DNA from: Astropecten irregularis
Lineage: Eukaryota; Echinodermata; Asteroidea; Paxillosida; Astropectinidae
Reading direction: 5' to 3'
DNA length: 64,000 nt
Assembly (NCBI GenBank): GCA_963971285.1
Contig: OZ020248.1
Coordinates: forward strand, 2,790,001 to 2,854,000
The notes under the pieces were generated by a model. It did no database searches. It had not been told where the DNA came from and saw nothing but the letters and a program-made list of their open reading frames with translations. The position numbers were made by a program, and so were the translations under genes. Below, in pieces: positions 1-64,000 of the stretch (within the stretch, counting starts at the first letter, position 1; every line of letters begins with the position of its first letter).

Positions 1-1013
1 AGAGTAGGGAAAGCTAAAAATGTATTTCCAAACACTGTTAAGGGCCAATCACGTTTATTCCAATTCCAGGCTATTCCAACACCAGCAGGGTTGTAATGTT
101 TCTGGGTTAATCAGGAAAGTTAAACTTTCTCTTATGTTTCCTCCTCAATATATTTTAAATAAGAGAGTTGTGAGAGCTATGGAAATGAAGGATTGAAGAA
201 ATATGGCACTGGACCTCCTGCCTGGACTCTGGGCTTCCATTTATGAGCAGTGTGATGCAATTGGGTGAGAAAAGTGGGTCTATTTCAGCCGCTTTTCCCT
301 CTTCAAATTTGCAGAGGGATGTTTTTTTAATGGCTTCTTTGACTGGAGTGATCCATATACCTTGTTTTAAGGGGTGGTCAGCTGAGAATGAGTATATCTC
401 AAAAATTCAAAGGTCAACCCACCATAAAATGAAAAGAAAATGAAAGGTAACATATGTTTCATCATCATTTTCTTTTGTGCAACTGAACAGCTGCGCGCAG
501 GACACCAAATCACCAAGCTACCCCCCCCCCCCCAAAAAAAAATCATGAAAAGAAATGGACACCCATGTCTATGGGAGTTTATTTACTTGAATGCAACCAT
601 AACGCGGGCGATCGGCGAGCCTCGGCATCGCCGTCCATACGCCGACCAAGTCGAAGGCCCGAACTCGTACGCCGACCGACTCGTACGCCAACCAACTCGT
701 ACGACGACCAACTCGTACGCCACCAGCACATTAAGATTGTACGTAGTTTGTATTAACAAAATAAACAAGCACTGAGTGTGCCGTGCTCGTCCACGTCGGT
801 GGGGGGCAAACCTAATTTGAATATAATCTTGATATAATAATTTCTCACACTACAACGTGCACTGTGTTCATCAGTCTAATTAATTAGCTTCGCTCTGTTG
901 AGCTGACAAATTTATGTCAAAAGCAGGGGAATTATATCCTATGGTTACCGAAAAAGTACAATACACACTGGCATAAGAACAGCTTAAAACGACGTCACAT
1001 TCATAAGCCAATC
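1..1013 (+). repeat. Satellite monomer 1
   Basis: 1,013 bp, tract C13/A9, M1=A, M2=T. Private G-to-A at 449, and one T of the usual 'caacttgaac' is missing near 484, so this copy is one base shorter than the rule predicts. The window cuts in at the chosen phase point. Confidence 0.97.
991..997 (+). promoter_or_regulatory. CRE-like GACGTCA, one per monomer junction
   Basis: Half-palindromic cyclic-AMP-response-element core (full consensus TGACGTCA) with a C in place of the first T. It lies 11 bp upstream of a CCAAT box. Present at essentially every junction; broken in unit 12 (12133) and unit 59 (59573) and deleted at the 44/45 junction. Whether anything binds it is inference from the motif alone. 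Confidence 0.4.
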
Positions 1014-1015
1014 AG
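1006..1015 (+). promoter_or_regulatory. CCAAT box 1 (NF-Y-like, AGCCAATCAG)
   Basis: Matches the full NF-Y consensus RRCCAATCRS, not just the pentamer. I see it intact at 62 of the 63 junctions, missing only at the 44/45 deletion. It is 50 bp from the second CCAAT box. Paired CCAAT boxes beside a CRE are common in animal Pol II promoters; function here is inferred. Confidence 0.5.
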
Positions 1016-1055
1016 AGTAGGGAAAGCTAAAAATGTATTTCCAAACACTGTTAAG

Positions 1056-1065
1056 GGCCAATCAC
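1056..1065 (+). promoter_or_regulatory. CCAAT box 2 (NF-Y-like, GGCCAATCAC)
   Basis: Second CCAAT box with good NF-Y flanks, in the same orientation as box 1. Found unchanged in all 64 copies that cover it, including the truncated unit 45 and the mutated stretch of unit 48. Confidence 0.5.
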
Positions 1066-1127
1066 GTTTATTCCAATTCCAGGCTATTCCAACACCAGCA
1101 GGGTTGTAATGTTTCTGGGTTAATCAG

Positions 1128-1142
1128 GAAAGTTAAACTTTC
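1128..1142. repeat. 15-bp dyad GAAAGTT-A-AACTTTC
   Basis: Seven-base arms are perfect inverted repeats around one central base. The site recurs in every monomer; in unit 9 the centre is T instead of A. It could be a protein dyad site; no factor is recognised. Confidence 0.6.
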
Positions 1143-1161
1143 TCTTATGTTTCCTCCTCAA

Positions 1162-1176
1162 TATATTTTAAATAAG
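1162..1176 (+). promoter_or_regulatory. TATA-like block TATATTTTAAATAAG
   Basis: AT block about 100 bp downstream of CCAAT box 2 and about 95 bp upstream of the recurrent 66-codon ORF. With the CRE and CCAAT boxes it gives the order of a Pol II core promoter; a start near 1192-1196 would be expected. No transcript evidence is available. Confidence 0.3.
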
Positions 1177-1255
1177 AGAGTTGTGAGAGCTATGGAAATG
1201 AAGGATTGAAGAAATATGGCACTGGACCTCCTGCCTGGACTCTGGGCTTCCATTT

Positions 1256-1456
1256 ATGAGCAGTGTGATGCAATTGGGTGAGAAAAGTGGGTCTATTTCA
1301 GCCGCTTTTCCCTCTTCAAATTTGCAGAGGGATGTTTTTTTAATGGCTTCTTTGACTGGAGTGATCCATATACCTTGTTTTAAGGGGTGGTCAGCTGAGA
1401 ATGAGTATATCTCAAAAATTCAAAGGTCAACCCACCATAAAATGAAAAGAAAATGA
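1256..1456 (+). other. Recurrent 66-codon ORF, probably not coding
   Basis: An ATG-to-stop frame (N-terminus MSSVMQLGEKSG) is present in every full monomer. No domain, signal peptide or family is recognised. Across copies I count about 5 distinct synonymous changes against about 13 amino-acid changes (for example codon 39 Ile to Leu or Met, codon 27 Val to Asp or Ile, codons 24-25 Gln-Arg to Arg-Met). That is near neutral expectation. No frameshift has arisen, but very few indels exist outside the tract anyway. The antisense strand of the same region is also open for about 71 codons without an ATG. I treat it as chance openness copied by the satellite. Confidence 0.2.
1278..1327 (+). other. 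Intron-like 50-nt segment (GGTGAG ... TTTGCAG)
   Basis: A good 5' splice-site match (G|GTGAGA) is followed 50 bases later by a pyrimidine-rich stretch and TTTGCAG|AGG. The length would be very small for an intron. The acceptor AG is destroyed (GCGG) in units 58, 60, 63 and 64. Purely a motif observation; splicing would need RNA evidence. Confidence 0.15.
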
Positions 1457-1485
1457 AAGGTGACATATGTTTCATCATCATTTTC
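1449..1485. repeat. 37-nt hairpin-forming inverted repeat
   Basis: GAAAATGA at 1449-1456 is the exact reverse complement of TCATTTTC at 1478-1485, and the nested ATGAAA / TTTCAT can pair in an alternative register with an 11-nt loop. Present in every monomer, immediately after the 66-codon ORF. Confidence 0.6.
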
Positions 1486-1504
1486 TTTTGTGCAACTTGA
1501 ACAG

Positions 1505-1514
1505 CTGCGCGCAG
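1505..1514. repeat. 10-bp perfect palindrome CTGCGCGCAG
   Basis: Perfect self-complementary site overlapping an E-box-type CAGCTG, carrying three CpG-rich steps in otherwise AT-rich surroundings. Unchanged in all copies examined. Confidence 0.6.
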
Positions 1515-1534
1515 GACACCAAATCACCAAGCTA

Positions 1535-1553
1535 CCCCCCCCCCAAAAAAAAA
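1535..1553 (+). repeat. Hypervariable poly-C/poly-A tract
   Basis: C10/A9 here. Over the window the C run ranges from 6 (unit 57) to 16 (units 24, 48, 52) and the A run from 6 (units 21, 58) to about 15 (unit 44). Interrupted in units 17, 35, 38 and 63. It explains nearly all monomer length variation and shifts the reading frame of any ORF crossing it. Some of the variation could be homopolymer sequencing error. Confidence 0.95.
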
Positions 1554-1611
1554 TCATGAAAAGAAATGGACACCCATGTCTATGGGAGTTTATTTACTTG
1601 AATGCAACCAT

Positions 1612-1737
1612 AACGCGGGCGATCGGCGAGCCTCGGCATCGCCGTCCATACGCCGACCAAGTCGAAGGCCCGAACTCGTACGCCGACCGACTCGTACGCC
1701 AACCAACTCGTACGACGACCAACTCGTACGCCACCAG
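1612..1737. other. CpG-dense core of the monomer
   Basis: I count about 23 CpG in about 126 bases, whereas the flanking 800 bases are AT-rich. It contains CGATCG, a dyad GGCGAT (1618-1623) / ATCGCC (1638-1643) with a 14-nt loop, and the 16-bp repeats. CpG decay is rare among copies (one clear C-to-T, 62336), which suggests low germline methylation or very recent spread. Confidence 0.7.
1674..1737 (+). repeat. 16-bp minisatellite, four copies (ACTCGTACGCCRACCR-like)
   Basis: Copies begin at 1674, 1690, 1706 and 1722. Each contains the palindrome CGTACG and differs from the others at 1-4 bases. The four-copy structure is itself fixed across all monomers; only units 61 and 62 alter it, by the same GC insertion in the last copy. 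Confidence 0.9.
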
Positions 1738-1770
1738 CACATTAAGATTGTACGTAGTTTGTATTAACAA

Positions 1771-1776
1771 AATAAA
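1771..1776 (+). terminator. AATAAA polyadenylation-signal motif
   Basis: Canonical hexamer followed within about 10-45 bases by G/T-rich sequence (GAGTGTGCCGTG, then GGTGGGGGG), the usual arrangement of an animal Pol II 3' end. Same strand as the CCAAT/TATA motifs and about 600 bases downstream of the TATA-like block. Seen in every monomer. The hexamer alone is common by chance in AT-rich DNA. Confidence 0.3.
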
Positions 1777-1886
1777 CAAGCACTGAGTGTGCCGTGCTCG
1801 TCCACGTCGGTGGGGGGCAAACCTAATTTGAATATAATCTTGATATAATAATTTCTCACACTACAACGTGCACTGTGTTCATCAGT

Positions 1887-1898
1887 CTAATTAATTAG
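1887..1898. promoter_or_regulatory. 12-bp palindrome CTAATTAATTAG (paired-type homeodomain P2-like site)
   Basis: Contains TAAT-TA-ATTA, the spacing known as P2 for dimers of paired-class homeodomains. Contracted by one 4-bp unit in units 26 and 27 (still palindromic), broken by single changes in units 41 and 56, deleted at the 44/45 junction. Binding is inference only. Confidence 0.4.
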
Positions 1899-2024
1899 CT
1901 TCGCTCTGTTGAGCTGACAAATTTATGTCAAAAGCAGGGGAATTATATCCTATGGTTACCGAAAAAGTACAATACACACTGGCATAAGAACAGCTTAAAA
2001 CGACGTCACATTCATAAGCCAATC

Positions 2025-3039
2025 AGAGTAGGGAAAGCTAAAAATGTATTTCCAAACACTGTTAAGGGCCAATCACGTTTATTCCAATTCCAGGCTATTC
2101 CAACACCAGCAGGGTTGTAATGTTTCTGGGTTAATCAGGAAAGTTAAACTTTCTCTTATGTTTCCTCCTCAATATATTTTAAATAAGAGAGTTGTGAGAG
2201 CTATGGAAATGAAGGATTGAAGAAATATGGCACTGGACCTCCTGCCTGGACTCTGGGCTTCCATTTATGAGCAGTGTGATGCAATTGGGTGAGAAAAGTG
2301 GGTCTATTTCAGCCGCTTTTCCCTCTTCAAATTTGCAGAGGGATGTTTTTTTAATGGCTTCTTTGACTGGAGTGATCCATATACCTTGTTTTAAGGGGTG
2401 GTCAGCTGAGAATGAGTATATCTCAAAAATTCAAAGGTCAACCCACCATAAAATGAAAAGAAAATGAAAGGTGACATATGTTTCATCATCATTTTCTTTT
2501 GTGCAACTTGAACAGCTGCGCGCAGGACACCAAATCACCAAGCTACCCCCCCCCCCCCCAAAAAAAAATCATGAAAAGAAATGGACACCCGTGTCTATGG
2601 GAGTTTATTTACTTGAATGCAACCATAACGCGGGCGATCGGCGAGCCTCGGCATCGCCGTCCATACGCCGACCAAGTCGAAGGCCCGAACTCGTACGCCG
2701 ACCGACTCGTACGCCAACCAACTCGTACGACGACCAACTCGTACGCCACCAGCACATTAAGATTGTACGTAGTTTGTATTAACAAAATAAACAAGCACTG
2801 AGTGTGCCGTGCTCGTCCACGTCGGTGGGGGGCAAACCTAATTTGAATATAATCTTGATATAATAATTTCTCACACTACAACGTGCACTGTGTTCATCAG
2901 TCTAATTAATTAGCTTCGCTCTGTTGAGCTGACAAATTTATGTCAAAAGCAGGGGAATTATATCCTATGGTTACCGAAAAAGTACAATACACACTGGCAT
3001 AAGAACAGCTTAAAACGACGTCACATTCATAAGCCAATC
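2025..3039 (+). repeat. Satellite monomer 3
   Basis: 1,015 bp, tract C14/A9, M1=A, M2=T. Private A-to-G at 2591, just after the tract. Confidence 0.97.
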
Positions 3040-4052
3040 AGAGTAGGGAAAGCTAAAAATGTATTTCCAAACACTGTTAAGGGCCAATCACGTTTATTCC
3101 AATTCCAGGCTATTCCAACACCAGCAGGGTTGTAATGTTTCTGGGTTAATCAGGAAAGTTAAACTTTCTCTTATGTTTCCTCCTCAATATATTTTAAATA
3201 AGAGAGTTGTGAGAGCTATGGAAATGAAGGATTGAAGAAATATGGCACTGGACCTCCTGCCTGGACTCTGGGCTTCCATTTATGAGCAGTGTGATGCAAT
3301 TGGGTGAGAAAAGTGGGTCTATTTCAGCCGCTTTTCCCTCTTCAAATTTGCAGAGGGATGTTTTTTTAATGGCTTCTTTGACTGGAGTGATCCATATACC
3401 TTGTTTTAAGGGGTGGTCAGCTGAGAATGAGTATATCTCAAAAATTCAAAGGTCAACCCACCATAAAATGAAAAGAAAATGAAAGGTGACATATGTTTCA
3501 TCATCATTTTCTTTTGTGCAACTTGAACAGCTGCGCGCAGGACACCAAATCACCAAGCTACCCCCCCCCCAAAAAAAAAAATCATGAAAAGAAATGGACA
3601 CCCATGTCTATGGGAGTTTATTTACTTGAATGCAACCATAACGCGGGCGATCGGCGAGCCTCGGCATCGCCGTCCATACGCCGACCAAGTCGAAGGCCCG
3701 AACTCGTACGCCGACCGACTCGTACGCCAACCAACTCGTACGACGACCAACTCGTACGCCACCAGCACATTAAGATTGTACGTAGTTTGTATTAACAAAA
3801 TAAACAAGCACTGAGTGTGCCGTGCTCGTCCACGTCGGTGGGGGGCAAACCTAATTTGAATATAATCTTGATATAATAATTTCTCACACTACAACGTGCA
3901 CTGTGTTCATCAGTCTAATTAATTAGCTTCGCTCTGTTGAGCTGACAAATTTATGTCAAAAGCAGGGGAATTATATCCTATGGTTACCGAAAAAGTACAA
4001 TACACACTGGCATAAGAACAGCTTAAAACGACGTCACATTCATAAGCCAATC
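3040..4052 (+). repeat. Satellite monomer 4
   Basis: 1,013 bp, tract C10/A11, M1=A, M2=T. No private change noticed. Confidence 0.97.
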
Positions 4053-5065
4053 AGAGTAGGGAAAGCTAAAAATGTATTTCCAAACACTGTTAAGGGCCAA
4101 TCACGTTTATTCCAATTCCAGGCTATTCCAACACCAGCAGGGTTGTAATGTTTCTGGGTTAATCAGGAAAGTTAAACTTTCTCTTATGTTTCCTCCTCAA
4201 TATATTTTAAATAAGAGAGTTGTGAGAGCTATGGAAATGAAGGATTGAAGAAATATGGCACTGGACCTCCTGCCTGGACTCTGGGCTTCCATTTATGAGC
4301 AGTGTGATGCAATTGGGTGAGAAAAGTGGGTCTATTTCAGCCGCTTTTCCCTCTTCAAATTTGCAGAGGGATGTTTTTTTAATGGCTTCTTTGACTGGAG
4401 TGATCCATATACCTTGTTTTAAGGGGTGGTCAGCTGAGAATGAATATATCTCAAAAATTCAAAGGTCAACCCACCATAAAATGAAAAGAAAATGAAAGGT
4501 GACATATGTTTCATCATCATTTTCTTTTGTGCAACTTGAACAGCTGCGCGCAGGACACCAAATCACCAAGCTACCCCCCCCCCCCAAAAAAAAATCATGA
4601 AAAGAAATGGACACCCATGTCTATGGGAGTTTATTTACTTGAATGCAACCATAACGCGGGCGATCGGCGAGCCTCGGCATCGCCGTCCATACGCCGACCA
4701 AGTCGAAGGCCCGAACTCGTACGCCGACCGACTCGTACGCCAACCAACTCGTACGACGACCAACTCGTACGCCACCAGCACATTAAGATTGTACGTAGTT
4801 TGTATTAACAAAATAAACAAGCACTGAGTGTGCCGTGCTCGTCCACGTCGGTGGGGGGCAAACCTAATTTGAATATAATCTTGATATAATAATTTCTCAC
4901 ACTACAACGTGCACTGTGTTCATCAGTCTAATTAATTAGCTTCGCTCTGTTGAGCTGACAAATTTATGTCAAAAGCAGGGGAATTATATCCTATGGTTAC
5001 CGAAAAAGTACAATACACACTGGCATAAGAACAGCTTAAAACGACGTCACATTCATAAGCCAATC
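4053..5065 (+). repeat. Satellite monomer 5
   Basis: 1,013 bp, tract C12/A9, M1=A, M2=T. G-to-A at 4444, shared only with unit 8 (7478). Confidence 0.97.
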
Positions 5066-6073
5066 AGAGTAGGGAAAGCTAAAAATGTATTTCCAAACAC
5101 TGTTAAGGGCCAATCACGTTTATTCCAATTCCAGGCTATTCCAACACCAGCAGGGTTGTAATGTTTCTGGGTTAATCAGGAAAGTTAAACTTTCTCTTAT
5201 GTTTCCTCCTCAATATATTTTAAATAAGAGAGTTGTGAGAGCTATGGAAATGAAGGATTGAAGAAATATGGCACTGGACCTCCTGCCTGGACTCTGGGCT
5301 TCCATTTATGAGCAGTGTGATGCAATTGGGTGAGAAAAGTGGGTCTATTTCAGCCGCTTTTCCCTCTTCAAATTTGCAGAGGGATGTTTTTTTAATGGCT
5401 TCTTTGACTGGAGTGATCCATATACCTTGTTTTAAGGGGTGGTCAGCTGAGAATGAGTATATCTCAAAAATTCAAAGGTCAACCCACCATAAAATGAAAA
5501 GAAAATGAAAGGTGACATATGTTTCATCATCATTTTCTTTTGTGCAACTTGAACAGCTGCGCGCAGGACACCAAATCACCAAGCTACCCCCCCAAAAAAA
5601 AATCATGAAAAGAAATGGACACCCATGTCTATGGGAGTTTATTTACTTGAATGCAACCATAACGCGGGCGATCGGCGAGCCTCGGCATCGCCGTCCATAC
5701 GCCGACCAAGTCGAAGGCCCGAACTCGTACGCCGACCGACTCGTACGCCAACCAACTCGTACGACGACCAACTCGTACGCCACCAGCACATTAAGATTGT
5801 ACGTAGTTTGTATTAACAAAATAAACAAGCACTGAGTGTGCCGTGCTCGTCCACGTCGGTGGGGGGCAAACCTAATTTGAATATAATCTTGATATAATAA
5901 TTTCTCACACTACAACGTGCACTGTGTTCATCAGTCTAATTAATTAGCTTCGCTCTGTTGAGCTGACAAATTTATGTCAAAAGCAGGGGAATTATATCCT
6001 ATGGTTACCGAAAAAGTACAATACACACTGGCATAAGAACAGCTTAAAACGACGTCACATTCATAAGCCAATC
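5066..6073 (+). repeat. Satellite monomer 6 (short tract)
   Basis: 1,008 bp, tract C7/A9, one of the shortest in the array. M1=A, M2=T. No private change noticed. Confidence 0.97.
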
Positions 6074-7086
6074 AGAGTAGGGAAAGCTAAAAATGTATTT
6101 CCAAACACTGTTAAGGGCCAATCACGTTTATTCCAATTCCAGGCTATTCCAACACCAGCAGGGTTGTAATGTTTCTGGGTTAATCAGGAAAGTTAAACTT
6201 TCTCTTATGTTTCCTCCTCAATATATTTTAAATAAGAGAGTTGTGAGAGCTATGGAAATGAAGGATTGAAGAAATATGGCACTGGACCTCCTGCCTGGAC
6301 TCTGGGCTTCCATTTATGAGCAGTGTGATGCAATTGGGTGAGAAAAGTGGGTCTATTTCAGCCGCTTTTCCCTCTTCAAATTTGCAGAGGGATGTTTTTT
6401 TAATGGCTTCTTTGACTGGAGTGATCCATATACCTTGTTTTAAGGGGTGGTCAGCTGAGAATGAGTATATCTCAAAAATTCAAAGGTCAACCCACCATAA
6501 AATGAAAAGAAAATGAAAGGTGACATATGTTTCATCATCATTTTCTTTTGTGCAACTTGAACAGCTGCGCGCAGGACACCAAATCACCAAGCTACCCCCC
6601 CCCAAAAAAAAAAAATCATGAAAAGAAATGGACACCCATGTCTATGGGAGTTTATTTACTTGAATGCAACCATAACGCGGGCGATCGGCGAGCCTCGGCA
6701 TCGCCGTCCATACGCCGACCAAGTCGAAGGCCCGAACTCGTACGCCGACCGACTCGTACGCCAACCAACTCGTACGACGACCAACTCGTACGCCACCAGC
6801 ACATTAAGATTGTACGTAGTTTGTATTAACAAAATAAACAAGCACTGAGTGTGCCGTGCTCGTCCACGTCGGTGGGGGGCAAACCTAATTTGAATATAAT
6901 CTTGATATAATAATTTCTCACACTACAACGTGCACTGTGTTCATCAGTCTAATTAATTAGCTTCGCTCTGTTGAGCTGACAAATTTATGTCAAAAGCAGG
7001 GGAATTATATCCTATGGTTACCGAAAAAGTACAATACACACTGGCATAAGAACAGCTTAAAACGACGTCACATTCATAAGCCAATC
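6074..7086 (+). repeat. Satellite monomer 7
   Basis: 1,013 bp, tract C9/A12, M1=A, M2=T. No private change noticed. Confidence 0.97.
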
Positions 7087-8098
7087 AGAGTAGGGAAAGC
7101 TAAAAATGTATTTCCAAACACTGTTAAGGGCCAATCACGTTTATTCCAATTCCAGGCTATTCCAACACCAGCAGGGTTGTAATGTTTCTGGGTTAATCAG
7201 GAAAGTTAAACTTTCTCTTATGTTTCCTCCTCAATATATTTTAAATAAGAGAGTTGTGAGAGCTATGGAAATGAAGGATTGAAGAAATATGGCACTGGAC
7301 CTCCTGCCTGGACTCTGGGCTTCCATTTATGAGCAGTGTGATGCAATTGGGTGAGAAAAGTGGGTCTATTTCAGCCGCTTTTCCCTCTTCAAATTTGCAG
7401 AGGGATGTTTTTTTAATGGCTTCTTTGACTGGAGTGATCCATATACCTTGTTTTAAGGGGTGGTCAGCTGAGAATGAATATATCTCAAAAATTCAAAGGT
7501 CAACCCACCATAAAATGAAAAGAAAATGAAAGGTGACATATGTTTCATCATCATTTTCTTTTGTGCAACTTGAACAGCTGCGCGCAGGACACCAAATCAC
7601 CAAGCTACCCCCCCCCCCCAAAAAAAATCATGAAAAGAAATGGACACCCATGTCTATGGGAGTTTATTTACTTGAATGCAACCATAACGCGGGCGATCGG
7701 CGAGCCTCGGCATCGCCGTCCATACGCCGACCAAGTCGAAGGCCCGAACTCGTACGCCGACCGACTCGTACGCCAACCAACTCGTACGACGACCAACTCG
7801 TACGCCACCAGCACATTAAGATTGTACGTAGTTTGTATTAACAAAATAAACAAGCACTGAGTGTGCCGTGCTCGTCCACGTCGGTGGGGGGCAAACCTAA
7901 TTTGAATATAATCTTGATATAATAATTTCTCACACTACAACGTGCACTGTGTTCATCAGTCTAATTAATTAGCTTCGCTCTGTTGAGCTGACAAATTTAT
8001 GTCAAAAGCAGGGGAATTATATCCTATGGTTACCGAAAAAGTACAATACACACTGGCATAAGAACAGCTTAAAACGACGTCACATTCATAAGCCAATC
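7087..8098 (+). repeat. Satellite monomer 8
   Basis: 1,012 bp, tract C12/A8, M1=A, M2=T. Shares the G-to-A of unit 5 at 7478, three monomers (3,034 bp) downstream. Confidence 0.97.
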
Positions 8099-9107
8099 AG
8101 AGTAGGGAAAGCTAAAAATGTATTTCCAAACACTGTTAAGGGCCAATCACGTTTATTCCAATTCCAGGCTATTCCAACACCAGCAGGGTTGTAATGTTTC
8201 TGGGTTAATCAGGAAAGTTTAACTTTCTCTTATGTTTCCTCCTCAATATATTTTAAATAAGAGAGTTGTGAGAGCTATGGAAATGAAGGATTGAAGAAAT
8301 ATGGCACTGGACCTCCTGCCTGGACTCTGGGCTTCCATTTATGAGCAGTGTGATGCAATTGGGTGAGAAAAGTGGGTCTATTTCAGCCGCTTTTCCCTCT
8401 TCAAATTTGCAGAGGGATGTTTTTTTAATGGCTTCTTTGACTGGAGTGATCCATATACCTTGTTTTAAGGGGTGGTCAGCTGAGAATGAGTATATCTCAA
8501 AAATTCAAAGGTCAACCCACCATAAAATGAAAAGAAAATGAAAGGTGACATATGTTTCATCATCATTTTCTTTTGTGCAACTTGAACAGCTGCGCGCAGG
8601 ACACCAAATCACCAAGCTACCCCCCCCAAAAAAAAATCATGAAAAGAAATGGACACCCATGTCTATGGGAGTTTATTTACTTGAATGCAACCATAACGCG
8701 GGCGATCGGCGAGCCTCGGCATCGCCGTCCATACGCCGACCAAGTCGAAGGCCCGAACTCGTACGCCGACCGACTCGTACGCCAACCAACTCGTACGACG
8801 ACCAACTCGTACGCCACCAGCACATTAAGATTGTACGTAGTTTGTATTAACAAAATAAACAAGCACTGAGTGTGCCGTGCTCGTCCACGTCGGTGGGGGG
8901 CAAACCTAATTTGAATATAATCTTGATATAATAATTTCTCACACTACAACGTGCACTGTGTTCATCAGTCTAATTAATTAGCTTCGCTCTGTTGAGCTGA
9001 CAAATTTATGTCAAAAGCAGGGGAATTATATCCTATGGTTACCGAAAAAGTACAATACACACTGGCATAAGAACAGCTTAAAACGACGTCACATTCATAA
9101 GCCAATC
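8099..9107 (+). repeat. Satellite monomer 9
   Basis: 1,009 bp, tract C8/A9, M1=A, M2=T. A-to-T at 8220, the central base of the GAAAGTT-A-AACTTTC dyad, which turns the site into its own reverse complement. Confidence 0.97.
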
Positions 9108-10123
9108 AGAGTAGGGAAAGCTAAAAATGTATTTCCAAACACTGTTAAGGGCCAATCACGTTTATTCCAATTCCAGGCTATTCCAACACCAGCAGGGTTG
9201 TAATGTTTCTGGGTTAATCAGGAAAGTTAAACTTTCTCTTATGTTTCCTCCTCAATATATTTTAAATAAGAGAGTTGTGAGAGCTATGGAAATGAAGGAT
9301 TGAAGAAATATGGCACTGGACCTCCTGCCTGGACTCTGGGCTTCCATTTATGAGCAGTGTGATGCAATTGGGTGAGAAAAGTGGGTCTATTTCAGCCGCT
9401 TTTCCCTCTTCAAATTTGCAGAGGGATGTTTTTTTAATGGCTTCTTTGACTGGAGTGATCCATATACCTTGTTTTAAGGGGTGGTCAGCTGAGAATGAGT
9501 ATATCTCAAAAATTCAAAGGTCAACCCACCATAAAATGAAAAGAAAATGAAAGGTGACATATGTTTCATCATCATTTTCTTTTGTGCAACTTGAACAGCT
9601 GCGCGCAGGACACCAAATCACCAAGCTACCCCCCCCCCCCCCAAAAAAAAAATCATGAAAAGAAATGGACACCCATGTCTATGGGAGTTTATTTACTTGA
9701 ATGCAACCATAACGCGGGCGATCGGCGAGCCTCGGCATCGCCGTCCATACGCCGACCAAGTCGTAGGCCCGAACTCGTACGCCGACCGACTCGTACGCCA
9801 ACCAACTCGTACGACGACCAACTCGTACGCCACCAGCACATTAAGATTGTACGTAGTTTGTATTAACAAAATAAACAAGCACTGAGTGTGCCGTGCTCGT
9901 CCACGTCGGTGGGGGGCAAACCTAATTTGAATATAATCTTGATATAATAATTTCTCACACTACAACGTGCACTGTGTTCATCAGTCTAATTAATTAGCTT
10001 CGCTCTGTTGAGCTGACAAATTTATGTCAAAAGCAGGGGAATTATATCCTATGGTTACCGAAAAAGTACAATACACACTGGCATAAGAACAGCTTAAAAC
10101 GACGTCACATTCATAAGCCAATC
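9108..10123 (+). repeat. Satellite monomer 10 (mixed haplotype)
   Basis: 1,016 bp, tract C14/A10. M1=T (9764) but M2=T: a mosaic of the right-hand and left-hand marker types, and the first right-hand M1 in the window. Confidence 0.97.
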
Positions 10124-11137
10124 AGAGTAGGGAAAGCTAAAAATGTATTTCCAAACACTGTTAAGGGCCAATCACGTTTATTCCAATTCCAGGCTATTCC
10201 AACACCAGCAGGGTTGTAATGTTTCTGGGTTAATCAGGAAAGTTAAACTTTCTCTTATGTTTCCTCCTCAATATATTTTAAATAAGAGAGTTGTGAGAGC
10301 TATGGAAATGAAGGATTGAAGAAATATGGCACTGGACCTCCTGCCTGGACTCTGGGCTTCCATTTATGAGCAGTGTGATGCAATTGGGTGAGAAAAGTGG
10401 GTCTATTTCAGCCGCTTTTCCCTCTTCAAATTTGCAGAGGGATGTTTTTTTAATGGCTTCTTTGACTGGAGTGATCCATATACCTTGTTTTAAGGGGTGG
10501 TCAGCTGAGAATGAGTATATCTCAAAAATTCAAAGGTCAACCCACCATAAAATGAAAAGAAAATGAAAGGTGACATATGTTTCATCATCATTTTCTTTTG
10601 TGCAACTTGAACAGCTGCGCGCAGGACACCAAATCACCAAGCTACCCCCCCCCCCCCAAAAAAAAATCATGAAAAGAAATGGACACCCATGTCTATGGGA
10701 GTTTATTTACTTGAATGCAACCATAACGCGGGCGATCGGCGAGCCTCGGCATCGCCGTCCATACGCCGACCAAGTCGAAGGCCCGAACTCGTACGCCGAC
10801 CGACTCGTACGCCAACCAACTCGTACGACGACCAACTCGTACGCCACCAGCACATTAAGATTGTACGTAGTTTGTATTAACAAAATAAACAAGCACTGAG
10901 TGTGCCGTGCTCGTCCACGTCGGTGGGGGGCAAACCTAATTTGAATATAATCTTGATATAATAATTTCTCACACTACAACGTGCACTGTGTTCATCAGTC
11001 TAATTAATTAGCTTCGCTCTGTTGAGCTGACAAATTTATGTCAAAAGCAGGGGAATTATATCCTATGGTTACCGAAAAAGTACAATACACACTGGCATAA
11101 GAACAGCTTAAAACGACGTCACATTCATAAGCCAATC
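10124..11137 (+). repeat. Satellite monomer 11
   Basis: 1,014 bp, tract C13/A9, M1=A, M2=T. No private change noticed. Confidence 0.97.
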
Positions 11138-12153
11138 AGAGTAGGGAAAGCTAAAAATGTATTTCCAAACACTGTTAAGGGCCAATCACGTTTATTCCAA
11201 TTCCAGGCTATTCCAACACCAGCAGGGTTGTAATGTTTCTGGGTTAATCAGGAAAGTTAAACTTTCTCTTATGTTTCCTCCTCAATATATTTTAAATAAG
11301 AGAGTTGTGAGAGCTATGGAAATGAAGGATTGAAGAAATATGGCACTGGACCTCCTGCCTGGACTCTGGGCTTCCATTTATGAGCAGTGTGATGCAATTG
11401 GGTGAGAAAAGTGGGTCTATTTCAGCCGCTTTTCCCTCTTCAAATTTGCAGAGGGATGTTTTTTTAATGGCTTCTTTGACTGGAGTGATCCATATACCTT
11501 GTTTTAAGGGGTGGTCAGCTGAGAATGAGTATATCTCAAAAATTCAAAGGTCAACCCACCATAAAATGAAAAGAAAATGAAAGGTGACATATGTTTCATC
11601 ATCATTTTCTTTTGTGCAACTTGAACAGCTGCGCGCAGGACACCAAATCACCAAGCTACCCCCCCCCCCCAAAAAAAAAAAATCATGAAAAGAAATGGAC
11701 ACCCATGTCTATGGGAGTTTATTTACTTGAATGCAACCATAACGCGGGCGATCGGCGAGCCTCGGCATCGCCGTCCATACGCCGACCAAGTCGAAGGCCC
11801 GAACTCGTACGCCGACCGACTCGTACGCCAACCAACTCGTACGACGACCAACTCGTACGCCACCAGCACATTAAGATTGTACGTAGTTTGTATTAACAAA
11901 ATAAACAAGCACTGAGTGTGCCGTGCTCGTCCACGTCGGTGGGGGGCAAACCTAATTTGAATATAATCTTGATATAATAATTTCTCACACTACAACGTGC
12001 ACTGTGTTCATCAGTCTAATTAATTAGCTTCGCTCTGTTGAGCTGACAAATTTATGTCAAAAGCAGGGGAATTATATCCTATGGTTACCGAAAAAGTACA
12101 ATACACACTGGCATAAGAACAGCTTAAAACGAGGTCACATTCATAAGCCAATC
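11138..12153 (+). repeat. Satellite monomer 12
   Basis: 1,016 bp, tract C12/A12, M1=A, M2=T. C-to-G at 12133 breaks the GACGTC core to GAGGTC. Confidence 0.97.
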
Positions 12154-13168
12154 AGAGTAGGGAAAGCTAAAAATGTATTTCCAAACACTGTTAAGGGCCA
12201 ATCACGTTTATTCCAATTCCAGGCTATTCCAACACCAGCAGGGTTGTAATGTTTCTGGGTTAATCAGGAAAGTTAAACTTTCTCTTATGTTTCCTCCTCA
12301 ATATATTTTAAATAAGAGAGTTGTGAGAGCTATGGAAATGAAGGATTGAAGAAATATGGCACTGGACCTCCTGCCTGGACTCTGGGCTTCCATTTATGAG
12401 CAGTGTGATGCAATTGGGTGAGAAAAGTGGGTCTATTTCAGCCGCTTTTCCCTCTTCAAATTTGCAGAGGGATGTTTTTTTAATGGCTTCTTTGACTGGA
12501 GTGATCCATATACCTTGTTTTAAGGGGTGGTCAGCTGAGAATGAGTATATCTCAAAAATTCAAAGGTCAACCCACCATAAAATGAAAAGAAAATGAAAGG
12601 TGACATATGTTTCATCATCATTTTCTTTTGTGCAACTTGAACAGCTGCGCGCAGGACACCAAATCACCAAGCTACCCCCCCCCCCAAAAAAAAAAAATCA
12701 TGAAAAGAAATGGACACCCATGTCTATGGGAGTTTATTTACTTGAATGCAACCATAACGCGGGCGATCGGCGAGCCTCGGCATCGCCGTCCATACGCCGA
12801 CCAAGTCGAAGGCCCGAACTCGTACGCCGACCGACTCGTACGCCAACCAACTCGTACGACGACCAACTCGTACGCCACCAGCACATTAAGATTGTACGTA
12901 GTTTGTATTAACAAAATAAACAAGCACTGAGTGTGCCGTGCTCGTCCACGTCGGTGGGGGGCAAACCTAATTTGAATATAATCTTGATATAATAATTTCT
13001 CACACTACAACGTGCACTGTGTTCATCAGTCTAATTAATTAGCTTCGCTCTGTTGAGCTGACAAATTTATGTCAAAAGCAGGGGAATTATATCCTATGGT
13101 TACCGAAAAAGTACAATACACACTGGCATAAGAACAGCTTAAAACGACGTCACATTCATAAGCCAATC
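12154..13168 (+). repeat. Satellite monomer 13
   Basis: 1,015 bp, tract C11/A12, M1=A, M2=T. No private change noticed. Confidence 0.97.
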
Positions 13169-14179
13169 AGAGTAGGGAAAGCTAAAAATGTATTTCCAAA
13201 CACTGTTAAGGGCCAATCACGTTTATTCCAATTCCAGGCTATTCCAACACCAGCAGGGTTGTAATGTTTCTGGGTTAATCAGGAAAGTTAAACTTTCTCT
13301 TATGTTTCCTCCTCAATATATTTTAAATAAGAGAGTTGTGAGAGCTATGGAAATGAAGGATTGAAGAAATATGGCACTGGACCTCCTGCCTGGACTCTGG
13401 GCTTCCATTTATGAGCAGTGTGATGCAATTGGGTGAGAAAAGTGGGTCTATTTCAGCCGCTTTTCCCTCTTCAAATTTGCAGAGGGATGTTTTTTTAATG
13501 GCTTCTTTGACTGGAGTGATCCATATACCTTGTTTTAAGGGGTGGTCAGCTGAGAATGAGTATATCTCAAAAATTCAAAGGTCAACCCACCATAAAATGA
13601 AAAGAAAATGAAAGGTGACATATGTTTCATCATCATTTTCTTTTGTGCAACTTGAACAGCTGCGCGCAGGACACCAAATCACCAAGCTACCCCCCCCCCA
13701 AAAAAAAATCATGAAAAGAAATGGACACCCATGTCTATGGGAGTTAATTTACTTGAATGCAACCATAACGCGGGCGATCGGCGAGCCTCGGCATCGCCGT
13801 CCATACGCCGACCAAGTCGTAGGCCCGAACTCGTACGCCGACCGACTCGTACGCCAACCAACTCGTACGACGACCAACTCGTACGCCACCAGCACATTAA
13901 GATTGTACGTAGTTTGTATTAACAAAATAAACAAGCACTGAGTGTGCCGTGCTCGTCCACGTCGGTGGGGGGCAAACCTAATTTGAATATAATCTTGATA
14001 TAATAATTTCTCACACTACAACGTGCACTGTGTTCATCAGTCTAATTAATTAGCTTCGCTCTGTTGAGCTGACAAATTCATGTCAAAAGCAGGGGAATTA
14101 TATCCTATGGTTACCGAAAAAGTACAATACACACTGGCATAAGAACAGCTTAAAACGACGTCACATTCATAAGCCAATC
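13169..14179 (+). repeat. Satellite monomer 14
   Basis: 1,011 bp, tract C10/A9. First copy with both right-hand markers (M1=T, M2=C at 14079). Private T-to-A at 13746. Confidence 0.97.
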
Positions 14180-15192
14180 AGAGTAGGGAAAGCTAAAAAT
14201 GTATTTCCAAACACTGTTAAGGGCCAATCACGTTTATTCCAATTCCAGGCTATTCCAACACCAGCAGGGTTGTAATGTTTCTGGGTTAATCAGGAAAGTT
14301 AAACTTTCTCTTATGTTTCCTCCTCAATATATTTTAAATAAGAGAGTTGTGAGAGCTATGGAAATGAAGGATTGAAGAAATATGGCACTGGACCTCCTGC
14401 CTGGACTCTGGGCTTCCATTTATGAGCAGTGTGATGCAATTGGGTGAGAAAAGTGGGTCTATTTCAGCCGCTTTTCCCTCTTCAAATTTGCAGAGGGATG
14501 TTTTTTTAATGGCTTCTTTGACTGGAGTGATCCATATACCTTGTTTTAAGGGGTGGTCAGCTGAGAATGAGTATATCTCAAAAATTCAAAGGTCAACCCA
14601 CCATAAAATGAAAAGAAAATGAAAGGTGACATATGTTTCATCATCATTTTCTTTTGTGCAACTTGAACAGCTGCGCGCAGGACACCAAATCACCAAGCTA
14701 CCCCCCCCCAAAAAAAAAAAATCATGAAAAGAAATGGACACCCATGTCTATGGGAGTTTATTTACTTGAATGCAACCATAACGCGGGCGATCGGCGAGCC
14801 TCGGCATCGCCGTCCATACGCCGACCAAGTCGAAGGCCCGAACTCGTACGCCGACCGACTCGTACGCCAACCAACTCGTACGACGACCAACTCGTACGCC
14901 ACCAGCACATTAAGATTGTACGTAGTTTGTATTAACAAAATAAACAAGCACTGAGTGTGCCGTGCTCGTCCACGTCGGTGGGGGGCAAACCTAATTTGAA
15001 TATAATCTTGATATAATAATTTCTCACACTACAACGTGCACTGTGTTCATCAGTCTAATTAATTAGCTTCGCTCTGTTGAGCTGACAAATTTATGTCAAA
15101 AGCAGGGGAATTATATCCTATGGTTACCGAAAAAGTACAATACACACTGGCATAAGAACAGCTTAAAACGACGTCACATTCATAAGCCAATC
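14180..15192 (+). repeat. Satellite monomer 15
   Basis: 1,013 bp, tract C9/A12. Back to left-hand markers M1=A, M2=T, between two right-hand copies. Confidence 0.97.
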
Positions 15193-16202
15193 AGAGTAGG
15201 GAAAGCTAAAAATGTATTTCCAAACACTGTTAAGGGCCAATCACGTTTATTCCAATTCCAGGCTATTCCAACACCAGCAGGGTTGTAATGTTTCTGGGTT
15301 AATCAGGAAAGTTAAACTTTCTCTTATGTTTCCTCCTCAATATATTTTAAATAAGAGAGTTGTGAGAGCTATGGAAATGAAGGATTGAAGAAATATGGCA
15401 CTGGACCTCCTGCCTGGACTCTGGGCTTCCATTTATGAGCAGTGTGATGCAATTGGGTGAGAAAAGTGGGTCTATTTCAGCCGCTTTTCCCTCTTCAAAT
15501 TTGCAGAGGGATGTTTTTTTAATGGCTTCTTTGACTGGAGTGATCCATATACCTTGTTTTAAGGGGTGGTCAGCTGAGAATGAGTATATCTCAAAAATTC
15601 AAAGGTCAACCCACCATAAAATGAAAAGAAAATGAAAGGTGACATATGTTTCATCATCATTTTCTTTTGTGCAACTTGAACAGCTGCGCGCAGGACACCA
15701 AATCACCAAGCTACCCCCCCCCCCAAAAAAATCATGAAAAGAAATGGACACCCATGTCTATGGGAGTTTATTTACTTGAATGCAACCATAACGCGGGCGA
15801 TCGGCGAGCCTCGGCATCGCCGTCCATACGCCGACCAAGTCGTAGGCCCGAACTCGTACGCCGACCGACTCGTACGCCAACCAACTCGTACGACGACCAA
15901 CTCGTACGCCACCAGCACATTAAGATTGTACGTAGTTTGTATTAACAAAATAAACAAGCACTGAGTGTGCCGTGCTCGTCCACGTCGGTGGGGGGCAAAC
16001 CTAATTTGAATATAATCTTGATATAATAATTTCTCACACTACAACGTGCACTGTGTTCATCAGTCTAATTAATTAGCTTCGCTCTGTTGAGCTGACAAAT
16101 TCATGTCAAAAGCAGGGGAATTATATCCTATGGTTACCGAAAAAGTACAATACACACTGGCATAAGAACAGCTTAAAACGACGTCACATTCATAAGCCAA
16201 TC
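15193..16202 (+). repeat. Satellite monomer 16
   Basis: 1,010 bp, tract C11/A7. Right-hand markers M1=T, M2=C. Confidence 0.97.
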
Positions 16203-17214
16203 AGAGTAGGGAAAGCTAAAAATGTATTTCCAAACACTGTTAAGGGCCAATCACGTTTATTCCAATTCCAGGCTATTCCAACACCAGCAGGGTTGTAATG
16301 TTTCTGGGTTAATCAGGAAAGTTAAACTTTCTCTTATGTTTCCTCCTCAATATATTTTAAATAAGAGAGTTGTGAGAGCTATGGAAATGAAGGATTGAAG
16401 AAATATGGCACTGGACCTCCTGCCTGGACTCTGGGCTTCCATTTATGAGCAGTGTGATGCAATTGGGTGAGAAAAGTGGGTCTATTTCAGCCGCTTTTCC
16501 CTCTTCAAATTTGCAGAGGGATGTTTTTTTAATGGCTTCTTTGACTGGAGTGATCCATATACCTTGTTTTAAGGGGTGGTCAGCTGAGAATGAGTATATC
16601 TCAAAAATTCAAAGGTCAACCCACCATAAAATGAAAAGAAAATGAAAGGTGACATATGTTTCATCATCATTTTCTTTTGTGCAACTTGAACAGCTGCGCG
16701 CAGGACACCAAATCACCAAGCTACCCCCCCCAAAAACAAAAAATCATGAAAAGAAATGGACACCCATGTCTATGGGAGTTTATTTACTTGAATGCAACCA
16801 TAACGCGGGCGATCGGCGAGCCTCGGCATCGCCGTCCATACGCCGACCAAGTCGAAGGCCCGAACTCGTACGCCGACCGACTCGTACGCCAACCAACTCG
16901 TACGACGACCAACTCGTACGCCACCAGCACATTAAGATTGTACGTAGTTTGTATTAACAAAATAAACAAGCACTGAGTGTGCCGTGCTCGTCCACGTCGG
17001 TGGGGGGCAAACCTAATTTGAATATAATCTTGATATAATAATTTCTCACACTACAACGTGCACTGTGTTCATCAGTCTAATTAATTAGCTTCGCTCTGTT
17101 GAGCTGACAAATTTATGTCAAAAGCAGGGGAATTATATCCTATGGTTACCGAAAAAGTACAATACACACTGGCATAAGAACAGCTTAAAACGACGTCACA
17201 TTCATAAGCCAATC
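16203..17214 (+). repeat. Satellite monomer 17 (last left-hand type)
   Basis: 1,012 bp, M1=A, M2=T. The tract is C8 then A5-C-A6, one of four copies with an interrupted tract. Last copy with the left-hand haplotype. Confidence 0.97.
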
Positions 17215-18226
17215 AGAGTAGGGAAAGCTAAAAATGTATTTCCAAACACTGTTAAGGGCCAATCACGTTTATTCCAATTCCAGGCTATTCCAACACCAGC
17301 AGGGTTGTAATGTTTCTGGGTTAATCAGGAAAGTTAAACTTTCTCTTATGTTTCCTCCTCAATATATTTTAAATAAGAGAGTTGTGAGAGCTATGGAAAT
17401 GAAGGATTGAAGAAATATGGCACTGGACCTCCTGCCTGGACTCTGGGCTTCCATTTATGAGCAGTGTGATGCAATTGGGTGAGAAAAGTGGGTCTATTTC
17501 AGCCGCTTTTCCCTCTTCAAATTTGCAGAGGGATGTTTTTTTAATGGCTTCTTTGACTGGGGTGATCCATATACCTTGTTTTAAGGGGTGGTCAGCTGAG
17601 AATGAGTATATCTCAAAAATTCAAAGGTCAACCCACCATAAAATGAAAAGAAAATGAAAGGTGACATATGTTTCATCATCATTTTCTTTTGTGCAACTTG
17701 AACAGCTGCGCGCAGGACACCAAATCACCAAGCTACCCCCCCCCCCCAAAAAAAATCATGAAAAGAAATGGACACCCATGTCTATGGGAGTTTATTTACT
17801 TGAATGCAACCATAACGCGGGCGATCGGCGAGCCTCGGCATCGCCGTCCATACGCCGACCAAGTCGTAGGCCCGAACTCGTACGCCGACCGACTCGTACG
17901 CCAACCAACTCGTACGACGACCAACTCGTACGCCACCAGCACATTAAGATTGTACGTAGTTTGTATTAACAAAATAAACAAGCACTGAGTGTGCCGTGCT
18001 CGTCCACGTCGGTGGGGGGCAAACCTAATTTGAATATAATCTTGATATAATAATTTCTCACACTACAACGTGCACTGTGTTCATCAGTCTAATTAATTAG
18101 CTTCGCTCTGTTGAGCTGACAAATTCATGTCAAAAGCAGGGGAATTATATCCTATGGTTACCGAAAAAGTACAATACACACTGGCATAAGAACAGCTTAA
18201 AACGACGTCACATTCATAAGCCAATC
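17215..18226 (+). repeat. Satellite monomer 18
   Basis: 1,012 bp, tract C12/A8, M1=T, M2=C. A-to-G at 17561, shared only with unit 20. Confidence 0.97.
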
Positions 18227-19239
18227 AGAGTAGGGAAAGCTAAAAATGTATTTCCAAACACTGTTAAGGGCCAATCACGTTTATTCCAATTCCAGGCTAT
18301 TCCAACACCAGCAGGGTTGTAATGTTTCTGGGTTAATCAGGAAAGTTAAACTTTCTCTTATGTTTCCTCCTCAATATATTTTAAATAAGAGAGTTGTGAG
18401 AGCTATGGAAATGAAGGATTGAAGAAATATGGCACTGGACCTCCTGCCTGGACTCTGGGCTTCCATTTATGAGCAGTGTGATGCAATTGGGTGAGAAAAG
18501 TGGGTCTATTTCAGCCGCTTTTCCCTCTTCAAATTTGCAGAGGGATGTTTTTTTAATGGCTTCTTTGACTGGAGTGATCCATATACCTTGTTTTAAGGGG
18601 TGGTCAGCTGAGAATGAGTATATCTCAAAAATTCAAAGGTCAACCCACCATAAAATGAAAAGAAAATGAAAGGTGACATATGTTTCATCATCATTTTCTT
18701 TTGTGCAACTTGAACAGCTGCGCGCAGGACACCAAATCACCAAGCTACCCCCCCCCCCAAAAAAAAAATCATGAAAAGAAATGGACACCCATGTCTATGG
18801 GAGTTTATTTACTTGAATGCAACCATAACGCGGGCGATCGGCGAGCCTCGGCATCGCCGTCCATACGCCGACCAAGTCGTAGGCCCGAACTCGTACGCCG
18901 ACCGACTCGTACGCCAACCAACTCGTACGACGACCAACTCGTACGCCACCAGCACATTAAGATTGTACGTAGTTTGTATTAACAAAATAAACAAGCACTG
19001 AGTGTGCCGTGCTCGTCCACGTCGGTGGGGGGCAAACCTAATTTGAATATAATCTTGATATAATAATTTCTCACACTACAACGTGCACTGTGTTCATCAG
19101 TCTAATTAATTAGCTTCGCTCTGTTGAGCTGACAAATTCATGTCAAAAGCAGGGGAATTATATCCTATGGTTACCGAAAAAGTACAATACACACTGGCAT
19201 AAGAACAGCTTAAAACGACGTCACATTCATAAGCCAATC
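18227..19239 (+). repeat. Satellite monomer 19
   Basis: 1,013 bp, tract C11/A10, M1=T, M2=C. No private change noticed. Confidence 0.97.
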
Positions 19240-20253
19240 AGAGTAGGGAAAGCTAAAAATGTATTTCCAAACACTGTTAAGGGCCAATCACGTTTATTCC
19301 AATTCCAGGCTATTCCAACACCAGCAGGGTTGTAATGTTTCTGGGTTAATCAGGAAAGTTAAACTTTCTCTTATGTTTCCTCCTCAATATATTTTAAATA
19401 AGAGAGTTGTGAGAGCTATGGAAATGAAGGATTGAATAAATATGGCACTGGACCTCCTGCCTGGACTCTGGGCTTCCATTTATGAGCAGTGTGATGCAAT
19501 TGGGTGAGAAAAGTGGGTCTATTTCAGCCGCTTTTCCCTCTTCAAATTTGCAGAGGGATGTTTTTTTAATGGCTTCTTTGACTGGGGTGATCCATATACC
19601 TTGTTTTAAGGGGTGGTCAGCTGAGAATGAGTATATCTCAAAAATTCAAAGGTCAACCCACCATAAAATGAAAAGAAAATGAAAGGTGACATATGTTTCA
19701 TCATCATTTTCTTTTGTGCAACTTGAACAGCTGCGCGCAGGACACCAAATCACCAAGCTACCCCCCCCCCCAAAAAAAAAAATCATGAAAAGAAATGGAC
19801 ACCCATGTCTATGGGAGTTTATTTACTTGAATGCAACCATAACGCGGGCGATCGGCGAGCCTCGGCATCGCCGTCCATACGCCGACCAAGTCGTAGGCCC
19901 GAACTCGTACGCCGACCGACTCGTACGCCAACCAACTCGTACGACGACCAACTCGTACGCCACCAGCACATTAAGATTGTACGTAGTTTGTATTAACAAA
20001 ATAAACAAGCACTGAGTGTGCCGTGCTCGTCCACGTCGGTGGGGGGCAAACCTAATTTGAATATAATCTTGATATAATAATTTCTCACACTACAACGTGC
20101 ACTGTGTTCATCAGTCTAATTAATTAGCTTCGCTCTGTTGAGCTGACAAATTCATGTCAAAAGCAGGGGAATTATATCCTATGGTTACCGAAAAAGTACA
20201 ATACACACTGGCATAAGAACAGCTTAAAACGACGTCACATTCATAAGCCAATC
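19240..20253 (+). repeat. Satellite monomer 20
   Basis: 1,014 bp, tract C11/A11, right-hand markers. Shares the A-to-G of unit 18 at 19586 (2,025 bp away). Private G-to-T at 19437. Confidence 0.97.
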
Positions 20254-21266
20254 AGAGTAGGGAAAGCTAAAAATGTATTTCCAAACACTGTTAAGGGCCA
20301 ATCACGTTTATTCCAATTCCAGGCTATTCCAACACCAGCAGGGTTGTAATGTTTCTGGGTTAATCAGGAAAGTTAAACTTTCTCTTATGTTTCCTCCTCA
20401 ATATATTTTAAATAAGAGAGTTGTGAGAGCTATGGAAATGAAGGATTGAAGAAATATGGCACTGGACCTCCTGCCTGGACTCTGGGCTTCCATTTATGAG
20501 CAGTGTGATGCAATTGGGTGAGAAAAGTGGGTCTATTTCAGCCGCTTTTCCCTCTTCAAATTTGCAGAGGGATGTTTTTTTAATGGCTTCTTTGACTGGA
20601 GTGATCCATATACCATGTTTTAAGGGGTGGTCAGCTGAGAATGAGTATATCTCAAAAATTCAAAGGTCAACCCACCATAAAATGAAAAGAAAATGAAAGG
20701 TGACATATGTTTCATCATCATTTTCTTTTGTGCAACTTGAACAGCTGCGCGCAGGACACCAAATCACCAAGCTACCCCCCCCCCCCCCCAAAAAATCATG
20801 AAAAGAAATGGACACCCATGTCTATGGGAGTTTATTTACTTGAATGCAACCATAACGCGGGCGATCGGCGAGCCTCGGCATCGCCGTCCATACGCCGACC
20901 AAGTCGTAGGCCCGAACTCGTACGCCGACCGACTCGTACGCCAACCAACTCGTACGACGACCAACTCGTACGCCACCAGCACATTAAGATTGTACGTAGT
21001 TTGTATTAACAAAATAAACAAGCACTGAGTGTGCCGTGCTCGTCCACGTCGGTGGGGGGCAAACCTAATTTGAATATAATCTTGATATAATAATTTCTCA
21101 CACTACAACGTGCACTGTGTTCATCAGTCTAATTAATTAGCTTCGCTCTGTTGAGCTGACAAATTCATGTCAAAAGCAGGGGAATTATATCCTATGGTTA
21201 CCGAAAAAGTACAATACACACTGGCATAAGAACAGCTTAAAACGACGTCACATTCATAAGCCAATC
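20254..21266 (+). repeat. Satellite monomer 21
   Basis: 1,013 bp, tract C15/A6 (long C, shortest A). T-to-A at 20615, shared only with unit 23. Confidence 0.97.
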
Positions 21267-22280
21267 AGAGTAGGGAAAGCTAAAAATGTATTTCCAAACA
21301 CTGTTAAGGGCCAATCACGTTTATTCCAATTCCAGGCTATTCCAACACCAGCAGGGTTGTAATGTTTCTGGGTTAATCAGGAAAGTTAAACTTTCTCTTA
21401 TGTTTCCTCCTCAATATATTTTAAATAAGAGAGTTGTGAGAGCTATGGAAATGAAGGATTGAAGAAATATGGCACTGGACCTCCTGCCTGGACTCTGGGC
21501 TTCCATTTATGAGCAGTGTGATGCAATTGGGTGAGAAAAGTGGGTCTATTTCAGCCGCTTTTCCCTCTTCAAATTTGCAGAGGGATGTTTTTTTAATGGC
21601 TTCTTTGACTGGAGTGATCCATATACCTTGTTTTAAGGGGTGGTCAGCTGAGAATGAGTATATCTCAAAAATTCAAAGGTCAACCCACCATAAAATGAAA
21701 AGAAAATGAAAGGTGACATATGTTTCATCATCATTTTCTTTTGTGCAACTTGAACAGCTGCGCGCAGGACACCAAATCACCAAGCTACCCCCCCCCCCCC
21801 AAAAAAAAATCATGAAAAGAAATGGACACCCATGTCTATGGGAGTTTATTTACTTGAATGCAACCATAACGCGGGCGATCGGCGAGCCTCGGCATCGCCG
21901 TCCATACGCCGACCAAGTCGTAGGCCCGAACTCGTACGCCGACCGACTCGTACGCCAACCAACTCGTACGACGACCAACTCGTACGCCACCAGCACATTA
22001 AGATTGTACGTAGTTTGTATTAACAAAATAAACAAGCACTGAGTGTGCCGTGCTCGTCCACGTCGGTGGGGGGCAAACCTAATTTGAATATAATCTTGAT
22101 ATAATAATTTCTCACACTACAACGTGCACTGTGTTCATCAGTCTAATTAATTAGCTTCGCTCTGTTGAGCTGACAAATTCATGTCAAAAGCAGGGGAATT
22201 ATATCCTATGGTTACCGAAAAAGTACAATACACACTGGCATAAGAACAGCTTAAAACGACGTCACATTCATAAGCCAATC
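21267..22280 (+). repeat. Satellite monomer 22
   Basis: 1,014 bp, tract C13/A9, right-hand markers. No private change noticed. Confidence 0.97.
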
Positions 22281-23290
22281 AGAGTAGGGAAAGCTAAAAA
22301 TGTATTTCCAAACACTGTTAAGGGCCAATCACGTTTTTCCAATTCCAGGCTATTCCAACACCAGCAGGGTTGTAATGTTTCTGGGTTAATCAGGAAAGTT
22401 AAACTTTCTCTTATGTTTCCTCCTCAATATATTTTAAATAAGAGAGTTGTGAGAGCTATGGAAATGAAGGATTGAAGAAATATGGCACTGGACCTCCTGC
22501 CTGGACTCTGGGCTTCCATTTATGAGCAGTGTGATGCAATTGGGTGAGAAAAGTGGGTCTATTTCAGCCGCTTTTCCCTCTTCAAATTTGCAGAGGGATG
22601 TTTTTTTAATGGCTTCTTTGACTGGAGTGATCCATATACCATGTTTTAAGGGGTGGTCAGCTGAGAATGAGTATATCTCAAAAATTCAAAGGTCAACCCA
22701 CCATAAAATGAAAAGAAAATGAAAGGTGACATATGTTTCATCATCATTTTCTTTTGTGCAACTTGAACAGCTGCGCGCAGGACACCAAATCACCAAGCTA
22801 CCCCCCCCCCCAAAAAAAATCATGAAAAGAAATGGACACCCATGTCTATGGGAGTTTATTTACTTGAATGCAACCATAACGCGGGCGATCGGCGAGCCTC
22901 GGCATCGCCGTCCATACGCCGACCAAGTCGTAGGCCCGAACTCGTACGCCGACCGACTCGTACGCCAACCAACTCGTACGACGACCAACTCGTACGCCAC
23001 CAGCACATTAAGATTGTACGTAGTTTGTATTAACAAAATAAACAAGCACTGAGTGTGCCGTGCTCGTCCACGTCGGTGGGGGGCAAACCTAATTTGAATA
23101 TAATCTTGATATAATAATTTCTCACACTACAACGTGCACTGTGTTCATCAGTCTAATTAATTAGCTTCGCTCTGTTGAGCTGACAAATTCATGTCAAAAG
23201 CAGGGGAATTATATCCTATGGTTACCGAAAAAGTACAATACACACTGGCATAAGAACAGCTTAAAACGACGTCACATTCATAAGCCAATC
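22281..23290 (+). repeat. Satellite monomer 23
   Basis: 1,010 bp, tract C11/A8. One A is lost in 'gtttattcc' near 22336. Shares the T-to-A of unit 21 at 22641 (2,026 bp away). Confidence 0.97.
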
Positions 23291-24308
23291 AGAGTAGGGA
23301 AAGCTAAAAATGTATTTCCAAACACTGTTAAGGGCCAATCACGTTTATTCCAATTCCAGGCTATTCCAACACCAGCAGGGTTGTAATGTTTCTGGGTTAA
23401 TCAGGAAAGTTAAACTTTCTCTTATGTTTCCTCCTCAATATATTTTAAATAAGAGAGTTGTGAGAGCTATGGAAATGAAGGATTGAAGAAATATGGCACT
23501 GGACCTCCTGCCTGGACTCTGGGCTTCCATTTATGAGCAGTGTGATGCAATTGGGTGAGAAAAGTGGGTCTATTTCAGCCGCTTTTCCCTCTTCAAATTT
23601 GCAGAGGGATGTTTTTTTAATGGCTTCTTTGACTGGAGTGATCCATATACCTTGTTTTAAGGGGTGGTCAGCTGAGAATGAGTATATCTCAAAAATTCAA
23701 AGGTCAACCCACCATAAAATGAAAAGAAAATGAAAGGTGACATATGTTTCATCATCATTTTCTTTTGTGCAACTTGAACAGCTGCGCGCAGGACACCAAA
23801 TCACCAAGCTACCCCCCCCCCCCCCCCAAAAAAAAAATCATGAAAAGAAATGGACACCCATGTCTATGGGAGTTTATTTACTTGAATGCAACCATAACGC
23901 GGGCGATCGGCGAGCCTCGGCATCGCCGTCCATACGCCGACCAAGTCGTAGGCCCGAACTCGTACGCCGACCGACTCGTACGCCAACCAACTCGTACGAC
24001 GACCAACTCGTACGCCACCAGCACATTAAGATTGTACGTAGTTTGTATTAACAAAATAAACAAGCACTGAGTGTGCCGTGCTCGTCCACGTCGGTGGGGG
24101 GCAAACCTAATTTGAATATAATCTTGATATAATAATTTCTCACACTACAACGTGCACTGTGTTCATCAGTCTAATTAATTAGCTTCGCTCTGTTGAGCTG
24201 ACAAATTCATGTCAAAAGCAGGGGAATTATATCCTATGGTTACCGAAAAAGTACAATACACACTGGCATAAGAACAGCTTAAAACGACGTCACATTCATA
24301 AGCCAATC
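23291..24308 (+). repeat. Satellite monomer 24 (longest tract class)
   Basis: 1,018 bp, tract C16/A10, right-hand markers. No private substitution noticed. Confidence 0.97.
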
Positions 24309-25320
24309 AGAGTAGGGAAAGCTAAAAATGTATTTCCAAACACTGTTAAGGGCCAATCACGTTTATTCCAATTCCAGGCTATTCCAACACCAGCAGGGTT
24401 GTAATGTTTCTGGGTTAATCAGGAAAGTTAAACTTTCTCTTATGTTTCCTCCTCAATATATTTTAAATAAGAGAGTTGTGAGAGCTATGGAAATGAAGGA
24501 TTGAAGAAATATGGCACTGGACCTCCTGCCTGGACTCTGGGCTTCCATTTATGAGCAGTGTGATGCAATTGGGTGAGAAAAGTGGGTCTATTTCAGCCGC
24601 TTTTCCCTCTTCAAATTTGCAGAGGGATGTTTTTTTAATGGCTTCTTTGACTGGAGTGATCCATATACCTTGTTTTAAGGGGTGGTCAGCTGAGAATGAG
24701 TATATCTCAAAAATTCAAAGGTCAACCCACCATAAAATGAAAAGAAAATGAAAGGTGACATATGTTTCATCATCATTTTCTTTTGTGCAACTTGAACAGC
24801 TGCGCGCAGGACACCAAATCACCAAGCTACCCCCCCCCCCCAAAAAAAATCATGAAAAGAAATGGACACCCATGTCTATGGGAGTTTATTTACTTGAATG
24901 CAACCATAACGCGGGCGATCGGCGAGCCTCGGCATCGCCGTCCATACGCCGACCAAGTCGTAGGCCCGAACTCGTACGCCGACCGACTCGTACGCCAACC
25001 AACTCGTACGACGACCAACTCGTACGCCACCAGCACATTAAGATTGTACGTAGTTTGTATTAACAAAATAAACAAGCACTGAGTGTGCCGTGCTCGTCCA
25101 CGTCGGTGGGGGGCAAACCTAATTTGAATATAATCTTGATATAATAATTTCTCACACTACAACGTGCACTGTGTTCATCAGTCTAATTAATTAGCTTCGC
25201 TCTGTTGAGCTGACAAATTCATGTCAAAAGCAGGGGAATTATATCCTATGGTTACCGAAAAAGTACAATACACACTGGCATAAGAACAGCTTAAAACGAC
25301 GTCACATTCATAAGCCAATC
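24309..25320 (+). repeat. Satellite monomer 25
   Basis: 1,012 bp, tract C12/A8, right-hand markers. No private change noticed. Confidence 0.97.
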
Positions 25321-26334
25321 AGAGTAGGGAAAGCTAAAAATGTATTTCCAAACACTGTTAAGGGCCAATCACGTTTATTCCAATTCCAGGCTATTCCAAC
25401 ACCAGCAGGGTTGTAATGTTTCTGGGTTAATCAGGAAAGTTAAACTTTCTCTTATGTTTCCTCCTCAATATATTTTAAATAAGAGAGTTGTGAGAGCTAT
25501 GGAAATGAAGGATTGAAGAAATATGGCACTGGACCTCCTGCCTGGACTCTGGGCTTCCATTTATGAGCAGTGTGATGCAATTGGGTGAGAAAAGTGGGTC
25601 TATTTCAGCCGCTTTTCCCTCTTCAAATTTGCAGAGGGATGTTTTTTTAATGGCTTCTTTGACTGGAGTGATCCATATACCTTGTTTTAAGGGGTGGTCA
25701 GCTGAGAATGAGTATATCTCAAAAATTCAAAGGTCAACCCACCATAAAATGAAAAGAAAATGAAAGGTGACATATGTTTCATCATCATTTTCTTTTGTGC
25801 AACTTGAACAGCTGCGCGCAGGACACCAAATCACCACGCTACCCCCCCCCCCCCCAAAAAAAAAAAATCATGAAAAGAAATGGACACCCATGTCTATGGG
25901 AGTTTATTTACTTGAATGCAACCATAACGCGGGCGATCGGCGAGCCTCGGCATCGCCGTCCATACGCCGACCAAGTCGTAGGCCCGAACTCGTACGCCGA
26001 CCGACTCGTACGCCAACCAACTCGTACGACGACCAACTCGTACGCCACCAGCACATTAAGATTGTACGTAGTTTGTATTAACAAAATAAACAAGCACTGA
26101 GTGTGCCGTGCTCGTCCACGTCGGTGGGGGGCAAACCTAATTTGAATATAATCTTGATATAATAATTTCTCACACTACAACGTGCACTGTGTTCATCAGT
26201 CTAATTAGCTTCGCTCTGTTGAGCTGACAAATTCATGTCAAAAGCAGGGGAATTATATCCTATGGTTACCGAAAAAGTACAATACACACTGGCATAAGAA
26301 CAGCTTAAAACGACGTCATATTCATAAGCCAATC
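25321..26334 (+). repeat. Satellite monomer 26
   Basis: 1,014 bp, tract C14/A12. Private A-to-C at 25837. A 4-bp loss shortens CTAATTAATTAG to CTAATTAG at 26201, and C-to-T at 26319 follows GACGTCA. Both tail changes recur in unit 27. Confidence 0.97.
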
Positions 26335-27876
26335 AGAGTAGGGAAAGCTAAAAATGTATTTCCAAACACTGTTAAGGGCCAATCACGTTTATTCCAATTC
26401 CAGGCTATTCCAACACCAGCAGGGTTGTAATGTTTCTGGGTTAATCAGGAAAGTTAAACTTTCTCTTATGTTTCCTCCTCAATATATTTTAAATAAGAGA
26501 GTTGTGAGAGCTATGGAAATGAAGGATTGAAGAAATATGGCACTGGACCTCCTGCCTGGACTCTGGGCTTCCATTTATGAGCAGTGTGATGCAATTGGGT
26601 GAGAAAAGTGGGTCTATTTCAGCCGCTTTTCCCTCTTCAAATTTGCAGAGGGATGTTTTTTTAATGGCTTCTTTGACTGGAGTGATCCATTTACCTTGTT
26701 TTAAGGGGTGGTCAGCTGAGAATGAGTATATCTCAAAAATTCAAAGGTCAACCCACCATAAAATGAAAAGAAAATGAAAGGTGACATATGTTTCATCATC
26801 ATTTTCTTTTGTGCAACTTGAACAGCTGCGCGCAGGACACCAAATCACCAAGCTACCCCCCCCCCAAAAAAAATCATGAAAAGAAATGGACACCCATGTC
26901 TATGGGAGTTTATTTACTTGAATGCAACCATAACGCGGGCGATCGGCGAGCCTCGGCATCGCCGTCCATACGCCGACCAAGTCGTAGGCCCGAACTCGTA
27001 CGCCGACCGACTCGTACGCCAACCAACTCGTACGACGACCAACTCGTACGCCACCAGCACATTAAGATTGTACGTAGTTTGTATTAACAAAATAAACAAG
27101 CACTGAGTGTGCCGTGCTCGTCCACGTCGGTGGGGGGCAAACGTAATTTGAATATAATCTTGATATAATAATTTCTCACACTACAACGTGCACTGTGTTC
27201 ATCAGTCTAATTAGCTTCGCTCTGTTGAGCTGACAAATTCATGTCAAAAGCAGGGGAATTATATCCTATGGTTACCGAAAAAGTACAATACACACTGGCA
27301 TAAGAACAGCTTAAAACGACGTCATATTCATAAGCCAATCAGAGTAGGGAAAGCTAAAAATGTATTTCCAAACACTGTTAAGGGCCAATCACGTTTATTC
27401 CAATTCCAGGCTATTCCAACACCAGCAGGGTTGTAATGTTTCTGGGTTAATCAGGAAAGTTAAACTTTCTCTTATGTTTCCTCCTCAATATATTTTAAAT
27501 AAGAGAGTTGTGAGAGCTATGGAAATGAAGGATTGAAGAAATATGGCACTGGACCTCCTGCCTGGACTCTGGGCTTCCATTTATGAGCAGTGTGATGCAA
27601 TTGGGTGAGAAAAGTGGGTCTATTTCAGCCGCTTTTCCCTCTTCAAATTTGCAGAGGGATGTTTTTTTAATGGCTTCTTTGACTGGAGTGATCCATTTAC
27701 CTTGTTTTAAGGGGTGGTCAGCTGAGAATGAGTATATCTCAAAAATTCAAAGGTCAACCCACCATAAAATGAAAAGAAAATGAAAGGTGACATATGTTTC
27801 ATCATCATTTTCTTTTGTGCAACTTGAACAGCTGCGCGCAGGACACCAAATCACCAAGCTACCCCCCCCCCAAAAA
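26201..27876 (+). repeat. 1,006-bp single-monomer duplication, out of phase with monomer starts
   Basis: The tail changes of unit 26 (4-bp loss, C-to-T 26319) and head change of unit 27 (26691) recur 1,006 bp later in the tail of unit 27 and head of unit 28 (27325, 27697), with identical C10/A8 tracts. The copied block therefore straddles the monomer boundary. Confidence 0.85.
26335..27340 (+). repeat. Satellite monomer 27 (shortest full copy)
   Basis: 1,006 bp, tract C10/A8. A-to-T at 26691 is shared with unit 28. The 4-bp palindrome loss (near 27207) and C-to-T at 27325 are shared with unit 26. Private C-to-G at 27143. Confidence 0.97.
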
Positions 27877-28350
27877 AAATCATGAAAAGAAATGGACACC
27901 CATGTCTATGGGAGTTTATTTACTTGAATGCAACCATAACGCGGGCGATCGGCGAGCCTCGGCATCGCCGTCCATACGCCGACCAAGTCGTAGGCCCGAA
28001 CTCGTACGCCGACCGACTCGTACGCCAACCAACTCGTACGACGACCAACTCGTACGCCACCAGCACATTAAGATTGTACGTAGTTTGTATTAACAAAATA
28101 AACAAGCACTGAGTGTGCCGTGCTCGTCCACGTCGGTGGGGGGCAAACCTAATTTGAATATAATCTTGATATAATAATTTCTCACACTACAACGTGCACT
28201 GTGTTCATCAGTCTAATTAATTAGCTTCGCTCTGTTGAGCTGACAAATTCATGTCAAAAGCAGGGGAATTATATCCTATGGTTACCGAAAAAGTACAATA
28301 CACACTGGCATAAGAACAGCTTAAAACGACGTCACATTCATAAGCCAATC
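27341..28350 (+). repeat. Satellite monomer 28
   Basis: 1,010 bp, tract C10/A8 like unit 27. Shares A-to-T at 27697. Its tail is the standard form with the full 12-bp palindrome. Confidence 0.97.
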
Positions 28351-29368
28351 AGAGTAGGGAAAGCTAAAAATGTATTTCCAAACACTGTTAAGGGCCAATC
28401 ACGTTTATTCCAATTCCAGGCTATTCCAACACCAGCAGGGTTGTAATGTTTCTGGGTTAATCAGGAAAGTTAAACTTTCTCTTATGTTTCCTCCTCAATA
28501 TATTTTAAATAAGAGAGTTGTGAGAGCTATGGAAATGAAGGATTGAAGAAATATGGCACTGGACCTCCTGCCTGGACTCTGGGCTTCCATTTATGAGCAG
28601 TGTGATGCAATTGGGTGAGAAAAGTGGGTCTATTTCAGCCGCTTTTCCCTCTTCAAATTTGCAGAGGGATGTTTTTTTAATGGCTTCTTTGACTGGAGTG
28701 ATCCATATACCTTGTTTTAAGGGGTGGTCAGCTGAGAATGAGTATATCTCAAAAATTCAAAGGTCAACCCACCATAAAATGAAAAGAAAATGAAAGGTGA
28801 CATATGTTTCATCATCATTTTCTTTTGTGCAACTTGAACAGCTGCGCGCAGGACACCAAATCACCAAGCTACCCCCCCCCCCCCCCAAAAAAAAAAATCA
28901 TGAAAAGAAATGGACACCCATGTCTATGGGAGTTTATTTACTTGAATGCAACCATAACGCGGGCGATCGGCGAGCCTCGGCATCGCCGTCCATACGCCGA
29001 CCAAGTCGTAGGCCCGAACTCGTACGCCGACCGACTCGTACGCCAACCAACTCGTACGACGACCAACTCGTACGCCACCAGCACATTAAGATTGTACGTA
29101 GTTTGTATTAACAAAATAAACAAGCACTGAGTGTGCCGTGCTCGTCCACGTCGGTGGGGGGCAAACCTAATTTGAATATAATCTTGATATAATAATTTCT
29201 CACACTACAACGTGCACTGTGTTCATCAGTCTAATTAATTAGCTTCGCTCTGTTGAGCTGACAAATTCATGTCAAAAGCAGGGGAATTATATCCTATGGT
29301 TACCGAAAAAGTACAATACACACTGGCATAAGAACAGCTTAAAACGACGTCACATTCATAAGCCAATC
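28351..29368 (+). repeat. Satellite monomer 29
   Basis: 1,018 bp, tract C15/A11. No private substitution noticed. Confidence 0.97.
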
Positions 29369-30382
29369 AGAGTAGGGAAAGCTAAAAATGTATTTCCAAA
29401 CACTGTTAAGGGCCAATCACGTTTATTCCAATTCCAGGCTATTCCAACACCAGCAGGGTTGTAATGTTTCTGGGTTAATCAGGAAAGTTAAACTTTCTCT
29501 TATGTTTCCTCCTCAATATATTTTAAATAAGAGAGTTGTGAGAGCTATGGAAATGAAGGATTGAAGAAATATGGCACTGGACCTCCTGCCTGGACTCTGG
29601 GCTTCCATTTATGAGCAGTGTGATGCAATTGGGTGAGAAAAGTGGGTCTATTTCAGCCGCTTTTCCCTCTTCAAATTTGCAGAGGGATGTTTTTTTAATG
29701 GCTTCTTTGACTGGAGTGATCCATATACCTTGTTTTAAGGGGTGGTCAGCTGAGAATGAGTATATCTCAAAAATTCAAAGGTCAACCCACCATAAAATGA
29801 AAAGAAAATGAAAGGTGACATATGTTTCATCATCATTTTCTTTTGTGCAACTTGAACAGCTGCGCGCAGGACACCAAATCACCAAGCTACCCCCCCCCCC
29901 CAAAAAAAAAATCATGAAAAGAAATGGACACCCATGTCTATGGGAGTTTATTTACTTGAATGCAACCATAACGCGGGCGATCGGCGAGCCTCGGCATCGC
30001 CGTCCATACGCCGACCAAGTCGTAGGCCCGAACTCGTACGCCGACCGACTCGTACGCCAACCAACTCGTACGACGACCAACTCGTACGCCACCAGCACAT
30101 TAAGATTGTACGTAGTTTGTATTAACAAAATAAACAAGCACTGAGTGTGCCGTGCTCGTCCACGTCGGTGGGGGGCAAACCTAATTTGAATATAATCTTG
30201 ATATAATAATTTCTCACACTACAACGTGCACTGTGTTCATCAGTCTAATTAATTAGCTTCGCTCTGTTGAGCTGACAAATTCATGTCAAAAGCAGGGGAA
30301 TTATATCCTATGGTTACCGAAAAAGTACAATACACACTGGCATAAGAACAGCTTAAAACGACGTCACATTCATAAGCCAATC
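29369..30382 (+). repeat. Satellite monomer 30
   Basis: 1,014 bp, tract C12/A10. No private change noticed. Confidence 0.97.
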
Positions 30383-31396
30383 AGAGTAGGGAAAGCTAAA
30401 AATGTATTTCCAAACACTGTTAAGGGCCAATCACGTTTATTCCAATTCCAGGCTATTCCAACACCAGCAGGGTTGTAATGTTTCTGGGTTAATCAGGAAA
30501 GTTAAACTTTCTCTTATGTTTCCTCCTCAATATATTTTAAATAAGAGAGTTGTGAGAGCTATGGAAATGAAGGATTGAAGAAATATGGCACTGGACCTCC
30601 TGCCTGGACTCTGGGCTTCCATTTATGAGCAGTGTGATGCAATTGGGTGAGAAAAGTGGGTCTATTTCAGCCGCTTTTCCCTCTTCAAATTTGCAGAGGG
30701 ATGTTTTTTTAATGGCTTCTTTGACTGGAGTGATCCATATACCTTGTTTTAAGGGGTGGTCAGCTGAGAATGAGTATATCTCAAAAATTCAAAGGTCAAC
30801 CCACCATAAAATGAAAAGAAAATGAAAGGTGACATATGTTTCATCATCATTTTCTTTTGTGCAACTTGAACAGCTGCGCGCAGGACACCAAATCACCAAG
30901 CTACCCCCCCCCCCAAAAAAAAAAATCATGAAAAGAAATGGACACCCATGTCTATGGGAGTTTATTTACTTGAATGCAACCATAACGCGGGCGATCGGCG
31001 AGCCTCGGCATCGCCGTCCATACGCCGACCAAGTCGTAGGCCCGAACTCGTACGCCGACCGACTCGTACGCCAACCAACTCGTACGACGACCAACTCGTA
31101 CGCCACCAGCACATTAAGATTGTACGTAGTTTGTATTAACAAAATAAACAAGCACTGAGTGTGCCGTGCTCGTCCACGTCGGTGGGGGGCAAACCTAATT
31201 TGAATATAATCTTGATATAATAATTTCTCACACTACAACGTGCACTGTGTTCATCAGTCTAATTAATTAGCTTCGCTCTGTTGAGCAGACAAATTCATGT
31301 CAAAAGCAGTGGAATTATATCCTATGGTTACCGAAAAAGTACAATACACACTGGCATAAGAACAGCTTAAAACGACGTCATATTCATAAGCCAATC
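30383..31396 (+). repeat. Satellite monomer 31
   Basis: 1,014 bp, tract C11/A11. Three tail changes, T-to-A at 31287, G-to-T at 31310 and C-to-T at 31381, recur as a set in unit 34, exactly 3,042 bp later. Confidence 0.97.
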
Positions 31397-32412
31397 AGAG
31401 TAGGGAAAGCTAAAAATGTATTTCCAAACACTGTTAAGGGCCAATCACGTTTATTCCAATTCCAGGCTATTCCAACACCAGCAGGGTTGTAATGTTTCTG
31501 GGTTAATCAGGAAAGTTAAACTTTCTCTTATGTTTCCTCCTCAATATATTTTAAATAAGAGAGTTGTGAGAGCTATGGAAATGAAGGATTGAAGAAATAT
31601 GGCACTGGACCTCCTGCCTGGACTCTGGGCTTCCATTTATGAGCAGTGTGATGCAATTGGGTGAGAAAAGTGGGTCTATTTCAGCCGCTTTTCCCTCTTC
31701 AAATTTGCAGAGGGATGTTTTTTTAATGGCTTCTTTGACTGGAGTGATCCATATACCTTGTTTTAAGGGGTGGTCAGCTGAGAATGAGTATATCTCAAAA
31801 ATTCAAAGGTCAACCCACCATAAAATGAAAAGAAAATGAAAGGTGACATATGTTTCATCATCATTTTCTTTTGTGCAACTTGAACAGCTGCGCGCAGGAC
31901 ACCAAATCACCAAGCTACCCCCCCCCCCCAAAAAAAAAAAATCATGAAAAGAAATGGACACCCATGTCTATGGGAGTTTATTTACTTGAATGCAACCATA
32001 ACGCGGGCGATCGGCGAGCCTCGGCATCGCCGTCCATACGCCGACCAAGTCGTAGGCCCGAACTCGTACGCCGACCGACTCGTACGCCAACCAACTCGTA
32101 CGACGACCAACTCGTACGCCACCAGCACATTAAGATTGTACGTAGTTTGTATTAACAAAATAAACAAGCACTGAGTGTGCCGTGCTCGTCCACGTCGGTG
32201 GGGGGCAAACCTAATTTGAATATAATCTTGATATAATAATTTCTCACACTACAACGTGCACTGTGTTCATCAGTCTAATTAATTAGCTTCGCTCTGTTGA
32301 GCTGACAAATTCATGTCAAAAGCAGGGGAATTATATCCTATGGTTACCGAAAAAGTACAATACACACTGGCATAAGAACAGCTTAAAACGACGTCACATT
32401 CATAAGCCAATC
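31397..32412 (+). repeat. Satellite monomer 32
   Basis: 1,016 bp, tract C12/A12. No private change noticed. Confidence 0.97.
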
Positions 32413-33424
32413 AGAGTAGGGAAAGCTAAAAATGTATTTCCAAACACTGTTAAGGGCCAATCACGTTTATTCCAATTCCAGGCTATTCCAACACCAGCAG
32501 GGTTGTAATGTTTCTGGGTTAATCAGGAAAGTTAAACTTTCTCTTATGTTTCCTCCTCAATATATTTTAAATAAGAGAGTTGTGAGAGCTATGGAAATAA
32601 AGGATTGAAGAAATATGGCACTGGACCTCCTGCCTGGACTCTGGGCTTCCATTTATGAGCAGTGTGATGCAATTGGGTGAGAAAAGTGGGTCTATTTCAG
32701 CCGCTTTTCCCTCTTCAAATTTGCAGAGGGATGTTTTTTTAATGGCTTCTTTGACTGGAGTGATCCATATGCCTTGTTTTAAGGGGTGGTCAGCTGAGAA
32801 TGAGTATATCTCAAAAATTCAAAGGTCAACCCACCATAAAATGAAAAGAAAATGAAAGGTGACATATGTTTCATCATCATTTTCTTTTGTGCAACTTGAA
32901 CAGCTGCGCGCAGGACACCAAATCACCAAGCTACCCCCCCCCCCAAAAAAAAATCATGAAAAGAAATGGACACCCATGTCTATGGGAGTTTATTTACTTG
33001 AATGCAACCATAACGCGGGCGATCGGCGAGCCTCGGCATCGCCGTCCATACGCCGACCAAGTCGTAGGCCCGAACTCGTACGCCGACCGACTCGTACGCC
33101 AACCAACTCGTACGACGACCAACTCGTACGCCACCAGTACATTAAGATTGTACGTAGTTTGTATTAACAAAATAAACAAGCACTGAGTGTGCCGTGCTCG
33201 TCCACGTCGGTGGGGGGCAAACCTAATTTGAATATAATCTTGATATAATAATTTCTCACACTACAACGTGCACTGTGTTCATCAGTCTAATTAATTAGCT
33301 TCGCTCTGTTGAACTGACAAATTCATGTCAAAAGCAGGGGAATTATATCCTATGGTTACCGAAAAAGTACAATACACACTGGCATAAGAACAGCTTAAAA
33401 CGACGTCACATTCATAAGCCAATC
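32413..33424 (+). repeat. Satellite monomer 33
   Basis: 1,012 bp, tract C11/A9. A-to-G at 32771 and C-to-T at 33138 mark the trimer class shared with units 36, 39, 41 and 42. Private G-to-A at 32599 and 33313. Confidence 0.97.
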
Positions 33425-34438
33425 AGAGTAGGGAAAGCTAAAAATGTATTTCCAAACACTGTTAAGGGCCAATCACGTTTATTCCAATTCCAGGCTATTC
33501 CAACACCAGCAGGGTTGTAATGTTTCTGGGTTAATAAGGAAAGTTAAACTTTCTCTTATGTTTCCTCCTCAATATATTTTAAATAAGAGAGTTGTGAGAG
33601 CTATGGAAATGAAGGATTGAAGAAATATGGCACTGGACCTCCTGCCTGGACTCTGGGCTTCCATTTATGAGAAGTGTGATGCAATTGGGTGAGAAAAGTG
33701 GGTCTATTTCAGCCGCTTTTCCCTCTTCAAATTTGCAGAGGGATGTTTTTTTAATGGCTTCTTTGACTGGAGTGATCCATATACCTTGTTTTAAGGGGTG
33801 GTCAGCTGAGAATGAGTATATCTCAAAAATTCAAAGGTCAACCCACCATAAAATGAAAAGAAAATGAAAGGTGACATATGTTTCATCATCATTTTCTTTT
33901 GTGCAACTTGAACAGCTGCGCGCAGGACACCAAATCACCAAGCTACCCCCCCCCCCAAAAAAAAAAATCATGAAAAGAAATGGACACCCATGTCTATGGG
34001 AGTTTATTTACTTGAATGCAACCATAACGCGGGCGATCGGCGAGCCTCGGCATCGCCGTCCATACGCCGACCAAGTCGTAGGCCCGAACTCGTACGCCGA
34101 CCGACTCGTACGCCAACCAACTCGTACGACGACCAACTCGTACGCCACCAGCACATTAAGATTGTACGTAGTTTGTATTAACAAAATAAACAAGCACTGA
34201 GTGTGCCGTGCTCGTCCACGTCGGTGGGGGGCAAACCTAATTTGAATATAATCTTGATATAATAATTTCTCACACTACAACGTGCACTGTGTTCATCAGT
34301 CTAATTAATTAGCTTCGCTCTGTTGAGCAGACAAATTCATGTCAAAAGCAGTGGAATTATATCCTATGGTTACCGAAAAAGTACAATACACACTGGCATA
34401 AGAACAGCTTAAAACGACGTCATATTCATAAGCCAATC
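33425..34438 (+). repeat. Satellite monomer 34
   Basis: 1,014 bp, tract C11/A11. C-to-A at 33536 recurs in units 37, 40 and 43. Tail set 34329/34352/34423 is shared with unit 31. Private C-to-A at 33672. Confidence 0.97.
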
Positions 34439-35454
34439 AGAGTAGGGAAAGCTAAAAATGTATTTCCAAACACTGTTAAGGGCCAATCACGTTTATTCCA
34501 ATTCCAGGCTATTCCAACACCAGCAGGGTTGTAATGTTTCTGGGTTAATCAGGAAAGTTAAACTTTCTCTTATGTTTCCTCCTCAATATATTTTAAATAA
34601 GAGATTTGTGAGAGCTATGGAAATGAAGGATTGAAGAAATATGGCACTGGACCTCCTGCCTGGACTCTGGGCTTCCATTTATGAGCAGTGTGATGCAATT
34701 GGGTGAGAAAAGTGGGTCTATTTCAGCCGCTTTTCCCTCTTCAAATTTGCAGAGGGATGTTTTTTTAATGGCTTCTTTGACTGGAGTGATCCATATACCT
34801 TGTTTTAAGGGGTGGTCAGCTGAGAATGAGTATATCTCAAAAATTCAAAGGTCAACCCACCATAAAATGAAAAGAAAATGAAAGGTGACATATGTTTCAT
34901 CATCATTTTCTTTTGTGCAACTTGAACAGCTGCGCGCAGGACACCAAATCACCAAGCTACCCCCCCCCCCAAAAAAAGAAAAATCATGAAAAGAAATGGA
35001 CACCCATGTCTATGGGAGTTTATTTACTTGAATGCAACCATAACGCGGGCGATCGGCGAGCCTCGGCATCGCCGTCCATACGCCGACCAAGTCGTAGGCC
35101 CGAACTCGTACGCCGACCGACTCGTACGCCAACCAACTCGTACGACGACCAACTCGTACGCCACCAGCACATTAAGATTGTACGTAGTTTGTATTAACAA
35201 AATAAACAAGCACTGAGTGTGCCGTGCTCGTCCACGTCGGTGGGGGGCAAACCTAATTTGAATATAATCTTGATATAATAATTTCTCACACTACAACGTG
35301 CACTGTGTTCATCAGTCTAATTAATTAGCTTCGCTCTGTTGAGCTGACAAATTCATGTCAAAAGCAGGGGAATTATATCCTATGGTTACCGAAAAAGTAC
35401 AATACACACTGGCATAAGAACAGCTTAAAACGACGTCACATTCATAAGCCAATC
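34439..35454 (+). repeat. Satellite monomer 35
   Basis: 1,016 bp. The tract is C11 then A7-G-A5 (G at 34978). Private G-to-T at 34605. Confidence 0.97.
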
Positions 35455-36470
35455 AGAGTAGGGAAAGCTAAAAATGTATTTCCAAACACTGTTAAGGGCC
35501 AATCACGTTTATTCCAATTCCAGGCTATTCCAACACCAGCAGGGTTGTAATGTTTCTGGGTTAATCAGGAAAGTTAAACTTTCTCTTATGTTTCCTCCTC
35601 AATATATTTTAAATAAGAGAGTTGTGAGAGCTATGGAAATGAAGGATTGAAGAAATATGGCACTGGACCTCCTGCCTGGACTCTGGGCTTCCATTTATGA
35701 GCAGTGTGATGCAATTGGGTGAGAAAAGTGGGTCTATTTCAGCCGCTTTTCCCTCTTCAAATTTGCAGAGGGATGTTTTTTTAATGGCTTCTTTGACTGG
35801 AGTGATCCATATGCCTTGTTTTAAGGGGTGGTCAGCTGAGAATGAGTATATCTCAAAAATTCAAAGGTCAACCCACCATAAAATGAAAAGAAAATGAAAG
35901 GTGACATATGTTTCATCATCATTTTCTTTTGTGCAACTTGAACAGCTGCGCGCAGGACACCAAATCACCAAGCTACCCCCCCCCCCCCCCAAAAAAAAAT
36001 CATGAAAAGAAATGGACACCCATGTCTATGGGAGTTTATTTACTTGAATGCAACCATAACGCGGGCGATCGGCGAGCCTCGGCATCGCCGTCCATACGCC
36101 GACCAAGTCGTAGGCCCGAACTCGTACGCCGACCGACTCGTACGCCAACCAACTCGTACGACGACCAACTCGTACGCCACCAGTACATTAAGATTGTACG
36201 TAGTTTGTATTAACAAAATAAACAAGCACTGAGTGTGCCGTGCTCGTCCACGTCGGTGGGGGGCAAACCTAATTTGAATATAATCTTGATATAATAATTT
36301 CTCACACTACAACGTGCACTGTGTTCATCAGTCTAATTAATTAGCTTCGCTCTGTTGAGCTGACAAATTCATGTCAAAAGCAGGGGAATTATATCCTATG
36401 GTTACCGAAAAAGTACAATACACACTGGCATAAGAACAGCTTAAAACGACGTCACATTCATAAGCCAATC
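35455..36470 (+). repeat. Satellite monomer 36
   Basis: 1,016 bp, tract C15/A9. Trimer-class markers G at 35813 and T at 36184. Confidence 0.97.
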
Positions 36471-37485
36471 AGAGTAGGGAAAGCTAAAAATGTATTTCCA
36501 AACACTGTTAAGGGCCAATCACGTTTATTCCAATTCCAGGCTATTCCAACACCAGCAGGGTTGTAATGTTTCTGGGTTAATAAGGAAAGTTAAACTTTCT
36601 CTTATGTTTCCTCCTCAATATATTTTAAATAAGAGAGTTGTGAGAGCTATGGAAATGAAGGATTGAAGAAATATGGCACTGGACCTCCTGCCTGGACTCT
36701 GGGCTTCCATTTATGAGCAGTGTGATGCAATTGGGTGAGAAAAGTGGGTCTATTTCAGCCGCTTTTCCCTCTTCAAATTTGCAGAGGGATGTTTTTTTAA
36801 TGGCTTCTTTGACTGGAGTGATCCATATACCTTGTTTTAAGGGGTGGTCAGCTGTGAATGAGTATATCTCAAAAATTCAAAGGTCAACCCACCATAAAAT
36901 GAAAAGAAAATGAAAGGTGACATATGTTTCATCATCATTTTCTTTTGTGCAACTTGAACAGCTGCGCGCAGGACACCAAATCACCAAGCTACCCCCCCCC
37001 CCAAAAAAAAAAAATCATGAAAAGAAATGGACACCCATGTCTATGGGAGTTTATTTACTTGAATGCAACCATAACGCGGGCGATCGGCGAGCCTCGGCAT
37101 CGCCGTCCATACGCCGACCAAGTCGTAGGCCCGAACTCGTACGCCGACCGACTCGTACGCCAACCAACTCGTACGACGACCAACTCGTACGCCACCAGCA
37201 CATTAAGATTGTACGTAGTTTGTATTAACAAAATAAACAAGCACTGAGTGTGCCGTGCTCGTCCACGTCGGTGGGGGGCAAACCTAATTTGAATATAATC
37301 TTGATATAATAATTTCTCACACTACAACGTGCACTGTGTTCATCAGTCTAATTAATTAGCTTCGCTCTGTTGAGCTGACAAATTCATGTCAAAAGCAGGG
37401 GAATTATATCCTATGGTTACCGAAAAAGTACAATACACACTGGCATAAGAACAGCTTAAAACGACGTCACATTCATAAGCCAATC
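36471..37485 (+). repeat. Satellite monomer 37
   Basis: 1,015 bp, tract C11/A12. Trimer-class A at 36582. Private A-to-T at 36855. Confidence 0.97.
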
Positions 37486-38499
37486 AGAGTAGGGAAAGCT
37501 AAAAATGTATTTCCAAACACTGTTAAGGGCCAATCACGTTTATTCCAATTCCAGGCTATTCCAACACCAGCAGGGTTGTAATTTTTCTGGGTTAATCAGG
37601 AAAGTTAAACTTTCTCTTATGTTTCCTCCTCAATATATTTTAAATAAGAGAGTTGTGAGAGCTATGGAAATGAAGGATTGAAGAAATATGGCACTGGACC
37701 TCCTGCCTGGACTCTGGGCTTCCATTTATGAGCAGTGTGATGCAATTGGGTGAGAAAAGTGGGTCTATTTCAGCCGCTTTTCCCTCTTCAAATTTGCAGA
37801 GGGATGTTTTTTTAATGGCTTCTTTGACTGGAGTGATCCATATACCTTGTTTTAAGGGGTGGTCAGCTGAGAATGAGTATATCTCAAAAATTCAAAGGTC
37901 AACCCACCATAAAATGAAAAGAAAATGAAAGGTGACATATGTTTCATCATCATTTTCTTTTGTGCAACTTGAACAGCTGCGCGCAGGACACCAAATCACC
38001 AAGCTACCCACCCCCCCCCAAAAAAAAATCATGAAAAGAAATGGACACCCATGTCTATGGGAGTTTATTTACTTGAATGCAACCATAACGCGGGCGATCG
38101 GCGAGCCTCGGCATCGCCGTCCATACGCCGACCAAGTCGTAGGCCCGAACTCGTACGCCGACCGACTCGTACGCCAACCAACTCGTACGACGACCAACTC
38201 GTACGCCACCAGCACATTAAGATTGTACGTAGTTTGTATTAACAAAATAAACAAGCACTGAGTGTGCCGTGCTCGTCCACGTCGGTGGGGGGCAAACCTA
38301 ATTTGAATATAATCTTGATATAATAATTTCTCACACTACAACGTGCACTGTGTTCATCAGTCTAATTAATTAGCTTCGCTCTGTTGAGCTGACAAATTCA
38401 TGTCAAAAGCAGGGGAATTATATCCTATGGTTACCGAAAAAGTACAATACACACTGGCATAAGAACAGCTTAAAACGACGTCACATTCATAAGCCAATC
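37486..38499 (+). repeat. Satellite monomer 38
   Basis: 1,014 bp. The tract is C3-A-C9 then A9 (interruption at 38010). Private G-to-T at 37583. Confidence 0.97.
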
Positions 38500-39515
38500 A
38501 GAGTAGGGAAAGCTAAAAATGTATTTCCAAACACTGTTAAGGGCCAATCACGTTTATTCCAATTCCAGGCTATTCCAACACCAGCAGGGTTGTAATGTTT
38601 CTGGGTTAATCAGGAAAGTTAAACTTTCTCTTATGTTTCCTCCTCAATATATTTTAAATAAGAGAGTTGTGAGAGCTATGGAAATGAAGGATTGAAGAAA
38701 TATGGCACTGGACCTCCTGCCTGGACTCTGGGCTTCCATTTATGAGCAGTGTGATGCAATTGGGTGAGAAAAGTGGGTCTATTTCAGCCGCTTTTCCCTC
38801 TTCAAATTTGCAGAGGGATGTTTTTTTAATGGCTTCTTTGACTGGAGTGATCCATATGCCTTGTTTTAAGGGGTGGTCAGCTGAGAATGAGTATATCTCA
38901 AAAATTCAAAGGTCAACCCATCATAAAATGAAAAGAAAATGAAAGGTGACATATGTTTCATCATCATTTTCTTTTGTGCAACTTGAACAGCTGCGCGCAG
39001 GACACCAAATCACCAAGCTACCCCCCCCCCCCCAAAAAAAAAAATCATGAAAAGAAATGGACACCCATGTCTATGGGAGTTTATTTACTTGAATGCAACC
39101 ATAACGCGGGCGATCGGCGAGCCTCGGCATCGCCGTCCATACGCCGACCAAGTCGTAGGCCCGAACTCGTACGCCGACCGACTCGTACGCCAACCAACTC
39201 GTACGACGACCAACTCGTACGCCACCAGTACATTAAGATTGTACGTAGTTTGTATTAACAAAATAAACAAGCACTGAGTGTGCCGTGCTCGTCCACGTCG
39301 GTGGGGGGCAAACCTAATTTGAATATAATCTTGATATAATAATTTCTCACACTACAACGTGCACTGTGTTCATCAGTCTAATTAATTAGCTTCGCTCTGT
39401 TGAGCTGACAAATTCATGTCAAAAGCAGGGGAATTATATCCTATGGTTACCGAAAAAGTACAATACACACTGGCATAAGAACAGCTTAAAACGACGTCAC
39501 ATTCATAAGCCAATC
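38500..39515 (+). repeat. Satellite monomer 39
   Basis: 1,016 bp, tract C13/A11. Trimer-class G at 38858 and T at 39229. Private C-to-T at 38921. Confidence 0.97.
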
Positions 39516-40529
39516 AGAGTAGGGAAAGCTAAAAATGTATTTCCAAACACTGTTAAGGGCCAATCACGTTTATTCCAATTCCAGGCTATTCCAACACCAG
39601 CAGGGTTGTAATGTTTCTGGGTTAATAAGGAAAGTTAAACTTTCTCTTATGTTTCCTCCTCAATATATTTTAAATAAGAGAGTTGTGAGAGCTATGGAAA
39701 TGAAGGATTGAAGAAATATGGCACTGGACCTCCTGCCTGGACTCTGGGCTTCCATTTATGAGCAGTGTGATGCAATTGGGTGAGAAAAGTGGGTCTATTT
39801 CAGCCGCTTTTCCCTCTTCAAATTTGCAGAGGGATGTTTTTTTAATGGCTTCTTTGACTGGAGTGATCCATATACCTTGTTTTAAGGGGTGGTCAGCTGA
39901 GAATGAGTATATCTCAAAAATTCAAAGGTCAACCCACCATAAAATGAAAAGAAAATGAAAGGTGACATATGTTTCATCATCATTTTCTTTTGTGCAACTT
40001 GAACAGCTGCGCGCAGGACACCAAATCACCAAGCTACCCCCCCCCCCCCAAAAAAAAATCATGAAAAGAAATGGACACCCATGTCTATGGGAGTTTATTT
40101 ACTTGAATGCAACCATAACGCGGGCGATCGGCGAGCCTCGGCATCGCCGTCCATACGCCGACCAAGTCGTAGGCCCGAACTCGTACGCCGACCGACTCGT
40201 ACGCCAACCAACTCGTACGACGACCAACTCGTACGCCACCAGCACATTAAGATTGTACGTAGTTTGTATTAACAAAATAAACAAGCACTGAGTGTGCCGT
40301 GCTCGTCCACGTCGGTGGGGGGCAAACCTAATTTGAATATAATCTTGATATAATAATTTCTCACACTACAACGTGCACTGTGTTCATCAGTCTAATTAAT
40401 TAGCTTCGCTCTGTTGAGCTGACAAATTCATGTCAAAAGCAGGGGAATTATATCCTATGGTTACCGAAAAAGTACAATACACACTGGCATAAGAACAGCT
40501 TAAAACGACGTCACATTCATAAGCCAATC
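39516..40529 (+). repeat. Satellite monomer 40
   Basis: 1,014 bp, tract C13/A9. Trimer-class A at 39627. Confidence 0.97.
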
Positions 40530-41543
40530 AGAGTAGGGAAAGCTAAAAATGTATTTCCAAACACTGTTAAGGGCCAATCACGTTTATTCCAATTCCAGGC
40601 TATTCCAACACCAGCAGGGTTGTAATGTTTCTGGGTTAATCAGGAAAGTTAAACTTTCTCTTATGTTTCCTCCTCAATATATTTTAAATAAGAGAGTTGT
40701 GAGAGCTATGGAAATGAAGGATTGAAGAAATATGGCACTGGACCTCCTGCCTGGACTCTGGGCTTCCATTTATGAGCAGTGTGATGCAATTGGGTGAGAA
40801 AAGTGGGTCTATTTCAGCCGCTTTTCCCTCTTCAAATTTGCAGAGGGATGTTTTTTTAATGGCTTCTTTGACTGGAGTGATCCATATGCCTTGTTTTAAG
40901 GGGTGGTCAGCTGAGAATGAGTATATCTCAAAAATTCAAAGGTCAACCCACCATAAAATGAAAAGAAAATGAAAGGTGACATATGTTTCATCATCATTTT
41001 CTTTTGTGCAACTTGAACAGCTGCGCGCAGGACACCAAATCACCAAGCTACCCCCCCCCCCCCAAAAAAAAATCATGAAAAGAAATGGACACCCATGTCT
41101 ATGGGAGTTTATTTACTTGAATGCAACCATAACGCGGGCGATCGGCGAGCCTCGGCATCGCCGTCCATACGCCGACCAAGTCGTAGGCCCGAACTCGTAC
41201 GCCGACCGACTCGTACGCCAACCAACTCGTACGACGACCAACTCGTACGCCACCAGTACATTAAGATTGTACGTAGTTTGTATTAACAAAATAAACAAGC
41301 ACTGAGTGTGCCGTGCTCGTCCACGTCGGTGGGGGGCAAACCTAATTTGAATATAATCTTGATATAATAATTTCTCACACTACAACGTGCACTGTGTTCA
41401 TCAGTCTAATAAATTAGCTTCGCTCTGTTGAGCTGACAAATTCATGTCAAAAGCAGGGGAATTATATCCTATGGTTACCGAAAAAGTACAATACACACTG
41501 GCATAAGAACAGCTTAAAACGACGTCACATTCATAAGCCAATC
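40530..41543 (+). repeat. Satellite monomer 41
   Basis: 1,014 bp, tract C13/A9. Carries G at 40888 and T at 41257 of the 33/36/39/42 class although it is one unit out of the three-unit phase. Private T-to-A at 41411 breaks the 12-bp palindrome. Confidence 0.97.
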
Positions 41544-42558
41544 AGAGTAGGGAAAGCTAAAAATGTATTTCCAAACACTGTTAAGGGCCAATCACGTTTA
41601 TTCCAATTCCAGGCTATTCCAACACCAGCAGGGTTGTAATGTTTCTGGGTTAATCAGGAAAGTTAAACTTTCTCTTATGTTTCCTCCTCAATATATTTTA
41701 AATAAGAGAGTTGTGAGAGCTATGGAAATGAAGGATTGAAGAAATATGGCACTGGACCTCCTGCCTGGACTCTGGGCTTCCATTTATGAGCAGTGTGATG
41801 CAATTGGGTGAGAAAAGTGGGTCTATTTCAGCCGCTTTTCCCTCTTCAAATTTGCAGAGGGATGTTTTTTTAATGGCTTCTTTGACTGGAGTGATCCATA
41901 TGCCTTGTTTTAAGGGGTGGTCAGCTGAGAATGAGTATATCTCAAAAATTCAAAGGTCAACCCACCATAAAATGAAAAGAAAATGAAAGGTGACATATGT
42001 TTCATCATCATTTTCTTTTGTGCAACTTGAACAGCTGCGCGCAGGACACCAAATCACCAAGCTACCCCCCCCCCCCCCAAAAAAAAATCATGAAAAGAAA
42101 TGGACACCCATGTCTATGGGAGTTTATTTACTTGAATGCAACCATAACGCGGGCGATCGGCGAGCCTCGGCATCGCCGTCCATACGCCGACCAAGTCGTA
42201 GGCCCGAACTCGTACGCCGACCGACTCGTACGCCAACCAACTCGTACGACGACCAACTCGTACGCCACCAGTACATTAAGATTGTACGTAGTTTGTATTA
42301 ACAAAATAAACAAGCACTGAGTGTGCCGTGCTCGTCCACGTCGGTGGGGGGCAAACCTAATTTGAATATAATCTTGATATAATAATTTCTCACACTACAA
42401 CGTGCACTGTGTTCATCAGTCTAATTAATTAGCTTCGCTCTGTTGAGCTGACAAATTCATGTCAAAAGCAGGGGAATTATATCCTATGGTTACCGAAAAA
42501 GTACAATACACACTGGCATAAGAACAGCTTAAAACGACGTCACATTCATAAGCCAATC
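41544..42558 (+). repeat. Satellite monomer 42
   Basis: 1,015 bp, tract C14/A9. Trimer-class G at 41902 and T at 42272. Confidence 0.97.
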
Positions 42559-43571
42559 AGAGTAGGGAAAGCTAAAATTGTATTTCCAAACACTGTTAAG
42601 GGCCAATCACGTTTATTCCAATTCCAGGCTATTCCAACACCAGCAGGGTTGTAATGTTTCTGGGTTAATAAGGAAAGTTAAACTTTCTCTTATGTTTCCT
42701 CCTCAATATATTTTAAATAAGAGAGTTGTGAGAGCTATGGAAATGAAGGATTGAAGAAATATGGCACTGGACCTCCTGCCTGGACTCTGGGCTTCCATTT
42801 ATGAGCAGTGTGATGCAATTGGGTGAGAAAAGTGGGTCTATTTCAGCCGCTTTTCCCTCTTCAAATTTGCAGAGGGATGTTTTTTTAATGGCTTCTTTGA
42901 CTAGAGTGATCCATATACCTTGTTTTAAGGGGTGGTCAGCTGAGAATGAGTATATCTCAAAAATTCAAAGGTCAACCCACCATAAAATGAAAAGAAAATG
43001 AAAGGTGACATATGTTTCATCATCATTTTCTTTTGTGCAACTTGAACAGCTGCGCGCAGGACACCAAATCACCAAGCTACCCCCCCCCCCAAAAAAAAAA
43101 TCATGAAAAGAAATGGACACCCATGTCTATGGGAGTTTATTAACTTGAATGCAACCATAACGCGGGCGATCGGCGAGCCTCGGCATCGCCGTCCATACGC
43201 CGACCAAGTCGTAGGCCCGAACTCGTACGCCGACCGACTCGTACGCCAACCAACTCGTACGACGACCAACTCGTACGCCACCAGCACATTAAGATTGTAC
43301 GTAGTTTGTATTAACAAAATAAACAAGCACTGAGTGTGCCGTGCTCGTCCACGTCGGTGGGGGGCAAACCTAATTTGAATATAATCTTGATATAATAATT
43401 TCTCACACTACAACGTGCACTGTGTTCATCAGTCTAATTAATTAGCTTCGCTCTGTTGAGCTGACAAATTCATGTCAAAAGCAGGGGAATTATATCCTAT
43501 GGTTACCGAAAAAGTACAATACACACTGGCATAAGAACAGCTTAAAACGACGTCACATTCATAAGCCAATC
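42559..43571 (+). repeat. Satellite monomer 43
   Basis: 1,013 bp, tract C11/A10. Trimer-class A at 42670. Private A-to-T at 42579, G-to-A at 42903 and T-to-A at 43142. Confidence 0.97.
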
Positions 43572-44431
43572 AGAGTAGGGAAAGCTAAAAATGTATTTCC
43601 AAACACTGTTAAGGGCCAATCACGTTTATTCCAATTCCAGGCTATTCCAACACCAGCAGGGTTGTAATGTTTCTGGGTTAATCAGGAAAGTTAAACTTTC
43701 TCTTATGTTTCCTCCTCAATATATTTTAAATAAGAGAGTTGTGAGAGCTATGGAAATGAAGGATTGAAGAAATATGGCACTGGACCTCCTGCCTGGACTC
43801 TGGGCTTCCATTTATGAGCAGTGTGATGCAATTGGGTGAGAAAAGTGGGTCTATTTCAGCCGCTTTTCCCTCTTCAAATTTGCAGAGGGATGTTTTTTTA
43901 ATGGCTTCTTTGACTGGAGTGATCCATATACCTTGTTTTAAGGGGTGGTCAGCTGAGAATGAGTATATCTCAAAAATTCAAAGGTCAACCCACCATAAAA
44001 TGAAAAGAAAATGAAAGGTGACATATGTTTCATCATCATTTTCTTTTGTGCAACTTGAACAGCTGCGCGCAGGACACCAAATCACCAAGCTACCCCCCCC
44101 CCAAAAAAAAAAAAAAACATGAAAAGAAATGGACACCCATGTCTATGGGAGTTTATTTACTTGAATGCAACCATAACGCGGGCGATCGGCGAGCCTCGGC
44201 ATCGCCGTCCATACGCCGACCAAGTCGTAGGCCCGAACTCGTACGCCGACCGACTCGTACGCCAACCAACTCGTACGACGACCAACTCGTACGCCACCAG
44301 CACATTAAGATTGTACGTAGTTTGTATTAACAAAATAAACAAGCACTGAGTGTGCCGTGCTCGTCCACGTCGGTGGGGGGCAAACCTAATTTGAATATAA
44401 TCTTGATATAATAATTTCTCACACTACAACG
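43572..44431 (+). repeat. Satellite monomer 44, 3'-truncated at deletion junction
   Basis: 860 bp. It ends at 'acaacg' (44431) where standard copies continue 'tgcactg'. The tract is C10 then 15 As, because the usual T before 'catg' is also A. The lost tail includes the 12-bp palindrome, GACGTCA and the first CCAAT box. Confidence 0.97.
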
Positions 44432-44432
44432 G
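44431..44432. other. 197-bp deletion junction between units 44 and 45
   Basis: 'actacaacg' is joined directly to 'gggccaatc'. In unit 1/2 terms, bases 858-1054 are missing. The flanking bases (T after the left side, A before the right side) show no shared microhomology at the join, so it looks like simple end joining rather than repeat-mediated loss. Confidence 0.95.
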
Positions 44433-45401
44433 GGCCAATCACGTTTATTCCAATTCCAGGCTATTCCAACACCAGCAGGGTTGTAATGTTTCTGGGTTAA
44501 TCAGGAAAGTTAAACTTTCTCTTATGTTTCCTCCTCAATATATTTTAAATAAGAGAGTTGTGAGAGCTATGGAAATGAAGGATTGAAGAAATATGGCACT
44601 GGACCTCCTGCCTGGACTCTGGGCTTCCATTTATGAGCAGTGTGATGCAATTGGGTGAGAAAAGTGGGTCTATTTCAGCCGCTTTTCCCTCTTCAAATTT
44701 GCAGAGGGATGTTTTTTTAATGGCTTCTTCGACTGGAGTGATCCATATACCTTGTTTTAAGGGGTGGTCAGCTGAGAATGAGTATATCTCAAAAATTCAA
44801 AGGTCAACCCACCATAAAATGAAAAGAAAATGAAAGGTGACATATGTTTCATCATCATTTTCTTTTGTGCAACTTGAACAGCTGCGCGCAGGACACCAAA
44901 TCACCAAGCTACCCCCCCCCCCAAAAAAAATCATGAAAAGAAATGGACACCCATGTCTATGGGAGTTTATTTACTTGAATGCAACCATAACGCGGGCGAT
45001 CGGCGAGCCACGGCATCGCCGTCCATACGCCGACCAAGTCGTAGGCCCGAACTCGTACGCCGACCGACTCGTACGCCAACCAACTCGTACGACGACCAAC
45101 TCGTACGCCACCAGCACATTAAGATTGTACGTAGTTTGTATTAACAAAATAAACAAGCACTGAGTGTGCCGTGCTCGTCCACGTCGGTGGGGGGCAAACC
45201 TAATTTGAATATAATCTTGATATAATAATTTCTCACACTACAACGTGCACTGTGTTCATCAGTCTAATTAATTAGCTTCGCTCTGTTGAGCTGACAAATT
45301 CATGTCAAAAGCAGGGGAATTATATCCTATGGTTACCGAAAAAGTACAATACACACTGGCATAAGAACAGCTTAAAACGACGTCACATTCATAAGCCAAT
45401 C
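44432..45401 (+). repeat. Satellite monomer 45, 5'-truncated at deletion junction
   Basis: 970 bp. It begins at 'gggccaatc', missing the first 41 bases of the monomer, but keeps the second CCAAT box. Tract C11/A8. T-to-C at 44730 is shared with unit 57. Private T-to-A at 45010. Confidence 0.97.
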
Positions 45402-46412
45402 AGAGTAGGGAAAGCTAAAAATGTATTTCCAAACACTGTTAAGGGCCAATCACGTTTATTCCAATTCCAGGCTATTCCAACACCAGCAGGGTTGTAATGT
45501 TTCTGGGTTAATCAGGAAAGTTAAACTTTCTCTTATGTTTCCTCCTCAATATATTTTAAATAAGAGAGTTGTGAGAGCTATGGAAATGAAGGATTGAAGA
45601 AATATGGCACTGGACCTCCTGCCTGGACTCTGGGCTTCCATTTATGAGCAGTGTGATGCAATTGGGTGAGAAAAGTGGGTCTATTTCAGCCGCTTTTCCC
45701 TCTTCAAATTTGCAGAGGGATGTTTTTTTAATGGCTTCTTTGACTGGAGTGATCCATATACCTTGTTTTAAGGGGTGGTCAGCTGAGAATGAGTATATCT
45801 CAAAAATTCAAAGGTCAACCCACCATAAAATGAAAAGAAAATGAAAGGTGACATATGTTTCATCATCATTTTCTTTTGTGCAACTTGAACAGCTGCGCGC
45901 AGGACACCAAATCACCAAGCTACCCCCCCCCCCAAAAAAAATCATGAAAAGAAATGGACACCCATGTCTATGGGAGTTTATTTACTTGAATGCAACCATA
46001 ACGCGGGCGATCGGCGAGCCTCGGCATCGCCGTCCATACGCCGACCAAGTCGTAGGCCCGAACTCGTACGCCGACCGACTCGTACGCCAACCAACTCGTA
46101 CGACGACCAACTCGTACGCCACCAGCACATTAAGATTGTACGTAGTTTGTATTAACAAAATAAACAAGCACTGAGTGTGCCGTGCTCGTCCACGTCGGTG
46201 GGGGGCAAACCTAATTTGAATATAATCTTGATATAATAATTTCTCACACTACAACGTGCACTGTGTTCATCAGTCTAATTAATTAGCTTCGCTCTGTTGA
46301 GCTGACAAATTCATGTCAAAAGCAGGGGAATTATATCCTATGGTTACCGAAAAAGTACAATACACACTGGCATAAGAACAGCTTAAAACGACGTCACATT
46401 CATAAGCCAATC
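45402..46412 (+). repeat. Satellite monomer 46
   Basis: 1,011 bp, tract C11/A8, the same tract as unit 45. No private change noticed. Confidence 0.97.
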
Positions 46413-47427
46413 AGAGTAGGGAAAGCTAAAAATGTATTTCCAAACACTGTTAAGGGCCAATCACGTTTATTCCAATTCCAGGCTATTCCAACACCAGCAG
46501 GGTTGTAATGTTTCTGGGTTAATCAGGAAAGTTAAACTTTCTCTTATGTTTCCTCCTCAATATATTTTAAATAAGAGAGTTGTGAGAGCTATGGAAATGA
46601 AGGATTGAAGAAATATGGCACTGGACCTCCTGCCTGGACTCTGGGCTTCCATTTATGAGCAGTGTGATGCAATTGGGTGAGAAAAGTGGGTCTATTTCAG
46701 CCGCTTTTCCCTCTTCAAATTTGCAGAGGGATGTTTTTTTAATGGCTTCTTTGACTGGAGTGATCCATATACCTTGTTTTAAGGGGTGGTCAGCTGAGAA
46801 TGAGTATATCTCAAAAATTCAAAGGTCAACCCACCATAAAATGAAAAGAAAATGAAAGGTGACATATGTTTCATCATCATTTTCTTTTGTGCAACTTGAA
46901 CAGCTGCGCGCAGGACACCAAATCACCAAGCTACCCCCCCCCCCCAAAAAAAAAAATCATGAAAAGAAATGGACACCCATGTCTATGGGAGTTTATTTAC
47001 TTGAATGCAACCATAACGCGGGCGATCGGCGAGCCTCGGCATCGCCGTCCATACGCCGACCAAGTCGTAGGCCCGAACTCGTACGCCGACCGACTCGTAC
47101 GCCAACCAACTCGTACGACGACCAACTCGTACGCCACCAGCACATTAAGATTGTACGTAGTTTGTATTAACAAAATAAACAAGCACTGAGTGTGCCGTGC
47201 TCGTCCACGTCGGTGGGGGGCAAACCTAATTTGAATATAATCTTGATATAATAATTTCTCACACTACAACGTGCACTGTGTTCATCAGTCTAATTAATTA
47301 GCTTCGCTCTGTTGAGCTGACAAATTCATGTCAAAAGCAGGGGAATTATATCCTATGGTTACCGAAAAAGTACAATACACACTGGCATAAGAACAGCTTA
47401 AAACGACGTCACATTCATAAGCCAATC
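46413..47427 (+). repeat. Satellite monomer 47
   Basis: 1,015 bp, tract C12/A11. No private change noticed. Confidence 0.97.
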
Positions 47428-48444
47428 AGAGTAGGGAAAGCTAAAAATGTATTATCAAACACTGTTGAGGGCCAATCACGTTTATTACAATTCCAGGCTA
47501 TTCCAACACCAGCAGGGTTGTAATGTTTCTGGGTTAATCAGGAAAGTTAAACTTTCTCTTATGTTTCCTCCTCAATATATTTTAAATAAGAGAGTTGTGA
47601 GAGCTATGGAAATGAAGGATTGAAGAAATATGGCACTGGACCTCCTGCCTGGACTCTGGGCTTCCATTTATGAGCAGTGTGATGCAATTGGGTGAGAAAA
47701 GTGGGTCTATTTCAGCCGCTTTTCCCTCTTCAAATTTGCAGAGGGATGTTTTTTTAATGGCTTCTTTGACTGGAGTGATCCATATGCCTTGTTTTAAGGG
47801 GTGGTCAGCTGAGAATGAGTATATCTCAAAAATTCAAAGGTCAACCCACCATAAAATGAAAAGAAAATGAAAGGTGACATATGTTTCATCATCATTTTCT
47901 TTTGTGCAACTTGAACAGCTGCGCGCAGGACACCAAATCACCAAGCTACCCCCCCCCCCCCCCCAAAAAAAAATCATGAAAAGAAATGGACACCCATGTC
48001 TATGGGAGTTTATTTACTTGAATGCAACCATAACGCGGGCGATCGGCGAGCCTCGGCATCGCCGTCCATACGCCGACCAAGTCGTAGGCCCGAACTCGTA
48101 CGCCGACCGACTCGTACGCCAACCAACTCGTACGACGACCAACTCGTACGCCACCAGCACATTAAGATTGTACGTAGTTTGTATTAACAAAATAAACAAG
48201 CACTGAGTGTGCCGTGCTCGTCCACGTCGGTGGGGGGCAAACCTAATTTGAATATAATCTTGATATAATAATTTCTCACACTACAACGTGCACTGTGTTC
48301 ATCAGTCTAATTAATTAGCTTCGCTCTGTTGAGCTGACAAATTCATGTCAAAAGCAGGGGAATTATATCCTATGGTTACCGAAAAAGTACAATACACACT
48401 GGCATAAGAACAGCTTAAAACGACGTCACATTCATAAGCCAATC
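47428..48444 (+). repeat. Satellite monomer 48
   Basis: 1,017 bp, tract C16/A9. Four changes within 34 bases: T-to-A 47454, C-to-T 47455, A-to-G 47467, C-to-A 47487. Also carries G at 47786 as in the 33/36/39/42 class, but not that class's second marker. Confidence 0.97.
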
Positions 48445-49460
48445 AGAGTAGGGAAAGCTAAAAATGTATTTCCAAACACTGTTAAGGGCCAATCACGTTT
48501 ATTCCAATTCCAGGCTATTCCAACACCAGCAGGGTTGTAATGTTTCTGGGTTAATCAGGAAAGTTAAACTTTCTCTTATGTTTCCTCCTCAATATATTTT
48601 AAATAAGAGAGTTGTGAGAGCTATGGAAATGAAGGATTGAAGAAATATGGCACTGGACCTCCTGCCTGGACTCTGGGCTTCCATTTATGAGCAGTGTGAT
48701 GCAATTGGGTGAGAAAAGTGGGTCTATTTCAGCCGCTTTTCCCTCTTCAAATTTGCAGAGGGATGTTTTTTTAATGGCTTCTTTGACTGGAGTGATCCAT
48801 ATACCTTGTTTTAAGGGGTGGTCAGCTGAGAATGAGTATATCTCAAAAATTCAAAGGTCAACCCACCATAAAATGAAAAGAAAATGAAAGGTGACATATG
48901 TTTCATCATCATTTTCTTTTGTGCAACTTGAACAGCTGCGCGCAGGACACCAAATCACCAAGCTACCCCCCCCCCCCCAAAAAAAAAAATCATGAAAAGA
49001 AATGGACACCCATGTCTATGGGAGTTTATTTACTTGAATGCAACCATAACGCGGGCGATCGGCGAGCCTCGGCATCGCCGTCCATACGCCGACCAAGTCG
49101 TAGGCCCGAACTCGTACGCCGACCGACTCGTACGCCAACCAACTCGTACGACGACCAACTCGTACGCCACCAGCACATTAAGATTGTACGTAGTTTGTAT
49201 TAACAAAATAAACAAGCACTGAGTGTGCCGTGCTCGTCCACGTCGGTGGGGGGCAAACCTAATTTGAATATAATCTTGATATAATAATTTCTCACACTAC
49301 AACGTGCACTGTGTTCATCAGTCTAATTAATTAGCTTCGCTCTGTTGAGCTGACAAATTCATGTCAAAAGCAGGGGAATTATATCCTATGGTTACCGAAA
49401 AAGTACAATACACACTGGCATAAGAACAGCTTAAAACGACGTCACATTCATAAGCCAATC
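48445..49460 (+). repeat. Satellite monomer 49
   Basis: 1,016 bp, tract C13/A11. No private change noticed. Confidence 0.97.
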
Positions 49461-50471
49461 AGAGTAGGGAAAGCTAAAAATGTATTTCCAAACACTGTTA
49501 AGGGCCAATCACGTTTATTCCAATTCCAGGCTATTCCAACACCAGCAGGGTTGTAATGTTTCTGGGTTAATCAGGAAAGTTAAACTTTCTCTTATGTTTC
49601 CTCCTCAATATATTTTAAATAAGAGAGTTGTGAGAGCTATGGAAATGAAGGATTGAAGAAATATGGCACTGGACCTCCTGCCTGGACTCTGGGCTTCCAT
49701 TTATGAGCAGTGTGATGCAATTGGGTGAGAAAAGTGGGTCTATTTCAGCCGCTTTTCCCTCTTCAAATTTGCAGAGGGATGTTTTTTTAATGGCTTCTTT
49801 GACTGGAGTGATCCATATACCTTGTTTTAAGGGGTGGTCAGCTGAGAATGAGTATATCTCAAAAATTCAAAGGTCAACCCACCATAAAATGAAAAGAAAA
49901 TGAAAGGTGACATATGTTTCATCATCATTTTCTTTTGTGCAACTTGAACAGCTGCGCGCAGGACACCAAATCACCAAGCTACCCCCCCCCCAAAAAAAAT
50001 CATGAAAAGAAATGGACACCCATGTCTATGGGAGTTTATTTACTTGAATGCAACCATAACGCGGGCGATCGGCGAGCCTCGGCACCGCCGTCCATACGCC
50101 GACCAAGTCGTAGGCCCGAACTCGTACGCCGACCGACTCGTACGCCAACCAACTCGTACGACGACCAACTCGTACGCCACCAGCACATTAAGATTGTACG
50201 TAGTTTGTATTAACAAAATAAACAAGCACTGAGTGTGCCGTGCTCGTCCACGTCGGTGGGGGGGCAAACCTAATTTGAATATAATCTTGATATAATAATT
50301 TCTCACACTACAACGTGCACTGTGTTCATCAGTCTAATTAATTAGCTTCGCTCTGTTGAGCTGACAAATTCATGTCAAAAGCAGGGGAATTATATCCTAT
50401 GGTTACCGAAAAAGTACAATACACACTGGCATAGGAACAGCTTAAAACGACGTCACATTCATAAGCCAATC
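49461..50471 (+). repeat. Satellite monomer 50
   Basis: 1,011 bp, tract C10/A8. T-to-C at 50085, an extra G in the G6 run near 50260 (G7), and A-to-G at 50434, all shared with unit 52. Confidence 0.97.
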
Positions 50472-51484
50472 AGAGTAGGGAAAGCTAAAAATGTATTTCC
50501 AAACACTGTTAAGGGCCAATCACGTTTATTCCAATTCCAGGCTATTCCAACACCAGCAGGGTTGTAATGTTTCTGGGTTAATCAGGAAAGTTAAACTTTC
50601 TCTTATGTTTCCTCCTCAATATATTTTAAATAAGAGAGTTGTGAGAGCTATGGAAATGAAGGATTGAAGAAATATGGCACTGGACCTCCTGCCTGGACTC
50701 TGGGCTTCCATTTATGAGCAGTGTGATGCAATTGGGTGAGAAAAGTGGGTCTATTTCAGCCGCTTTTCCCTCTTCAAATTTGCAGAGGGATGTTTTTTTA
50801 ATGGCTTCTTTGACTGGAGTGATCCATATACCTTGTTTTAAGGGGTGGTCAGCTGAGAATGAGTATATCTCAAAAATTCAAAGGTCAACCCACCATAAAA
50901 TGAAAAGAAAATGAAAGGTGACATATGTTTCATCATCATTTTCTTTTGTGCAACTTGAACAGCTGCGCGCAGGACACCAAATCACCAAGCTACCCCCCCC
51001 CCCAAAAAAAAAATCATGAAAAGAAATGGACACCCATGTCTATGGGAGTTTATTTACTTGAATGCAACCATAACGCGGGCGATCGGCGAGCCTCGGCATC
51101 GCCGTCCATACGCCGACCAAGTCGTAGGCCCGAACTCGTACGCCGACCGACTCGTACGCCAACCAACTCGTACGACGACCAACTCGTACGCCACCAGCAC
51201 ATTAAGATTGTACGTAGTTTGTATTAACAAAATAAACAAGCACTGAGTGTGCCGTGCTCGTCCACGTCGGTGGGGGGCAAACCTAATTTGAATATAATCT
51301 TGATATAATAATTTCTCACACTACAACGTGCACTGTGTTCATCAGTCTAATTAATTAGCTTCGCTCTGTTGAGCTGACAAATTCATGTCAAAAGCAGGGG
51401 AATTATATCCTATGGTTACCGAAAAAGTACAATACACACTGGCATAAGAACAGCTTAAAACGACGTCACATTCATAAGCCAATC
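50472..51484 (+). repeat. Satellite monomer 51
   Basis: 1,013 bp, tract C11/A10, the same as unit 53. No private change noticed. Confidence 0.97.
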
Positions 51485-52501
51485 AGAGTAGGGAAAGCTA
51501 AAAATGTATTTCCAAACACTGTTAAGGGCCAATCACGTTTATTCCAATTCCAGGCTATTCCAACACCAGCAGGGTTGTAATGTTTCTGGGTTAATCAGGA
51601 AAGTTAAACTTTCTCTTATGTTTCCTCCTCAATATATTTTAAATAAGAGAGTTGTGAGAGCTATGGAAATGAAGGATTGAAGAAATATGGCACTGGACCT
51701 CCTGCCTGGACTCTGGGCTTCCATTTATGAGCAGTGTGATGCAATTGGGTGAGAAAAGTGGGTCTATTTCAGCCGCTTTTCCCTCTTCAAATTTGCAGAG
51801 GGATGTTTTTTTAATGGCTTCTTTGACTGGAGTGATCCATATACCTTGTTTTAAGGGGTGGTCAGCTGAGAATGAGTATATCTCAAAAATTCAAAGGTCA
51901 ACCCACCATAAAATGAAAAGAAAATGAAAGGTGACATATGTTTCATCATCATTTTCTTTTGTGCAACTTGAACAGCTGCGCGCAGGACACCAAATCACCA
52001 AGCTACCCCCCCCCCCCCCCCAAAAAAAATCATGAAAAGAAATGGACACCCATGTCTATGGGAGTTTATTTACTTGAATGCAACCATAACGCGGGCGATC
52101 GGCGAGCCTCGGCACCGCCGTCCATACGCCGACCAAGTCGTAGGCCCGAACTCGTACGCCGACCGACTCGTACGCCAACCAACTCGTACGACGACCAACT
52201 CGTACGCCACCAGCACATTAAGATTGTACGTAGTTTGTATTAACAAAATAAACAAGCACTGAGTGTGCCGTGCTCGTCCACGTCGGTGGGGGGGCAAACC
52301 TAATTTGAATATAATCTTGATATAATAATTTCTCACACTACAACGTGCACTGTGTTCATCAGTCTAATTAATTAGCTTCGCTCTGTTGAGCTGACAAATT
52401 CATGTCAAAAGCAGGGGAATTATATCCTATGGTTACCGAAAAAGTACAATACACACTGGCATAGGAACAGCTTAAAACGACGTCACATTCATAAGCCAAT
52501 C
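51485..52501 (+). repeat. Satellite monomer 52
   Basis: 1,017 bp. Same three variants as unit 50 (52115, G7, 52464), each exactly 2,030 bp from its partner where measured, but the C run is 16 rather than 10. Confidence 0.97.
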
Positions 52502-53514
52502 AGAGTAGGGAAAGCTAAAAATGTATTTCCAAACACTGTTAAGGGCCAATCACGTTTATTCCAATTCCAGGCTATTCCAACACCAGCAGGGTTGTAATGT
52601 TTCTGGGTTAATCAGGAAAGTTAAACTTTCTCTTATGTTTCCTCCTCAATATATTTTAAATAAGAGAGTTGTGAGAGCTATGGAAATGAAGGATTGAAGA
52701 AATATGGCACTGGACCTCCTGCCTGGACTCTGGGCTTCCATTTATGAGCAGTGTGATGCAATTGGGTGAGAAAAGTGGGTCTATTTCAGCCGCTTTTCCC
52801 TCTTCAAATTTGCAGAGGGATGTTTTTTTAATGGCTTCTTTGACTGGAGTGATCCATATACCTTGTTTTAAGGGGTGGTCAGCTGAGAATGAGTATATCT
52901 CAAAAATTCAAAGGTCAACCCACCATAAAATGAAAAGAAAATGAAAGGTGACATATGTTTCATCATCATTTTCTTTTGTGCAACTTGAACAGCTGCGCGC
53001 AGGACACCAAATCACCAAGCTACCCCCCCCCCCAAAAAAAAAATCATGAAAAGAAATGGACACCCATGTCTATGGGAGTTTATTTACTTGAATGCAACCA
53101 TAACGCGGGCGATCGGCGAGCCTCGGCATCGCCGTCCATACGCCGACCAAGTCGTAGGCCCGAACTCGTACGCCGACCGACTCGTACGCCAACCAACTCG
53201 TACGACGACCAACTCGTACGCCACCAGCACATTAAGATTGTACGTAGTTTGTATTAACAAAATAAACAAGCACTGAGTGTGCCGTGCTCGTCCACGTCGG
53301 TGGGGGGCAAACCTAATTTGAATATAATCTTGATATAATAATTTCTCACACTACAACGTGCACTGTGTTCATCAGTCTAATTAATTAGCTTCGCTCTGTT
53401 GAGCTGACAAATTCATGTCAAAAGCAGGGGAATTATATCCTATGGTTACCGAAAAAGTACAATACACACTGGCATAAGAACAGCTTAAAACGACGTCACA
53501 TTCATAAGCCAATC
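52502..53514 (+). repeat. Satellite monomer 53
   Basis: 1,013 bp, tract C11/A10. No difference from unit 51 noticed. Confidence 0.97.
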
Positions 53515-54529
53515 AGAGTAGGGAAAGCTAAAAATGTATTTCCAAACACTGTTAAGGGCCAATCACGTTTATTCCAATTCCAGGCTATTCCAACACCAGC
53601 AGGGTTGTAATGTTTCTGGGTTAATCAGGAAAGTTAAACTTTCTCTTATGTTTCCTCCTCAATATATTTTAAATAAGAGAGTTGTGAGAGCTATGGAAAT
53701 GAAGGATTGAAGAAATATGGCACTGGACCTCCTGCCTGGACTCTGGGCTTCCATTTATGAGCAGTGTGATGCAATTGGGTGAGAAAAGTGGGTCTATTTC
53801 AGCCGCTTTTCCCTCTTCAAATTTGCAGAGGGATGATTTTTTAATGGCTTCTTTGACTGGAGTGATCCATATACCTTGTTTTAAGGGGTGGTCAGCTGAG
53901 AATGAGTATATCTCAAAAATTCAAAGGTCAACCCACCATAAAATGAAAAGAAAATGAAAGGTGACATATGTTTCATCATCATTTTCTTTTGTGCAACTTG
54001 AACAGCTGCGCGCAGGACACCAAATCACCAAGCTACCCCCCCCCCCCCAAAAAAAAAATCATGAAAAGAAATGGACACCCATGTCTATGGGAGTTTATTT
54101 ACTTGAATGCAACCATAACGCGGGCGATCGGCGAGCCTCGGCATCGCCGTCCATACGCCGACCAAGTCGTAGGCCCGAACTCGTACGCCGACCGACTCGT
54201 ACGCCAACCAACTCGTACGACGACCAACTCGTACGCCACCAGCACATTAAGATTGTACGTAGTTTGTATTAACAAAATAAACAAGCACTGAGTGTGCCGT
54301 GCTCGTCCACGTCGGTGGGGGGCAAACCTAATTTGAATATAATCTTGATATAATAATTTCTCACACTACAACGTGCACTGTGTTCATCAGTCTAATTAAT
54401 TAGCTTCGCTCTGTTGAGCTGACAAATTCATGTCAAAAGCAGGGGAATTATATCCTATGGTTACCGAAAAAGTACAATACACACTGGCATAAGAACAGCT
54501 TAAAACGACGTCACATTCATAAGCCAATC
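53515..54529 (+). repeat. Satellite monomer 54
   Basis: 1,015 bp, tract C13/A10. Private T-to-A at 53836. Confidence 0.97.
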
Positions 54530-55545
54530 AGAGTAGGGAAAGCTAAAAATGTATTTCCAAACACTGTTAAGGGCCAATCACGTTTATTCCAATTCCAGGC
54601 TATTCCAACACCAGCAGGGTTGTAATGTTTCTGGGTTAATCAGGAAAGTTAAACTTTCTCTTATGTTTCCTCCTCAATATATTTTAAATAAGAGAGTTGT
54701 GAGAGCTATGGAAATGAAGGATTGAAGAAATATGGCACTGGACCTCCTGCCTGGACTCTGGGCTTCCATTTATGAGCAGTGTGATGCAATTGGGTGAGAA
54801 AAGTGGGTCTATTTCAGCCGCTTTTCCCTCTTCAAATTTGCAGAGGGATGTTTTTTTAATGGCTTCTTTGACTGGAGTGATCCATATACCTTGTTTTAAG
54901 GGGTGGTCAGCTGAGAATGAGTATATCTCAAAAATTCAAAGGTCAACCCACCATAAAATGAAAAGAAAATGAAAGGTGACATATGTTTCATCATCATTTT
55001 CTTTTGTGCAACTTGAACAGCTGCGCGCAGGACACCAAATCACCAAGCTACCCCCCCCCCCCAAAAAAAAAAAATCATGAAAAGAAATGGACACCCATGT
55101 CTATGGGAGTTTATTTACTTGAATGCAACCATAACGCGGGCGATCGGCGAGCCTCGGCATCGCCGTCCATACGCCGACCAAGTCGTAGGCCCGAACTCGT
55201 ACGCCGACCGACTCGTACGCCAACCAACTCGTACGACGACCAACTCGTACGCCACCAGCACATTAAGATTGTACGTAGTTTGTATTAACAAAATAAACAA
55301 GCACTGAGTGTGCCGTGCTCGTCCACGTCGGTGGGGGGCAAACCTAATTTGAATATAATCTTGATATAATAATTTCTCACACTACAACGTGCACTGTGTT
55401 CATCAGTCTAATTAATTAGCTTCGCTCTGTTGAGCTGACAAATTCATGTCAAAAGCAGGGGAATTATATCCTATGGTTACCGAAAAAGTACAATACACAC
55501 TGGCATAAGAACAGCTTAAAACGACGTCACATTCATAAGCCAATC
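54530..55545 (+). repeat. Satellite monomer 55
   Basis: 1,016 bp, tract C12/A12. No private change noticed. Confidence 0.97.
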
Positions 55546-56558
55546 AGAGTAGGGAAAGCTAAAAATGTATTTCCAAACACTGTTAAGGGCCAATCACGTT
55601 TATTCCAATTCCAGGCTATTCCAACACCAGCAGGGTTGTAATGTTTCTGGGTTAATCAGGAAAGTTAAACTTTCTCTTATGTTTCCTCCTCAATATATTT
55701 TAAATAAGAGAGTTGTGAGAGCTATGGAAATGAAGGATTGAAGAAATATGGCACTGGACCTCCTGCCTGGACTCTGGGCTTCCATTTATGAGCAGTGTGA
55801 TGCAATTGGGTGAGAAAAGTGGGTCTATTTCAGCCGCTTTTCCCTCTTCAAATTTGCAGAGGGATGTTTTTTTAATGGCTTCTTTGACTGGAGTGATCCA
55901 TATACCTTGTTTTAAGGGGTGGTCAGCTGAGAATGAGTATATCTCAAAAATTCAAAGGTCAACCCACCATAAAATGAAAAGAAAATGAAAGGTGACATAT
56001 GTTTCATCATCATTTTCTTTTGTGCAACTTGAACAGCTGCGCGCAGGACACCAAATCACCAAGCTACCCCCCCCCCAAAAAAAAAAATCATGAAAAGAAA
56101 TGGACACCCATGTCTATGGGAGTTTATTTACTTGAATGCAACCATAACGCGGGCGATCGGCGAGCCTCGGCATCGCCGTCCATACGCCGACCAAGTCGTA
56201 GGCCCGAACTCGTACGCCGACCGACTCGTACGCCAACCAACTCGTACGACGACCAACTCGTACGCCACCAGCACATTAAGATTGTACGTAGTTTGTATTA
56301 ACAAAATAAACAAGCACTGAGTGTGCCGTGCTCGTCCACGTCGGTGGGGGGCAAACCTAATTTGAATATAATCTTGATATAATAATTTCTCACACTACAA
56401 CGTGCACTGTGTTCATCAGTCTAAATAATTAGCTTCGCTCTGTTGAGCTGACAAATTCATGTCAAAAGCAGGGGAATTATATCCTATGGTTACCGAAAAA
56501 GTACAATACACACTGGCATAAGAAAAGCTTAAAACGACGTCACATTCATAAGCCAATC
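55546..56558 (+). repeat. Satellite monomer 56
   Basis: 1,013 bp, tract C10/A11. Private T-to-A at 56425 (breaks the 12-bp palindrome) and C-to-A at 56525. Confidence 0.97.
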
Positions 56559-57566
56559 AGAGTAGGGAAAGCTAAAAATGTATTTCCAAACACTGTTAAG
56601 GGCCAATCACGTTTATTCCAATTCCAGGCTATTCCAACACCAGCAGGGTTGTAATGTTTCTGGGTTAATCAGGAAAGTTAAACTTTCTCTTATGTTTCCT
56701 CCTCAATATATTTTAAATAAGAGAGTTGTGAGAGCTATGGAAATGAAGGATTGAAGAAATATGGCACTGGACCTCCTGCCTGGACTCTGGGCTTCCATTT
56801 ATGAGCAGTGTGATGCAATTGGGTGAGAAAAGTGGGTCTATTTCAGCCGCTTTTCCCTCTTCAAATTTGCAGAGGGATGTTTTTTTAATGGCTTCTTCGA
56901 CTGGAGTGATCCATATACCTTGTTTTAAGGGGTGGTCAGCTGAGAATGAGTATATCTCAAAAATTCAAAGGTCAACCCACCATAAAATGAAAAGAAAATG
57001 AAAGGTGACATATGTTTCATCATCATTTTCTTTTGTGCAACTTGAACAGCTGCGCGCAGGACACCAAATCACCAAGCTACCCCCCAAAAAAAAAATCATG
57101 AAAAGAAATGGACACCCATGTCTGTGGGAGTTTATTTACTTGAATGCAACCATAACGCGGGCGATCGGCGAGCCTCGGCATCGCCGTCCATACGCCGACC
57201 AAGTCGTAGGCCCGAACTCGTACGCCGACCGACTCGTACGCCAACCAACTCGTACGACGACCAACTCGTACGACACCAGAACATTAAGATTGTACGTAGT
57301 TTGTACTAACAAAATAAACAAGCACTGAGTGTGCCGTGCTCGTCCACGTCGGTGGGGGGCAAACCTAATTTGAATATAATCTTGATATAATAATTTCTCA
57401 CACTACAACGTGCACTGTGTTCATCAGTCTAATTAATTAGCTTCGCTCTGTTGAGCTGACAAATTCATGTCAAAAGCAGGGGAATTATATCCTATGGTTA
57501 CCGAAAAAGAACAATACACACTGGCATAAGAACAGCTTAAAACGACGTCACATTCATAAGCCAATC
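56559..57566 (+). repeat. Satellite monomer 57 (divergent)
   Basis: 1,008 bp, tract C6/A10 (shortest C run). Changes: T-to-C 56898 (as unit 45), A-to-G 57124, C-to-A 57273 and 57280, T-to-C 57306 (as unit 61), T-to-A 57510. Confidence 0.97.
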
Positions 57567-58576
57567 AGAGTAGGGAAAGCTAAAAATGTATTTCCAAACA
57601 CTGTTAAGGGCCAATCACGTTCATTCCAATTCCAGGCTATTCCAACACCAGCAGGGTTGTAATGTTTCTGGGTTAATCAGGAAAGTTAAACTTTCTCTTA
57701 TGTTTCCTCCTCAATATATTTTAAATAAGAGAGTTGTGAGAGCTATGGAAATGAAGGATTGAAGAAATATGGCACTGGACCTCCTGCCTGGACTCTGGGC
57801 TTCCATTTATGAGCAGTGTGATGCAATTGGGTGAGAAAAGTGGGTCTATTGCAGCCGCTTTTCCCTCTTCAAATTTGCGGATGGATGTTTTTTTAATGGC
57901 TTCTTTGACTGGAGTGATCCATATACCTTGTTTTAAGGGGTGGTCAGCTGAGAATGAGTATATCTCAAAAATTCAAAGGTCAACCCACCATAAAATGAAA
58001 AGAAAATGAAAGGTGACATATGTTTCATCATCATTTTCTTTTGTGCAACTTGAACAGCTGCGCGCAGGACACCAAATCACCAAGCTACCCCCCCCCCCCA
58101 AAAAATCATGAAAAGAAATGGACACCCATGTCTATGGGAGTTTATTTACTTGAATGCAACCATAACGCGGGCGATCGGCGAGCCTCGGCATCTCCGTCCA
58201 TACGCCGACCAAGTCGTAGGCCCGAACTCGTACGCCGACCGACTCGTACGCCAACCAACTCGTACGACGACCAACTCGTACGCCACCAGCACATTAAGAT
58301 TGTACGTAGTTTGTATTAACAAAATAAACAAGCACTGAGTGTGCCGTGCTCGTCCACGTCGGTGGGGGGCAAACCTAATTTGAATATAATCTTGATATAA
58401 TAATTTCTCACACTACAACGTGCACTGTGTTCATCAGTCTAATTAATTAGCTTCGCTCTGTTGAGCTGACAAATTCATGTCAAAAGCAGGGGAATTATAT
58501 CCTATGGTTACCGAAAAAGTACAATACACACTGGCATAAGAACAGCTTAAAACGACGTCACATTCATAAGCCAATC
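57567..58576 (+). repeat. Satellite monomer 58 (divergent)
   Basis: 1,010 bp, tract C12/A6. Changes: T-to-C 57622, T-to-G 57851, the paired A-to-G 57879 and G-to-T 57882 shared with units 60, 63 and 64, and G-to-T 58193. Confidence 0.97.
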
Positions 58577-59590
58577 AGAGTAGGGAAAGCTAAACATGTA
58601 TTTCCAAACACTGTTAAGGGCCAATCACGTTTATTCCAATTCCAGGCTATTCCAACACCAGCAGGGTTGTAATGTTTCTGGGTTAATCAGGAAAGTTAAA
58701 CTTTCTCTTATGTTTCCTCCTCAATATATTTTAAATAAGAGAGTTGTGAGAGCTATGGAAATGAAGGATTGAAGAAATATGGCACTGGACCTCCTGCCTG
58801 GACTCTGGGCTTCCATTTATGAGCAGTGTGATGCAATTGGGTGAGAAAAGTGGGTCTATTTCAGCCGCTTTTCCCTCTTCAAATTTGCAGAGGGATGTTT
58901 TTTTAATGGCTTCTTTGACTGGAGTGATCCATATACCTTGTTTTAAGGGGTGGTCAGCTGAGAATGAGTATATCTCAAAAATTCAAAGGTCAACCCACCA
59001 TAAAATGAAAAGAAAATGAAAGGTGACATATGTTTCATCATCATTTTCTTTTGTGCAACTTGAACAGCTGCGCGCAGGACACCAAATCACCAAGCTACCC
59101 CCCCCCCCCAAAAAAAAAATCATGAAAAGAAATGGACACCCATGTCTATGGGAGTTTATTTACTTGAATGCAACCATAACGCGGGCGATCGGCGAGCCTC
59201 GGCATCGCCGTCCATACGCCGACCAAGTCGTAGGCCCGAACTCGTACGCCGACCGACTCGTACGCCAACCAACTCGTACGACGACCAACTCGTACGCCAC
59301 CAGCACATTAAGATTGTACGTAGTTTGTATTAACAAAATAAACAAGCACTGAGTGTGCCGTGCTCGTCCACGTCGGTGGGGGGCAAACCTTATTTGAATA
59401 TAATCTTGATATAATAATTTCTCACACTACAACGTGCACTGTGTTCATCAGTCTAATTAATTAGCTTCGCTCTGTTGAGCTGACAAATTCATGTCAAAAG
59501 CAGGGGAATTATATCCTATGGTTACCGAAAAAGTACAATACACACTGGCATAAGAACAGCTTAAAACGACGTGACATTCATAAGCCAATC
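58577..59590 (+). repeat. Satellite monomer 59
   Basis: 1,014 bp, tract C12/A10. Private A-to-C 58595, A-to-T 59391 and C-to-G 59573, the last breaking GACGTCA to GACGTGA. Confidence 0.97.
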
Positions 59591-60606
59591 AGAGTAGGGA
59601 AAGCTAAAAATGTATTTCCAAACACTGTTAAGGGCCAATCACGTTTATTCCAATTCCAGGCTATTCCAACACCAGCAGGGTTGTAATGTTTCTGGGTTAA
59701 TCAGGAAAGTTAAACTTTCTCTTATGTTTCCTCCTCAATATATTTTAAATAAGAGAGTTGTGAGAGCTATGGAAATGAAGGATTGAAGAAATATGGCACT
59801 GGACCTCCTGCCTGGACTCTGGGCTTCCATTTATGAGCAGTGTGATGCAATTGGGTGAGAAAAGTGGGTCTATTTCAGCCGCTTTTCCCTCTTCAAATTT
59901 GCGGATGGATGTTTTTTTAATGGCTTCTTTGACTGGAGTGATCCATATACCTTGTTTTAAGGGGTGGTCAGCTGAGAATGAGTATATCTCAAAAATTCAA
60001 AGGTCAACCCACCATAAAATGAAAAGAAAATGAAAGGTGACATATGTTTCATCATCATTTTCTTTTGTGCAACTTGAACAGCTGCGCGCAGGACACCAAA
60101 TCACCAAGCTACCCCCCCCCCCCAAAAAAAAAAATCATGAAAAGAAATGGACACCCATGTCTATGGGAGTTTATTTACTTGAATGCAACCATAACGCGGG
60201 CGATCGGCGAGCCTCGGCATCGCCGTCCATACGCCGACCAAGTCGTAGGCCCGAACTCGTACGCCGACCGACTCGTACGCCAACCAACTCGTACGACGAC
60301 CAACTCGTACGCCACCAGCACATTAAGATTGTACGTAGTTTGTATTAACAAAATAAACAAGCACTGAGTGTGCCGTGCTCGTCCACGTCGGTGGGGGGGC
60401 AAACCTAATTTGAATATAATCTTGATATAATAATTTCTCACACTACAACGTGCACTGTGTTCATCAGTCTAATTAATTAGCTTCGCTCTGTTGAGCTGAC
60501 AAATTCATGTCAAAAGCAGGGGAATTATATCCTATGGTTACCGAAAAAGTACAATACACACTGGCATAAGAACAGCTTAAAACGACGTCACATTCATAAG
60601 CCAATC
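59591..60606 (+). repeat. Satellite monomer 60
   Basis: 1,016 bp, tract C12/A11, G7 run. Carries the paired GCGGATGG variant (59903, 59906). Confidence 0.97.
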
Positions 60607-61615
60607 AGAGTAGGGAAAGCTAAAAATGTATTTCCAAACACTGTTAAGGGCCAATCACGTTTATTCCAATTCCAGGCTATTCCAACACCAGCAGGGTTGT
60701 AATGTTTCTGGGTTAATCAGGAAAGTTAAACTTTCTCTTATGTTTCCTCCTCAATATATTTTAAATAACATAGTTGTCAGAGTATGGAAATGAAGGATTG
60801 AAGAAATATGGCACTGGACCTCCTGCCTGGACTCTGGGCTTCCATTTATGAGCAGTGTGATGCAATTGGGTGAGAAAAGTGGGTCTATTTCAGCCGCTTT
60901 TCCCTCTTCAAATTTGCAGAGGGATGTTTTTGTAATGGCTTCTTTGACTGGAGTGATTCATATACCTTGTTTTAAGGGGTGGTCAGCTGAGAATGAGTAT
61001 ATCTCAAAAATTCAAAGGTCAACCCACCATAAAATGAAAAGAAAATGAAAGGTGACATATGTTTCATCATCATTTTCTTTTGTGCAACTTGAACAGCTGC
61101 GCGCAGGACACCAAATCACCAAGCTACCCCCCCCAAAAAAAATCATGAAAAGAAATGGACACCCATGTCTATGGGAGTTTATTTACTTGAATGCAACCAT
61201 AACGCGGGCGATCGGCGAGCCTCGGCATCGCCGTCCATACGCCGACCAAGTCGTAGGCCCGAACTCGTACGCCGACCGACTCGTACGCCAACCAACTCGT
61301 ACGACGACCAACTCGTACGCGCCACCAGCACATTAAGATTGTACGTAGTTTGTACTAACAAAATAAACAAGCACTGAGTGTGCCGTGCTCGTCCACGTCG
61401 GTGGGGGGCAAACCTAATTTGAATATAATCTTGATATAATAATTTCTCACACTACAACGTGCACTGTGTTCATCAGTCTAATTAATTAGCTTCGCTCTGT
61501 TGAGCTGACAAATTCATGTCAAAAGCAGGGGAATTATATCCTATGGTTACCGAAAAAGTACAATACACACTGGCATAAGAACAGCTTAAAACGACGTCAC
61601 ATTCATAAGCCAATC
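60607..61615 (+). repeat. Satellite monomer 61 (divergent)
   Basis: 1,009 bp, tract C8/A8. Cluster at 60769-60783 (G-to-C, G-to-T, G-to-C and loss of one C), T-to-G 60932, C-to-T 60958, a 2-bp GC insertion near 61320 in the last 16-bp repeat, and T-to-C 61354 as in unit 57. Confidence 0.97.
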
Positions 61616-62633
61616 AGAGTAGGGAAAGCTAAAAATGTATTTCCAAACACTGTTAAGGGCCAATCACGTTTATTCCAATTCCAGGCTATTCCAACACCAG
61701 CAGGGTTGTAATGTTTCTGGGTTAATCAGGAAAGTTAAACTTTCTCTTATGTTTCCTCCTCAATATATTTTAAATAAGAGAGTTGTGAGAGCTATGGAAA
61801 TGAAGGATTGAAGAAAATATGGCACTGGACCTCCTGCCTGGACTCTGGGCTTCCATTTATGAGCAGTGTGATGCAATTGGGTGAGAAAAGTGGGTCTATT
61901 TCAGCCGCTTTTCCCTCTTCAAATTTGCAGAGGGATATTTTTTTAATGGCTTCTTTGACTGGAGTGATCCATATACCTTGTTTTAAGGGGTGGTCAGCTG
62001 AGAATGAGTATATCTCAAAAATTCAAAGGTCAACCCACCATAAAATGAAAAGAAAATGAAAGGTGACATATGTTTCATCATCATTTTCTTTTGTGCAACT
62101 TGAACAGCTGCGCGCAGGACACCAAATCACCAAGCTACCCCCCCCCCCAAAAAAAAAAAATCATGAAAAGAAATGGACACCCATGTCTATGGGAGTTTAT
62201 TTACTTGAATGCAACCATAACGCGGGCGATCGGCGAGCCTCGGCATCGCCGTCCATACGCCGACCAAGTCGTAGGCCCGAACTCGTACGCCGACCTACTC
62301 GTACGCCAACCAACTCGTACGACGACCAACTCGTATGCGCCACCAGCACATTAAGATTGTACGTAGTTTGTATTAACAAAATAAACAAGCACTGAGTGTG
62401 CCGTGCTCGTCCACGTCGGTGGGGGGCAAACCTAATTTGAATATAATCTTGATATAATAATTTCTCACACTACAACGTGCACTGTGTTCATCAGTCTAAT
62501 TAATTAGCTTCGCTCTGTTGAGCTGACAAATTCATGTCAAAAGCAGGGGAATTATATCCTATGGTTACCGAAAAAGTACAATACACACTGGCATAAGAAC
62601 AGCTTAAAACGACGTCACATTCATAAGCCAATC
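61616..62633 (+). repeat. Satellite monomer 62 (divergent)
   Basis: 1,018 bp, tract C11/A12. One extra A near 61814, G-to-A 61937, G-to-T 62296, C-to-T 62336, and the same GC insertion as unit 61 near 62338. Confidence 0.97.
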
Positions 62634-63645
62634 AGAGTAGGGAAAGCTAAAAATGTATTTCCAAACACTGTTAAGGGCCAATCACGTTTATTCCAATTCC
62701 AGGCTATTCCAACACCAGCAGGGTTGTAATGTTTCTGGGTTAATCAGGAAAGTTAAACTTTCTCTTATGTTTCCTCCTCAATATATTTTAAATAAGAGAG
62801 TTGTGAGAGCTATGGAAATGAAGGATTGAAGAAATATGGCACTGGACCTCCTGCCTGGACTCTGGGCTTCCATTTATGAGCAGTGTGATGCAATTGGGTG
62901 AGAAAAGTGGGTCTATTTCAGCCGCTTTTCCCTCTTCAAATTTGCGGATGGATGTTTTTTTAATGGCTTCTTTGACTGGAGTGATCCATATACCTTGTTT
63001 TAAGGGGTGGTCAGCTGAGAATGAGTATATCTCAAAAATTCAAAGGTCAACCCACCATAAAATGAAAAGAAAATGAAAGGTGACATATGTTTCATCATCA
63101 TTTTCTTTTGTGCAACTTGAACAGCTGCGCGCAGGACACCAAATCACCAAGCTACCCCTCCCCCAAAAAAAAATCATGAAAAGAAATGGACACCCATGTC
63201 TATGGGAGTTTATTTACTTGAATGCAACCATAACGCGGGCCATCGGCGAGCCTCGGCATCGCCGTCCATACGCCGACCAAGTCGTAGGCCCGAACTCGTA
63301 CGCCGACCGACTCGTACGCCAACCAACTCGTACGACGACCAACTCGTACGCCACCAGCACATTAAGATTGTACGTAGTTTGTATTAACAAAATAAACAAG
63401 CACTGAGTGTGCCGTGCTCGTCCACGTCGGTGGGGGGGCAAACCTAATTTGAATATAATCTTGATATAATAATTTCTCACACTACAACGTGCACTGTGTT
63501 CATCAGTCTAATTAATTAGCTTCGCTCTGTTGAGCTGACAAATTCATGTCAAAAGCAGGGGAATTATATCCTATGGTTACCGAAAAAGTACAATACACAC
63601 TGGCATAAGAACAGCTTAAAACGACGTCACATTCATAAGCCAATC
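62634..63645 (+). repeat. Satellite monomer 63 (divergent)
   Basis: 1,012 bp. The tract is C4-T-C5 then A9 (T at 63159), with a G7 run. GCGGATGG pair at 62946/62949. G-to-C at 63241 breaks CGATCG. Confidence 0.97.
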
Positions 63646-64000
63646 AGAGTAGGGAAAGCTAAAAATGTATTTCCAAACACTGTTAAGGGCCAATCACGTT
63701 TATTCCAATTCCAGGCTATTCCAACACCAGCAGGGTTGTAATGTTTCTGGGTTAATCAGGAAAGTTAAACTTTCTCTTATGTTTCCTCCTCAATATATTT
63801 TAAATAAGAGAGTTGTGAGAGCTATGGAAATGAAGGATTGAAGAAATATGGCACTGGACCTCCTGCCTGGACTCTGGGCTTCCATTTATGAGCAGTGTGA
63901 TGCAATTGGGTGAGAGAAGTGGGTCTATTTCAGCCGCTTTTCCCTCTTCAAATTTGCGGATGGATGTTTTTTTAATGGCTTCTTTGACTGGAGTGATCCA
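63646..64000 (+). repeat. Satellite monomer 64, cut by window end
   Basis: First 355 bases only. GCGGATGG pair at 63958/63961, private A-to-G at 63916. The array continues past the window. Confidence 0.97.

What the first reader, a model, noticed from the sequence alone, without database searches (positions are those of the whole stretch)
1..64000. A more than 64-kb, unbroken, highly homogeneous 1-kb satellite array
Every base belongs to one monomer family in one orientation, with neither end reached. A 1,013-bp unit is long for a satellite, and identity above 99% over 63 copies indicates recent or ongoing homogenisation. I recognise no named satellite family in it.
Basis: seen in the sequence. 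Interest (0 to 1): 0.7.

Follow-up and report, generated by a model that had tools for sequence, protein, structure and literature searches.

The report
Young mobile-element-like satellite array between genes
The window lies inside one run of about 127 nearly identical 1-kb repeats on a sand-star chromosome, which appears to have grown locally from one copy of a scattered mobile-element-like repeat next to two duplicate enzyme genes; it is a well-resolved case of an ordinary kind of young satellite DNA.

Summary
All 64 kb is one head-to-tail family: 61 full units of 1,006-1,018 bp, mean pairwise identity 99.6%, one unit with a deletion. Both ends lie outside the window: the array is about 128.8 kb with 127 unit starts and no N. 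It sits between two DCXR-like (L-xylulose reductase) paralogs, 136 bp before the start codon of one and about 620 bp after the last recognisable exon of the other. Diverged relatives occur at seven listed places on five other chromosomes. Two measured relatives carry about 360 bp that the window's unit lacks, so the unit looks like a deletion derivative. Three arrays share a left-end box whose 16-bp motif recurs inverted inside relatives' units, recalling a Helentron-type element. Neighbouring units share variants, so growth was mostly local. No coding, RNA or constraint signal was found in what was tested. Genome-wide copy number was not obtained: the search service stopped answering.

The parts
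1..64000 (+). Interior of the tandem array (C11:2790001-2854000 of an array spanning about C11:2766793-2895589)
494..1507 (+). First complete unit when phased at the deletion junction
480..500 (+). Deletion junction (493/494); two measured relatives carry about 360 bp here
521..542 (+). Poly-C/poly-A tract; over the whole array the C-run is 5-17 and the A-run 6-14 as matched by the script
578..600 (+). Degenerate copy of the inverted partner (TATTTACTTGGGTGCA in relatives) of the array's left-end box; only 10 bases still match here
638..725 (+). 16-bp minisatellite (TACGCCGACCAACTCG) inside a CpG-rich part of the unit; reported at about 1-kb spacing along the window
991..1012 (+). CRE-like GACGTCAC followed by a CCAAT box; kept in most of six relatives, but no 40-bp window of the unit is more conserved than chance
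31900..44100 (+). Stretch with three-unit periodicity of shared variants (approximate limits, whole-array units about 54-65)
44066..44884 (+). Unit of 819 bp, lacking consensus positions about 365-561

Best explanation
A young satellite array derived from a dispersed non-autonomous mobile element. A repeat with mobile-element-like ends, already prone to head-to-tail repetition, landed between two tandem DCXR-like genes on chromosome 5. One unit lost about 360 bp, and this shortened 1,013-bp form then spread by repeated short-range unequal exchange (or gene conversion between near neighbours) into about 127 copies. Shown: array size, homogeneity, local sharing of variants, length difference from relatives, shared left box, gene flanks. 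Inferred: that the shorter form is the derived one, that the founding element moved by a Helentron-like rolling-circle route, and that unequal exchange did the amplification. Most likely it has no selected function; any effect on the neighbouring genes is incidental.
For: Whole array: 125 full units plus one of 819 bp, mean pairwise identity 99.54%, no N. Adjacent units differ at 3.23 positions against 4.59 when unit order is shuffled, 0 of 500 shuffles as low; of 24 variants held by exactly two units, 23 pairs lie within 9 units and one at 23, where a mean of 42 is expected if random. Units 50-69 show a three-unit period. At unit position 161 the left third of the array has A and the rest T; the three relatives with data there (C30a, C30b, C12) have T. 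At 420 the left third has T and the rest C; five relatives have C, the two C15 copies A, none T. Relatives: 34 matches at seven places on five other chromosomes, long pieces 85-93% identical. Periods: 1,385 bp in the C30b relative, 1,269 bp in the C12 array, which lacks a different segment. The left-end box is shared by the C11, C12 and C30b arrays with sequence upstream that does not align. The C11 box motif TGCACCCAAGTAAATA has an exact inverted copy in C12 and C30b sequence (E about 1e-4), and the C12 array stops just after it. The box holds a 10-bp palindrome in 2 of 3 arrays.
Against: Matched with its own units the box does less well: 12 bases in C12 (E 0.03), 14 of 15 in C30b (E 0.11), 10 in C11 (E 0.47). 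Right ends differ between loci. No target-site duplication was recognisable by eye. No Rep/helicase partner was looked for. The hairpin after the inverted repeat is perfect only in C15b of five unit sequences tested; equally strong hairpins lie in the minisatellite of three of them; 1.6% of shuffled pieces hold one. Some fully identical units lie up to 26 units apart, so growth was not strictly neighbour to neighbour. Read depth was not available, so the copy number rests on the assembly.
Confidence: 0.68

Rival explanations
1. A classical satellite family present in long arrays on many chromosomes (pericentromeric or subterminal), of which this is one block.
For: Length, homogeneity and noncoding nature fit. 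The DNA search skips very common words and did not list the window's own array, so other such arrays could have been missed.
Against: The array adjoins genes on both sides. The 34 listed matches on five other chromosomes are all diverged (83-96% per piece). Sampled probes elsewhere on chromosome 5 held no unit.
Confidence: 0.2
2. A tandem gene array: each unit a promoter plus a noncoding transcript (CRE and CCAAT boxes, AATAAA downstream), kept homogeneous by selection.
For: CRE-like GACGTCAC is kept in 5 of 6 relatives, the first CCAAT box in 6 of 6, the second in 5 of 6, AATAAA in 5 of 5 with data.
Against: No 40-bp window of the unit is more conserved among relatives than chance (P = 0.39). 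No Rfam family reaches its threshold. Folding z-scores -0.8 and -1.6 for two + strand halves. No tRNA in 3.0 kb. No Pfam family passes its cut-off in 7 ORFs. The C/A tract puts units in all three frames.
Confidence: 0.06
3. An assembly artefact: a few real units expanded or misjoined.
For: Mean read length is about 9.9 kb (22.66 Gb from 2.30 million reads), shorter than the array, and units are 99.5% alike.
Against: HiFi reads with hifiasm, QV 56.8. Units carry distinct variants and tract lengths, the five groups of fully identical units are scattered rather than block-repeated, and both ends join gene-bearing sequence.
Confidence: 0.06

Closest known systems
Tetris and TIR-220 satellite of Drosophila virilis (PMC4079207; abstract, outline and one section read)
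   Same: A non-autonomous DNA element supplies repeats that amplify into homogeneous satellite arrays (up to 66 copies there).
   Different: There the repeat is about 220 bp inside the terminal repeats, and amplification was tied to beta-heterochromatin. Here the unit is 1 kb, contains the inverted-repeat partner, and lies beside genes.
Helitron-associated satellites of oysters (PMC8268682, passages; PMC11136912, abstract and outline)
   Same: Long monomers in some families, scattered short arrays, arrays with an element box on one side only.
   Different: The longest standalone array of the commonest family there is 232 monomers, about 40 kb with an assembly gap. This one is about 129 kb of a 1-kb unit, and its Helitron origin is not proven.
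Non-autonomous Helentrons, DINE-1/HINE (PMC4067079, passages)
   Same: Short subterminal inverted repeats, palindromic in some families; tandem repeats in some copies; DINE-1-like elements reported from sea urchin.
   Different: 3' stem-loop inconclusive here, TT insertion not clear, Rep/helicase partner not tested.
Macrosatellites such as DXZ4 (search listing and abstract starts only)
   Same: A homogeneous tandem array of large units; the single-locus comparison is from recall.
   Different: No evidence of CTCF binding, transcription or chromatin role was available here.

Membership tests
Satellite DNA | Long head-to-tail array of a noncoding unit | tested here: met
Satellite DNA | Homogenised within the array (concerted evolution) | tested here: met
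   99.54% pairwise, local sharing of variants
Satellite DNA | High abundance in the genome | not tested
   Junction search did not complete; skips common words
Satellite DNA (classical) | Location in constitutive heterochromatin | tested here: inconclusive
   Flanked by DCXR-like genes; no chromatin data
Macrosatellite | Unit of about 1 kb or more, tens to hundreds of copies at one locus | tested here: inconclusive
   Unit and copy number met; single-locus status not tested
Helentron / HINE | Palindromic 5' subterminal inverted repeat with an inverted partner near the 3' end | tested here: inconclusive
   GGGTGCACCC in 2 of 3 left boxes (GAGTGCACC in the third); exact 16-bp inverted copy of the C11 box in C12 and C30b sequence, weaker when each box is matched to its own units; the 3' end of the element is not defined
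Helentron / HINE | Short stem-loop just before the 3' end | tested here: inconclusive
   7-bp stem at the expected place only in C15b of five unit sequences tested; similar hairpins elsewhere in the unit; 1.6% of shuffles
Helentron / HINE | Insertion between two T | tested here: inconclusive
   A T lies 2-4 bases before the box in 3 of 3 left ends by eye; 3' end not defined
Helentron / HINE | Autonomous Rep/helicase partner with the same ends | not tested
   Never asked: the genome search gave no answer
Cut-and-paste transposon with terminal inverted repeats | Target-site duplication | tested here: not met
   None recognised by eye at the C12 array, the only one with both candidate ends
Structured RNA gene array | Match to a known RNA family or unusual folding | tested here: not met
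   (folding of the + strand only)

The most novel reading that the evidence does not exclude
A Helentron-type element was copied by rolling-circle read-through into a one-box, head-to-tail array, which then replaced the promoter region of one DCXR gene and the last exon of its upstream neighbour. The birth of a satellite would thereby have rewired a metabolic gene pair, with the array's CRE/CCAAT-bearing units now serving as tandem promoters.
Probability: 0.06. Interest if true: 0.65.

Novelty: new member of a known kind. Interest (0 to 1): 0.3.

Why it matters
It is an assembled satellite array without N, with both ends, diverged relatives that show a longer form, and a record of mostly local growth in its variants. 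That makes the step from dispersed mobile repeat to satellite readable in an echinoderm, a phylum for which two searches of the paper library returned little on satellite DNA. It also shows such an array abutting a gene start.

Tried and rejected
Structured RNA or tRNA arrays: no Rfam match at threshold in 3.1 kb (five matches below threshold), no tRNA in 3.0 kb, unremarkable folding of two 500-base + strand pieces. Coding unit: 7 of the 30 ORFs listed were scanned and none passes a Pfam cut-off (DUF2737 at E = 0.092 is below it); tract lengths put the units in all three frames. Selective constraint on promoter-like motifs: not above chance among six relatives. Link to a neighbouring palindromic MITE: it lies near 6 of 7 relatives but also in 8 of 15 chromosome-5 probes away from the array, so I took it as merely common; the difference was not tested. 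Dating: abandoned, because the passages seen of a paper on a starfish mutation rate gave no rate (PMC10861045). Genome-wide count of the deletion junction: requested, never answered. A COX1 search for species identification did not complete either; identification rests on six chromosome lengths in PMC11480709. A check after the first attempt to file corrected the statement on site 420: both C15 copies, not one, have A. The Helentron inverted-repeat row was lowered from met to inconclusive on rereading, and the confidence in the best explanation from 0.70 to 0.68 for the same reason.
Full report
What is there. The window is one tandem array on one strand. 63 anchors give 62 intervals, 61 of them 1,006-1,018 bp and one of 1,830 bp. 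The odd interval holds a unit of 819 bp starting at 44,066 that lacks about 195 bp. The 61 full units are 99.64% identical on average outside a poly-C/poly-A tract. Tandem Repeats Finder, whose longest period here is 500, reports only the 16- or 32-bp minisatellite nested in the units.

Where it is. The window is C11:2790001-2854000 of a 475.7-Mb eukaryote genome in 168 contigs. Six contig lengths (27.22, 22.69, 21.66, 18.43, 14.56 and 12.08 Mb; [quoted passage not shown] The paper gives 475,837,774 bp in 186 scaffolds and the held copy 475,729,200 bp in 168 contigs, so the identification rests on these lengths.

The ends. Sampled probes showed array sequence on both sides of the window and none further out on chromosome 5. 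The borders were then read: left at about C11:2,766,793, right at about C11:2,895,589, some 128.8 kb. The 129.4-kb stretch holding it has no N, 127 unit starts, 125 full units and one of 819 bp, mean pairwise identity 99.54%, minimum 98.5%. The right border lies 136 bp before an ATG opening a gene whose exons read as L-xylulose reductase (DCXR); one exon matches the solved L-xylulose reductase 1pr9 at 2.8e-13. Left of the array are four exons of a second copy, 72-87% identical, in the same orientation. Its last exon is not recognisable in the roughly 620 bp before the array. The array therefore sits where that copy's last intron or 3' end would be.

Relatives. A search of the genome with one unit listed 34 matches at seven places on C12, C15, C21, C27 and C30 (two of the eight loci returned overlap). 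The tool skips very common words and did not list the window's own array, so identical arrays elsewhere are not excluded. Long pieces are 85-93% identical by BLAST; on aligned letters alone the copies are 92-94%. The C30b relative has a unit period of 1,385 bp, with about 360 bp between unit positions 493 and 494 that the window's unit lacks; C27 has a link of similar length. In C12 and C15 I saw the link by eye, but my script's end marker was not found there. C12 is a short array with a 1,269-bp period that lacks a different segment; two partial comparisons within L007 give 94-95% and one with L043 gives 97%. So the two other arrays seen carry their own unit forms, as expected when homogenisation is local.

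Mobile-element-like ends. The C11, C12 and C30b arrays share a left box of about 60 bp, joined to the unit at position 144, with sequence upstream that does not align. It begins GGGTGCACCC in two of them and GAGTGCACC in the third. The 16 bases TGCACCCAAGTAAATA of the C11 box recur inverted in C12 and C30b sequence (E about 1e-4) and with one mismatch in C30a. Matched to its own units each box does less well: 12 bases in C12 (E 0.03), 14 of 15 in C30b (E 0.11), 10 bases in C11's consensus unit (E 0.47). The C12 array ends just past the inverted copy. Passages on non-autonomous Helentrons describe 12-15-bp subterminal inverted repeats, palindromic in some families, a 3' stem-loop, TT insertion and tandem repeats in some copies (PMC4067079). 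The first feature fits in outline; the stem-loop and TT features are inconclusive, the former because the hairpin is perfect in only one of five unit sequences and similar hairpins lie in the minisatellite. An autonomous partner was not searched for. I therefore call it Helentron-like, not a Helentron. Right ends differ among loci and I saw no target-site duplication.

How it grew. Adjacent units differ at 3.23 positions against 4.59 in shuffled order, 0 of 500 shuffles as low, and the same holds at lags 2 to 5. Of 24 variants carried by exactly two units, 23 pairs lie within 9 units and one at 23. Units 50-69 are most alike at lags 3 and 6 among lags 1-7. Against strictly neighbour-to-neighbour growth, five groups of fully identical units include members up to 26 units apart. 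The right tenth of the array is the most divergent, 4.67 substitutions per unit against a mean of 2.51. At unit position 161 the left third has A and the rest T, and all three relatives with data have T; at 420 the left third has T and the rest C, and five relatives have C, the two C15 copies A. This suggests the left third is derived. The pattern is that of repeated short-range unequal exchange; gene conversion between near neighbours would look similar.

What it does. Nothing here points to a selected function. The unit has CRE-like and CCAAT motifs and an AATAAA, kept in most of six relatives compared, but no 40-bp window is more conserved than chance (P = 0.39). Those six include C30a and C30b, which share flanks and may be local duplicates. 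Seven of 30 listed ORFs were scanned without a Pfam match at cut-off, Rfam gives nothing at threshold, and folding z-scores are -0.83 and -1.64 for the + strand. At the C12 array a start codon, read by eye as that of a methyltransferase-like protein, lies about 200 bp beyond the right end in the same orientation. The support is weak: the protein-structure search gave the uncharacterised 2pxx at E = 0.01 behind an unrelated agglutinin at 0.0032, and the methyltransferase name is from recall. Two arrays ending near gene starts hint at insertion near promoters, but I did not examine the other five places for genes in a systematic way.

Comparison. Satellite arrays built from mobile elements are known: Tetris in Drosophila virilis (PMC4079207, abstract and one section) and Helitron-linked satellites in oysters, with monomers up to 3,287 bp and a longest standalone array of the commonest family of about 40 kb with a gap (PMC8268682, passages). 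This case is of the same kind, longer than that array and read to both ends. A search for starfish, echinoderm and satellite DNA returned two papers, each with one mention of satellite DNA, and one for Astropecten and satellite DNA returned none; broader listings showed no starfish satellite paper among the rows listed. The library lacks most subscription journals.

Limits. No read depth, no Dfam or RepBase, no genome-wide count: the whole-genome search answered once and then reported itself busy at every later request up.

Noticed in passing
C11:2763601-2766600 (L050, L033) and C11:2895726 onward (L045, L048, L049); outside the window: Two tandem DCXR-like genes flank the array; the upstream copy has no recognisable last exon before it.
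   Followed up: partly
L007 (C12) right flank: A start codon of a possibly methyltransferase-like gene lies about 200 bp beyond the C12 array, same orientation; weak structure-library match only.
   Followed up: partly
L001, L003, L005, L006, L008, L043 and chromosome-5 probes L013, L014, L016, L017, L020, L022, L023, L027: A common element of about 363 bp with 24-bp terminal inverted repeats and a 26-bp central palindrome, near 6 of 7 relatives and in 8 of 15 chromosome-5 probes.
   Followed up: partly
L002 (C21) left flank: A different short element with inverted ends (TTTAAAGGCATTGCATACGTTTGG) appears inserted in the left part of this relative; seen by eye only.
   Followed up: no
C30 near 9.49 and 9.50 Mb; C15 near 9.18 and 9.19 Mb: Two relatives on each chromosome lie about 10 kb apart with flanks that look shared by eye, as after local duplication.
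   Followed up: no
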